Made by a program: the position numbers and the translations under genes. Source: Dioscorea cayenensis subsp. rotundata (taxonomy: Eukaryota; Streptophyta; Magnoliopsida; Dioscoreales; Dioscoreaceae). Taken from it: DNA of 64,000 bases. How positions within the stretch are numbered: position 1 is the first letter of the stretch; each line of letters begins with the position of its first letter. The stretch lies in contig NC_052492.1 of assembly GCF_009730915.1 (NCBI RefSeq), positions 248,001 to 312,000 on the forward strand, in the 5' to 3' direction. Positions 1 to 64,000 of the stretch are shown here, piece after piece. The notes under the pieces were generated by a model. It was not told the origin of the DNA. It saw only the letters and a list, made by a program, of their open reading frames with translations, and ran no database searches.

Positions 1-405
1 AGATGAAGACAGTGATATCAATGATGATGAGAATTATCAAAAATAAGAAGAATTTATAAATGAAGAAAACAGAACTCAAATGTTTATAGATCCATGAAAT
101 AGTAAAGGCATTCAACACAAGAAATACTAAACTTAACAAACAAACATCCTCACTAGAAAGAAAAGTTAACTCTATTCTTTGGAAGTGGAGGATTTCGGCC
201 CTTGTCAAACAACAGGAGAAAAAAATGGAGCCTGGCTTTTAGCATGTGAAGCAAATATTATCAGAGCTTTCTCAGAATATCAAAAATATGACTTTTACTA
301 CTTCATTGAGCATAACAACAAGAAGTCAACAAAAGGCATGCATATGTATCTGCATAGCACAGACAAAAGTGCAATGAAACTATGAAAGAACAAATTGTCT
401 CTCAC

Positions 406-2048
406 CAGGAGCTCGATAGATTCCTTGTCTTTCAAGCTTAGCCTGATAGCCAATTCCAAGATATTGAACATCTGGAACAAATGGATACGTCCACCTCTGG
501 ATTATATCTTTGCTGATTGTATCATAGCTCCTGAAATTCTCTACTCTAGCCGCATAACTTGCATGAGTCTCATACGTAAAAATTTTATATCCCATAATCT
601 GAATGAAATAGATAGAAAAGTAGATTAATGCATAAGTTCCACTAAAATGATACGAACAATTCAAATAACAGATACGAACAGAAAGACCAATAAACATGGC
701 AAGACAGTGAGGAAAGAGAACAATGCCATCAGAACATGACCAGTATGCACTGCCTCTAAATCAGAGAGAAGAACAGTATGTCAAAATAAAGCCTTTTTGT
801 ATTCTCAAGAGAAATATAGATTGAATATTGCAATTGATTATTGGTCCAAAATGTGGCACAACCTACAAGTTGAGACTCTAAAGAAAACTTTAAGACACTT
901 CCTGAATAGGCAACCAAGCAATGATAATATAGTCTTACATCATCAACAAGCAATCCCTTCACAAAATGACGGCGAAGATGTTGATAATCGAAATTATCTG
1001 TGAAAAGACTAAGAACTTCAGGAGAGCATATATCTATGAAACAATCCTGAAAAAAAAAAAAAAGAAAGAAACACTTAATCAGTAAGCAATCAATCTCAGA
1101 TGAGTACATAGAAAGGAAAATAATTTATTGCAATCAATTACACAAACACAAAAAAATGACCTGTTTATCATTGTGCAAACGAAGAGCCGGATTTTCCATG
1201 AGCAATGTCTTATCCAATGATATGACCCGCTGCAAGTGATCTGCCTTGTCCTCGTAGTACAAAAGCTCCTTCGTCTCTGGATGGATGCCGATAATAATCT
1301 CATCAGTGCCAAGCCTGGTCTGAAGGGTTGTAGAAGAAGGCTTCGCATGCTTGATGACCATTGTCATTACAGCCAGCGGATCTTTCTTCCTCCTATCCTT
1401 ATGTTCTTGAAGAGCCTGAGTGAGGTCCATGTTGCTGACAGTGTCGCCACTAACAAGGATAAAATCTCCACGTATCTTGAACACATCAAACAGCAAAACA
1501 ACAGCAGCTTGTCAATGGAATCACTAGATGGCACATTTAACTATAGAAACAAAGATTGCACAAGGATAAAGAAAGCTTACAACGCTGCGGTTGTAGATGA
1601 CGCGGAGAGCATCACCAGCACTAATGGCATCGTGGGATTCGATGGTGGAAACGGAGAAAGAGAAGGAGGAGGGAGGCTTGATCCACTGGGACTTGTTGAG
1701 GTAGTCCTTGACCTGGTTTGCATGGGCGCAGCAGAAGACGAAGACCTCCTCAACACCAACAGACTCCAGCCACGCCAGCGTGTACTCAATCATCGGCACG
1801 TTCACCAGCGGTAGCAACACCTTCACCAAGACTCAAAATTTCACTGCAAATCAAAACACCAGGCAAACCCTAGCCCTAAACCTGAACCTAGAAAGGAAGG
1901 AGAGCCACCAAACCTTCGGGCGCTCGAGAGTGATGGGGCGGAACTTGGTGGCGAAGCTGTCAGCGAGGAGAACAGCCTGTAGAGGGACACGGGCGAGCTC
2001 CTCCGGATCATCGGAGGAGGCCGATCTCGCGACCTTCTTCGGCGCCAT
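406..2048 (-). CDS. Translation initiation factor eIF2B subunit epsilon, 5' part (gene runs off the left edge)
   Basis: This is the catalytic subunit of the guanine-nucleotide exchange factor that recharges eIF2 with GTP in the cytosol. Five exons are visible on the minus strand: 2048-1914, 1820-1581, 1475-1161, 1046-939 and 598-406, all with GT-AG junctions and matching phases. Together they give about 330 residues. The protein starts [10 protein letters not shown] and carries the nucleotidyltransferase-like N-terminal domain: [10 protein letters not shown], then RVLLPLVN-type strands, [15 protein letters not shown], the GDFILVSGD motif, VMTMVIK, and [18 protein letters not shown]. The order matches animal and plant eIF2B epsilon. 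The left-handed beta-helix repeats and the C-terminal HEAT/W2 catalytic domain must lie beyond base 1. The last visible donor is GTGAGA at 405-400, so 1-405 reads as intron. The ATG is the first in frame after an in-frame upstream stretch that lacks family similarity. Confidence 0.93.
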
Positions 2049-2175
2049 CGCCGGAAAAGACAGAGAGATCGATGGAGACGGAACGATGACGATTTTGTTC
2101 TTGGGTTTTTGAGAATCTGGGCCGAGGTTTTGAAATGCAAATTGGGCCAAACCGGGCCAATGATGGCCCAATACA
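2049..2175 (-). promoter_or_regulatory. Proximal promoter of eIF2B epsilon with site II motifs
   Basis: Within 130 bases upstream of the ATG there are several TGGGCC motifs (2118-2123 and 2143-2148 on the plus strand, 2165-2170 on the minus strand). TGGGCC/T site II elements are known in plants to drive genes for translation and cell growth. Their clustering here fits the gene; the transcription start itself cannot be seen. Confidence 0.5.
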
Positions 2176-2234
2176 ACGGAAATCAACCCTTTTGCAGTTA
2201 TGTCCTTAGAAATTTCTGTATTTTTCATAAACAA

Positions 2235-2920
2235 CCTGACTATCAGGCGTTTGAAAAATAAAATAAAATAAAATAAAACTTACATTATTCTATTATAAGG
2301 CCAACCTTGAGGAATCGATTCTAGCTATCAAAAAAGAAGCTTCAGCTTCACTGGCGATCCAGGAAATCCAGACCAAATTAATGGATCCTAACAACTGAAG
2401 AAAGATCTCTATTTATCTGTCTTTCATGTTGTTTTTCATTTCTTGTGGATTTTGTTTTTATTTTGAGGTGTATATTTTTACCCTTAGTTTTTTAATATAT
2501 ATGATTTATTCATTTTTTAAAATATATATTCCACTTTTTCAATTAATAATCTATATCTATATTTAAAGTCTCAGCCACATTTCAATCTCTCATTAAAAGT
2601 TTCCAATCAAAATCATACGGTATTATAACAATATTAAAATATTTATAATTATTTTTTATTTTATATCAAAACTTAAAAAAAATTATAATTTTAAAAATAT
2701 TTATAATTAAAAAATATTGATAATTTTAAATTTTGATGAAACTTGGATATAAAAGTATCAATGAAATATAAATTTAAATTAATTGTAGATTATTAGAGTG
2801 GTTATAATGCAACAACATGAAAATATTTGTAATTTAATTCTAAATTAATTACAAATTATTAAAGGGGTTGTCTTGCTAAACCATGAAGGTATTTGCAATT
2901 TAATCCTTAATTAATTATGA
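2235..2920. other. AT-rich intergenic sequence
   Basis: Very AT-rich DNA with long A/T runs and no coding or RNA signal I can recognise. It runs straight into the assembly gap. Confidence 0.6.
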
Positions 2921-3920
2921 NNNNNNNNNNNNNNNNNNNNNNNNNNNNNNNNNNNNNNNNNNNNNNNNNNNNNNNNNNNNNNNNNNNNNNNNNNNNNNNN
3001 NNNNNNNNNNNNNNNNNNNNNNNNNNNNNNNNNNNNNNNNNNNNNNNNNNNNNNNNNNNNNNNNNNNNNNNNNNNNNNNNNNNNNNNNNNNNNNNNNNNN
3101 NNNNNNNNNNNNNNNNNNNNNNNNNNNNNNNNNNNNNNNNNNNNNNNNNNNNNNNNNNNNNNNNNNNNNNNNNNNNNNNNNNNNNNNNNNNNNNNNNNNN
3201 NNNNNNNNNNNNNNNNNNNNNNNNNNNNNNNNNNNNNNNNNNNNNNNNNNNNNNNNNNNNNNNNNNNNNNNNNNNNNNNNNNNNNNNNNNNNNNNNNNNN
3301 NNNNNNNNNNNNNNNNNNNNNNNNNNNNNNNNNNNNNNNNNNNNNNNNNNNNNNNNNNNNNNNNNNNNNNNNNNNNNNNNNNNNNNNNNNNNNNNNNNNN
3401 NNNNNNNNNNNNNNNNNNNNNNNNNNNNNNNNNNNNNNNNNNNNNNNNNNNNNNNNNNNNNNNNNNNNNNNNNNNNNNNNNNNNNNNNNNNNNNNNNNNN
3501 NNNNNNNNNNNNNNNNNNNNNNNNNNNNNNNNNNNNNNNNNNNNNNNNNNNNNNNNNNNNNNNNNNNNNNNNNNNNNNNNNNNNNNNNNNNNNNNNNNNN
3601 NNNNNNNNNNNNNNNNNNNNNNNNNNNNNNNNNNNNNNNNNNNNNNNNNNNNNNNNNNNNNNNNNNNNNNNNNNNNNNNNNNNNNNNNNNNNNNNNNNNN
3701 NNNNNNNNNNNNNNNNNNNNNNNNNNNNNNNNNNNNNNNNNNNNNNNNNNNNNNNNNNNNNNNNNNNNNNNNNNNNNNNNNNNNNNNNNNNNNNNNNNNN
3801 NNNNNNNNNNNNNNNNNNNNNNNNNNNNNNNNNNNNNNNNNNNNNNNNNNNNNNNNNNNNNNNNNNNNNNNNNNNNNNNNNNNNNNNNNNNNNNNNNNNN
3901 NNNNNNNNNNNNNNNNNNNN
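2921..3920. other. Assembly gap (1,000 N)
   Basis: Exactly 1,000 unknown bases. The round length suggests a placeholder of unknown true size. It cuts off the 5' part of the LINE that follows. Confidence 0.98.
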
Positions 3921-5390
3921 CGGATAAAACTTGTTTGTTCTCTTCGCAAAGAAATCTAGCACCACTAAACTACTTTGCTCAGACGATACACTTTCATACT
4001 GATACTTTTCTGCTCACTTATCTAGGCATCCCAATTTCAGGAGGTCAACTTAGGAAACAAGATTGGGATGTCTTGATTAACAAAATCAGATCTAGGTTAG
4101 TAACTTGGAAATCAAAGCTACTCTCACTGGGAGGTAGACTTACTCTCCTAAATTCAGTGCTCTTTGCTATCCCCACCTATTAGATGTTGATCTTCAAGCT
4201 CCCCAGCTAGATGACAAAAAGTATCGATAAAATTAGGAGAGATTTTTTGTGGTCGGGTTCGAACCCCCAGCACGCCAAAATTAGATTGGTGAGCTAGTTG
4301 AGACTTTACAGATCCAGGAAACAAGGCGGATGGGGCATTTTAAACTTCAAAACCTTCAATAACACCTTGCTGGGTAAATGGTGGTGGAAGATATTGGCAG
4401 GTAGACACTAGTGCGACAAAGTTATCATTTGTGAAAATTATTTCATGAATATTCCACATGGAATATTCTGTTCCACAAACAATGTAACAGAAGATCATTT
4501 TTTTTTTAACTGAATCCCTCAAACTCTTTCGCCCTTCAGAAAAAACCTAACCTCTATGGTTCGGAATGGCGCCACCACACTTTTTTGGTTGGATAATTGG
4601 ATCGATAGATGTGCAACCACCTCTATTTCGATAGGGGAGTTCCCAGTGGCGTGAAATCTCATTGAAAACATTAACTTAAATTCCTCTTAAGATAGAGATG
4701 AAAAACGTTGGAAGCTAACGGCGAATGGTTCTTTCACGGTCAAATACTTCTATAACTTCTTAAATGATGTGGCATTCGCTGTTGTTGGACCCCAATCATC
4801 CTGAAGGCTCCATTCCCAAAGAAAATTAATCTGTTTAACTGGTTGGCATGGGATGACAAGATTTTGTCTTTAGACAATCTACCGTTAAGGAATTGCAACC
4901 TCTTGCAAAATACCACATGTGTTATGTGTCATGCTAATGTGCAAATCTCCAATTACCTCCTTATTTAGTGTCCGGTGGCAGCTTATATCTGGAGTTATTT
5001 TGGACAACTTCTTGAGGCTAGGGAAATCCCATATCTCTTAGTGATTTGTGGAGTGGTTGGCATAAAAAGATTAGGAAATCCCAAATATTTGTTTGGGATT
5101 TACTAGTGAAAGCTATCAATTGGAACATTTGAATTGAGAGAAATGCTTGCATCTTTACATCTACATGTTTCCCAACAATTTCCATTATTATTAAGATTAT
5201 TCATATGCTACAATTGTGATTAAATGTAGCTATTGACTCAAAGAAGGCAAACATAGAGTAATCATTGTCGAAAATCAAGCGTAGTCTGGAGTTTCTCACC
5301 ACCAAGGATATGAAGCAGGGTATCCCGTCTATAAGTTCCCCTCCACCGGGCGAGAGCTAGAGAGCAGTAGGCTTTTCCCCCCTAGGAGAT
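3921..5390 (+). mobile_element. LINE (non-LTR retrotransposon) fragment: end of reverse transcriptase plus zf-RVT region
   Basis: The first bases after the gap encode the thumb part of a plant LINE reverse transcriptase: LTYLGIPISGG at about 4014-4045, then RLVTWKSKLLSLGGRLTLL and a DFLWSG stretch. This is followed by the reverse-transcriptase zinc-binding (zf-RVT) pattern with C-x2-C (NTTCVMCHA) near 4910-4940 and a typical tail (WDLLVKAINWNI) near 5090-5130. The reading frame is broken by several stops (for example after IPTY at about 4181) and frame changes, so the copy is dead. The 5' part is lost in the gap. No clear poly(A) tail or target duplication is visible at the right end. Confidence 0.85.
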
Positions 5391-5504
5391 CCCTCATTCT
5401 AGGGGGACTTTCCTCCCACTATTCCGCATGTCTGTTTTTTTGCTTCACTTCTTGTGATCTTCATGTTTGGTGATGTCTTTTCTCCGGTTATGCATGTTTT
5501 GTTA

Positions 5505-5660
5505 GCGAATTTCATATGAATATCTTCCATTGGAGTCATATCTTCAAATGAATTCAAGAGAAAGAAGTTGCGATGTTTGAAGAAAACAAGGAGACAAGGC
5601 TCCAAGAATAATTTATAGGCATGTAAAAAGGCTGGCTCCTCTCACATGGATTTATATAAG
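5505..5660 (-). pseudogene. PP2C-like gene relic: start codon exon and 5' leader only
   Basis: On the minus strand this 155-bp stretch closely matches the 5' leader and first coding exon of the PP2C-like copies at about 22.3, 37.1 and 43.1 kb. The ATG is at 5530, and the peptide begins MEDIHMKF, as in the copy at 43125 (MDDIQMKF). Similarity stops just inside the exon at about 5505, next to LINE-side sequence, so the rest of the gene is missing. This start codon is the clearest guide to the real start of the family. Confidence 0.65.
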
Positions 5661-6059
5661 TTTTGTTGGACAGTGATTTAAGGTTGGTGCAAAAGTAAAA
5701 GGAGTGAAGAGAATGTTTATATGTTATTGAGATGTTTATATTGTGTATGCGTGCATGTATTGTTAGATTTATATAAGTTGAATGTTTGTATATATGCTAG
5801 AGAATTTGTATTGTTGGTGTTTAAATTAATATCGTTAAGAGAAACCCGAGAGTGCTAAGATGAATGAAGTTTGAAACGAGTGACTGAGTTTGTCTCATCT
5901 AATCAAGCGCTTAGTTCGAGGCAAAGTGCGATTAAATGGTTGGAGTATAGTTTTTGTTAAGAAGCGGATGAATTTTCAATGTGTTTTTTCTCTAGTTTTC
6001 GTGTGAGATTGTCTCTATTCTTCATCTTGTTGCCTTGTGTTCTTGTTTTCTATTTTCTA
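5661..6059. other. Unassigned sequence
   Basis: AT-rich stretch between the PP2C-like leader relic and a LINE RNase H fragment. I see no gene, RNA or repeat signature in it. Confidence 0.4.
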
Positions 6060-7290
6060 TCAAGTTCACACTTTCTATCAATGCAAGAGCCAAGGATGGT
6101 AATGCAGAGTCAAGCTTGCAAGCATAAATGAAAGCAATGGAGGAGGCGCTAAGATGTTGCGTTGAGAGAATACTGTATCCAGATCAAATTTACACCGACT
6201 GTTTTAGCCTGACTCACATACTAACTAAGGAGGACTTGAGAATTTCTTGGAGGCACAGAACCAGAATTGAAGATATTAAAAGATTGCTTAGTTGCTGCCT
6301 TGGTGCTGAGGTGGAATGTATATTGAGAAGCTACAACCAAGGTAGTCAGACCCGGCCCGGGGATTGACCCGGCCAGATCAAGGGGTCAGGGGTCAATGGG
6401 TTCGACCGAGTTGAACCGGGATCAACAATAAAATATTAAAAAAATATATAATAATAATTAATAATGATAAAAAAATAATATAACCTATATTTTAATAATT
6501 AAAAATCATAAATTATTAAATATAATATTTAAAATTTTAATTTCATATAGTTTTCTTGATTTTAAAAAATATCTTAAATAAAATTAAATGTAATATTTAA
6601 AAATTTAATTTTATGTACCATCAATCCATTCTTGATTTTTTAAAACCATAAAATAAAATAAAAAAAAAAAAACCTAATGATCCTCATCTCACCCTTGTCT
6701 TCTTCCATCGGGATTCGGAAAGAAAAAATCACGTGCCACCACTCATACTCTGTTTCTCTTTCTCTCTCCTTTCTCTCATCGTTCTCCCTCGCTCCCTCTC
6801 ACGCGTTTCTCTCGTCTTGCCGCCGGCGCACCCTCTTTTTTCTCCCTCACATCTTCATCTCATCAGCACCACTTTTTTTTTAAAAAAATAATTTTAATTT
6901 TTTGACCCGAGTAAACCGGCCGAGTCAACGGTTTCCGAGCAAACCGGCCGGGTCACCCGGTTTTTGGCTGGGTTGCTTCCAAACCGAGTTAGAGGGTATA
7001 ACCGGACCGGCCTCATGACCGGTTCCCGGTTTTTCCGGTTGAACCGGCCGGGCCAGTCCGGGTTTGACAACCCTGGCTACAACTACTTGGCTGATCAATT
7101 AGCAAGTTATGGGCTTAGGAACCCATGGCTCTCCTTTTTCTACAAAGGTCTTGACCTTCCCAATTAGCTAGTCCAAGCTGTAGCTTCCTGCAGTTTCTGT
7201 TTTTGACGGGCACTGCATCCGTTTTGTTGCTTTTTTTATTTTTTCTTACTAGCTGTTTTAGCTCCCTTTTGCAACAAAAAAAAAATCACA
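6060..7290 (+). mobile_element. LINE 3' end with RNase H-like domain, split by a MITE
   Basis: About 6090-6337 encodes the second half of an RVT_3-type RNase H domain: AESSLQA, MKAMEEALRCCVE, a conserved TDCFSLTHIL with the catalytic-type Asp, and IEDIKRLLS. The domain continues after the inserted MITE as YLADQLASYGLRNPW at about 7082-7125 and ends in a stop at about 7165. A GC-richer 3' untranslated stretch and an A-run at about 7276-7286 follow, as expected for a LINE 3' end. There is an in-frame stop before MKAMEEAL, so the element is dead even without the insertion. It may or may not belong to the same LINE as 3921-5390. Confidence 0.7.
6338..7075. mobile_element. Non-autonomous hAT-type MITE, 738 bp, with 8-bp target duplication
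   Basis: Perfect 8-bp direct repeats GCTACAAC flank the element at 6330-6337 and 7076-7083. The ends are imperfect inverted repeats: CAAGGTAGTCAGACCCGG on the left, and the reverse complement of the right end reads CAGGGTTGTCAAACCCGG. An 8-bp duplication and ends starting CARGG fit the hAT superfamily. The outer parts are rich in CCGGCCCGG / ACCGGTT motifs and the core is AT-rich. There is no transposase. Removing the element and one repeat copy restores a continuous RNase H reading frame across the site, which confirms the borders. Confidence 0.88.
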
Positions 7291-7489
7291 CTTTTTAATA
7301 AAATACTTTTTACAAGCAATTGCATTAAATCAATTTATTTTTAACAAATATATATATATATATATATATTAACAATAAAAAGAGCAACCATTCAAGGTTT
7401 TTTTTCTAAAATAATGTTCAAGGGGTGTTTTTTGTTTTGTTTTTTTCATGAAATAACGTTCAGGGGTATATGTATATATATATATATAT

Positions 7490-8020
7490 TTTTTGAAAAA
7501 GTGGATAAATCACAAATTCATTGCAAAAAAAAAAAGGATAACAGGGGAAACTCAGAGAAGAGATAGAGATCACAAGAGGACAATTTAGCAAATGATAGTA
7601 GAAGCATTAAGAAAAAGCATAAGAAAATAGTCGGTTATTGTGCTTTGTCCAAATGCACCATCAAATAGCCCTATTGAGTAGATTTTTCAGGGATTTCGGG
7701 TGCAAATTCCTCGACGATCCCAAGAGGACCAGGCTTCTTTAAGGGAAGACAGAGTTGGAGTGGTAAAAACTGGTGCGAAATGGGCCCAAATCCTAGCAGA
7801 GAAGGGGCAATTGATTAGGAGATGCAGAGTCCCTTCCTCTGTAGAATTGCACAAGGCATAGATGCTAGTGGAAATGCGGTTGCATCACCATTTGCCCAGA
7901 TTTTCCAACAACAGGATTTTGTCTTGTAGGACAAACCAAAAGAAGGCCTTCATTTAAGTGGACAAATACCCTTCCAAAGGGCCTTGCCCAATGCACAATG
8001 AAATCCTCCGTCATTATAAA
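7490..8020 (-). mobile_element. LINE fragment (zf-RVT region), minus strand
   Basis: Read on the minus strand, about 7950-7690 gives the zinc-binding region after a plant LINE reverse transcriptase: KAFFWLVLQDKILL, then CNRISTSI-ALCNSTEEGTL and LLINCPFSARIWAHF. Stops and frame changes show it is dead. The low-coordinate end (about 7480-7540) carries T/A runs and a sequence typical of a LINE 3' end, which agrees with minus orientation. It is 5'-truncated. Confidence 0.75.
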
Positions 8021-8127
8021 AGGCATAGAACAATTAAGAGGTTGTATATGTACAAATAGAAAAGTTTAATGATATATGAGTTTTCACTCACTTTTTAAAA
8101 AAAAAAAAAAAAAGATAATGATTTTAT

Positions 8128-8205
8128 AGGGGTGTAAATGCAAAGTGAGTTGGGCCCTTAAGATGGTCACAGCCCATCTCTTCCAGCGCGCGAGTTCGAC
8201 ATTGT
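8128..8205 (+). promoter_or_regulatory. Relic of the DPH6-side promoter
   Basis: About 75 bp here match the promoter in front of the two DPH6 copies (22512-22600 and 43252-43340). The shared parts are TAGGGGTGTA, a TTGGGCCC site II-type block, and GCCCATCTCTTCCAGCGCG followed by CGAGTTC. No DPH6 exon follows. I read it as the stump of a third DPH6 copy whose body was lost. Confidence 0.55.
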
Positions 8206-8510
8206 TAGATTTCATTTTTAACCTAGCTTTGTAAATAAAATAGATAAACTATAGTATCATTAGGATTAAATTTCATATTTATCTTTGTTTATGCAATATG
8301 TTAACAGATAAACTATTATTTCACTATAATCATTAATTTAATCCATAACTTTTAAATCGCTTGCTCAAGTTGAATTTAAGCCTGGGATGTGTACGAGACC
8401 AAGTAAAAAATCTCTCCCGTTTTGAATCGAACTCAATTTATTATTATTTTTTAAAAAAAAAGGATAGTGGCCGGCTTATCAAGTTTTAGTATTTAAACAC
8501 CTCTTTGTTC
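8206..8510. repeat. DUF295 upstream segment, shared with 38.99-39.53 kb
   Basis: Sequence such as AGTATCATTAGGATT and the CAAGTTGAATTTAAG block recurs at 38991-39177 and 39437-39510, upstream of the third DUF295 copy. It marks the left part of the duplicated DUF295 unit. Confidence 0.6.
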
Positions 8511-8514
8511 TCTT

Positions 8515-8583
8515 TGCAGTTGCGCGTGGAAGAAGGCCAAAGGGCAAAGAGGCGAAGCTCTCGTCAGGGCGACAAACCTAAAG
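8515..8583 (+). other. Non-coding 5' leader exon of the DUF295 gene (putative)
   Basis: A GC-richer stretch (GCGCGTGGAAGAAGG and GGCGAAGCTCTCGTC) ends at 8583 and is followed by donor GTACGT. It has a close counterpart at 39560-39631. A plausible acceptor, TCATGCAG, ends at 9318, 74 bases before the ATG. This implies a 735-bp intron in the 5' untranslated region. The splice is inferred from sequence only. Confidence 0.5.
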
Positions 8584-9392
8584 GTACGTATCGTCTCTAG
8601 TTTTTACCAGTCTATTTGATTTTGATTGATCGTCATATAGACTTGATTTTCCTAATTGTTTAATATATGTTTTGTTATTGTTGTTACTATTATTATTATT
8701 ATTATTATTTATTATTATTATTTTTATATGCGTTGCCATCACCATCAGTGATTTGCATGTCTCAATTATTTATCAATCTCAATGTTAATTATGGAACAAG
8801 GATTGGCTTACATGATCCTTAAAATTTTAGAATCGTTTTTGAGAGATTATATATAAATATATATATATATATATAACAAAGGCATGGATATTAATCGATT
8901 TCATTAACCACCGTCTTAACTTGTATTTTTCTTTTATCAAAATAAATAAATCATAAATTTATTAAAAAAGAACATATAAAAGAAAAACCGAATTAAAAAA
9001 ACAAGATTAAAAAAATAAAGAACGGACAAATGAAGACAAACCAAGAACCAAACACAAAAACAATTTTAATTGTCATGCAGTACTGTAGACCTAAACCAAT
9101 TTTTTATGGCTATTTTCAAGACCAATTACAGCGTGTATGTGTATATTTTAAAGCTGGCGTGTCTTCTCTCTCGATCGGCTTCAAATAATTATAATTTTGG
9201 TGATTTAAAAATTTGTTATATGGATGATATCTTTATCATGCATAATTGTTGCATGTGCTTAATTAGAATAAAAATTTGTGTTGCAATGAATCAATAACAT
9301 ATTCGTACTTTCATGCAGTCAATTAAAGGTAATATATATATAGAGGCCAATTAATTAAGCACCTGCGTGGAGGAAGAATTAAGAGAAGAGAG

Positions 9393-10466
9393 ATGGGTAG
9401 TAATGATCAGACAAAATTCTTGCCTTCGGTTCTGTGTGTACCTGATTACAACAGCACTGAGCGTGTGATCCTTGACATCTCTACGAAAAAGTTTCAAATC
9501 ATCACCAATCCAAGGTTTGAGGGTGCAAGATGTGTGTCTTCAAAAGATGGGTGGTTGTTGTTTGTTAACATCCATCCTTCCAACTCGCTTTGTTATTTAC
9601 CTTTTTTGCTCAAACCTTCTACTGGTGATCAAATCGATCTGCCGGAGCTAACCATTGTAGATTTAAAAGTCAGACGTTGTTTGGTTTCATTATCAGTTGT
9701 TTCCGGTACTCCAAGTTATATTGTTGTTTGTGTCACAAATGACCAGGACCCTCATGGCATGACACTTAACGTGGTCTCTCTTCAGGCACAGGCACAGGCA
9801 CAAGCAGGGGGACAACGATATGTTTGGAAGGCATATAAATTTAGTAACTATGACCGAGACACTAAGATATGCACTTGTGTTATACTTGAAAGTCGTCATC
9901 AAGTGTTGTGCTTGGGCGATAATGGGGAAGTGATTGCATTTGATCTTTGGGATTTGAGTTGGACCCATAACTCTCAACTTCAACTGAGGACATTACATAG
10001 TATCGTTTGGTACTTGGAGTCCGATGGGGAGGTGCTAAGGGTTAATGCTTTGACCCCATATTTCAGCGACTTTGTCTTTTACAAGCTTCATATGGAGGAT
10101 GATAGAACTACGATGATGGCGTGGGTTGAGCTTGATCAATCTGAGTTGGAGAATACTGGTTGGTTTATTAATGGTACCTCCTCCTTCCTTGTTAAGGGTT
10201 TGGAACAACAATATGATCATTTTGGCAAGAAGAAGCTGGTGTTTATCCTTCATCCCAATATGTATGGAGGTCCTAAGGGTCCTGACCTTGAGACAGCTAG
10301 ACGGAAGAAGATGATGGTCACTTTTGCCCAACCATGTGGCTCTGATATGGATGCCAATATTTATATTCATGACTTAGACTCTCCAGACTGCGCTACCCAT
10401 ACTCTTTTCCCTCACCCATTCCGTACAAAGCATATTTCTTGGATACAAACAAACTGCTCTATTTAA
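9393..10466 (+). CDS. DUF295-family protein (F-box-associated/KIB-type beta-propeller), intact copy
   Basis: A single-exon protein of 357 residues that starts MGSNDQTKFLPSVL. It has the hallmarks of the plant DUF295 / F-box-associated propeller family: SSKDGWLLFVN (residues about 50-60), LLKPSTGDQIDLPEL, a central CLGDNGEVIAFDL strand, and a C-terminal HLSW-like end (ISWIQTNC). The family usually has an N-terminal F-box that binds SKP1; none is present here, so an E3-ligase role should not be assumed. Residues about 130-140 are a Gln-Ala run encoded by CAGGCA repeats, which are fewer in the copy at 40.6 kb. Two relatives lie at 12.78 kb (decayed) and 40.6 kb (frameshifted), so this is the only open copy of the three. 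The start is the first ATG after the inferred leader splice, in the context GAGATGGG that all copies share. Confidence 0.8.
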   Translation: MGSNDQTKFLPSVLCVPDYNSTERVILDISTKKFQIITNPRFEGARCVSSKDGWLLFVNIHPSNSLCYLPFLLKPSTGDQIDLPELTIVDLKVRRCLVSLSVVSGTPSYIVVCVTNDQDPHGMTLNVVSLQAQAQAQAGGQRYVWKAYKFSNYDRDTKICTCVILESRHQVLCLGDNGEVIAFDLWDLSWTHNSQLQLRTLHSIVWYLESDGEVLRVNALTPYFSDFVFYKLHMEDDRTTMMAWVELDQSELENTGWFINGTSSFLVKGLEQQYDHFGKKKLVFILHPNMYGGPKGPDLETARRKKMMVTFAQPCGSDMDANIYIHDLDSPDCATHTLFPHPFRTKHISWIQTNCSI

Positions 10467-11610
10467 TTTTTTTTTAAATCCATTTATGGTATTATGTTTT
10501 TTTTTCATATTCAAACATATGCATTAAAACATGTTATGATATTTTTATTTATCAAATTATTATTATTATTTGAAATGGTGGATAAACCACTTCTATTAAA
10601 GCTATGGAAAAACAAAGTAACAACCAAACCCCTATCTCAAAGCAAATTTTTTTTCCTATACTGTTTATTAATGTGCAAGTAGTGGTTTTTCTTTTTGGCT
10701 CTTGTACGTCATGAATTCGAACTTTCTACTTTTGAGCAGGGGATGTACATTGTATACACATATTTCTTCTATCTAATGTTTATTAATGTGCATAGTTAAT
10801 TTGGTAGGCACATCAAGACCAGTGCACTCTTTAAGTTTTGAAAAAACTTGTATTATGTACTTAAATCTTTTGATTAAAATATATGGATTGTTTGCCAAAT
10901 ATATAATTACGACACAGCTTGCCAATGTTTAGAGGTTAACAATCTATGTTTCATTTGAATCCTATTTACTAATATTGCATTGAAATAATTTAGTTATATA
11001 TGCGGTGGAAATATGCTTTGATTTAATGAGATCATGGTTAATATCAATAGCATGAAAAATGGTGACTAAAATCAAGTGGGATAGACAAATGCACTCTCAG
11101 AGATTAATTGTCTTTTACCTATAAAAAGTTTATGGCTACCATGTTAAATTATAAAACACATAGGCTTTTTCTCCTATTAGGCATAATTTTTTTTATTAAC
11201 TAAATGGTCCTTGTACCATCAAATCAATGCCTAGTCAACATATGGGTGTTGACTGGGAAGGGGCTATTGACCGGGTATTTTAAAAGCAACTCATTAGTTT
11301 TTTTGCATTCTAACACTTTTTTTTTTTGTAATTACTAAAATAACTTATTTACGTTTTTTTTTTTTTACACAAATAGTGAGCAATACATTCCTTGCTAACA
11401 CATGAAAGGTCATTTCTATTGATGAAATTGTTTGCACCTTGATCGAGTAGTGACTGATACATTCTAAACATGATAGCTAGTTGCTATTGAATTTATTTGC
11501 ACGATTAGTGAGTGATACATAATTCATTGTAATGGTGATGAGACAGTCTAGTGCTTTCTGAAATTTGTTTGGTTTGTTTTTTGTTTTGCACATGTGGGTG
11601 ATTTCTTTCT
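10467..11610. other. 3' flank of the DUF295 copy and start of the next unit
   Basis: 10470-10850 is 3' flanking sequence that recurs after the other DUF295 copies (15950-16230 and 41650-41950), for example the AATGTGCAAGTAGT block. 11384-11610 matches 40230-40490, upstream of the third DUF295 copy, and so begins the next unit. The stretch between them is AT-rich with no gene signal. Confidence 0.55.
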
Positions 11611-12660
11611 TTCTTTTTTTTTTTTAAAAAAAAAACCCATCAGAGGCTAATTTATTGAAAAGGAGGAGAATACATAACTAGGACAAATACAAAGGAGGTT
11701 TAGAAAAACAACTACAACTTACAAAAGGACAATAAGAACTTTAACTAATTAAAGAAATAAAAACTAGTAGCTTTGAAACTCTTCATGATCCCGCAAGGAA
11801 GATCTTGGCCAAGAAGATACAAGTTCAAAGTGTAAAAATTGAGACTAAAATTGGCCAAATTAACAGCTGGACACATCCAAGTCAAAGGAGTAACATGGAG
11901 CAGAGGATTTCCATTTATGTTCAACAAAAACTTCACATTGGAAATTAGATCGTTAAACCTCCAAGAAATGGGTGAGTTATAGTCGGAAAAGGCCGTAACA
12001 GTAGTTTAATTATTAAATAAAATGTGTCTGATCGAGATGTTCCTTTCTCAGGTTGTGTATAAGGCCACTTCCATAGTCTTCAAATCTCCACTAATGACAT
12101 CATTTGCAGGCCCAGAGAAACAACTTGCAAAAGAAACAACGAAGTCAGAATTTGAGATAAATAAACCGGTTGAAGTTACAAACCTGGAGCTGTTGTGTTG
12201 GGCATAAATAAACAAAAATTGTCCATCTGCCCAAGAAAAATTGTTGCAAATAAGCTTCCTGCCATAAAGATTGTTATTCCCAACATTGAAATCATTAATA
12301 TGAGCCATGGCTTTGCAAACAATATTGCAGATATTCAAGTGAGCATACCTGAAAATGACATTACATCTGTTTTTCCAGAAAAAACCAGGCACCTGTGGCT
12401 ATAAGTGAAACAATATGCTTGGAATAATTGTAATTGGTGAGCTATGCACTAGATGCAAAGCTATCCGTGAAATGAATATGTATGTTCACCTTAAGACTAA
12501 GCAGAAGCCAAACAGTCTGAATTTCCGGGCATGTGATAAGTAAATGATCAATTGTTTCTCTATCAAGTCCACACAAAGAACAAGGGATGTCCGGACCAAG
12601 GTTCAACCTGTATAAATGATCTGAAGTTGGAAGTCTACCCTTAAAGATTAACCAAATAAA
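11611..12660 (-). mobile_element. 5'-truncated LINE inserted upstream of the decayed DUF295 copy
   Basis: On the minus strand, from about 12660 down, this encodes FIWLIFKGRLPTSDHLYRLN, then C-x2-C (CSLCGLDRETIDHLL), ITCPEIQTVW, and further down WFFWKNRCNVIF and a degraded RNase H-like part. This is the zf-RVT to 3' end of a plant LINE. The low-coordinate end is a T-run at about 11614-11625, i.e. a poly(A) tail on the minus strand. Comparison with 40.49 kb, where the flanks are continuous, gives the insertion borders at about 11611 and 12660. Stops and frame changes show it is inactive. Confidence 0.8.
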
Positions 12661-12779
12661 ATGCATGATTGATGCTCTTAGAATAAAAATTTGTTGCACT
12701 GAAACAATACCATTCCTAATTTCATGTAGACCAAGGTAATATATATACATGCCAATTAAGCACCTGCAAGAAGGAAGGA

Positions 12780-13800
12780 GAGATGGGTAGTAATGAGAAG
12801 TATGATATGACAAAATTCTTCCATTAAGTTCTTTGTGTATGTACCTGATTGCAGAACACTGAAGTGTGTGATCCTCGACATCTCCACAAAAAAGTTTCAG
12901 ATCATCACAAATCCAAGGTTTAAGGATGCAAGTTGCGTGTCCTCGAAAAGATGGGTGGTTGCTGCTTGTTAACATCCATCCTTCCAACTATGCATGTTAT
13001 TACCTTTTCTGTTTAATCCTTCTACTGGTGATCAAATAGATCTGTTGAACTAATCGTTGGCCCAAAAATCAGATGTTGTTTGTATTCATTATTAGTTGTT
13101 TATGTACTCCAAGTTATATTGTTTGTGTCATAAATAATCCTCGCGCATTACTCGCGCATGACACTTAATGTGTCCTCTCGTCAGGCATAGGTGGAACATG
13201 TTTGGAAGGCTACAAAGTTGGTAACTACGACAGGTACACTCAGCATGCACTTGTGTTATACTTGAAAGTCGTCATCAAGTGTTGTGCTTGGGCTATAATG
13301 GGGAAGTGATTGAATTTGAAATTTTGAATTTGAGTTGGACCCATAACTCTCAACTTAAACTGAGGACATTGAACAGTTGTGTTTGGTACTTGGATTTTGG
13401 CGGGCAGGGAGGTGCTAAGGGTTTATGCCTTAGATCATATTTCAACAGCTTTGTCGTTTTACAATTTACAAGCTTTATATGGAGGACAATAGGATGATAA
13501 TGGAGTAGGTTGAGCTTAATCAGTCTAAGTTGGAGAATACTAGTTGGTTCATTAGTGGCAGCTCCTTCTGTGTCAAGGATGGGGTACAATATCAACATGG
13601 GAAATTGTTGTACATCCTTAAGCTCAATTTGTATGGAGGCCCCAATGGTCCTAACTTTGAGACAGCCAAATTGAAGACGGTATACCTTGGGCAACCATAT
13701 GGCTCTGATAAGGACGCCAATGTTTATATTCATGACTTGACACTCTAGACTTCGCTACCTATATTCTTATGCCTCATTCATTCCGTACAAAACATATTTC
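12780..13800 (+). pseudogene. DUF295-family pseudogene (second copy)
   Basis: Starts at about 12783 with the same GAGATGGGTAGTAATGA context as the other copies and follows them to the last codons (TTCCGTACAAAACATATTTC at 13781-13800). Recognisable pieces include LCLGYNGEVIEFEI (about 13285-13322), SWTHNSQLKLRTLNS, and NTSWFISGSSFCVKDG. Several indels and stops break the frame, including early ones near 12825-12850, so no protein of useful length remains. A copia element interrupts it at 13800; the last bases and the 3' flank resume at 15921. It corresponds to the DUF295 copies at 9393 and 40602. Confidence 0.82.
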
Positions 13801-15920
13801 TCTTGGTTACTTCTAATAACCAAGAGCAGCAACAAGAAGATGATGTTGATATTGAAACTCCTCCTTGAAGGTATCGCTCCATGAGAGATATAATCTCTTC
13901 TTGTAATTCAGCCTTCTTAGTGCATGAACCAAAAAAATTTTCAAAAGCATAAAAAGATGAAGTATGGAGGAAAGCAATGGATGCATAAATTCAAAGCATT
14001 GTGAAAAATCATAGTTGGGAGCTTACAAACCTTCCAAAAGGAAAAGAAGCAAGGACAGAAATGGGTTTATAAATTCAAGGCTCGTTTAGTTGCAAAAGGC
14101 TATGCACAATAGCCTGGTGTTGACTTCAATGAAACATATGCTCTTGTTGCTAGAATGGAGACGTATCGAACCGTTCTTGCCTTAGCTGCACAAATGGAGT
14201 TGATGGTATATATATCAACTTGATGTAAAATTAGCGTTTTTAAATGGGGAATTTCAAGAAGAAGTGTATGTGAAGCAACCTGAAGGCTATTGCATCAAAC
14301 GAAAGTAAGATAAAGTGTATTGCCTGCACAAAGCTTTATATGGGCTGAAACAAGCTCCACAAGCATGGAATAGCAGGATTGATTCTTATTTTTTGAGATA
14401 TGGCTTTCTTAGAAGTCCAAATGAACCATTACTCTATGTGAAGAAAGAAGAAAATGGAGATTTTCTAGTTGTTTGTTTATATGTGGATGATTTGATTTAT
14501 ACTGGTACAAATGGAGCAATGATCTAACATTTTAAGAAGGCTATGATGGAAGAATTTGAAATGACCAACTTGGGCTTATGAAGTATTTTCTAGGTATCCA
14601 AGTTAAACAATCAAGAGGTGAGATTTTTATTTCTCAAGAAAAATAGACAGAAGGTTAATTTGTTGGAAAAGTTTGGCATGACAAGTTGTAAAGATATTGC
14701 TACTCCAATGAGTCCTAATGAAAAATTGCAATAGAATGAAGACGATGGTGTAGATGCAACAACCTATAGAAGCCTTGCTGGTTCTCTCATTTATCTTACT
14801 AAGACAAGGCTGGATATTGTTCAATCGGTGAGTGTTGTTTCAAGATTTATGTCCAAGCCTAGCAAGGCACATCTATCTGCAGCAAAAAGAATTCTTAGAT
14901 ACTTGCAGGGAACAAGGAAAGAAGGAATCAAATATGAGAAGAATTCAAAATGTGACTTAGTTGGATTCACAGATAGTGATTGGGCTGGTAGTAATGATGA
15001 TCGAAGAAGCACTTCAGGATATGTTTTTTTGCCTTGGATCAAATGTGATCTTTTGGTGTTCAAGAAAACAAAAAACCATTGCATTATTATCAGCTAAAGT
15101 TAAGTACATTGATGCAACAGAAGCAACTTGTGAAGTTATTTGGCTAAGGAGAATTCTTGTTGATTTGTAGCAGGATGTTTCAGAATCAACTACAATATTT
15201 TGTGACAATATGTCAGCTATTGCAATGACTAAAAACCTTGTTCTCCATGCTAGAAGCAAGCACATCGAGTTGTGTCATCATTTCATCCATGATTTGATGA
15301 GCAAAGGTGAAATTCACTTGGAGTTCATCAACACACATGAAAATGCTGCAGATTTTCTAACCAAAGCAGTTGCAAGAGACAAGTTTGAAAAGTTCAAGCA
15401 ACAGTTGAAAATCACAAATTAAGAGGGGTTGTTAAGAGGTAATTTAGATTTTCAATGGTTGATGTGCTTGGCTAGTCTTATAGTTGACTGGTCTTTAGTC
15501 TTGGTAGTATTATATGTTTGTATTGTTGATGCATTTTCTCCATGTATATGTTACAAGTGTTGTCATGTGATGAGTCCCACATGTTGTTGAATTGACTAGA
15601 AAAAGAAAAGTAAAGGAGGTCACATGGGTATGTTTTGAAGAACCATCTCTCTTCCTCTTATGATAATGTATCTGCAATGGAAGAAATGAAATGTTGAAAA
15701 ATTCTGTAGAATTTTATATTGTGAGCAAAATCTAACATCAATGCATACATTGTCTCAACTTTCTTCTTCTTGCCTACAAGTTGTTTGAGGAATTGTCTAA
15801 AAGAATATTATTCAAGCTCTTGGCTATATCCTACAACAACTACAAGGGCCAAATTGCAGATTCTATAAATTGAGGTGAGCCCAGCTATCTTGCAGGAATT
15901 TTGAGCTTCATTCTCTAACA
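13801..15920 (+). mobile_element. Broken Ty1/copia retrotransposon (reverse transcriptase/RNase H part plus 3' LTR)
   Basis: A fossil Ty1/copia element in the plus direction. The parts present are reverse transcriptase (with the YGLKQAPQAW and CLYVDDLIYTG signatures at about 14337-14505), RNase H (TDSDWAGS near 14970, and the KHIELCHHFI region near 15260) and one LTR at 15430-15920. The 5' LTR, gag and most of the upstream pol are absent, so the copy is 5'-truncated and carries numerous breaks. The five bases ATTTC occur directly on both sides (13796-13800 and 15921-15925) and the flanks are continuous DUF295 pseudogene sequence, so it inserted into that pseudogene. Degree of decay: moderate. 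Confidence 0.85.
15430..15920 (+). repeat. 3' LTR of the copia fossil
   Basis: Begins TGTTAAGAGG right after a purine-rich tract and ends CTCTAACA, giving the usual TG...CA termini with TGTTA/TAACA inverted ends, 491 bp long. Confidence 0.75.
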
Positions 15921-16849
15921 ATTTCTTGGGTATAAACTAACAGCTTGATTTGATTTTTTTTTTTAACCATTTCTGGTATTACATTTCTTTTCATATAAAA
16001 CATATGCATTAAAACATGTTATGATAAATTTTATTTATCATTATGCCGTGTTCAAATTTTCTGCCTTATATTGTTTATTAATGTGCAAGTAGTAGTTTTC
16101 TTTTCGCTCCTGTAATGGATTAGAACTTTCTACCTTTGAATGGGGAAAATACACAATCATATTTCTTCTACAACTATTTATTGTTGTGCACTATATGGTA
16201 ACCATATCAAGACTAGTGTAAAGTATGTTATGTTGAGAGTGTGTTGCATCTCCTTTTGATTATGCTAGGATTAAGGATTTTTTTTTGTGTTTGATAATAT
16301 GCTCAGTTTGTGCCCTTTGACATTGTGAATTGTTTAAGCTCTTAAAAGTGTGAAATTAAGTGGTTTGTCAGGAATCTGATTTCTCGAATAAAGGAAAAAT
16401 ATATAGGAGACCAATATGCTCGTAGATGAGCACAGAGTGGCATATTCCTCAAAACATAAATGATTCTCACTTGACTAGGTAAGATAAGTGACTTCTCATG
16501 GAGAAGAATAGGAAAATTCTTGTTAATGCTATAGAATTGGGTTTATTGCCTCCATCCTAAACTCAAGACCACAACATTATGTAATTTTATAATTCCCAAG
16601 TAACTAGCATTAGTTATTTTCATCAAATCTATTTAAGCTCGTTTTAAGCTCAGGCTTAATATGCTTAATGAGCTGAGCTCAAGCTCAACTAGTTTTCATT
16701 ATAAACAAATATTTTTTGAGTCGAACTCAAGCTTAGCTTTGCCAACTAGACAAGCTAGACCTTATAGTTAATTAATTCTGCAAAGCTAAGCATGCCCTCA
16801 AACTCAAGGCGGATCATGCGTCTTAAGTTTGGATAACATGAAGAGATGC
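15921..16849. other. DUF295 3' flank, then unassigned sequence
   Basis: 15921-16230 continues the interrupted DUF295 copy and its 3' flank (compare 41605-41950). 16620-16770 contains an AAGCTC/GAGCTC-rich patch resembling the element at 38.3 kb. Between these I see no gene. Confidence 0.5.
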
Positions 16850-18904
16850 TGATCATGCTTCTGTACCTTGATGAAAAAATCAACCACTTGAACCTCTGTG
16901 AGAAGATAGTGAAGTGACACTATATGGGCGCGTAAATGACAGCGGATGAAATGTGTATCCACACCAATATGTTTGGTTAGCTAATGCTTGACCGGATTGG
17001 CAGCAACTAAAAGGTTCCAGTACTTTCACAGTGAATAGGAATAGGAGAAGTGATCGGTATACCAAAATCCTGTAGAATCGAATCAATCCGAAGCACCTCT
17101 TGTACAGTAGAAGCTAAAGCACGAACCTCAGCCTCAACACTGCATTTGGCAATAGTAAACTGTTTCTTAGTCTTCTAAACAACAAGTGAAGACCCAAGAA
17201 AATTACAGTAGCCAGCGACAGAGACTTGATCATCAGGAGAGATGGCCCAGGTAGCATCAGAATAGGCTTGTAATGAAGTGTGGACCGGTGTGAGTAGAAC
17301 AAAAACCATGTGAGGCAGTGCCACAAAGATATCACAATACTCGATGAAGATGCCCATAATGAACAGAAATGGGGGCCGCAATGAATTGACTGAGAATGTG
17401 CACAACATGAGAAATGTCAGGGCATGTGACGGCTAGATATACCAAGCTGCCAACTAGTTGCTGATAGCGAGAAGGATCCGATAAGGGAATCCCATCATAA
17501 GCATGAAGCTGTAAATGTAACTCCATCGGTGTAGCTGCAGTACGAGTATCTGTCAAACCAGAGTGAGCAAGGAGATCTAGCGTGTAATGCTGTTGAGATA
17601 GTCAATAGCCATCAGGATGAGATGTGATCTCAATACCTAGAATGTAATGGAGCGGATCTAGATTAGTTATTAAGAAGGTATCACACAGTTTCTACTTCAC
17701 AAATGTAATGTGAGCAAAATCATCACTAGTAAAGATCATATCATCCACATACAGAAGAAAAATGGTCTAGCTACGAGGTGAAAAATGTATGAAGACTGCC
17801 AGATCATGTATGGTCGGGGTAAAACTAGCAGCCTCAACGACTGTGTTGAACCTCTCAAACCAGGCATGCGGAGCCTGCTTGAGACTATATAGAGCGCAGC
17901 GAAGATGACAAACATACCCCGGAGGCACCTGAAGGCCATGGGGAGGAGTCATGTAAACCTCCTTCTTTAGGTCCCCATGAAGGAAGGCGTTCTTCACATC
18001 AAGCTAATGAAGAACGCACTTAAGAACAGCTGTGACAACAACTAATGTACGCACAGTGTGCATGTGGGCCATTGGGGCAAAAGTCTCCTCATAGTCACAA
18101 ACATACTCTTGCTGAAAACCGCGAGCAACAAGATTCGTTTTATAGTGCTCGAGAGACCCATCAGAACGAGTCTTCACCCGGTAGATTTAGCGACAGGTAA
18201 TGGGAATAGCATGGAAAGAAAGAGGGACTATATCCCACGTGTGAGTCTGAGACAAAGCATCAAGCTCCTCGGCTATAGCAGTTTGACACTCAGGGGATTA
18301 AACCGCTTTCCTGTAGGTACCTGGCTCAAAGACATCTGAGACACTGGTGCTAGCAGAGGCGTAATGAATAGGGGGATGTAAAGTGGAGAGATCATGTAAG
18401 GAGTAAAGGTGAGAAGATACCTCAGGAGCTGGATCGGTAGTTGGAGAGGCGTCAGAGAGGACCTTTTGAGGTGGAGTTGCTGTGGGATCCCGACGATGGT
18501 AAAATAAACGGGCAGGTGCCCAGTGGATAATAACTGACCCACACTTAGTAAGTTATGTGCTAAGTGAGGTACAAATTGCACTTCATGTAAGAGTCATACC
18601 TTGCCTGAACTAGTATTGAATGCAATGGTACCCTTGCGTTGAACTTGAATCTCAGTATCATTCCCCAACCTTACTGTCATTCTTTTAGATTCATTAAGGT
18701 CTTTGAATAGATGTTTTTTTCCCAGTCATGTGGTTTGAACAACCACTATCTATCAACCAAATACTGTCGAACACTTCATCGGAATTCCAACAAGCCATAA
18801 AAAGATGTCCAACCTCTGGTTCTTCAGCAAAGTTTACTGCTTTATCCTTATACCAGCTTTCAAACTTGAGATGCCCATATTTGTTGCAATTATAACATTA
18901 TATA

Positions 18905-19168
18905 GGGCTTGTTTGGATGAGCTTATAAAAAAAAAGTGCTTTTTTTGGCTTTTGTAGAAGCACTTTTGGGAAAAGTACTTTTGAGTAAGTTAAGTACTTA
19001 TAAAAAAAAACTGGTCTTTTGTAGCTTATAAAATAAGCTATTTTTGGGCTTATTTTACAGCTTCAGCTTATCCAAAAAAACTGATCCAAACACCAATAAA
19101 CCATCATAAGCACTTAACTTATGAAATAAGTGCTTTTGGATCAGCTATAAGCTGATCCAAACAAGCCC
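18905..19168. mobile_element. Tourist-like (PIF/Harbinger-type) MITE, 264 bp, inside the copia fossil
   Basis: Terminal inverted repeats GGGCTTGTTTGGAT on the left, and the right end reads ATCCAAACAAGCCC. Both flanks carry ATA (18902-18904 and 19169-19171), a 3-bp duplication close to the usual TTA/TAA. The body is a near-palindrome built from AAGTGCTT and GCTTATAA motifs and could fold into a long hairpin. It has no coding capacity. Confidence 0.8.
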
Positions 19169-19978
19169 ATATGCCCTTTATAAGACGTGTGATTATTGGA
19201 AGAAGATCTGAATTCAGTGCTCCAACCCCTTCCTCTTCCTCTTCCTCTAAACCGGCCTCTATGACTGCCTCGGCCTCGACCTTTGCCATCATGTTTGGCT
19301 CCTTTTCTTGCCACTCCTCTGATTTGAAAGGCTTTTTCTTCTGTTTTCTCTGGAGGCCGGCTTAGTCTAGTTTCATGTGCTTGCAAAGAACCGCTTAACA
19401 TCAATGGTAAGTTTGGTTAAGTCCTTTGATTCCTCGATTGCCGCTACAACATGATCAAACCGAGGTGTCAAGCTCCGCAACACCTTTGCCACAACATTTT
19501 GATCCGAAATTAGATATCCATATGTCTTCATTTGATTAACAACTGTAAGCATTCTAGTAACAAAGTCTTGCACTGAATCACCGCTCTTCATGTGCAGTAT
19601 TTCAAACTCGTGCCGAAGAGTCTATAATTTTAATGCTATAACTTTTGCAGAACCTTGGAATTTTGTTTTAAGAGTTGTCCATGCCTGCTTGGAAGTGGTG
19701 GCTGCAGCAATTTGAGAAAACATTGTCTCATGCAAGACTTGTTGGATGAAGAACAACGCTTTAGAGTCATGTTTGCAATTGTCTTTCAACCAGTTCTCAT
19801 CATTATTAGGGTTTGCATATCCCTTGTCAACCAAGTACCATAGATCTTGAGACCTAAAACGTGTAATCATTTTTATGCTCCAATATTCGAAATTATCACC
19901 CTTGAAAATGGGCAATGAAGGCTGGGAAAAACTCATTATTGAACTATTTGCTGCCATATGTTGACAGAAGAGAACCTG

Positions 19979-19990
19979 GCTCTGATACCA
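19979..19990 (-). other. Primer-binding site of the copia fossil
   Basis: TGGTATCAGAGC on the minus strand, complementary to the 3' end of initiator tRNA-Met as in most plant copia elements. It lies four bases inside the LTR end (TAACA at 19995-19999). Confidence 0.8.
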
Positions 19991-19994
19991 CTTT

Positions 19995-20168
19995 TGTTAG
20001 AATAAAGAAACAAAACAGTACACAAATTATGAGAGGAATGCAAAGACTTTGATTTAATAGCAGATGTTTTTTCCACTGAATACAACAATATATATATATA
20101 TATATATATAATGAAGATGACACCGTTTCATGCAAAGCATGAAACTTGCAACCATGTGACACGTAACA
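19995..20168 (-). repeat. Putative 5' LTR of the copia fossil
   Basis: The inner end, CTAACA on the minus strand at 19995-20000, is firm because the primer-binding site is next to it. The outer end at about 20168 is a guess based on a matching TAACA at 20164-20168; it could lie up to about 20200. The LTR contains an (AT)n run at 20090-20111. Confidence 0.5.
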
Positions 20169-20551
20169 AGTGAAACCACTAACTGCATGTAACCATGATA
20201 ACTACCTCCACGTTGGATGCCACCTGTTCATCATCTTCAATTCAATCAACTCAACAAGGACTCCATTATAATCATCTCCCTCTGCAATGTCTTCATGCAG
20301 CTTCTTTTTTGCAGGATCGGCTAGAGCATTCTTTAATATTGGTTCACTTGTCCTCCTCCAATATTCTTTCTACATATCCAAAGATTTGAAATCACAACTC
20401 ATTAATCAATCAAGTAATTACTATTATTATCTTATATAGTCAAGACAGGAAGCTAGAAAAATCAATTAATATCCATTGTCTTACTACTGCAGTGTGTCTA
20501 TTGTTCGCAAATTGTGACTCAAGATAAGTCTTAATTTCATGTCTCACGTTT

Positions 20552-21673
20552 GTGTTGAGGTATACAAAGGATAAACAAAGAAGGATTTACACTAGTGTAT
20601 TTCAGTAGAAGAACTAAGCTGGAACTCTAACAGCTTGACTTAGGCTTGCTTGGATGAAGGTTTTGGGAGGTTTTGTAAAGTAAAGTAAGGTAAAGTAATG
20701 GGAGGTAAAGGGAGGTTTTTAAACCCTTCCTTGCTTGGGGCAAGGTAAGGTAAATGGAGGTTATGAAACCTTGTTGTGTTTGGTTTGAAGGTAATTGGAG
20801 GTAAGGTTTTATAGCAATATTACCAAATTACCCCTATGTTGAAAGACAAAAAAAAATTGTAAATTCATTTACAATTAAATGAAACTTACATGATTCTCTC
20901 CTTGTTTACATAAATATCTCCATTGATTATTGCTATATTAATTAATATTCTTTTATAGTTTAAAATTAATTAATATTGGTAGAGACTCTTCACAATTATA
21001 TGTTGTTCATGAATGCTTCACTATTAAAAGGTGTATCATATATACCAAAAAATTTTAATGTTTCATTTACAAAAAAATTTTTACAGCACTACATGACAAC
21101 AAGGTAAAGAGAAACAAACATCTCATTCTCCACAATTATAAAAAATAAATAAATAAATAAATAAATAAATATTCTTTTTAAATATGTTGGAATTGTTGTA
21201 AATGACCAAAGGCATTTTGGTCAACAAAAAATTAATTCCCATTCAAAACCTCCCCAACCCTCCAATTTGGAGGGTTGGAAAATTGGGGTTAGATGGAGGT
21301 TTTAAAACCTCCATCTAACCCCCATAACCTTTACCTTCATCTTAAGTTCCTCCTCCAAGCAAGGTTCTTCTCAAAACCTTATTTTACTTTACCTCCCAAA
21401 ACCTTCAACCAAGCAAGTTAAATTCAAATACAAACAACGGTTACAATATATAGAGTAAAAAAAGCAAACTAAGTTGACTGACAACGCACACAAACATTGA
21501 ATGAAAAAGCAAAGTAAAGATAAGCTTAAAAGCAACAGGAGAAAAGTAAACATCCAATCACAGCCGAACAATTTTTCGTTCCATCCTATCACGCAGCAAC
21601 ATTCCCATGCAACGTACACAGTGCCATTCTGTCTCTATTAAGTCAACTTCGTAGAAGGTCAGAGTAGCAACCT
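20552..21673. repeat. Insertion of unknown type within the PP2C-like pseudogene
   Basis: Compared with 42575-42590, where CACGTCC runs into GTTTGGATCG, about 1.1 kb of extra DNA is present here. Without the nested MITE it is about 350 bp. It begins near TGTTGAGGTATAC and ends near ACCTTCA, which could be the ends of a lone LTR, but I find no convincing target duplication. Confidence 0.4.
20643..21417. mobile_element. Tourist-like MITE, 775 bp, with TTA target duplication
   Basis: TTA flanks both ends (20640-20642 and 21418-21420). Left end GGCTTGCTTGGATGAAGG; the right end in reverse complement is CTTGCTTGGTTGAAGG, followed in both by TTTTGGGAGGT. Sub-terminal GTAAAGTAAAG-type repeats flank an AT-rich core. 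No transposase. A TTA duplication and these ends fit PIF/Harbinger-type MITEs. Confidence 0.78.
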
Positions 21674-22430
21674 TCATTAGTTTGGATCAAAAGCTCCGTG
21701 CAATTAATGTCACTAATAAACCTTCAGCTTTCTTTTTCCTTGTCAGAATAGAGCCAATATATTTTTCATCGTTTGCTGGAAGTCCATGCTCAAACTCATA
21801 TTTCTTTATCCCCAACTTCTCTGCATGGGACTTCACACGTGTGGTTAATTTTGCCAACTTGATCTTCTGCATTTGAAACATAAACACATAAAAGTTTAGA
21901 AAGAAAGAAAGAAAAGCCATATATTGAATAAAGAACAATCTGATCTTCTAATCATGACTCATGAGAATAAGAACTTCAAGTAGAACAGCAAGATATACAA
22001 AGAAGCAAAGCTAGCATTCATGTGGTTTCAATTGATGAAAAGAAGAAATAAGAAGAAAGGGAGGAATACAAGATTAACATGCATAATTCTCATGATAAGC
22101 CATTAGCTCACTAACAAAGTATCACATGACATAAATAAGAACAAGAAGAAATTAATGAAAAGCAAGAAGGAAATTAAGCATGGCGTCAATCTATATTCAA
22201 AGAAGTTCATGAAGATCATCATGTCATTGAGTTCAAAGAACTTTCATTCTTAGCTTAAGGGCAATGAATCTCAACCGAATCGATATGATCATCCATTGGA
22301 GTTACATGTCCAAATGGATACAAGAGAAAGGAGTGTGCGAAGCTTGAAGAGAAGAGGAGATAAGGCGCCAAGACTAATTTACAGGAGCTTGAGGCTAGCT
22401 CCTCGATCTCACGTGGATTTATATTCACTT

Positions 22431-22607
22431 CCTAAGAATAAATATATAACAAAATATAAGACACTATATGAAATTTTGAGCAGCTGCTTAGAGAGGGTAT
22501 ATGTAAAATATCATATTTGATAGGGGTGTATGTGCAAATTGAGTTGATGGGCGTGGCTCGTTGGGCCCAAAGCCCATCTCTTCTAGCGCGCGAGTTCTCA
22601 TTTCTTA
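22431..22607. promoter_or_regulatory. Left copy of the PP2C-like/DPH6 head-to-head promoter
   Basis: The sequence between the PP2C-like leader (minus) and DPH6 (plus) matches 43150-43345. It includes TGATAGGGGTGTATG, a TTGGGCCCAA site II palindrome near 22561-22570, and CCCATCTCTTCTAGCGCGCG. Here a MITE has entered right after it at 22608 and pushes the promoter about 590 bp away from the DPH6 start region. Confidence 0.6.
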
Positions 22608-23194
22608 GGCCATCTCCAACCCAAAACTCTATATTTGAAGCTTTAACATACAAAAATACAGCTTCTACAGTGAAAATTTCTCCAACCATCAACTCTATTT
22701 TTAACTCTAAAACAAAATATTCTAAGAATATTCTTCTTACTTTACATTTTATATATTCATACCATCAACAAATTTAATCAATTTTAATTCTTCTTTATTT
22801 GCATATGCAAAATGCTCATGTAATTTTTTTAAATTTTAATGAATTTATATTTCTTGTATTATTTTCTTTAATTTATTATTTCTTATTAATTATAAAATAT
22901 AAACTTAAATTATAAAATTATTAATTTGAATAAAATATGAAATTATAAATAAAAAAATAAATAAACTAAAATAACAAAATAACAAAATAAAAAAATAAAA
23001 ACAGAACACCAAAAAAATAAAAACAGAAAACCAGAAAAACAGAAAATAAAATAAAAAAAAAAAACTCTAGCTACAGTGACGCGCAATTACTTGCGCGTCA
23101 CTATAGCACATTGGTGATTTGGCGCTTGATTGGAGCCCATCCTGCGCCAAATCAAAGTTTTTACTTTAAATATAGAGCATGGTTGGAGATGCTC
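22608..23194. mobile_element. Tourist-like MITE, 587 bp, with TTA target duplication
   Basis: TTA on both sides (22605-22607 and 23195-23197). The left end is GGCCATCTCCAACC and the reverse-complemented right end is GAGCATCTCCAACC. The corresponding site at about 43345 in the sister segment is empty, which confirms the insertion and its borders. The interior is A/T-rich with CTATATTTGAAG-type inner repeats and a GCGCAATTACTTGCGCG hairpin. No coding capacity. Confidence 0.85.
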
Positions 23195-23299
23195 TTAGCT
23201 TTAATTTTTAATAGAGAAAACCCCAGCTTTGCTTGGAGATCAAGCGCTAGGGTTTGGGGAACTTCGACGTGCAAGGAGGCTTTTCCGGCGGGAGGAGAG

Positions 23300-26200
23300 A
23301 AGAAGGTGGTGACGTTGGTGAGCGGTGGAAAAGATAGCTGCTATGCCATGATGCGTTGCATCGATTATGGCCATCAGGTAGACGCCCTCGAAGGCTTTGT
23401 TTTGTGTATAGTTCTTCTTTTTGTTTTTTTTGGGGTTTTAATTCGGATTTATGATGTTTTCTTTCTATTGATTCTGTGTTTTTGTGATTAGATCGTGGCG
23501 CTGGCTAATCTGATGCCGCTTGATGACTCTGCTGATGAATTGGATAGCTATATGTACCAAACTGTAGGAAGTTTCCTCTTTGGCTATTCATAGAGTTTCG
23601 TTGAAATCTTTGATTCTTTTCTATGTTGTTTTGAAATTCGATATTCTTTTAAAGTTTTAGTTATGCAGAAATGCAGGTAATTGTGTTGTATCATGTAATA
23701 AGTCTATGATTAGTTTGTATTTTCATTGAAATCTGACATTTTTTTAATGTTTTTTAATTATCTTAAGGATGGAAGCCTTTGTTTCACAGTGTAGTAGTTA
23801 TGTGGCAATGCAGGTTTGGCACCAGATTATAATCAGATATGCAGAATGCATGGGCCTTCCGTTGTTTTGGAGGCGGATACGCGGATTGACAAGGCAAGAC
23901 CCACAACAATGTTTCCTTAAGTCATTTATTATATCAACTAATGATGTGTGGACTACTTCGTTCTATTCTTCTCCTTGAGTATTTGATGTTTGTTTTGTGA
24001 TCTTTGTGCAGGCATTCCCATCTAAAGTTATTCAATGACACCAGGGGATGATGTTGAAGATATGTTTATTTTGCTAAGCGAAATCAAACAAAATTTTCCC
24101 TTTATAAATGCAGTTTCTTCTGATGCCATTGCCTCTGATTATCAGAGGTTTAGAGTGGAGAGCGTCTGCTCAAGATTAGGCCATGTTTCTCTGGCTTATT
24201 TATGGAAGCAAGATCAAACTTTGCTTTTTGACGAAATGGTAATTATTTACTTTATTGAATTTTTTCTAGACATGTGTCTGTCCTCTGTCAATATAACTAC
24301 TGCTCGGAACTAAATGACTTTCATCTTGTTTCTTCACTTTCTTGTTATTAGATAGAAAAGGGGATTGTGGCCTTAATAATTAAGGTACAAATCATCACTT
24401 TGTAGAAGTTGGGCCTTCTTGCTTCAATTGCTGAGGTAGAAACTGCTTCCATTATCAGACGTAGGATTCTATTAAAATATGGTATTTATGTTTCCTTTGA
24501 TTGTGTTAGACAACTTGTATGGGTTTAAAATTTTTCATTGTACATTTGTACTCTCCTTCAAGGTTTTTTATATTTTCTTAGTAGATCTGTCATTATGTTT
24601 AGTGTAAAACTAAATGTTCATGAATACTGTCAAAAGAGTTTCTGGTTTTCTGTTTGAACAGTTATGCTGATAGGGCATCACCGATTCAGTTTTAATGATT
24701 GAATTGTGATTAAACTCACTTTTAGTTTGACAATATATAGGTTGTTACAATGGGTTTGGTTCCAGCTAAGCACTTGGGAAAAGAACTTGCAGAATTGCAA
24801 TCTCATCTTCTGCAAATGAAAGAGTATGCAATAAATTTAGAGCTTTTTATGTTTTGGGCTCACCGTTTCTTCTAATTGATTTGTTGACCAGCAATATGAT
24901 TTCTTGATGATAGTAATATGGAAATTAGATGGATCAGCCTGCTATTACGATTTTTTTTTTCCAGAACTGGCATCTTGTTTGATAAACTCAAATTAAACTT
25001 AAATGTGTCTATACATGTAGGGCAAGTGTGTGCATGCTGAGCGTAGCTTCTGTTTTATTTCACTCTTTTCACAGTAAGTTCCATACCTGTGTTAGTTTAT
25101 CCAGGCACAACAATTCTTGGTGGTTTCTGAGGATAGTAGCTTTGCAATTTATGCACATGAGGATTCTTTTTCGAATTAAAACCCACTGCTATATTCGTTT
25201 CAACCCACTATTTATTTTGGAGCTTAACCTTTCACAGCATGAACATCTTGAACAAGAAAGTTAGTTTTCATTTCTCATGACTTGGCTTTAGTAGAGATTA
25301 TCTATAATAGAAGCCAAATGGATAACAAATCTTTATTTTGGAGCTTGTGGTTCTAGTTATTACTACTACTAAATGCTTTATATACCCCTTTTAATTTCAT
25401 GAAGTTTGTGAAACCTCTACTGCAATTGTTTAATCTATCTCTTGTAATAACTATAATCCTGGTTGTATGTGTATCTGTTGTACTTCTCAGAATGCAAGAA
25501 TTGTTCTAGACAAGTTTCAAATATTACTGCACTCTCCAGATTCCATTGCTCCAGTTGGCATTCTTCATCCCACTGCTTCTCATCTGGAGTGAAAAAGGGA
25601 TATTTCATCTTTGAGTGATGCTAGTGGAAATATAGATGTTGGTTCTGATAAAATGGGATGTGTGCATGAAGTGGAAGGTAGCTCCACAGAGAGTTGTATT
25701 GTCAGGTGCCAGTCACCACATCCGGTGCCCAATAATTATTCTTATGAGCATTTAAGACTATGTATCTCAACCACCAAACTGAGATTGTGTTTTCCATGGG
25801 CTGTTGGATCGAAAGACCTTCCCAAGGTGGTTTTAATTTGTTAAATTCAGTAACCTTCAGGAAAAATTATTGTCACATTTAATTTCTCAAATCTACACTA
25901 CAGGCCTGCTGGAAGACCTTACAGCTGTTCTCTGGAGAATAGAATCACTACTCAGAACTGAAGGTTTTGACTGGGTGAATGTTCTGTACATGCACCTATA
26001 TATTTCTGATATGAAGCACTTTGCATTGGCCAATGAAGTGTATGTGAAGTTTATTACAGAAAAGAAGTGCAGCTTTGGTGTTCCATCTCATAGTACTATT
26101 GAATTACCTCTGAAACAAGTTGGTTATGGTCATGCATATGTAGAGGTTTTAGTAGCTAGTAACCGGAGCAAAAGAGTTCTTCATGTTCAAAGTATTTCAT

Positions 26201-26372
26201 GCTGGGCACCTACAACTAGGCCATACAGCTGTGTACAACATAGCATTCCTCTTCCTACGTTTCTTTGCATGTTTGTTTTTACTTTCATTCTTAGTTGTTG
26301 TTGTTAGAGAACATAAAAAACAAAACTCAGAAACTAAACCTTGAAAATGCATTTGTTATAAACCAATTAATA
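23300..26372 (+). pseudogene. DPH6 pseudogene (left copy, truncated)
   Basis: Exons 1-9 of the DPH6 gene at 43470-48045 can be followed here. The start codon is lost: the ATG position (23300-23302) reads AAG, before KVVTLVSGGKDSCYAMMRC. An extra A near 24018 shifts the frame of exon 4. The exon with the CGEGGEYETL motif is deleted near 25073. A TGA stands in exon 8 at 25590-25592. Exon 9 (LLEDLTAVLWRIESLLRTE, about 25905-26235) is still open. Similarity ends in the following intron at about 26372, where the sequence switches to a COP1-interacting-protein-7-like gene. The GC-AG intron after GSTR-type codons is kept. The copy cannot make a working enzyme. Confidence 0.9.
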
Positions 26373-29300
26373 TCCTCATGCTCTCCTGCAGAGTTCACCT
26401 TCTTAGAGTGCTTGAGACCCGCAAAACCGTCTTGCAGAAAGAACAAGGCATGGCCTTTGCCCGTGCTGTAGCAGCTGGTTTTGACATGGATCACATGTTG
26501 CAGTTGATATCATTTGCTGAGTGCTTTGGGGCCACACGCATGATGTAAGCAAGATATCTCTCCTAGTAGTTTGCTTCTTCAGTGCATTTAGAAAATTTGT
26601 TTCAGCTTGTTTGGCCCCAAAGTATGGTAACCAAAGGAAAGATATTGGGATTATAATTTTTTGAATATTGAGATCATTCTTAGTGACCAGTGGAAGTATG
26701 AAGATTTTGGAATGTATAGAGTGCAGCATGAATTTTAATTGTAATTACACTCTGTTTCCTAATTTTGTTTCTATTGTTTTTTCTTCTGTTAACAGGGAAG
26801 CATGCATACGGTTTATGGATCTGTGGAAAGTAAAACATGAAAGTGGACAATGGCTTGATATTGAGGCCGCAGAAGCATTGTCTTCCCAATCAGAATTTTC
26901 CTCTTTGAATGTCTCAGGCATTATATTATCTGGAGACATCAACAAGCAGAGAGAATTTGGAGAGGGATGGCTTATATCTAATGGTGATTTGGGTGCAGAG
27001 AGCAATGGAAAGGATGGTCTCAATGGCAGTGAGGTCAATCTGGTCAAAACAAAGGTGAATTGTTGTCGTTGTTGGTTATAAAGAATTGATGATTTCCTTG
27101 ATCAGGATTATTGCAACTTTAAGAAAAATGATGCTGCTCTACCTAAGAACTTTTGTTATGTGAGAATCCCTTTTTATTTTGGTTATTGTGATGTGAAGTC
27201 AGCTAATAACTATATAAGGCTTACCTTCTCTTATTTTGCCTGAAAATATACCTTTTAGAGGCTTGTGGAAATCTCGTTAGTTTCAGTAATGAGTGGGGAG
27301 AATTTGTTTAAATTTGTATAAATAAGGAAAGTTTATTATCAGAAGAAAAGCTTTTTTGCAAGCATGCATTTTAAAAACTTATTTTCTTATGGGCAGATAG
27401 AAGGTCACCTGATGATCATCAAACGACATCTGGAACCCAATGATTATTACCAAGGTCAGTTTCAGCACCCATGTTTCCCCAGTGGCCCATTCATTCTGCA
27501 CCATTCATTCTGCACCCATGTTTCAACCATATCCTGTGCAAACGCATGCCTTGTTATCAGAATTATCCTGGTGGTGCCTTGTTTTTCCAACCCCTCTATC
27601 CTCCACTGGATGATCTTAGATATACTACTTTCCATAGAATGGGGCTAAAAAGGAGTTCCATGGATAGTAAAGATAGCACTACTGAACCTGAGGCTTGGGA
27701 AATGGGTGCTTCTGGTGGCAGATCAAAGGACTTCAGTGATAGGAATCTGACTGAAGATGAGAAAGATATGTACGTTGCTCAAGGATCATGTAAAAGATCT
27801 GGTCATTGAGGGAAGAAAAAGGCCTGGGAAGGCAGCCACTCAAATGTCAAAGAGATATGATATCTCTGAAAGTGAATCAGAATCAGTTTCTGACTCTGAA
27901 ATTGAGGAGGATAGTGAGTGTAGAATTTCTGAGTCAATTCTATATTTGAAATGAAAGGAATACACTCACTCTTATAGACTTTCAACCCCTTTATAGACTT
28001 TCAACCCCTTAGAAAAAATAAATTTACCTTTATTAAAAATTCAGTCCTAGCTGAAAATCAGCTAGAATTTTGTGGATAGGTTGTATGTCTGTCCAGGAAA
28101 TCAGACAGGATTCAAGGGTTGTTTTATCCTTGAAGTTAGCCAACAAGATCCCTGAAAATCTGCAAATCTCTACAGTGAGCATGATAAGTCTCCAAGAAGG
28201 AAACATGAGCGCTCTTCAAGGTCAAAGAAAAAGAACAACCCAACAAAATCCATAGATGTTTCTGACATACATGGCAAGGATGAAGTTGCTTCTGGCCAGG
28301 GTGCTAATCCTGGAAACTGGCTAGTGTTCCAGGGTTTCCTAATGAGAGATGAAGAGAACACAAGCAATGCCGATAGAGGCATGTTTTCAGGTGAGCAAGA
28401 GCCTCCTGAGGAGAAAAGAGAGTAAAGTTAGTGATGATCCCTTTCTTCCTCCTGAAAGCGATGCCGACAATGTTCAAGATTTGAAGAAGGTTGATGGGAA
28501 AACAAGCAGACTGAACCAATTTCTTCAACCGATAAGCTGTTAGTTTCTACTGGAAGAGGCTACACAGAAAATAATCCTGATCCCCAGTTTGAGGAAATTG
28601 AAGTTGGATGTCGACGTTGGACATCAGCACATGATGAGTTTATGGTTTATGAGCCAGAAAAGCAGCTGACCAACAAAAGCTTTTCAGGTCCACTTGCTGA
28701 AACTGAATTTGAGCATGCTGTACATGTGGAAAAGCAGAAGTAGGCTACATATACTGCAACGGATGAGTCCTTCATTGTTCCCGTCAGATCAGACATCCCA
28801 GAGGAACTTCTAGTGGACAGCAGACCTCCTCTTGAAATGGACTCAAGTTACCATTTGTTATTCAAGGAAGTGAGGATTCATCAAGTAAACCAAAAGACCA
28901 GTTCTACTATGAACCACATGATTTGAGCTTGATGCCTGAACGAGAAATGGAGAACAAATGTGTTGGTTATGATCCAGCCATTGATTTTGGCATGGAGATT
29001 CACATTGAAGATGCGGCTAAGGTGAACACCAGCAATCATGAAGACAACCAATCAAGCACCAAAGAAGAGCCAAAGAAGTCAAACAAGGGGAAAAAAAAAA
29101 AGCCAGGAGCTGGACAAGATGTCACAGATAAAAGGAAGATGGACTTGATGAGGAAAGGGAGATTATCAAAGCCAAATCCTTTAGCAGATGCACAGGCACG
29201 CGCAGAGAAGCTAAGATTTTATAAAGCCGATCTTCAAAAACTCAAGAAAGAAAAGGTATGCCTTTCAGGGTGCCTGTGTTAACTTAGTTTTCCAGTGTCA

Positions 29301-31200
29301 ATGGAAAAAAATAAAACTCTATAAAGCAGAAAATTGAAATATGTTCTCTTAAATAATTTGGAGGTCGGGGAAAAATCCCGATCAAATCATTTAGGATATA
29401 TAGCCTTTATCTTTTCTCAAGATTGAAGAAGTCATGAAAATTGAAAAGCTTCCAAGATAAATCAGTTACTCTATAAGAAAATTTCATCGATTGCGTGTCT
29501 TATTAATGTGAACAGTGCCTCAGTAACATGTCAATTTGTCATTTACGCTCATTTCTTAATCTTGATATGATTGTATTGGGGTTTCATGTCTTTATCTCAT
29601 CATTCAGGAAGAGTAAGCTATAAAAAGGTTGGAAGCTCTAAAGCTAGAATGACAGAGGAGAATTGCTGCAAGAAGTGGTTCAGGTACCAGCCACCCCACA
29701 TCGACACCCCAGCAGACAAAAGCACAACCAACAGCAAAAGTTTTTCTTGGTTCTTACAAAGGTTCAAAGTTTAATGACATAGAAGCTGGCACTTCACCTA
29801 TGGCAAAGTTTCCTGGCAGAACTAAATCTCTTGGGTCTAATGATTCTCACATAACCACCACCAAAACTAGCAATCCAAATCTTGGTATTCCTGTGTTTTG
29901 GAATGAATTGAGCAGATCAGTCTCATCGTTGCCTGATCTGAACAAAGAGAGTGATGGTCTTGTTCTTGAAGTAAAGGCAGCTTCCTGTGTAGCCAAAAGG
30001 CTATTGGACCCCAAATTCAGTAATAACAGCCATGCTTCTCCCAAGAAATCAGTCAGCAGTGATAGAACACCCAAAAAGACTCATCTGATGAACCCAATAC
30101 GAAGATGCCTGCTATTATGCACTCAGGCAAAACCATATCAGCTACTTTACTAGAGCTAAAGGTTAATACCTGACCTTGGTTTTTTTTTTTTTCCTAGCCA
30201 TGAAAACTTTGCTAATTGTAGCTATGTTTGTTACTTTGTGTTGATCAGGTAATGCATGATAATGCAAAGGATGAATCTAAGAAATCACTGGAAGTGGATG
30301 TGACTGATAAAACATATCAACCCCCTTATGCAAGAGCTACAGCACTGGAAAATCCAGCTATCGGCAATCTGCATGATGAAACAGTGCCAGTAGTTGACCC
30401 GTAAATGAAGTCAATGGGCTTTGAGATTACCAAGGCATGAGTACCTGCTGACAGTCTGAACTCCACTCCAGAAGATCAAATACATGATATCTTTGAGAAT
30501 CCTCATAATGAGCCATCTAAAGGGTTGAGTTAAGCTATTCAAGTTTGGAAAGACAACCACACTTCAGCTTCTGGTGAACATAACTTGGAATCATACTGTT
30601 CATCCGTTGATTATTGTACAGTGTTGTCTGCGTTTGCTTCTGATGGTAATGTCTCACCTATCTTAGAACCCAAAAGATTCTTGATGGCTACTAAAATATT
30701 TAAAGAAATAGAAAATTAATGAGAAAGCATAGGGTGATATATTTAAAAAGCATCTCCATTATGGCCTGAGGGTTAGTAAAACCATGCTGACTACTACTAA
30801 TAGATCACAAGATTGGGTACTGCTCATTTTTATTATGCTTGCCTGTATATTAGAGATGCTGAGAGCCTGAGAATGTAAGTAGTAGATCTCAGTCTGAACA
30901 GTCGCCTAGATTGCTAACAAATAATAAAAGTTTTAAGTGTTTCATTAGTAGCAGATAGTTATTTATGCTTCTTTTAATTTTTCTCATGGAATAAGAATGG
31001 GGGATTCATTCTTATCAATTATGGAGAAGTAGGCCGAACTTTAAAACTTAAGAATGGAAGTCAACTCCAGATGGGCAAACACTTGTCCCATCCTTGCACC
31101 TCCTGATATGTGGTTGATATCTCTGAAATTTTGCAGTTAATGGATCAAAAAATCATGTTTCTCGAGATGATGTATTCGTTGGAAACAGTAGCAGTACAGC
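26373..31200 (+). pseudogene. COP1-interacting protein 7-like gene, 3' part, decayed
   Basis: The first exon (26392-26544) encodes VLETRKTVLQKEQGMAFARA and DHMLQLISFAECFGATRMM. Exon two (26796-27054) encodes EACIRFMDLWKVKHESGQWL and SGIILSGDINKQRE. Both are typical of the middle of plant CIP7-related nuclear proteins. Exon three begins at 27397 and shifts frame near 27470; the PYPPLEDPRY-like proline-rich part follows in the new frame. Later pieces include SESESESVSDSEIEEDSE (about 27870-27917), NWLVFQGFLMRDEE (about 28315-28356), GRLSKPNPLADAQARAEKLR (about 29158-29220), and the APRK-like basic C-terminal third up to about 30150. Many frame changes and stops separate them. The N-terminal half is absent because the segment starts at the duplication breakpoint. 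In the family the protein acts in light signalling with COP1; this copy is most likely dead. Confidence 0.78.
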
Positions 31201-31206
31201 AAAAGG

Positions 31207-31867
31207 TAAAACAGACCAATGCCTCACATGCTTATGAATACTTTTTGTGTGCTTCCTGCCTTCCTCAGTAGCATTTTTTGTTAGTCATTCTCATTCATTT
31301 GATTTGTGTTTCAGTTTTCCATCCATTCTCCATCCTTTCCCGGTTCATCTCTTGGCAATTCTTCTAGTACTATTGCCATTTTCAATACAGTTCCCATCCA
31401 GTATATATCAAATAGAACAGGTCAATCAAATAGAGAGCTTTTCATGCAAATTTTAAAGATACAAAGAAGAACAATGGCAGAGCACTTCTCTTCCTCTAGA
31501 GTCTTAACAAGTGGCTTTCTCTCCTTGTAGTCCCTCTCCTTTGCAGTTACAATCACTGACTTTCTATTTATAGCTCGTTGACTAAGATCATATTTATTTA
31601 TTTTGGGAAAAAAAAAATGCCCTAGAGAAAATGATTGACAATATATTAATGCCACTTGTGCTGCTTTCTGAACGATCTTCACTTGAATTGAAGAGCTAGA
31701 ATATCAAGGACATATATTAGTTTCTTATGTTCATCTTTGAGAATAATCACTAAATGCCTGCCAGACAACATCATTAGCTAAACATCACTGTATCACACTG
31801 GTACATGTTCTTGAATTTTGTCATCCTGGAAACATTTGAGTCAGAATAGTATTTCAGTTTAGTACTA
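31207..31867. other. Unassigned sequence before the minisatellite
   Basis: No gene recognised. A stretch near 31424-31475 (CAATCAAATAGAGAGCTTTT) is a diverged relative of part of the 132-bp repeat that follows, which suggests where the repeat came from. Confidence 0.4.
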
Positions 31868-32665
31868 AGAATTTGGATTAAATTTTCACTCTGGAGACAC
31901 AATGAATGTTTTAAATGTATATTTGCTGCAAGTATGTATACTAAAGAATTCAATCAAATGGAGAGCTTTACATACAAAGTTCAAGTAAAACTAAGAAGAA
32001 GAATTTGGATTAAATTTTCACTCTGGAGACACAATGAATGTTTTAAATGTATATTTGCTGCAAGTATGTATACTAAAGAATTCAATCAAATGGAGAGCTT
32101 TACATACAAAGTTCAAGTAAAACTAAGAAGAAGAATTTGGATTAAATTTTCACTCTGGAGACACAATGAATGTTTTAAATGTATATTTGCTGCAAGTATG
32201 TATACTAAAGAATTCAATCAAATGGAGAGCTTTACATACAAAGTTCAAGTAAAACTAAGAAGAAGAATTTGGATTAAATTTTTCACTCTGGAGACACAAT
32301 GAATGTTTTAAATGTATATTTGCTGCAAGTATACTTATACTAAAGAATTCAAATCAAATGGAGAGCTTTTTACATACAAAGTTCAAGTAAAAACTAAGAA
32401 GAAGAATTTGGATTAAATTTTTCACTCTGGAGACACAATGAATGTTTTAAATGTATATTTGCTGCAAGTATGTATACTAAAGGAATTCAATCAAATGGAG
32501 AGCTTTACATACAAAGTTCAAGTAAAACTAAGAAGAAGAATTTGGATTAAATTTTCGCTCTGGAGACACAATGAATGTTTTAAATGTATATTTGTTGCAA
32601 GTATGTATACCAAAGAATTCAATCAAATGGAGAGCTTTACATACAAAGTTAAAAGTAAATCTAAG
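31868..32665 (+). repeat. 132-bp tandem repeat (minisatellite), about six copies
   Basis: The unit begins AGAATTTGGATTAAATTTTC and contains GCAAGTATGTATACTAAAG and CAAATGGAGAGCTTTACATA. The landmark AGTATGTA recurs at 31931, 32063 and 32195 (exact 132-bp steps), then at about 32328, 32467 and 32600 with small indels. The first three units are nearly identical, so expansion is recent. Because 132 is a multiple of three, the first units stay open as a 44-residue repeat (31934-32302). Confidence 0.95.
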
Positions 32666-32965
32666 AATTACAATGTCTGATAGAATGTTCTTGACTACGT
32701 CTGACAAAGTTTAACAAAGAAGTTAGTGAAAGCTAATGATGATGCATGAGGGAATGGATTTGCAATTCCTTCTAAGCGCTTCATCCACCAGAACCTGTGA
32801 TTCCTCTTGAGCATCCCTCTTGCTTAATATCAGATGTCCACCTGAATAACCACATCACTAGAACAATTATATTTTGAAGAATGAATCATTCTCAAAGGCA
32901 ACAGATATATATAAACAGTTTCCAAAATCTTTATAGGGGATGTTGATCAGTAAGAAAAACCTACC
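32666..32965. other. Unassigned sequence
   Basis: No recognisable gene; borders the PP2C-like exon relic to the right. Confidence 0.35.
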
Positions 32966-33118
32966 AGATTCCATGAGTAGCTTAGTTTGCTGATTCACCA
33001 TTTCCAGGCTTCACCTTTTTGATAACCTCCGGAAGAACGAAAGTGAAAATGCAGCAAATCTGACAAACCTTTGAGTGAGATACACGGATATTAATATATG
33101 AACCTGATACGGTAGACT
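32966..33118 (-). pseudogene. PP2C-like exon relic
   Basis: Minus-strand sequence resembling the last preserved PP2C-like exon and intron at 35398-35600: the GATTCACCATTTCCAGGCTT block, AATGCAGCAAATCTGA, and a splice donor context CTGATACGGTAG. Similarity breaks off at about 33118, where the DUF295-like gene begins. Confidence 0.6.
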
Positions 33119-33146
33119 TAGTGTCATGTAAAAAGGTGAGATACCT

Positions 33147-34082
33147 CTACGAATGAAACCATATTCCGGAACAAGAGTTGTGGTTCACCCCTTCACGGCA
33201 GTCCTTGATCTGATGGTGAACATTGGTGACTCTGTTGAATGCGGAACAATCAGCATCGCCATTGACACCAATGAATATCATATTCCCGTTGTGACCGATG
33301 GGAGGAGGAATGGAAAATCCAACTTTTGTTGGAACCACAAAGATATTCTCCCCGTTCACATCATATTGTTGTGCCCACATTTCGTTAAAATTGTCATCAT
33401 GCCTAATCTCTAAGCAAATAGGTGGATGTGGGAAGCCAAAGGTATTGTCCACGAAAAGTAGACGATGCCCATGTGCAAGTAGACTAATCGATAACGGTCT
33501 GTCAAACATATGAAACATATGCACTTGCGGGTCATCTAAATCTATGGAAGCAACAAATAAATTGCCGCTATTATCAAAGAACCATAGACAGTTTTCGTGA
33601 ACAAGTAGACTGTAGACAGGGGGGTTTATGTAAGAAAATGTTCCCCCGATCCATTCTTGGTTTTGGGAAAGTAATATAAACATGTCTCGATATAGATTGT
33701 CCTTCCCAAAAATAAATACAGTCAGATCAGCACTTAATGTTCCGGCGTGTATCCGGAAATTCGGACGTGGATAAGGTAATACCCTGCGAGCGTCTGTGTA
33801 AGGATTATATAAAATAATCCTGTCCCTTGTGTCAAACAACAGCCAACTGTATACTGATGCTAATATTCTGCCTCGGATTGGTAAATGGCGAAGCTCCACT
33901 GTATGTTCAAATGGCTTAAAAAATTCGATATCTTCAAATGCGTCATTTTGAAGCAACAACGTTGGACCCAATTGTGAAATAATCCTCTGTTTTTTTTTAA
34001 TCAGAGAAGTTCTGGACTTTAAGGGTCGCTTCCCTTGTGAAAGTGGGGGTGGGACACTGCAATTAAAGACAAAAAGGTTCAT
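33147..34082 (-). CDS. F-box-associated/DUF295-like protein (divergent paralogue or last exon)
   Basis: An uninterrupted frame of up to 311 residues. Features of the F-box-associated beta-propeller group are RGRILASVYSWLLFDTRD, a LYNPYTDARRVLPYPRP strand (NP-T-...-LP pattern), the ENCLWFFDNSGNLFVASID repeat, and a C-terminal W (SGIWFHS). It is clearly different from the 9.4-kb DUF295 copies. A good splice acceptor (TTTAATTGCAG on the minus strand) ends at 34057, so the true coding part may be a last exon from 34056 down, with the first residues (MNLFVFNC) being intron. I find no F-box in the 600 bases upstream. It sits between PP2C-like relics on both sides, as if inserted among them. Whether it is expressed is unknown. 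Confidence 0.6.
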   Translation of the reverse strand: MNLFVFNCSVPPPLSQGKRPLKSRTSLIKKKQRIISQLGPTLLLQNDAFEDIEFFKPFEHTVELRHLPIRGRILASVYSWLLFDTRDRIILYNPYTDARRVLPYPRPNFRIHAGTLSADLTVFIFGKDNLYRDMFILLSQNQEWIGGTFSYINPPVYSLLVHENCLWFFDNSGNLFVASIDLDDPQVHMFHMFDRPLSISLLAHGHRLLFVDNTFGFPHPPICLEIRHDDNFNEMWAQQYDVNGENIFVVPTKVGFSIPPPIGHNGNMIFIGVNGDADCSAFNRVTNVHHQIKDCREGVNHNSCSGIWFHS

Positions 34083-34089
34083 ATTGTCG

Positions 34090-34690
34090 CGTGAATGATA
34101 AATGCATTATTAATAATAATGAATTGTCAAAAGTTGAGTTACTTGAGTTGAGATACAATACTGGTGGCACCAACGAAAATAGTTTCTTTTTGTCCCTGCA
34201 TATCACCCGTCATCATATGGTAAATAAAACTCGCATATACATGGTAAATAAAACTGTGCATACAGTTAGCAGGAGAAGAAGAAAGGTTTAAAAAAAAACA
34301 AAACAAAAAGGCAACTTCATCTAACCCAATCTGTGAAGTTGGACTCTCCCTTTTGGTTGGCCTTTCTGCTGGCGGGCCCTAAAAAATAATAACAATAAAA
34401 TATAACTTTAAAATTCTATTTGTCTAGACCTGAAGTAGGCTTGCATTTAATTTTTTATAAAACAACTCACCAGTCCAGTCAATCTTGGCCATTTGACAAG
34501 AAGGATCTGGCAGTATGAAACCCAACAGTCTCGCTATAAGTTCCTATATTAAACAAAGACATAACTGTTTAACATTCATACGTAGGATGGCTAGGCACGT
34601 TAATTGTTCTAATATATCTTTGCTTCGGAAAGAAATAATGAACCATGATGATATGGTTTCCAAATTCTACAATAAAATTAGAGTTGTCCA
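34090..34690. other. Upstream sequence of the DUF295-like gene
   Basis: No F-box exon, RNA gene or repeat recognised. It contains a short duplicated TGGTAAATAAAACT motif near 34217-34255. Confidence 0.4.
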
Positions 34691-34699
34691 GCAATGAAT

Positions 34700-35160
34700 A
34701 ATACCTGCCAGATTCCATCACTAGCTAATATCACTGATTCACCATTTGCAGGCTTGACCACCTTGATAATCATACCCAAGTTCTGTTCTCTGGGAGATTG
34801 AAATTTAAAATGCAACAAATCTGAAAAACCTTTGAGTCAGTAATTGTGTTTGAGAAAAGTACATATTATAAGAGATACACAGATATTAATTTATGAACCT
34901 GATACGCTAGGCCTGTTATTTCCAGTAATTTCAGAAGCATTTCCACCTTTGGATACCAGCACAGCCATGTAGTTCACCCTGCCTGCTGCAATGAACTTCT
35001 TGTTCTTCACAGTAATCATCAATTCAAAACCTCCATTGAAATCAGTTCCTTCTGCAATGTCTTCGTACATCTTCCTTCTTGAAGAACTAATCATAACATT
35101 CTTCAATATCCTTACACTTTTCCTCCAGAACTCTTTCTGTACATATCCAAAGATATGAAA
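34700..35160 (-). pseudogene. PP2C-like partial copy (two exons)
   Basis: The exon at about 35138-34908 encodes EFWRKSVRILKNVMISSS, RKMYEDIAEGTDFNGGFEL, MITVKNKKFIAAGRVNYM, AVLVSKGGNASEITG. The exon at about 34825-34710 encodes DLLHFKFQSP and the SVILASDGIWQ end. They align with the middle and end of plant PP2C domains (EFW...AI; GGSTA...GKKLWVANVGDSRAVL; LILASDGLWDV). Upstream exons are missing, so this is a partial tandem copy of the gene at 35.4-37.2 kb. The Asp of the GDSRAV motif is not kept. Confidence 0.7.
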
Positions 35161-35397
35161 TCACAACTTGATCGTTAATCAATCAAATGACTAATTACTG
35201 TTACTATTTTGTATAATCAAAACAGGAAGCAGAGAATTCAATTAATATGATAATATCCATTGTCTAATAATTACTGCAGTGAATCTATTGTCCGCAAGTT
35301 GTGAGTTAAGATAAGTTTCAATTTCACGTCCAGCGTTTGGCTCAAAAATCTCTAAAACATGCATTGTAGGGGATGCTGATCAGTGAATAATACATAC

Positions 35398-36871
35398 CTG
35401 CCAGATTCCATCACTAGCTAATATCACTGATTCACCATTTGCAGGCTTCACCTTCTTGATAATCATACCCAGGTTCCGATCTCTGGGAGATTGAAATTTA
35501 AAATGCAGCAAATCTGAAAAACATTTGAGTCAGTATAATTGTGTTTGAGAGAAGTACATATTATAAGAGATGCATGCACAGATATTAATTTATGAACCTG
35601 AAACGGTAGGCCTGTTATTTCCAGTAATTTGTGAAGCATTACCACCATTGGACACCAGCACAGCCTCGTAGTTCCCCCTGTCTGCTGCAATGAACTTCTT
35701 GTTCCTCACATTAAGCATCAATGCAAAACCTCCATTGTCATCACCTCCCTCTACATTGTCTTTATGCATCTTCCTTCTTGAAGAACTAATCATAATATTC
35801 TTCAATATCCTTTCACTATTCCTCCAGAACTCTTTCTGTAAATCCAAAGATATGAGATCAAAACCAGATAGTTAATCAATTAATTGATTAATTACTGTTA
35901 CTATTTTGTATAATCAAGACAGGAAACAGAGAATTCAATTAATATGATAATAGCCATTGTCTAATAATTACTGCAGTGAATCTCTTGTCAGCAAGTTGTG
36001 AGTTAAGATAAGTCTCAATTTCACGTCCAGAGTTTGGATCAAAAACTCCATGCAACATGACCAGTGAGATTTCAACGTTATTTTTCCGCATCAGAACAGA
36101 GCCAATGTATTGTTCGTCATTTGATGGAATTGCATGTCCAATCTCGTATTTCTCCATCACCCACTCCTCCAAAGCAGTCTTCAAACGATCGAGTACTTTT
36201 GCCGCCTTGATCTTCTGCATTTCAGACTTTAACTCATGATATAGTTCAGTAAAAAAAGAACAAAAGAAAAGCCATTGAATGAAGAACAACCAGATCTTCT
36301 AATCATCAGAACAAGAACTTCAATCAAAACAGCAAGATTTATAAAGAACCAAAACTAGCATTAATGTGTTTTCAAGAAGAAAAGAAGAAAAGAAGGAAGA
36401 CAAGCATGCATGCATTATTCTCATTATAAACCTTTAGCTAACACAATATCACATTATTGTGATATTGAGAACAAGAACTTCAATCATAAGCACAGCAACA
36501 TTTACAGAGAACCAACGCTGACATTAATGTGTTAATTTCAAGCCAAATTATTGTGATATTGAGAACAAGAACTTCAATCATAAGTACAGCAACATTTACA
36601 GAGAACCAACGCTGACATTAATGTGTTAATTTCAAGCCAACATTTACAGAGAACCAACGCTGACATTAATGTGTTAATTTCAAGCCAAAAAGATTGTGAT
36701 ATTGAGAACAAGAAGAAGAAGAAGAAGAAGAAGAAGAAGAAAGGAATACAAGATTAACGTAACATGCAGTATTAATTCTCATGATAAACCTTTAGCTAAC
36801 TAACACAATATTACATGATAAGAACAACAAGAAATGTAAAGAAAGAAAGGAGATTAAACATGGCATCAAGC

Positions 36872-36904
<33 letters not shown>

Positions 36905-37190
36905 TCAAGAAGTTCTTGAAGATCATGATGTCAATGAGTTTTCACTCACTTTGATATTCAGAAAAGAAGGACAATTAGAAGAAGAGAAAAGAAGAGGTTG
37001 TAGTTAAAACCTGCACTTTTAGCTTAAGAGCAACGAATTTCGCCTGAATGTATTCCACTGGAGATATATCTTCAAATGAATACAAGAGAATTGAAAGAGT
37101 TGCGAAGTTTGAAGAGAACAAGGAGACCAGGAGACAAGGCGCCAAGACTTAACTATTTATAGGGACTTAAGGCTAGCTCCTCTCACGTGG
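35398..37190 (-). pseudogene. PP2C-like gene, most complete copy (probably a dead phosphatase gene)
   Basis: The exons on the minus strand are: leader/first exon near 37060-37008 (IQAKFVALKLKVQ); second exon from about 36216 to 35950 (KIKAAKVLDRLKTALEEWV, MEKYEIGHAIPSNDEQYIG, VMLHGVFDPNSGREIETYL); third exon 35835-35598 (KEFWRNSERILKNIM, FIAADRGNYEAVLVSNGG); fourth exon 35513-35398 (GESVILASDGIWQ). The order and spacing follow small plant PP2C proteins. The DGH motif reads DPN and GDSRAV reads RGNYEAV, so the metal site is largely gone; the late SDG Asp remains. The expected start ATG is GTG at 37058-37056, and the C-terminal exon is absent. PP2Cs remove phosphate from Ser/Thr; this copy, if translated at all, could only be a pseudophosphatase. 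Confidence 0.7.
36453..36690. repeat. 94-bp tandem repeat, 2.5 copies, in the PP2C-like intron
   Basis: ATTATTGTGATATTGAGAAC recurs at 36453 and 36547 (94-bp step). A third, partial unit (CATTTACAGAGAACC) follows at 36641-36687. Units are nearly identical. A (GAA)n run follows at about 36712-36742. Confidence 0.9.
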
Positions 37191-37199
37191 ATTTATATT

Positions 37200-37559
37200 C
37201 ACACTTTCTAATAAAAAAATTTTTTAACAAAATCGGAATTTTATTTAAAAAAACATGTTTTATATTTAAAATAATATTTAATTATGTTAATTAAATTGGA
37301 TAATTATGTCAAATACTTAATTATTATAAAATTTAAATTAAACAATTATATTTAAATTTTTTATAAATAAAAAATTTAGTTGTCATTAAACATAATTTAT
37401 TATATTATATAATATTCTTTATTTAAATTCTCTCTTACTTGTTTGATCGCAATACCAATGCTTTCTGGTTAAACACTATTTTAATTTCTATCGATATCCT
37501 CTCATTTTCATTCTCATTCTCATTATCAATCCCTAGGAAAAGCAAAGGAGTTCAATTAA
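37200..37559. other. AT-rich sequence upstream of the PP2C-like gene
   Basis: Very AT-rich; no DPH6 promoter block is found here, unlike upstream of the copies at 22.4 and 43.2 kb. Confidence 0.45.
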
Positions 37560-38140
37560 TATAGATAAAACCATAAAAAAAAAAGAGAAGTACAACAAAG
37601 CCACTAGACGTGAAATAGAAGAACATAATTAAAAACAAGGATCCTAGAAGAAGAGTGAGGCTCCTCCTATAATAACAATGCATAAAAAGTAGAGACTAGC
37701 CGGTATCACCCTCATGCTCATTAGGAACCTGCTCTTCACTGGAATGGTTCCTGAAAACTGATCAGCGTCTGACAGTGGAAATCGACTCTTCCAACCTGTG
37801 CATCTCTCTAACCGGTGCAACTGGAATCCAAGAAAGGAACATGTGATAAATATTCAAGAACAAAATAGGTAGAGAAATATGAACTGAATTGAAAAGATAG
37901 TTATTTCTAGCTAGCACATCTGCCAAACGTCGCAATTAGTGAGCAAAAAAAATCTATTCCTTGAATCTAATCCGCCGTACCTCCAAAATCCAAACATGAT
38001 GAAAGGGCTTTAGTGAAAGCAAAAGAAATGGTAAGACGGTTCCAAGTGGTTGTAGCTATCGGGCAGCTGAAGAACAGGTGATCCATCGTCTTAATATTAG
38101 CTCAAAAACAGATGATCCACAGTCTTAATCCCCATTTTTC
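37560..38140 (-). mobile_element. LINE 3' fragment, minus strand
   Basis: On the minus strand this gives MDHLFFSCPIATTTWNRL and then LARNNYLFNSVHISLPILF, the end of a zf-RVT domain and the W..RN..F tail of a plant LINE. Stops interrupt it. The low-coordinate side has an A-rich stretch but no firm tail. Confidence 0.6.
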
Positions 38141-38326
38141 ATTTTAATTCTCATCCCCACTACTATATATTAAAGTAAAATCATTTATTACTTATGTATT
38201 TTTTAAAATTTTAATATATTAAAAAAGTATCTATAATGATAGATTTATTTCCTCTTAATTCCAGCATTAATTATCTATTAACCATTATTTTAAAACTCTT
38301 TTAAAAGAAAAAGACTTTATTGTCAT

Positions 38327-38824
38327 CAGGTGTAAATGATACACTGCTACTCGCAAACTACTCTGGTTTGATTTGAAGGAAACTCGAACTCGACTCACTT
38401 AGGGTCTATTTGAGCTCGAGCTCAAGTAGCTCGAATAGTCAAGCGAGCCGAGTTCGAACATCTTAATACTTGACTCGAGTGCTCGAGAGCTTAATTGAGT
38501 AGTTGCATTTGTGTGTGTATATTATATGTTAGTTTATTTTATATATATAATTGAGTTCGAGTTCAAGCTCGAGCTCAAGCCCAAGCCCGAATTCAAGTTC
38601 GAATATAAAATTATTTATGACCAAATCGAGTTTATTAGTTTTCATCGAGCCTAATCAAGCTTACTCGAGCAAGCTCGAGTAGGTCGATTTATGTATCGAA
38701 TCGAGCTCGAGCAACAAAAATAAAACTTGATCAAATTCGAGCCAAGTATTGAGCAGTGAGTTTTCAATTGTGCTCGAGCTCGAGAAGTTGGTTGGTCGGC
38801 TCGAACTCGCTTGATTACACCTCT
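38327..38824. mobile_element. TCGAGC-rich non-autonomous element (probable MITE)
   Basis: About 500 bp packed with GAGCTCGAG / CTCGAGC motifs. The ends are weak inverted repeats: left CAGGTGTAAATGA, right (reverse complement) AGAGGTGTAATCA. Elements with AGGGGTGTAA-like ends and this composition are common in plants. The target duplication is not clear (TTGTCA is near both ends), so class and borders are tentative. Confidence 0.5.
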
Positions 38825-38990
38825 AAATTTGTCACTCACAAATTTACATGGACCACCTCACTTTTAAATGTAATTATTCATGACTTCTAGGGACCTTATT
38901 TGCTCTCTTTTAACTAAAAAATTGATGAATAATAGTTTAATACGTAATTCAATCTTTTTTTTCTTGAAATAAAATACATAATTTATAGTA

Positions 38991-39177
38991 TCATTAGGAT
39001 TTAATTTATTTAGTTTTTTAGAAAGATATTTATCTTTCTGTATGTAATATTTTAACTGATAATCTATAATATCATTAGGATTAAATTTATTTATTTTTTA
39101 AAAAAGATATTTATCTTTCTGTATGTAATATGTATGTTAACTGATAATCTATAATATCATTAGGATTAAATTTATTT
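38991..39177. repeat. Tandem repeat of about 80-85 bp, 2.3 copies
   Basis: AATCTATAATATCATTAGG occurs at 39061 and 39146, with an earlier diverged unit from 38991. The same unit occurs once near 8240 in front of the first DUF295 copy. Confidence 0.85.
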
Positions 39178-40601
39178 AAATTCAATCAATTAATGAAGCC
39201 ACTCAACTGATTGAGCACTCTCTCAATTTCTAAAGGACAAAAGTCTCAAACCAAACTGACAATTCAAGCTAGGATTTAACGCAGGAGTAGGATACTCCAT
39301 TGAATGGATTGGGCCGGCTTATGTTTTCTTTATTTTTTTCTATTTTTTTATCTATATTTATTTTAAAAAAAAACCTGATAAACTATAATTATTTCATTAT
39401 TATATGATTAATCTAATCCATATCTTTTAAATCGTTTATTCAAGTTGAATTTAAGGCCGGATTGGGTTAGGGAACAAGTCAAAGATCTCCCCGGTTTGGA
39501 ATCGAACTCAAAATTAATTAATTATAAAAACAAAGTATTTAAACCCCTTGTTCTATTTGGAGCTACGCGTGGAAGAGGAGGGGCGGAGAGGCGAAGCTCT
39601 CATCTGGGCGAGAACCCTAACCCTAGCGAAGGTGTCGTCTCTATTTTTTACTGGTTTGTTTTTAATTATGGAAGAAAGATTGGTTTACATGATCCTTAAA
39701 ATATCTTGAAATCGTAAAGGTCTGATCCCTGTAAGCTCCTGGAGTTTTTTTTTCTGTATTTTTTGTGTGTTATACTTATAGTTCCGTTTTAAGTTTCTCT
39801 TTAATAAATGTGTTTTATCTTTTTTTTTTTTCAAAAACAAATTTTGAAAGTTTTTTTTTTTTATGTTGTTGTCTGGTTCATTTATTTCAATAAATTTATG
39901 ATTTATTTATTTTAATAAAAAAAATATATATGCTACAATAAATCTGATGAATAAAACACACAAGGCACGCATTAATCGATTTCATTAATCACCATTTGAA
40001 CTGGTGTTTGTTATGAAATATTATTATTAATTAATCTTCCATCATGAAACATTAATTGATACACAGTATTTGATGCATGTGGTTTATTTATTTTTTTATT
40101 GTTACACAGTATAGGCCTGAAAACAACTTTAATTTTGTGGCTTCAAATAATTTTGATGATTTAATTTCATTTTGTTTCTGATATTGTGTGTCTAACTTTG
40201 AAATTTGTTAATTTGAAATTATTTGCACAAGTAGTGAATAGCTAAACATGATAGCTCATTGCTATTGATGAAATTGGTTGCACCTTGATCGAGTAGTGAT
40301 TAATACGTTCTAAACATGATAGCTAGTTGCTATATTGAAATTATTTGAACAAATAATAGTGAGTGATACATAATTCATTGTAATGGTGATAATTAAGACA
40401 GTCTAGCAAATGCTCTCTGAAATTTGTTTAGTTTTGTTTGGTTTGGTTTTGGTTTTGGTTTTGCACATGTTGTGGATGATTTCTTTAACAATGCATGACT
40501 GATGCTCTTAGAATCAAAATTTGTTTCACTGAAGCAATATCATTCCTAATTTCATGTAGACAAAGGAAATATACATGCAAAGCACCTACAGGGAAGAAGA
40601 G
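39178..40601. other. DUF295 upstream region: leader exon (about 39560-39631) and intron
   Basis: 39437-39510 matches 8350-8440. A leader exon counterpart ends at 39631 with donor GTGTCG and carries the double telo-box-like AACCCTAACCCTAG at 39613-39626. 40230-40490 matches 11384-11610 and 40492-40570 matches 12664-12740, which shows the place where the sister segment took up a LINE. Confidence 0.6.
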
Positions 40602-41646
40602 ATGGGTAGTAATGAGGAATATGATCTGGCAAAATTCTTCCCTTCAGTTCTCTGTGGATCCAATTCCAGCAGCACTGAGCGTGTGATCCTCGACATCTCC
40701 ACAAAAAAGTTTCAAAGCATCACAAATCCAAGGTTTAAGGATGCATATTGCATGACCTCGAAAGATGGGTGGTTGTTGTTTGTTAACATCCATCCTTCCA
40801 ACTATGACTGTCATTTTACCTTTTTCTGGTTAATCCTTCTACTGGTGATCAAATCGATATGCCTGAACTAACCTTTGGCCCAACAATCGGAGATTGTTTG
40901 TATTCATTATCAGTTGTTTCTGGTACTCCGACTTATGTTGTTTGTGCCATAAATAACCCTCGTGGCATGACACTCTATGTGGCCTCTCCTCAAGCACAAG
41001 TGGGACCGGGACGTGTTTGGGAGTCCTACAAATTTAATGCCTATGATAAGTTCATTTATATATGCACTTGCATTATACTTGAAAGTCGTCATCAAGTGTT
41101 GTGCTTGAGCAATATTGGGGAGGTGATTGCATTTGATCTTTTGGATTTGAGTTGGACCCATAACTCTCAACTTAAGCTGAGTACATTGAATACTTGTTGT
41201 GTTTGGTACTTGGAGTCTGGTGGGGAGGTCCTGAGGGTTAATGCCTTGATTCCTGTTTACAGCAGCTTTGTCTTTTACAAGCTTCATATGGAGGACGATA
41301 GGACAACAATGACGTGGGTTGAGCTTGATCAGTCCGAGTTGGAGAATACTAGTTGGTTCATGGGTGACAACTCCTTCCGTGTCAAGGGTGGTGGTGGTGG
41401 GGAACAATATCAACAGGGGAAAAAATTATACGTCTTTCATCCCAATGTATATGGAGGCCCCAATGGTCCTGACTTTGAGACAGCCAAACGGAAGACGGTG
41501 TACCATGGCCGACCATATGGCTCTGATATGGATGCTAATGTCTATATCCATGACTTGGACTCTCCAGACTTTGCTACCTATACTCTTATGCCTCATTCGT
41601 TCCGTACAAGTCTTATTTCTTGGGTACAACTTAACTGTTTGATTTG

Positions 41647-41647
<1 letters not shown>
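40602..41647 (+). pseudogene. DUF295-family gene, third copy, with a frameshift
   Basis: Starts MGSNEEYDLAKFFPSV and stays collinear with the intact copy at 9393. Near 40815-40830 the T-rich stretch differs by a net two bases, so the first frame (to 40871) runs into an unrelated tail while the true continuation (PELTFGPTIGDCLYSLSVV to SLISWVQLNCLI) is open from about 40835 to the stop at 41645-41647. Apart from this single shift the gene looks healthy. It is therefore a very young pseudogene or a sequence error in a homopolymer region. A glycine run (GGGGG) at about 41388-41402 is not in the 9.4-kb copy. Confidence 0.8.
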
Positions 41648-41677
<30 letters not shown>

Positions 41678-41964
41678 TATCTATTTATGGTATTGCATTT
41701 CTTTTCATATAAAAACATATGCATTGGAACATGTTATGGTATTTTAATTTTTATTTGTCATTAAGCCATGTTCAAATTTTCTACGCCTATACTGTTTATT
41801 AATGTGCAAGTAGTAGTTTTCTTTTGGCTCAGAACTTTCTACTTTTGAATGGGAAATGTACACATGCGTATCTCTTCTATCTACTATTTATTATTGTGCA
41901 CTATTTTGGCCGTAACCATATCAAGAATGGTGTAAAGTATATATTGTTCTATTTTGGCTATGAT

Positions 41965-43150
41965 TACTGAATCACCACTTCTTGTCTTCACCTTCATAGA
42001 AATCATACCTGAGTTCCTTCTCTGGGAGCAAGAAATCTAAAATGCAGCAAATCTGAAAAACTTTCAAATCAGTATGCAGTACTGTGTTTGAAAGAAGTAC
42101 ATATTAAGAGATACAGACATTTTAATTTATGAACCTAAAATAGTTCCGGGATTGTTATTTTCAGTAATGTTGAAGCATTTCCACACTTGGACACCAGCAC
42201 AGCCTCGTGCCTCCCCTTGTCTCTGCTGCAATTAATCAACTCCATATTGTAAAAGTTTTGCATGCCTGCAACTGCAAGGACTCCACATTATAATCATCTC
42301 CCTTTGCAAATTGCAATGCCTTCATGCAGCCTCCCTTTTCCGGCATCAGCCAGAGCATTCTTTAATATCAGCTCATTTGTCCTCCTCCAGTATTCATTCT
42401 GCATATCAAAAGATTTGAAATCACAACTCATTAAGTTAATCAATTAATTAATTACTATTACTATCTTATATAATCAAGACAGGAAGCTAGAAAAATCAAT
42501 TAATATCCATTGTCTTACTACTCCAGTGTACGTGTCTATTGTCTGCAAATTGTGACTCAAGATAAGAGTCAATTTCACGTCCATGTTTGGATCGAAAGCT
42601 CCGTGCAACATCATTAGTAAACCTTCAGCTTTGTTTTTCCATGTTAGAACAGAGGCAATTTATTTTTGCATCATTAATTTGCTGGAATTCCAAGCCAAAA
42701 CTTGTATTTCTTTATCCCCAACTTTTCTGCATGAGACTTCAAACGTGTGGTTAATTTTGCCAATTTGATCTTCTGCATTTGAGACATTAATTCATAAAGT
42801 TTAAAAAGAAAGAAAGAAAGAAAAGCCATTGAATCAGGAACAATCTGACCTTCTAATCATGAGAATAAGAACTTCAAATGGAACAGCAAGATTTACAAAG
42901 AAGCAAAGCTAGCATTCATGTGGTTTCAATTGATGAAAAGAAGAATTAAGAAGAAAGGGATGAATACAAGATTAACATGCATTATTCTCATGATAAGCCA
43001 TTAACTCGCTAACAAAGTATCATATAAAGAAGTTCATGAAGATCATCATGTCAATGTCATTGAGTTCAAAGAACCTTCATTCAAAAAACCATCAGCGCAA
43101 TGAATTTCATCTGGATATCGTCCATTGGATTTATATTCACACTTTCTAAG
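41965..43150 (-). pseudogene. PP2C-like pseudogene (right copy)
   Basis: Sister of the copy at 20.2-22.4 kb and divergent to DPH6. The first exon starts MDDIQMKFIA with ATG at 43125. Exon two remnants lie near 42780-42600, exon three near 42400-42130 and exon four near 42060-41970. Indels in exons two and three destroy the frame (for example the region of KYEF-like codons near 42690 and the GNYEAV-like part near 42210). It is directly followed by the DUF295 3' flank, without the copia element present in the left segment. Confidence 0.7.
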
Positions 43151-43469
43151 AAAAATAAAATTATATATATATATATATATATAACAAAATATAAGCCACT
43201 GTGTGAATTTTGAGCAGCTGCTCAGAGGGTAAATATAAAATTTCATATTTGATAGGGGTGTATATGCAAAGTAAGTTGATGGACGTGGGCCTTTGAGTGA
43301 GTTGGGCCCAATGCCCATCTCTTCCAGCGCGCGAGTTCTCGTTTCCTTAGCTTTCATTTTCAAAAGAGAGATTTAAATAAGAAAGAAAACCCCAGCTTTG
43401 CTTGGATGTCAAGCGCTAGGGTTTGGGGGAACTTCGACGTGCAAGGAGGCGTTTCCAGCGAGAGGAGAG
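43151..43469. promoter_or_regulatory. Head-to-head promoter between the PP2C-like copy and DPH6
   Basis: Only 344 bp separate the two opposed start codons (43125 and 43470). The interval holds an (AT)n run at about 43162-43182, a GGGCC-type site II cluster (TTGGGCCCAA near 43303-43312, GCCCATCTC after it), GCGCGCGAG, and a telo-box (TAGGGTTT, 43417-43424) just before the DPH6 ATG. Site II plus telo-box is a known plant combination for translation-related genes, and DPH6 modifies elongation factor 2. Confidence 0.6.
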
Positions 43470-46400
43470 ATGAAGGTGGTGGCGTTGGTGAGCGGCGGCA
43501 AAGATAGCTGCTATGCCATGATGCGTTGCATCCATTATGGCCATGAGGTAGACGTCCTCGAAGGCTTTTGTTTTGTGTAGAGTTCTCCTTTGTTTTTTTG
43601 GCATTTTATTCGGATTTTTGATGTTTTCTTTCTATTGATTCTGTGTTTTTTGTGATCAGATCGTGGCACTGGCTAATTTGATGCCGCTTGATGACTCTGT
43701 TGATGAATTGGATAGCTATATGTACCAAACTGTAGGAAGTTCCCTCTTTGGCTATTCACATAGTTTCGTTGAAATCTTTGATTCTTTTCTATCTTGTTTT
43801 GAAATTCGATGCTCTTTTTAAGTTTTAGTTATGTAGAAATGCAGGGAATTGTGTTGTATCATGTAATTAGTCTGTGATTCGTTTGTATTTTTATTGAAAT
43901 CTGACATTTGTTTTATGTTTTCTTTAATTATCTTAAGGATGGAAGTCTTTGTTTTACAGTGTAGTAGTTATGTGACAATGCAGGTTGGGCACCAGATTAT
44001 AACCAGCTATGCAGAATGCATGGGGATTCCATTGTTTCGGAGACGGATACGCGGATCGACAAGGCAAGACTCGCAACAATGTTTCCTTCAGCCATTCATG
44101 ATGTGTGAACTACTTTGTTCTATTCTTTTGATGTTTGTTGTGTGATATTTGTGCAGGCATGCCCATCTAAGTTATTCAATAACGCCAGGGGATGAAGTTG
44201 AAGATATGTTTATTTTGCTAAGCGAAATCAAACAATATTTTCCCTTTATAAATGCAGTTTCTTCTGGTGCCATTGCCTCTGATTATCAGAGGTTGAGAGT
44301 GGAGAGCGTCTGCTCAAGATTAGGCCTTGTTTCTCTGGCTTATTTATGGAAGCAAGATCAAACTTTGCTTCTTGACGAAATGGTAATTATTTACTTTATT
44401 GAATTTTTTCTAGACATGTGTCTGTCCTCTGTCAATATAACTACTTCTTGGAACTAAATGACTTTCATCTTGTTTCTTGTTATTAGATAGAAAAGGGAAT
44501 CGTGGCCATAATAATTAAGGTACAAATCATCACTTTGTAGAAGTTGCGCCTTCTGACTTCTTGCTTCAATTGCTGAGGTAGAAACTGCTTCCATTATCAG
44601 ATGTAGGATTCTATTAAAATATGGTATTTATGTTTCCATTGATTGTGTAAGTCTGTTAGACAACTTGTATGGGTTTAGAATTTTCCATCGTACTCTCCTT
44701 CAAGGTTTTTTTCTTGTTTCTTAATAATCTGTCATTATGTTTAGTATAAAAGTAAAATGTTCATGAATACTGCCGAAAGAGTTTCTGGTTTTCTGTTAGA
44801 ACAGTTATACTGATAGGGCGTCACCGATTTAGTTTTAATGATTGAATGGTGATTAAACTCACTTTTAGTTTGACAATATATAGGTTGCAGCAATGGGTTT
44901 GGTTCCAGCAAAGCACTTGGGAAAAGAACTTGCAGACTTGCAACCTCATCTTTTGCAAATGAAAGAGTATGCAATAAATTTAGAGCTTTCCATGTTTTTG
45001 GCTTATCGTTTCTTCTAATTGATTTGTTGACCAGAGCTATGATTTCTTGATGATGGTAATATGGAAATTAGATGAATCAGCCTGCTATTACGAATTATTT
45101 TTTACCAGAACTGGCATCTTGTTTGATAAACTCAAATTAATCTTAAACTTGTCTATACATGTAGGGCAAATGTGTACATGCTAAACGTATCTTCTGTTTT
45201 ATTTCACTCTTGAATAGGTTCTGTGGAATAAATGTGTGTGGCGAAGGAGGAGAATATGAAACCTTAACACTTGACTGCCCTCTTTTCAAAGTAAGTTCCA
45301 TACTTGTGTTAGTTTATTCTGGTACAACAATTTTTGGTGGTTTCTGAGGATAGTAGCTTTGCAATTTATGCACATGAGGATTCTTTTTCGAATTAAAACC
45401 CATTGTTATATTCACTTCATCCAATGATTTATTTTGAAGCTTAACCTTTCACAGCATGAACATATTGAACAAGAAAGTTAGTTTTCATTTCTCATGACTT
45501 GGCTTGAGGAGGTTATCTATAATAGAAGCCAAATGGATAATAAATAAGTTATGGATGGTTTATGAACTCAACAAATCTTTATTTTGGAGCTTGTGGTTCT
45601 AATTATTACTACTGCTAAATGTTTTATATACCCCTGTTTAATGCCATGAAGTTTGTCAAAACTCTACTGCAATTGTTTAATCTACCTCTTATAATAACTA
45701 TAATCCTGGTTGTATGTGTCTCTGTTGCACTTCGCAGAATGCAAGAATTGTTCTAGACAAGTTTCAAATATTACTGCACTCTCCAGATTCCATTGCTCCA
45801 GTTGGCATTCTTCATCCCATTGCTTTCCATCTGGAGTACAAAAAGGATATTTCATCTTTGAGGGGTGCTGGTGGAAATATAGATGGTTGTTCAGATAAAA
45901 TGGGATGTGTGCATGTAGTGGAAGGGAGCTCCACAGACAGTTGTATTGTCAGGTGCCAGTCATCACATCCGGTGCCTGATAATTATTCTTATGAGCATTT
46001 AAGACTATGTATTTCAACCACCAAACGAGATGTGTTTTCCGTGGGCTGTTGGATTGAAGGGCCTTCCCTAGGTAGGTGGTTTTAATTTGTTAAATTCGCC
46101 TTCAGGAAAAATTATTGTCATATTTAATTTCTCAAATCTGCACTACAGGCCTTCCGGAAGACCTTACAGCTGTTCTCTGGAGAATAGAATCACTACTCAG
46201 AACTGAAGGTTTTGACTGGGTGGATGTTTTGTACATTCACCTATATATTTCTGATATGAAGCACTTTGCATTGGCCAATGAAGTGTATGTGAAGTTTATT
46301 ACAGAAAAGAAGTGTAGCTTGGGTGTTCCATCTCGTAGTACTATTGAATTACCTCTGAAACAAGTTGGTTATGGTCATGCATATGTAGAGGTTTTAGTAG

Positions 46401-48045
46401 CAAGTGACCGGAGCAAAAGAGTTCTTCATGTTCAAAGTATTTCGTGCTGGGCACCTAGTTGTATTGGCCCATACAGCCAGGTACAACTTAGCACTCCTGT
46501 TTGGCTGTTCCGACGTTTCTTTGCATGTTTGTTTTACTTTTGTTCTTAGTTGTAGTAGTTAGAGAACACGAAAAATAAAACTTAGAAACTAAACCTTGAA
46601 AATGCATTTGTTATAAACCAATTAATATAACTACTTTTGTCAGTATACATCATCATCATATAGCATTGTGGGTGGTTTGAACGCTTGTCATCTATCATAA
46701 TTGTTTGGCTTGAATTAGGGCATAAGAAACTGATCAAGAAGCACAACAACTCGCACATTATTTTGGATCATGCTCAAAACAACATTATCTATGTTGCCAA
46801 ATTTTGATGATTTATTCCTGTTTCTATCCAGGCAACTTTAGATAAGGAGGTTCTTTATATGGCTGGACAATTAGGGCTGGACCCCCCTACAATGGAACTT
46901 TGTGCAGGAGGTTTGGTTGCTGAGCTGGTTCAAGCTCTTGAAAATTCTGAGGCAATTGCCAATTGCTTTAACAGTTCTCTTGCTTCTGCAATTCTAATTG
47001 TCGTTTACTGCTCTGCTTATCTCCAATCTAGTGAGAGGTATAAAATTCAGCAAATGATAACCGACTTTCTCAAACAAAAGGTCTCTGAGATGCAAACTGC
47101 ATGCATCTGTAGTGCATTTGATCCCATTTTCCTATATGTTCTTGCACCGGATCTTCCAAAAGGGTATATTTTTCTGCTCTCCAGCTGCATAACTTTGAAG
47201 TGTCCGCCATTATCAAAAATGAAGTGCCCGCATTTTTTTCTGCTTTCACTTCACCAAAGTTAAAGAATGTCTTAATATAATTTATCTATCTTCATTTTGC
47301 GTTTAATTATTCAAAGAACCCCTTGATAGCAACTGAAGAAGCCATTTTTGTTCTTTGTCATATGCTGTGGATAATATCTGAATTTCGTGCAGAGCACTTG
47401 TAGAAGTAAAGCCAGTGCTTCACATCCCCGAGAACAGTGAAGAATCTGTTGAAACCAATCTACACCAAGATCATGATAAGAAACCACATGACAGGGTGTT
47501 AGAGTATGCAAGATGGCATGATTCTTGCTGCCAGAATTACATTGTTTCTGAAAAAATATGTGCTGTGTTAGTTTCTGTTACAAAAGATGTAGCTGCAGAC
47601 ATATGCGGCAAAAACCTTCAGAATGCTCAAGGCTTCGAAGCAAATGGCTTTGTGAAGGACATGAAGACAATTGTGAAATTCTGCATTAATCTTCTTGACA
47701 AAATCCTTGTAGAAAACAATTTCTCTTGGGAAGACTTGAAGGTCAGTACCTACGCTTAGTGAAATATTTATGTAACTAAATAGAGTTAGCCCCTTGTAAG
47801 CTCTTCATTTCTTATCCTGTTAATTAATTTTGCAGAGTTTGAGGGTCTACTTCACAACAGATTTGTCAACTACCGCGGATGTGCTCTCTCTCACAATTTC
47901 TGAGGTTCTTGGTGAATTTGCAGAGGTTGGCAAAAGAGTTCAGGTTAATGAGCCAATATTTAACCTTATTCCAGTTTTGGGATCAGGCGGATCATCATTC
48001 ATGGATGACTTGATCACCTGTGAATTGTTTGCATCAAAGCTCTGA
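43470..48045 (+). CDS. Diphthine--ammonia ligase (DPH6) with C-terminal RidA-like domains
   Basis: Catalyses the ATP-dependent last step of diphthamide formation on translation elongation factor 2, in the cytosol. Twelve exons: 43470-43547, 43660-43731, 43984-44063, 44157-44382, 44487-44519, 44884-44966, 45218-45290, 45738-46071, 46149-46480, 46832-47163, 47393-47741, 47836-48045. All phases agree and give 733 residues, close to the Arabidopsis homologue. The N-terminal adenine-nucleotide hydrolase domain has the PP-loop SGGKDS at residues 8-13, GAIASDYQRLRVE, and the CGEGGEYETLTLDCPLF signature at residues 198-214. YjgF/RidA-like repeats follow (VLYIHLYISDM; IGPYSQATLDKEVLYMAGQ). Intron 3 has a GC donor (GCAAGA at 44064). 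The decayed paralogue at 23.3 kb leaves this as the only working copy in the window. Confidence 0.95.
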
Positions 48046-48728
48046 TTTACCAATTTTTATTATCAATGTCTTATACCCTTAACTATTTAAGGTAATTTTG
48101 TATGATCGTGTAAGGCGGAAATGAGCATCGAAAGTGGATGCGAGTTCCATTTTTTTAGGAGCAAAAAAAAAAATCTAAAAATGTTGCATTATATTTCTCA
48201 ATGACTAGATGATTGATGTTTGATGAGTTATGTATACAAAACCCCTATAATTATGGATAAGTGTTTCCTCGAGATCGCTATCTTGACCATTTTAACTTGT
48301 TATTTAATTTGGCATAGCAAGAAATAATTTCTCCCATATTATTGACAAAAATAATAGTAATAACCACAGAAATAACTTTTGATTTCTTAATGAAGCATTT
48401 AAAATAACTAAGGACCATACTAATTATATAATAGTTGATTTAATCTGATTAAATTAAAAATAACTTAATTAGAAAATACATGTACAAATGTATAATTCAA
48501 ACAACCAGAGACCATCAAATTTTGGCAACAGCATAGACCCAGAGCTTACCATTTTGATTTGAGATTAAACAAATAGAGTGCAAAATATTGAGTTCAGAGA
48601 ATGTTTTAAAACCAAAAAACAAGTCCTTGACTGAATAGATGCTGAACAAGTCCGCAAATTCAAAACTGAACTCAAACACAGATTTAATTCTAGATGGAGA
48701 TATAAAGCAACAAAATCCATATGATAAT
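48046..48728. other. Intergenic, convergent 3' ends of DPH6 and eL14
   Basis: AT-rich; holds the 3' untranslated regions of both flanking genes. Nothing else recognised. Confidence 0.5.
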
Positions 48729-50482
48729 TTATGCGCTCTGCTTCTTCAGCTTGGCGAGCTCCTGCCTGATAGCACCTCCCCTCTGTACATGAAAACAGGC
48801 ATTGTTTAGCAGAATATTAATTTTTGGCATACTTATAATCACTGACCAAGAAAAGCAAGATATCAGTGATTTCAAGAACACAGACAACACACCTTGATCT
48901 TGGCCAACATGACCTTGAACCTATCAAAGTCATTCAAGGAAGCTCTCCTCTTCTGAACAATCAGCTTCCTCCCCCAAGAGCTGTTGTCCCACTTGTTCTT
49001 CACATCTGCCACCATAATTTTCATCACCATCACCCCAATTATAAGAACAATATAAGTTGCTTTGCTCATGTTTTTTATATGAAATCTTACCTGCTGCTTC
49101 CATGGCAGCAACAAGTGATTTCTTCTTGGGGATTCTAGGTATGTCGATCTTGATATCAGTCAAGGAGAGACGTTTAAAGTTCATTTGACATCTCACCATG
49201 TCAGGTGCATCAACAAGAGCCTGGCAGAAAATAAATAACAGAACCTTAAATAATTCTAGAAAACCTGGCTGAGAGACTTAAAGACCTAGCAAACATAGCT
49301 CCATATATAAAATAGATTCCAACAATAATAACAGCATGAAGCCTTATCACATATTGAGATGGAAAATCCACAATCAAATAGCATCCAAAGAGCCGGCTTA
49401 TGTAAAAGTTAAAAATAATATAAAAGACATTTTCTGATTGTAAGTAACAAAACCGATCAAAGCATTCTTTCGATATGTTTTCAAAGAAAAACAAGAACAG
49501 AAAACAGTACAAGCTCCGAAGCAGAAAAACACAAAATCTTGCTGACACAGGTAAAGATGACCATTTCAACATCAGCTTCACTAATTCTTTACATCTGTAT
49601 TAATTATCCACCTTTGGACATATTAAATCATAGCAGACAAACCACAAAGAAAAAGACCTTGCAATAATCAAATTCAATCAAAACAAAGTTGATCCATAAA
49701 AGGCATGGTACTCGACATAGTTACTACCTTGGCATTAGCAACTTGTGTGAGACACGATTACAATCAACAGAAAGGTGTGGGGTGAAAAACAGTAATGTAC
49801 ATATATCATACTGCATCCGTTACAAAAATTATCAAGTGCAATGAAGTGTTAAGCAAGAAGAGTAGCAAGTCTTGAGGATCATGTTGGTAAGTTTCCAGTT
49901 ACTAAACATGTTAATAGCTAAGCAAAAGCATGCTGATCTTGTATTCTTCCGTGAGAAAAATAAAAATACAGTACATTAGCAACAAACATAGAAGAAATCA
50001 AGGAGCTCTTTAGATTCAATAGACAAAAGAACAACTTTTAAGTAACCATGAAACATGGCAAACATATGCCATGAAATGCTGCATCAAATGATCTTTTTTT
50101 TTTTCTTAGATCCAAAACCAAATGCCATAAAATCAAAACTTCATCCAAACAACATAACGCGACGCAAAGAATAACACTTGCATCTCTAAAAACATCATCC
50201 ATGTATTCCGAAAACCAATCAAACTAACAGAACACTCACTCGGTTCTGGTCGACGACATCGACGATGACTACAAGCTTGCCATAATCCTTGCCATAGTTC
50301 ACCAAGGCCACACGCCCAATCTCTACGTATCTTTTGAAAGGCTTCAAAAAACAAAACCAAAAAAAAATTATGAAAAATCAAAACGCAGATCAGCGAATGC
50401 ATAAGACCAAAAGCATGAATTGAGGGATCTAGAATAACAAATCACCGGATTGAAGAGTAAACAAGGCGAAAACACTCACCAT
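48729..50482 (-). CDS. RPL14: 60S ribosomal protein eL14 (L14)
   Basis: Structural protein of the large cytosolic ribosomal subunit. Five coding exons on the minus strand: 50482-50480 (the ATG alone), 50341-50240, 49220-49091, 49005-48893 and 48782-48729, giving 133 residues, the usual plant length. The protein begins [18 protein letters not shown], with [13 protein letters not shown] (KOW-like part), then [39 protein letters not shown] and ending in the basic KLKKQSA. The first coding exon ends right after ATG (donor GTGAGT), so translation start and body are on separate exons. All junctions are GT-AG. Confidence 0.95.
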
Positions 50483-50690
50483 GACGGCGGAACGGCGGCA
50501 CAAACGAAGGCAAGAGGCTTCGCAAGGGTTCCGGCGCGAGGGAGGAGAACTCGTGTTGATGTTCAACAGGTAGGGTTTATATTGGGCTACATCAACCATC
50601 CGATCTAGGGCAAACGATTTTCTTTGATCACGACCGTTCATAAAAAAAAATTCAGATCTCGGAATTAGTGGACCAAAGAGGCCCAATGGA
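50483..50690 (-). promoter_or_regulatory. eL14 promoter/leader with telo-box and site II motifs
   Basis: On the minus strand a telo-box AAACCCTA lies at 50578-50571. A site II motif reads TGGGCC at 50685-50680, and a TGGGCT on the opposite strand lies at 50583-50588. This pairing is the classic arrangement of plant ribosomal-protein genes. Confidence 0.7.
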
Positions 50691-51580
50691 CTCTAGCGGG
50701 CCGATCCAAGAGATCGGAACTCCGAAACCCAAATCCGAAATAATAAACACAGAATCATTAATCAACCCGTATAAGATTAAATGGTTGAATATTATTTTAA
50801 CGTGAAAAAAGACAAGCTTTCTTCTTCAATGTCTAATCGTCAAGAAATTGGCTTTTTTAGGTACCTATTATTCGTGCATGCACATGCATATACATCCAAT
50901 CACACCCACTCAGTAGATAAACATATATATATATATATATATGCAATTCCCATTAGAGACCAATATGATATAAAAGCCCTCACAATCACAGTAGGTTGCT
51001 TATCAAGTCTACAAAACAGTAGGTTTATAAAAAAAAAACAAAAAAAAAACAAAACGAAAAAAATCCATCTTCTAAAGGAATAAAATATGTATTCAAATAC
51101 TTTTTTATCTTTAATGCATATACTTTATATTTTTGTCTCCACATATATATATATATATATCACATTATGGACAATTTTCCCACCTCCAATAGTTCATAAG
51201 ATTTAGACCTCCTAGTTACCATTTTTAGAGCCATAATCTAGACTGGGAAAAAAATTAATCAAATTTTTAATTTAATTACTTTACTTTTTAATTTAATTAT
51301 ATATCACATTATAGACAATTTCCTATATATGTATTGAATAGAAAAGGAAAGTAAATTAGTGTGTAAAAATCTTTAATGGATAAGGAAAGAAGTAAGGGCC
51401 TGAGATAGCAGTGCATCTCTGGAGATTTCTAAAAGATCCACCTACCATATAAAGGGATATATGCTCCTCCTATATAAGCATATATATAGTTGGGTGGTGG
51501 AATCTCATGCATTAAACTTGGGACTGATGTAGGAATGGACAGGTTCTTTAGATCCCTTTGGAATGAGTTCTGACCCACTC
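50691..51580. other. Intergenic; promoter side of the MazG-like gene
   Basis: AT-rich with several (AT)n microsatellites (50924-50941, 51144-51160). No gene seen. Confidence 0.5.
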
Positions 51581-51587
51581 TATAAAA
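51581..51587 (+). promoter_or_regulatory. TATA box of the dCTP pyrophosphatase-like gene
   Basis: TATAAAA 68 bases before the ATG at 51655, the right distance for a short leader of about 40 bases. Confidence 0.5.
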
Positions 51588-51654
51588 GAAGAGGACTCTT
51601 CTCCTACTTAATTTTGTGACAATATATATTAAGGAATTCATATAGGGAGAGAGC

Positions 51655-52136
51655 ATGGCAAACATGAGAGCAGGTGAAGAACAAGAGAAGCAGGTTCAGA
51701 AAGTAGTAGTAGTAGAAGAAGAGGAGGAGAATAAGGTGATGGATGTGAGCCTCAACTTGCTCTCATTGAAGCTTAAGGAATTTGCAAAGGCTAGAGACTG
51801 GAAAGAGTACCACACTCCAAGAAATCTACTGCTTGCTATGGTATAAAAATTATATATATATATACATGTTTCATTAATTCTTAAGATTTTTCTTGACAGA
51901 AATGTTGTAATGTATAGGTTGCTGAAGTTGGGGAGTTGTCAGAGATATTCATGTGGAGAGGAGAAGTGGGAAGGGGATTACATGACTGGGATGAAGCAGA
52001 GAAGGAACATTTAGGAGAAGAGCTTGCTGATGTTCTATTGTATCTCATTCAGTTATCTGATGCTTGTGAGGTTGATCTTGGTGGTGCTGCTCTCAATAAG
52101 ATTTCAAAGAATGCTCTCAAATACCCACCAAAATAA
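51655..52136 (+). CDS. dCTP pyrophosphatase 1-like (MazG-type NTP pyrophosphohydrolase)
   Basis: House-cleaning enzyme that hydrolyses dCTP and modified cytidine nucleotides to monophosphates and pyrophosphate. Two exons, 51655-51840 and 51918-52136, give 134 residues. The metal-binding pattern of all-alpha NTP pyrophosphatases is complete: AEVGELSE with Glu65 and Glu68, and EELADV with Glu97 and Asp100. LSLKLKEFAKARDW and YHTPRNLLLAM precede it, and the C-terminus KISKNALKYPP matches the single-domain DCTPP1 form. The first 28 residues are charged (a Val/Glu run) and poorly conserved. The start is the first ATG after the TATA box; a second Met at residue 4 could also serve. Confidence 0.9.
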
Positions 52137-52690
52137 ATGTACTTTGTTTTTTTTGTCTCTATTACTAGAGAAAAAAAAAACTCGAATAAAATTAGTGAAA
52201 GTTTGGATTTTTAGAGAATAAGTCTCAGAAAGTAAAGTCATGGTCGTTCTTTTCTTTTTCTTTTTTTTTTATATTTATTTTTTTTCATTTTTTTCTTATG
52301 TTATATGTTAGAGATGGATGAAAAAGGCATGGGGGTGGTGTTTTGACATTTGGTGGAGATACAAGGGGCTTACTATAAAAGTAACAGTGGAGTGGAGATT
52401 AAAGTGTTTGTCCATTAGATTAGATTATGACCAAGATTAGCTTCTTGTTGTTGTTATTCTTTCTTCTCAGATTACTATAAACCAAATAGCTGATGGTTGT
52501 GCTAAAATTTCTTCTCTATTTTGATACCCAAAAATAAATAAATAAATAAGTAAATAAATAAAAGGTGAACAAAAAAAAAAACAGGGGCTTTGGGCCGTGC
52601 AGATGATACCAATCTGCATGGCACGTTCTCAAACCTTCAATTTGTAGCCCCTGAAGACTTTGATTTCTTCGTCTCTTCGTTGAATCTTGG
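52137..52690. other. Intergenic
   Basis: 3' flank of the MazG-like gene and upstream DNA of the TBC gene, with T- and A-runs. No further feature seen. Confidence 0.45.
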
Positions 52691-53129
52691 ACTTTGTGGC
52701 ATCCCAGTCGCCTGAGAACCAGAAAGGAGGTGACTTTTATAAATTTGTGTTTATATTATTATTGTTGTTGTTATTTTGCTTATTTCTTTCCTTTTTTTTT
52801 CTATGGAAAAGATCTCATCTTTCTTTTGATTTTCTTTGCTGGAGTTGGTAATACATTGGTTGTAATTTTGTCTTCACGATTTTCCAATTTTCTTGTTGGG
52901 TTGTTTGGTGGAAAGGTTGGATCTTTGCGAAATTTTGGTCTGGGTTTTTTTGGTGGATCTAATCTAAGCCATGATTTACTTTCCTTTTCTTTGCTTTTCT
53001 TTTCTTTTGTTTGGAGGATCAAGAATGGTAGGACTTGGGATTGAGTGCTTGTGAGTTTGTTCCTGATTTCAGGGAATACTTAAAATAGAGATTGTTATTG
53101 GAGGAGGGGGTTATTGAATCTGATTGGCA

Positions 53130-56100
53130 ATGAATTGCTGTGGTACAACTGTTAATGATGATTTTGGGGATATTGAAGCGTTTTATCCAATAAAGCCTGA
53201 TTGCAGGGAGGATGTTCCTCAGACTCGTTTCAAGCCCAAGGTTGGTTGTTAATTCCTCTTATTCCAAATTTGTGCTTCGGTTTTCTGTTTTGCTGGCATA
53301 TCAGAATCATTGTTCTTATCCTTAATGTCCATTTTCATTGTTAGATTCTTGAATTTAGTATCCAGTTTCTTTGTTCAAGATATGATCCAGAGGTTGAATT
53401 AGAGATGCACCAAGAATTTGGCCTCAGACAAATATTTGCCCTTTTTTTTTTCTTGGTATCTTATATGGTTCCTGGTATCATTTCATCAACTGTGGCATGA
53501 AGCTATAGGTCTCTGATTTTGCAGACTGGGAAAACTCTGAGTGCAAAACGATGGCATTCTTCCTTCTCCGAGGAAGGTTATCTAGATATGGCCACTGTAC
53601 TGAAGCGGATACAACGGGGGGTAAGACAAAAAAAGCAACTGATTAATTTCATTGCGTACTATTTCATCTTATGTTTGTATTATGTCAGGGTGTTCATCCT
53701 TCAATCAAAGGAGTAGTGTGGGAGTTCTTGCTTGGATGTTATGATCCTAGGAGCACTTTTGATGAAAGGAGCCAACTGAGACATAAACGGAGGTGATAAT
53801 CCTTCTTTCTAGTCAATTGAACAACTAAAGGATACAAACTACAGTATCACCAATGTTCTTGTTGTTGATTGTTAGTCAACTGTACCAAGTTGCTTCAGTG
53901 TCATGGCAGGTCAGAGTATGAAAAATTAAAATCAAAATGCCAAGAGATGGAGAAGGCTGTTGGAAGTGGCAGAGTGCTTACTGCACCTGTAATTAGTGAA
54001 GATGGGCAGCCTGCTGCGGGTTCATCAATAGATGAGGACGTTTCTGATGATGAAACCAGAGACCCTTCAGCAGAGCAGGAAATGAGTGATCTTCATGTCA
54101 ATGAAGAAGTTGTCAAGTGGAAACTCACCTTGCACCAGATTGGTATGTGTCTGTCTTTCTTTGGAATTTATTTTTTTCTGAAAAGTGTCTTATCATTTGA
54201 TTTAGCAATTGGAATGAAAGAATGGAAGGTTTTTTGTTGATACTGGTTTGCTTTTGTCATTATCCTCTTTGTCGGGTATTCTACTCATGCTTTCTAGTAT
54301 TCTGCTGTGATCTGTATGTCTTTGGTTCTATTGAAAAAGGTTTTTATTCTCTGCAATTGTAGAAATTATGTTTGTAATGTTTGGATTATCTTATACTGAA
54401 GGTTTCATGAAATACTTGAAACAGGCTTGGATGTAGTTAGAACAGACCGAACGCTTGTTTACTATGAGAATCAAAGTAATCAATCAAGGCTTTGGGATGT
54501 TCTTGCAGTATATTCATGGATAGATCGGGATATTGGTTACTGTCAAGGTGGTTAAGCCTCAATGTATTTTTATTTTTATATTGCCATTTCAACATTTGCT
54601 AAATATTTTGATCCTGAATGTACAATGTTAACCAGGAATGAGTGATCTCTGCTCACCAATAATAATGCTTGTCGAAAATGAGGCAGATGCCTTTTGGTGC
54701 TTTGAACATTTAATGCGTAGACTGGTAAATTTCTATGAATATAAATCCTACTAGATTTCTACGGTGATCATAATTTGAGCCTTACAATGTCTGGTTGTTA
54801 TTTTTAATTTCACAGCGAGGGAATTTTAAATGCACCAGTAGTTCAATTGGAGTTCGATCGCAGCTTACAATACTGGCATCAATTGTAAAAACTATTGATC
54901 CGGCACTTCATCAGCATTTAGGTATGCTGTACTTCTAATCAGACACTGTATTTATTTCCTAACAAATGTTCTATTATTCAATTTTCAATTGCCAATCACT
55001 GACTTCTTCTCTGTTTTCCATCAGAGAGGCAAACACGGTGTTTGTGATTAATAACCTAGTAACTAACTAGCATTTAGCTTTCCCCTATGTTTCTGAACTT
55101 TTTGCTACTTTTCTCGGGTACTTCTCTGTTGAGTTGAATGCATTATTGCCACTTCATAATACATCGTGAATGCAATTGATGTGAAAGAGAAACTGTTCTA
55201 TGTTAGGCGGTCATATCCTTATATAGGCTATGAAGAAATTGTTCTGTTGAGTCAAGAAACTGTTCTTGCATTTCGTTTATTGATATTGATAGTTCCTGAA
55301 TCGATCATCTCAGCAAGTTAATTGCGTCGCAATACAAAGCACCGAATTGATTCTGATGTTTTTTAACTTCAATCTCTACTCGGGTTGCTGTATTGTTTGC
55401 CAGTGAAGTAGTGAATATTTTACACGACCTTAAATTCTGTTTGGCCAAGTAAATCCTCCCTTGGCAAAATTATCGGTTATGATATTTTCATGGTTTAAAT
55501 AAATATTCGTAATAATTAATGTATGCAATTTCTGGATCTCTGATAAAGAGGATCATCCATTTCAGAAAGCCTGGATGGAGGAGAGTATCTCTTTGCCTTC
55601 CGAATGTTGATGGTGCTTTTCCGCAGAGAGTTCTCTTTTGTGGATGCAATGTACCTTTGGGAGGTAATATTTCTTTGGCTCCTTCATAGCATTTTATCTT
55701 ATTAACTTATTTTACATTTTTCGGCCCAAAGATAAATTATAAATAAGAATGCTGATTGATCCGATGCATATCAGTTGATGTGGGCAATGGAGTACAACCC
55801 GAATCTCTTCCATATGTATGAAGCCGATGGATCCAACGATCTAAAGGTGGTTGATACGAGGAATAACACCGTATCATTGAAGCAATATGGTAAGTTCGAG
55901 AGGAAGAATGTGAAGTCTGGTGTGAAAAATGAGCAACAGGCCACACTGTCCATCTTTCTTGCTGCTAGTGTTCTCGAAGCCAAGAACAAGCGTTTGCTAA
56001 TGGAGGCCAAAGGCCTGGATGATGTTGTCAAGGTACCACACCAAATGCTCTATATGCAAAATCATTTTCTTTAATATCGTGCGAGTTAAGTAGCATTCAA

Positions 56101-56320
56101 TCTTATCATTCATGATCAATCATTTCTTTTTGGAATAAGATTTTGAATGACATAACTGGAAACTTGGATGCAAAGAAGGCATGTTATGATGCATTGAAGC
56201 TTCAAAATAAATACTTGAGTAAGGTATGTATAATATTTCAATTACATTATGTCTTCTTGTTGTGAATAAGTCCCAACAAAAAGAGATGTGTGTGTGTGTG
56301 TGCAGGTAAAAGTATCATGA
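53130..56320 (+). CDS. TBC-domain Rab GTPase-activating protein
   Basis: Stimulates GTP hydrolysis by Rab GTPases in membrane traffic. Eleven coding exons: 53130-53240, 53525-53620, 53689-53792, 53910-54142, 54425-54547, 54636-54724, 54816-54921, 55566-55663, 55775-56032, 56140-56223, 56306-56320; 438 residues, all phases consistent. TBC signatures in order: GVHPSIKGVVWEFLLGCYDP, the arginine finger region GLDVVRTDRTLVYY, the glutamine finger DIGYCQGMSDLCSP, then MRRLRGNFKCT and YLFAFRMLMVLFRREFSF. A plant-type acidic insert (DEDVSDDETRDPSAEQ) lies before the catalytic part. The last exon adds only VKVS. A 5' untranslated exon probably ends near 52730 (AGGAG before GTGACT) and rejoins near 53073. 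Both catalytic fingers are present, so an active GAP is expected; the Rab partner cannot be told. Confidence 0.92.
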
Positions 56321-57480
56321 TCTTCATTCGTTTCAATGTTAAAGGTGGCGGCGAGATTTTGCCTAAAGTTACAAATTTTTACACCATTATTTTCTTTTTT
56401 TGTTTATTTACAAGCTATTAAATTCATCCTGTAATGGCGGAAGTATTGCTCTGTTTTGATTAACATGTGGGTGGAATGAATAGAGAGGTCAATGAATCTC
56501 TGGCGTGATGTGTTGTAGATCCGGATGTTCGGTTTGGTCCTTATTACTTCCATTAATATAAATTTTTTTTTTGTTCCACTTCCATATGATATGGCATGGT
56601 CGTATCCCGAACATTTATTTATTTATTTATTTATTTTAATCGTGTTTAAAATTCATTGGTACTTACAAGTACCAACAAACAATGGTAACGTGTCCTGTTA
56701 ATTTAGTAATGGACTGAGAATGTACCAATTCTATTTCGAGATATGTTCTGATTATGAGTATCTTGTATTTTTTTTTTTACCCCTAATTAAAAGAATGATG
56801 TTCACTGTCTTTGTAATAAATTTAAATAAAACAATAATTATTAATTTTTTATATAATATAATTATAAATTTTGATTTCAATAAATAACTGTACTGAGGGG
56901 TATTTATAAGACAAACATATTCTCAATTATTCTAAGAATCTAAAAGCCTTTAATTTGGAAGCCATTTGTAATTTACTAAAATATAGTTAATATATAAAGG
57001 AAATAATCAAACTATATTTCAACTTTCAAGTAACAATTCAAACAAAAGTTATAAAAATATTCCTTCAAAACTAACTTTAAAATTCTAAACTGTTAAAAGA
57101 ATTTTAAGAAAAAACAGTGTTATTTACAACTAAAAAAGATTATTACATATGTAATCAAGATTATTACAACTAATAAAGAAAAACAAATTTTGAGTTTGAA
57201 GAGAGAGAGAGAGGCGGGTACCTTCAAAGGATCCAGATTTGAGAACCGTTCGTTCCCGCGCATCACGGCAGACCCCTAAGAAAGTAGAAAGACACACATA
57301 TACGCGGGTATCAAACCCCAAAGCTCAAATTAGTCATCTCGCTTCTGCTGGCAATTGCAAGGCCTCCTCGTCTTTTTACCAAATACGCGTCGCTATTCTC
57401 CATCTCGATCCCTCGTCCAACCCGAATCACAATCAAACCCTGCCTCTCTTCTTCTCAATCATTGGTGGCTGAGAAGAGGA
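56321..57480. other. Intergenic
   Basis: 3' flank of the TBC gene, AT-rich spacer, then a GC-richer stretch from 57230 that is probably promoter or leader of the RIC gene. No open gene recognised. Confidence 0.45.
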
Positions 57481-57602
57481 AGAGAGAAGGGATGCAATAA
57501 TTAAGACAACTTAATTAGGGGTGGGGGCGTTGCCCTAAACTTCAAGCGCTGCGCTGGGGAAGCGAAGGCGAAGCGGAGAAGGGGACCTCTTGCTTTGGTT
57601 AT

Positions 57603-58527
57603 ATGGGCACGAAGATGAAGGGCCTCCTTAAAGGCCTACGTTATATTTCCCAAATATTCGGTACATATATATATATAAACTAATTAATAACATCTAGCTA
57701 GTAGCTACTACTACTATACTACCGTTCGTTCTTCATCTATGTTATACGTGGCTTATTTTCTAGCCGTTTGATTAACGGATCACCAGAGTCCGAGGATGAG
57801 GAGCCGGAGATGCAAATCGGGTACCCTACCGACGTGAAGCATGTGGCGCACATCGGATGGGATGGCCCTTCCGTTAGCTCCAATCCCAGCTGGGTAATGT
57901 CCTACGTCTCGCTCCATTGATTTGATTGCTTATACACCGTTTGATCTAAATCTAATGGTTGAGATTTCCTAACAGATGAACGAGTTCAGATCGGCATCCG
58001 CGCCGCTTAACCCCGGCAATGCCAGCGCCGCCTCCCCCAAATATGGTCTCTCTCTCTCTCTCTCTCTAAAGCTGATCTACACTATTGACCGTTGGATCCT
58101 AATCTAATGGACGAGATTTGCCCTTACAGATACCAACCACTCAAGCGGGATGGGAGGCTCCCTGCGAGGAACCTCCGATCAGCCGAACCCGAAGCCATCC
58201 CGGCGTGGGCAAACATCAGGCCCAGACTCACCAAAACGGAACTCGCGGCGCAACCACTCCGCCGATTCAATCACCCGTGAGGGATCGGGGGGATCACGGA
58301 ACCGGCGTAACAAGGGTGGATCCTCCACAGCTGCGGCAAATGGAGGGAATGACTTACCGGGGCAAGACTTGCCGGCGATTCCCAAGCAGGCGAGGCGGAA
58401 AAAGACGAAGGGCGGTTCCGGCGGGTCCACGAGATCTTCGAGATCGAAGGCGACAGCCTCGGAGGAGATGGGCGGCCGGCAGATCACTACGCCGGCGGCG
58501 CCATTGACGGGGAAGGAGAGGCTTTGA
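57603..58527 (+). CDS. ROP-interactive CRIB motif-containing protein (RIC family)
   Basis: Plant-specific effector that binds active ROP (Rho of plants) GTPases and links them to actin and microtubule control. Four exons, 57603-57660, 57787-57893, 57976-58045 and 58130-58527, give 210 residues. The N-terminus [15 protein letters not shown] is a conserved RIC block. The CRIB motif follows: [18 protein letters not shown] at about residues 31-48, with the key His residues present, then PSWMNEFRS. The rest is Ser/Gly/Arg-rich and basic ([26 protein letters not shown]), as is typical for the variable RIC tail. The last exon is much richer in GC than its surroundings. A tiny upstream frame (ATG CAA TAA at 57492-57500) would lie in the leader if transcription starts before it. 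Confidence 0.92.
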
Positions 58528-60099
58528 GGCGACCTCTGGGACTTGGTTTTGGTCACGACTTACGATGCTCTGGTCTGGTGGTGTAGTGAAGAGAAACGAT
58601 TACGTTTTTTAATTAATTAATTAATTAATATATATAGAAAAGGGTGAGATTTGTGGAAGTCTTATTAATTTATTATTAGATGAAATGAATGAATGAATTG
58701 CTCTCAGCCTCTCAAAGTCTTGTATATCATCTTCATATATTGACCAAATTGCCCTTTCCTTCTTTTCTGTTTCCGCTTCTGAACAATAAACTACCGAAGG
58801 ACAACGATGGGCAATTTTGATTTTGTAACCATTGTTTTTGTCTCTATTTATAAGTGTCTATTGATCCTCTCTCGCCAACTGATTTTTCTCACATTTATTA
58901 GTGTTAATAATAGAAATTTGAAATAAACTTTGCAAAATTTTATTATTTAGTATTATTATTTCTGTTGTTATTGTTATATTAAGTTAATTACACATATAAT
59001 GTAATGTCATTACAACGTTTTTTTTTTAAGAATTATATAGATAAAAGTTTGTAGATTTTGCTCCATATTATTATGTGTTGAATGATTTTGTGGTAGATTT
59101 ATTATTATTATTATTATTATTATTGTTTTATAAAGTGACGGTAGAAAAATTAAATTTAACAATTGATGACCGGTGAAGATTTTGCACACTTTACAACATA
59201 CTTCAACTTGAAAAAAATTAACATATAAGAAAAAATATAATTTAAATTATTTGTTTAATAAAAATAATAATTAAAAAGTAATTACATAACTAAATTTTTT
59301 ATTTATCTGTATGAAAATCTACCAGGCGCAACCACCATTAGATCTCTTCTTTATTTCTCTCACTTTTATCACCATGAGTATGCATCAATAGTGTCTTGTA
59401 TCTCTTTGTGATTCTACTATGACCTGAAACTAAAAACATTGATGATGTTGGTGCTTAACAATGAAACCACGGACAAAGTTAATTTACTCTTGTTAACTTT
59501 AACCATTGAAGCTCGATTTTTGCCTTTGGGTGAGTATAAACGGTGTTCTATTACATGTAATATTTTTCTAGCTATCTTTATATAGATTTTTTCATTTTAA
59601 AATAATTTTTAGTTTTTTTAATTAAAACTAATTAATTATATATATAAACCGCGATTAGATTGGATTATTTCCACAGTAAAAAAATTGATTTAAAAAAATA
59701 ATTTAAAAATTATGGACGCGCCAATAATAGGATTTTAAGATCTTTGAACAAAGAGACCAATTACTCTCTTGTAAGAGGGTGGTAGATGACAATATCTTTG
59801 TATTAGTTAATTCTACGACAAGACATTAGTAAGTTTTTGAGAAAGATGATAAACCTAGAAACGTGCACGTGTGGAGAGTAAGGCTCAACGCCGGCCTAGA
59901 CATTAATAAATTGTAAATTTTTTGGCAGAATATTTCAATATTAGATTTAAAAAATTAATTAGATGTCCTTTTAACTCCTAAACAATGTTAAGTGATGCAC
60001 GCGCGTTGCACGTGATGAGCAGGTAGATACGAGCCTGACATTTCCTTCGATTCATTTGGGAAAGCGAGAGGTCGTCGGAACGAAGGGCAGGGAACAACG
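58528..60099. other. Intergenic
   Basis: AT-rich, with ATT microsatellite runs near 59101-59125. No gene, RNA or mobile element recognised. Confidence 0.5.
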
Positions 60100-62754
60100 A
60101 TGACGGAGGCGGTGGTGCGGAACAAGCCGGGGATGGCGTCGGTAAAGGAGATGCCGTTGCTGCAGGACGGACCGCCACCGGGGGGCTTCCCGCCTGTGAG
60201 GTTTGCCCGTCGGATCCCGACCACGGGCCCAAGCGCGGTAGCCATCTTTCTCACGGCCTTCGGTGCTTTCGCTTGGGGCATGTACCAGGTCGGCAAGGGA
60301 AACAAGATCCGACGGTATCGTGTTACTTCACCTCATCGATTCTAGGGATTTGTGATGAATCGTTTGTTTTCCATGCTAATTAGGGTTTCCACCTTGGAAT
60401 CACATCTTTAGTTAATCGTATACTTTAGATATTAGTCATAGAAATGAATTTGATTGCTGATCGAGCTCCGAGTTCATGGGTTTTAGGAGGTGAATTCAGG
60501 AAATCGACAGTCTCATATATATATATATAGATAGATAGATATAATCTATAGGAACAAATGTATTAATGATCTGAAAGATAGTAGCTGGGGCTATGCCACC
60601 GCTATGGTAAGCCGTGATGCTGTCGTCTATCATAGTCCATCTGAGTTTGATCTTATATGCCAACTAAAAAAATCCATTTTTTTACAGAGGAATGCCCGAT
60701 ATACCTAGTTTCTTGTTGAATATGTGGAGTGTTTCTGTAAAGGTTGCCTATGCACTTCCCCTGGTTCTACTTGTTGAATTTTTATAATTTGTACTTAGTT
60801 ACACATTTGCTGTGACCATTGTTAGTTATAGTAAGGTTATATCATCATGTTTTTTTATTATAGTTTCATTTTGTATTTGTGATTTGCCAAAGTTTACGTA
60901 ATTGTGTAATTGTGTAATTGACTTGCATTTAGATTGAGACTGATACAATGCAGGATTGTAGTAGTTATCATGGAGTTTTGTGGCAAACGTTCCATTTCAG
61001 ATCATTAAGGTTAGGAACATTTTGGAGTATAAGAGGTTTAGATGGATGTGCTTAGGTAGGACTTGTGAATTATCCCAGTGTACATCTTGAAGCACTTTTA
61101 GATGTTGTTCTTGTAGGTGCTTATCAAAACCAATGATCATTTAAACTATTTTTTACCCAATATTTATCTTAAAAAGGCCACTCATTTTGTCTTAATTTTA
61201 ACAGTGTTCGTCAACAGCTTTTAAGATTTATCAGCCTTTTGTTCTTGCTATATCAGTCGCAACAGCTGATGTAACCAAGCCTTCAATTCCTGCAAAGACT
61301 TAATTAATTCCTGGTTTCCTTTGTTTTTGTTGGTTGGTTGTGAATCTAGCCCATAAAGGATGCATACAATATAGAATTATTTTAACCTAAAGTTTTAAGC
61401 TAAGTCTGCATTCCAAGCTTAATTTCAGATCTTCAATAGTTCAATTGATTTGATTAATGTATATTGTCCAAAATCCAAATTAAACCAATTGCAAAATGTT
61501 TGTTTGCTATAGCCAATTTAATTTAAAAGTGGCCTAGAGATGAACTTTTCCTGGCACATCCCTTGATGTGGAGCAACCTATGTTGGACCGCCCCCATTAC
61601 CGTTATCCTTGTTCTGATTTGATTTTGATCATGCTAGAACTAGAAATCTTTCCCTTGATATTCTTGAGTGCATTTCCAAACAAACTTGTAGTCTTGCAAT
61701 GGAACCACTTCAACCACGTGTTATGTAGAAGATTGACTTAGATAAATAGTATCAATCCTCATTGAAAATGTTTGTAACTTTCTTGTTCATTAGTATATAT
61801 GGTGTCTGGTGATATGTTTGAGATCATTTTTATGGTTGGGGGTTTTGAACTTGTATGTAGGCAAAGGGTTATTATTAACATGATTATTGCCATTTCAAGA
61901 AACTCATACAATCCTAATGATCAAAATTCAGGTCACATTATTCAGTAATTCTATTCAAATTGCATAGAGGTTAGCCTATGGTGATTGGATGTGGTTAAAA
62001 TCCGCCCTTCTGGTTTGATCCATTGTTGAATTGGGATTGATGCAATTTTATTAAATTGATATTAAATTTCATTGTTTATATTGGGTTATCGTAAACGGTT
62101 GTCTTCTTCTGTTTGGCTGTCATTTCTTTTTAGCAAAGTTGTGGTTTGCTATCCGTCTTCCTTAAGGTGTGGTTTGTGGCAGCATATCTGGGAGTAAATC
62201 TGAAAAAGCCTTTATGGAGTAGTCGTAAGCAAAGTCTGACCTTGTAAACCATGCTAGTATTTCTATTTTTCATTATCTGGGAGTAAATCTGAAAACGCCT
62301 TTATGGAGTAGCCCTAAGCAAAGCCAGGCCTTCTAAATCATGCTAGTCTATTTTTCATTATCTATTGTCACTGCTTATTTATTGACCTAATCAGAAGACT
62401 GTTTTGTTTGAAATGTAAATTATGTATTTACCCTTGTGTTGAAATTACAGGGAGCTCAAGGAAGAGAAATATGCTGCTCGCAGCGCAATAGTTCCCATGC
62501 TTCAAGCCGAAGAAGATGAAAGGTGAGCCATACTTTGCTACTTTGGTCAAATGGCTATTCGAACTGGTCGATCAGCATTCTAATGTTGATACTGTATTCT
62601 CATTTTTAGATTTGTCAAGGAATGGAAAAAGTACCTGGAGGAGGAGGCCAGGATCATGAAAGATGTCCCCGGCTGGAAAGTCGGTGAGAATGTTTACAAC
62701 TCAGGGAAATGGATGCCCCCAGCAACTGGTGAGCTCCGACCTGAGGTCTGGTGA
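60100..62754 (+). CDS. NADH dehydrogenase (ubiquinone) 1 alpha subcomplex subunit 13 (GRIM-19, B16.6)
   Basis: Accessory subunit of mitochondrial complex I in the inner membrane. Three exons, 60100-60314, 62451-62522 and 62610-62754, give 143 residues, the normal plant length. Conserved parts are [19 protein letters not shown], a single membrane span ([20 protein letters not shown], about residues 46-65), then [39 protein letters not shown], and a C-terminus [20 protein letters not shown]. There is no cleavable presequence, as is usual for this subunit. The first intron is 2.1 kb long and contains an 89-bp tandem duplication. Confidence 0.95.
62187..62362 (+). repeat. 89-bp tandem duplication in the GRIM-19 intron
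   Basis: GGAGTAAATCTGAAAA occurs at 62191 and 62280 and the two units stay similar through GCCTTTATGGAGTAG and TTTTTCATTATCT. The second unit has several substitutions, so it is not brand new. Confidence 0.85.
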
Positions 62755-63903
62755 AAGAGCATTCTGTGCAACTGGTTCTGGTTCTTGTATTATGTCAGTT
62801 TTTCATCACTGAAGCATCACCTGGACCTCTCAAGACTAATCACCCTGTCTTGGCTCTTTTGATGAATAAACTTATGTCTTGAATGGTTTTGGTTCCTGTA
62901 ACCATTTATTTTGACGGTGGTTGCTGGTGGAGCACACTACTCTGCACTATTCTTCTACTTTTATAGACTGCAACATGAATTGTTCATGATCCTGATCTGA
63001 ACATTACTAGACAATTGTTGAAGCAACATGCTTTATAAGTTTTTCAGGGGTTTTCATGCATTCTTTGAGCAGATGTTTGCATATGTTTTGGTTTGACACC
63101 TACTCAGAAGTGATCGGGTGATGCACCGGGGCACACGTGATTCTCACATGCGGTGCACGTAGGATAGGAGATATAGGACGGACCCACACGGCTCCACCGC
63201 TAGCCACTTGCTAGTATTCGACGGTGGGGACCGGAGCAAGAAGAATTGGATTCACACAAGAAGTGGTGGTGGACCCGTTCCATGTCTTGTGTCACATGAT
63301 GATGACATGGAGATTACAGCTAATGGTGGGCCCATCCATCTCGGCCCGGAATACTTTGACGTTGCAGGCCTGGCATCACATCACATGTAGCCCAATATCA
63401 TAAAGTATAATAATAATAATAATAATAAAGTTCCCTGATTGAAATCAGGCTTACTTTTTCTTCTTGTTCCCTTTTTTGTTTAACACACATATATATATAG
63501 ATTTAAAATTCACAACTCTGTTAAATTATAATGGGCAAGTGAGACATTTCCTTGACCCATCAACTTAAGAAAATAAAAGTCTTGACAATTAAATTGGCAG
63601 TCTAGTGTCACCATCACACCATTTCATTCATTGGCAATTTCCACTGGTCATGCATTCTCATAAACACCCAGACCCAGCCGCTAATCTAGAGATCCAAATA
63701 CAGCACAGCAGCATTGTTGTCCTGCCGACACTCATACTAATCACCTCCATTTGTTGTTATCTTAATTAATCTCCCCATTAATCCTTTAATTTCTCACCAC
63801 TATTATTCATTACCATTAACAATTTATCGTACATAAATAATCTAAAAAAAACTAATTACAAAGTTTCTTAGCAAGCTCTTGAAGACATTAATAAACAACA
63901 AAC

Positions 63904-63947
<44 letters not shown>

Positions 63948-64000
63948 GATCTACTCCTCGTTTTCCTCTCGTAGGCTAAATCGCGTTTCTTTCACCGCAT
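62755..64000. other. 3' flank of GRIM-19 and probable promoter/leader of the next gene
   Basis: 63134-63139 is a G-box CACGTG. The end of the window has a (CT)n run at about 63909-63946 followed by pyrimidine-rich sequence, typical of a plant 5' leader, so a plus-strand gene may start just beyond base 64000. An open frame at 63208-63390 has no family features and I do not call it. Confidence 0.4.

Follow-up and report, generated by a model that had tools for sequence, protein, structure and literature searches.

Genes of the array

The window (the whole 64,000-nucleotide stretch of DNA analysed, lying on C22, an unassigned scaffold of the white Guinea yam assembly) holds between 5.5 and 48 kb a tandem array of colinear copies of three genes: DUF295 on the plus strand, a PP2C-like gene on the minus strand and DPH6 on the plus strand. 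A scaffold gap of 1,000 N (2921..3920) lies to its left, and the array contig begins at 3,921. The order recurs as first described: 12,648-26,373 (unit B) is colinear with 40,485-46,628 (unit C) through DUF295, its 3' flank, PP2C and DPH6 exons 1-9, and both units share one stretch free of N. DNA between the genes matches too; similarity confined to the genes, the outcome that the preliminary description had named as telling against it, is not seen. The three-gene unit that it proposed stands in so far as the three genes repeat together, but the repeated segment is larger and also holds a CIP7-like gene, a 132-base repeat (six copies, 31867..32667) and a second DUF295-like gene. Most parts of the array have relatives on C11, where the two sp16 primers of white Guinea yam find exact matches and which is therefore chromosome 11 (primed letters denote its copies).

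DUF295 A (9393..10466, plus strand) is an open frame of 357 aa in which Pfam finds PF03478 (E 1.4e-14) and, at E 0.1, no F-box. The domain also scores above cut-off in DUF295 C at 40.8 kb (40602..41645, plus; E 3.4e-10) and in a second DUF295-domain gene (33150..34106, minus; E 1e-6), which has tandem relatives on C11 and was missing from the preliminary description. (The current name of PF03478 is Beta-prop_KIB1-4.) DUF295 B (12783..13820, plus) is a pseudogene with many frameshifts and two stops. DUF295 C is put out of frame by two T-run differences, a net +2 shift from two extra T; its C11 counterpart is open, and the shift may be a sequencing error. On C11, an insertion of about 4.1 kb breaks DUF295 A', which in addition carries two surplus A in an A-run and lacks one A from a run of three. 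A reciprocal loss, with the window retaining A and C11 retaining C, is not claimed, because the frameshift of the window's C may be an error. Small pieces were scored as z against 60 dinucleotide shuffles each. The DUF295 upstream segment is found, all on the plus strand, before A (8217..9197; z 26.6 for 8.2-9.2 kb), directly 3' of A's 3' flank as copy B (10852..11608; z 18.9 for 10.83-11.61 kb) and before C (39263..40489); the copies near 8.2 and 39 kb are present as noted before. The coding alignment of A, B and C is nearly a star (71, 62 and 65 unique sites, respectively) and in this part does not clearly pair B with C. Among the 50 matches listed in a DUF295 search (40 of 112 candidates scored), the six that cover coding sequence ahead of query position 1,130 all lie on C22 or C11.

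The PP2C-like copies, all on the minus strand, are likewise confined to C22 and C11 (15/15 matches in an assembly search). D2 (35375..37198), the only one assembled and scanned whole, has an incomplete domain: PF00481 (E 3.8e-8) is matched over profile positions 34-142 of 255 only, the 3' part being missing. A comparison of D2 with the PDB gave no match. D1 (34697..35348) and D2 are a local duplication of about 660 bases, and a further piece, D0, lies at 32921..33082 (z 22.3). B (20099..22455) has its left edge at 20,099 by D2 and at 20,239 by C, and contains an insertion at about 20,553-21,679; C (41957..43170) carries, as read by eye, a stop in an exon whose D2 counterpart is open. A first-exon fragment (U0) at 5504..5836 scores z 19.1 against D2 and 14.7 against B, but only 1.2 relative to shuffles against C.

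DPH6 C (43470..48045, plus) is intact, with 12 exons, GT or GC donors, AG acceptors and 733 aa in which PF01902 (E 5.3e-38) is followed by two PF01042 stretches, the domains by which DPH6 is recognized. It is the sole complete DPH6 found in the assembly, as the description of one intact copy had it, and its exons 10-12 give one match; all 27 DPH6 protein matches are on C22 or C11. Dph6 is reported to catalyse the amidation that completes diphthamide (PMC9273596), an activity that is putative for DPH6 C. DPH6 B (23300..26373, plus) consists of exons 1-9 only, has lost its start codon and 62 bases of exon 7, and is frameshifted in exons 4 and 8. Its introns are present, which excludes retroposition; dN/dS between B and C is 0.54 (dS 0.104), which fits a freely drifting B set against a constrained C. 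For comparison with this dS, the median Ks for the split from D. alata is 0.064 (PMC9010478), and Ks for D. dumetorum is 0.163. A DPH6 promoter fragment without the gene body (U0; 8027..8249, plus) scores z 18.1 and 14.9. DPH6 did not rise above shuffles in 3.9-8.0 kb (z -4.5) or in 37.2-39.3 kb (z 0.2 and -3.5; a short promoter-like match there has z 4.1), nor did its 3' end in 26.45-31 kb (z -0.9). The small pieces at 5.5 kb (PP2C start), 8.03-8.25 kb (DPH6 promoter), 9.4 kb (DUF295) and 33-37 kb (PP2C) were recovered, no DPH6 being demonstrated among those at 33-37 kb.

Several transposons lie inside the array. A retroelement stretch at 3921..5373, common to C11:22,613,780-22,615,215 and not scored by Pfam, is presumably LINE-type, judging by its motif. 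A LINE fragment (zf-RVT; 11609..12656, minus) is absent at the matching C11 site. Two copia-type elements with approximate edges follow, one inside B (RVT_2; 13821..15920, plus) and one at 16731..20098 (minus; gag above cut-off, one other ORF without a Pfam match). Between the promoter and the gene of DPH6 B is a MITE-like insertion (22608..23194) with, by eye, inverted ends and TTA on both sides.

The join in DPH6 intron 9

At 26369..26373 DPH6 intron 9 is joined to an intron of a gene that we take to be CIP7-like. This gene (26374..31347, plus) lacks its 5' exons and is a copy of C11:22,603,514-22,608,832. The 5' exons are found on C11 upstream of 22,603,498, to the left of the array; a search with the CIP7-like 5' stretch gave six matches, none on C22. 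To the right of the array lie the only complete DPH6 and then RPL14, a piece of which (48600..49240, minus) scores 28.4 bits with PF01929, just under the cut-off of 30.5 (the chromosome 1 match scores 59). This is the only join that can be read. Its two sides share five bases instead of the homology that NAHR would call for, which rules out a crossover between homologous units at this point. The five shared bases, the single assembly match of exons 10-12, and the placing of the CIP7-like 5' exons on the left and the complete DPH6 on the right make it most likely that DPH6 B was cut when it was made, rather than having been intact and then decayed. A new chimeric gene of DPH6 exons 1-9 and CIP7-like exons was considered and rejected: exon 9 has a phase 0 end, and reading on into the next CIP7-like exon meets a stop after four codons.

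According to the preliminary description, one unit of three genes, at first intact, was multiplied by repeated unequal crossing-over, and copies then decayed. The direct orientation, the single order and the inclusion of intergenic DNA are as that account would have them, and so are the different ages of the pieces and their mosaic divergence. We nevertheless consider it unlikely: the sole readable join is non-homologous, and the two further DPH6 copies that were detected (B, and C' on C11) are without exons 10-12. The parts also differ in divergence. Between B and C it is 14% for DUF295, 11% for PP2C and 8.2% for the DPH6 introns (DUF295 versus DPH6 introns, Fisher 6e-7), and the CIP7-like copies differ by 5.2%, less than the DPH6 introns; one unit copied once, with one clock, does not explain all of this, which weighs also against the account favoured below in so far as a single event is meant to cover every part.

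Homologous exchange is supported separately. Block C (39.97-46.79 kb, 6.8 kb) differs from C11 by 0.4%, and its left flank by about 7%. The step lies near 39,970, in the upstream segment of DUF295 C (34/485 versus 30/about 6,700 differences, Fisher 1.3e-23), and is a sharp change of divergence within homologous DNA, of the kind that marks crossing-over or gene conversion. The right end of block C is not homologous. C and C' are separated by 30 small indels, more than the 28 substitutions, which makes assembly error in repeated DNA likely; this is a warning that a frameshift called in an array of this kind may be an artefact of assembly.

Probable placement on chromosome 11

Aligned to a single paralogue, the two contig ends fall at neighbouring bases, 22,613,779 and 22,613,780, with 366 and 367 of 400 bases identical. 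On this ground the window from 3,921 probably continues C11 at 22,672,560. If so, the array exceeds 100 kb, and the likely place of C22 is chromosome 11. The flanks are single-copy, the other 48 of 49 matches of 48,046-54,500 being partial (40 of 98 candidates scored) and the other 5 of 6 matches of 200-2,500 being short; this fits the C11 placement without proving it. The flanking order recurs on chromosome 1, where the CIP7-like gene is followed by RPL14 (68% identity at RPL14) and where the next matching piece is that at 57.6 kb, with order and strand kept. Chromosomes 1 and 11 of D. alata are described as whole-chromosome paralogues, and the chromosomes of D. alata and D. rotundata as corresponding 1:1 (PMC9010478).

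The arrays on C11 and C22 might instead represent the same place on two haplotypes, each retained in the assembly. The plant is heterozygous, and DUF295 A, DUF295 C, PP2C C and DPH6 C are only 0.07-0.6% apart in substitutions between C22 and C11. In addition, the v2 scaffold order may be imperfect, to judge from PMC9010478. The other 15 of the 19 segments compared differ by 2.4-9.4%, the C22 flanks have no second long match, the contig ends meet to the base, and the CIP7-like 5' exons are found on the left only and the DPH6 3' exons and RPL14 on the right only, all of which leaves two haplotypes improbable.

The yam sex region has been placed at an end of chromosome 11 (PMC13128126; PMC5604175). 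Sex-linkage of the array was considered and set aside: the sp16 marker is at C11:1,499,867, 21 Mb off.

Origin of the array

Several genes repeated in one order and orientation with their intergenic DNA, and a readable join with the parental sequence of each side found elsewhere, are the marks of tandem segmental duplication. We consider it probable that the array grew locally by direct segmental duplication, close to the end of chromosome 11 and with the CIP7-like gene on one side and RPL14 on the other, through the following events. Old copying (DUF295 A as against B and C; PP2C D as against B and C) would have laid down several DUF295-PP2C(-DPH6) pieces. In a later direct duplication, DPH6 intron 9 would have been joined to the CIP7-like intron by end joining or template switching at the five shared bases, so that the left edge kept a full CIP7-like gene and the right edge a full DPH6, with the cut DPH6 B, fused to the cut CIP7-like gene, between them. 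The cut copies would then have drifted and gained transposons, while homologous exchange between units went on, block C having been copied very recently between two positions. Of the earlier proposal of unequal crossing-over of units followed by loss, the tandem array with its intergenic DNA is thus retained, but the readable join and the probable cutting of DPH6 B at birth depart from it.

Two other accounts are far less probable. Had each family expanded alone by gene-sized tandem duplications, with its neighbours there by chance, local events such as the D1-D2 duplication, the separate tandem run of the minus-strand DUF295-like gene on C11 and the position of DUF295 A directly before B's upstream segment would find a ready explanation, but not the order and intergenic DNA that B and C share (12.6-26.4 and 40.5-46.6 kb). 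The idea that a transposon, for instance a Helitron or MULE, picked up gene pieces and spread them is brought to mind by the elements in the array and by C' on C11, which ends against DNA that we take, from its motif, to resemble a plant-mobile-domain element, but hardly suits long blocks with intergenic DNA kept and PP2C and DPH6 copies at one locus.

The direct-duplication account leaves room for a more speculative extension, which we rate as doubtful: that one-ended copying keeps the array alike, and that the locus may multiply DUF295 and PP2C yet always cut DPH6, holding it single. C' begins within DUF295 upstream DNA that is homologous, whereas its other end, in DPH6 intron 9, abuts unrelated DNA, which fits break-induced copying finished by end joining; B and C' have independent joins in one 351-base intron (at C coordinates 46,628 and 46,788, respectively), and this is what suggests that DPH6 may always be cut while its neighbours multiply.

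Relation to known systems

This is an ordinary kind of event seen in unusual detail, not a new kind of system; it offers a base-resolution view of a plant gene block that gained copies but kept its translation-factor modification gene single. Microhomology-mediated break-induced replication or template switching is named beside NAHR as a duplication mechanism (PMC3744419). The yam array has the direct repeats, the truncated copy on either side of the join and the few shared bases of tandem duplications of that type, but differs from a simple one in being overlain by nested copying, transposons and homologous exchange, with one join read. NAHR in plant gene clusters is exemplified by the Co-2 cluster of common bean (PMC6102362), which, as described there, shares with the yam array mosaic divergence, recent copying between units and a position near a chromosome end; it differs in that the readable yam join is non-homologous and the yam genes are not resistance genes. 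The divergent expansion of plant F-box families (PMC3030570) provides a further comparison. Although the DUF295 A frame is without a Pfam F-box and the yam genes were copied with unrelated neighbours, DUF295-domain genes standing in tandem with pseudogenes are a likeness to those families as that source presents them.

Copies of the unit in the window

Self-alignment of the window yields the same blocks that the preliminary description had laid out as a decayed tandem array of a three-gene unit, DUF295 (+), PP2C-like (-) and DPH6 (+), and the matching extends outside the genes, small pieces and upstream segments included. The family identities of DUF295, PP2C and DPH6 are upheld by Pfam. DUF295 is present as copies A (9.39-10.47 kb), B (12.78-13.82 kb) and C (40.60-41.65 kb). 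The PP2C-like gene is represented by B (20.1-22.5 kb), D0 (32.9-33.1 kb), D1 (34.7-35.3 kb), D2 (35.4-37.2 kb), C (42.0-43.2 kb) and a start-exon piece at 5.5 kb, and DPH6 by a broken copy, B (23.3-26.37 kb), and an intact one, C (43.47-48.05 kb). Against 60 dinucleotide shuffles, the upstream segments and small pieces score z 14.7 to 26.6, the exception among the small pieces being the 5.5 kb PP2C piece compared with copy C (z 1.2). In the shuffle test, the only match to DPH6 following PP2C D2, following 26.45 kb or within 3.9-8.0 kb is weak (z 4.1) and promoter-like.

The array also contains a 132-base (44-codon) repeat at 31867-32667, in six copies that are 96% alike, and a second gene with a DUF295 domain, on the minus strand at 33150-34106. 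The latter has 10 matches in the assembly: one in the window, two on another of its sequences, C537, and seven on a third, C11 (at 22,629,489-22,638,534).

Probable continuation on chromosome 11

The two primers of the white Guinea yam marker sp16 (PMC5604175) each match C11 exactly, spanning 262 bases from 1,499,867, which makes the genome Dioscorea rotundata and C11 its chromosome 11. The window occupies positions 248,001-312,000 of C22, which has 505,872 bases in an assembly of 584 Mb and 2,249 contigs; from size and number we infer that C22 is an unplaced scaffold. C11:22.60-22.67 Mb carries the CIP7-like gene (see below), 5' exons included, the 132-base repeat (whose flank is also present there), PP2C D2', a counterpart of the window's leftmost fragments of the unit (U0), DUF295 A' and B', the second DUF295-like gene in a tandem run, a C unit, the DPH6 of which is cut in intron 9 at C coordinate 46,788, and PP2C E1-E2. 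It ends at a 1,000-N gap, 22,672,561-22,673,560. The 400 bases preceding that gap map to C11:22,613,378-22,613,779 (366 identical); for the window contig, which begins at 3,921, the initial 400 bases map to C11:22,613,780-22,614,183 (367 identical). The mapped ends adjoin to the base, inside a copy of a retroelement that we take, from a motif, to be LINE-type, and the PP2C and U0 sides match too. Since the contig ends meet in this way and the flanking genes agree, the window contig is likely to continue C11 at its gap, and the array would therefore exceed 100 kb. On the other side of the window's own gap (2,921-3,920), C22:228,001-250,920 matches C1:29,898,911-29,901,988, inverted; this is chromosome 1 DNA from beyond RPL14, and the scaffold is therefore probably misordered at 2,921-3,920.

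The DPH6/CIP7-like join and the old neighbours

DPH6 B and C match as far as C coordinate 46,628, which lies in intron 9; there, at window 26,369-26,373, B passes into an intron of another gene, with five bases common to both parents. That gene resembles COP1-interacting protein 7 (CIP7); three pieces of it scanned, from the window and C11, gave no Pfam match. With its 5' exons it is found on C11 from about 22,601,200. Six matches to its 5' stretch exist in the assembly: one on C11, three pieces at the counterpart on chromosome 1, and one partial copy each on C3 and C1335; C22 has none. The partial copies (C3:12,785,018-12,785,719 and C1335:11,614-12,313) are 85% matches. DPH6 exons 10-12 have a single match in the assembly. 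A direct duplication extending from a CIP7-like intron to DPH6 intron 9 would leave a full CIP7-like gene on the left, a full DPH6 on the right and two cut genes in between, and it makes exactly the layout that is observed. The event is of a known kind. The tandem blocks of the preliminary description stand, and its mechanism, repeated unequal crossing-over of one unit followed by loss, needs correcting: the one join that could be read has five shared bases only.

Chromosomes 1 and 11 are described as whole-chromosome paralogues in D. alata (PMC9010478). On chromosome 1 RPL14 comes after the CIP7-like gene, and at E 1e-6 the DNA between them matches none of DPH6, PP2C and DUF295 from the window. 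In the window DPH6 C is followed by RPL14 (Pfam score just below cut-off), and the order and strand of the next piece matching chromosome 1, at 57.6 kb, are preserved, many AT-rich matches having been disregarded in this comparison. Since CIP7-like and RPL14, neighbours on chromosome 1, here flank the array, it sits between two old neighbours. To the right of the array is a MazG-like pyrophosphohydrolase ORF (51918-52133; PF12643, E 1e-6).

Ages of the copies

Divergence between units B and C is 14.0% for DUF295 (95% interval 12.0-16.0; 15.5% in a MAFFT alignment), 10.9% for PP2C (8.6-13.1) and 8.2% for DPH6 introns (6.9-9.4); the CIP7-like gene differs by 5.2% (4.6-5.9) between window and C11. 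Because DUF295 is more diverged than the DPH6 introns (Fisher 6e-7) and the coding alignment of its three copies is near-star, a single event with one clock is too simple. According to PMC9010478, median Ks values against D. alata are 0.064 (D. rotundata), 0.163 (D. dumetorum) and 0.389 (D. zingiberensis). Here dS is 0.104 for DPH6 B-C and 0.364 for DUF295 A-C; the join is thus predicted to date from about the time of the D. alata split or from before it, and the first copying from much earlier.

Among 19 segments compared with C11, four show little substitution difference (DUF295 A 0.35%, DUF295 C 0.07%, PP2C C 0.58%, DPH6 C exons 1-9 0.50%) and the other 15 show 2.4-9.4%. The step near 39.97 kb is sharp, with 34/485 differing sites on its left and 30/about 6,700 on its right (Fisher 1.3e-23); the low-difference block has its left edge in homologous DNA and its right edge, at 46,788, is non-homologous. 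Recent copying between units fits the step best; a chimera of haplotypes made in assembly is a less likely possibility. Small indels in the block right of the step number 30, as against 28 substitutions, and this excess in 39.97-46.79 kb points to some sequence error.

State of the gene copies

DPH6 C encodes 733 aa in 12 exons; its donors are GT or GC and its acceptors AG. In DPH6 B the start codon is lost, 62 bases of exon 7 and the whole of exons 10-12 are missing, exons 4 and 8 carry frameshifts, and codon 249 is an in-frame stop. The B-C comparison (dN/dS 0.54; dN 0.64 of intron divergence) is close to expectation for a copy free from birth set against a constrained partner. The reading frame of DUF295 A is open, and its comparison with C (dS 0.364, dN 0.154, ratio 0.42; dN below dS, Fisher 1.6e-6) indicates constraint on A, C or both. 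The C11 copy of A is split by an insertion of ~4.1 kb. DUF295 C is put out of frame in the window by two added T, in T-runs; its C11 counterpart is open over 361 codons, with 1 substitution/1,498 sites, and we do not trust the frameshift. Near-identical copies at window 40814-40826 and C11:22,649,400-22,649,660 show clustered one- and two-base differences, many in homopolymer runs, suggesting uncorrected sequencing errors. No complete PP2C was demonstrated among the window copies. The promoter of DPH6 B is separated from its gene by a MITE-like element (22608-23194), which, by eye, has inverted ends and TTA on each side.
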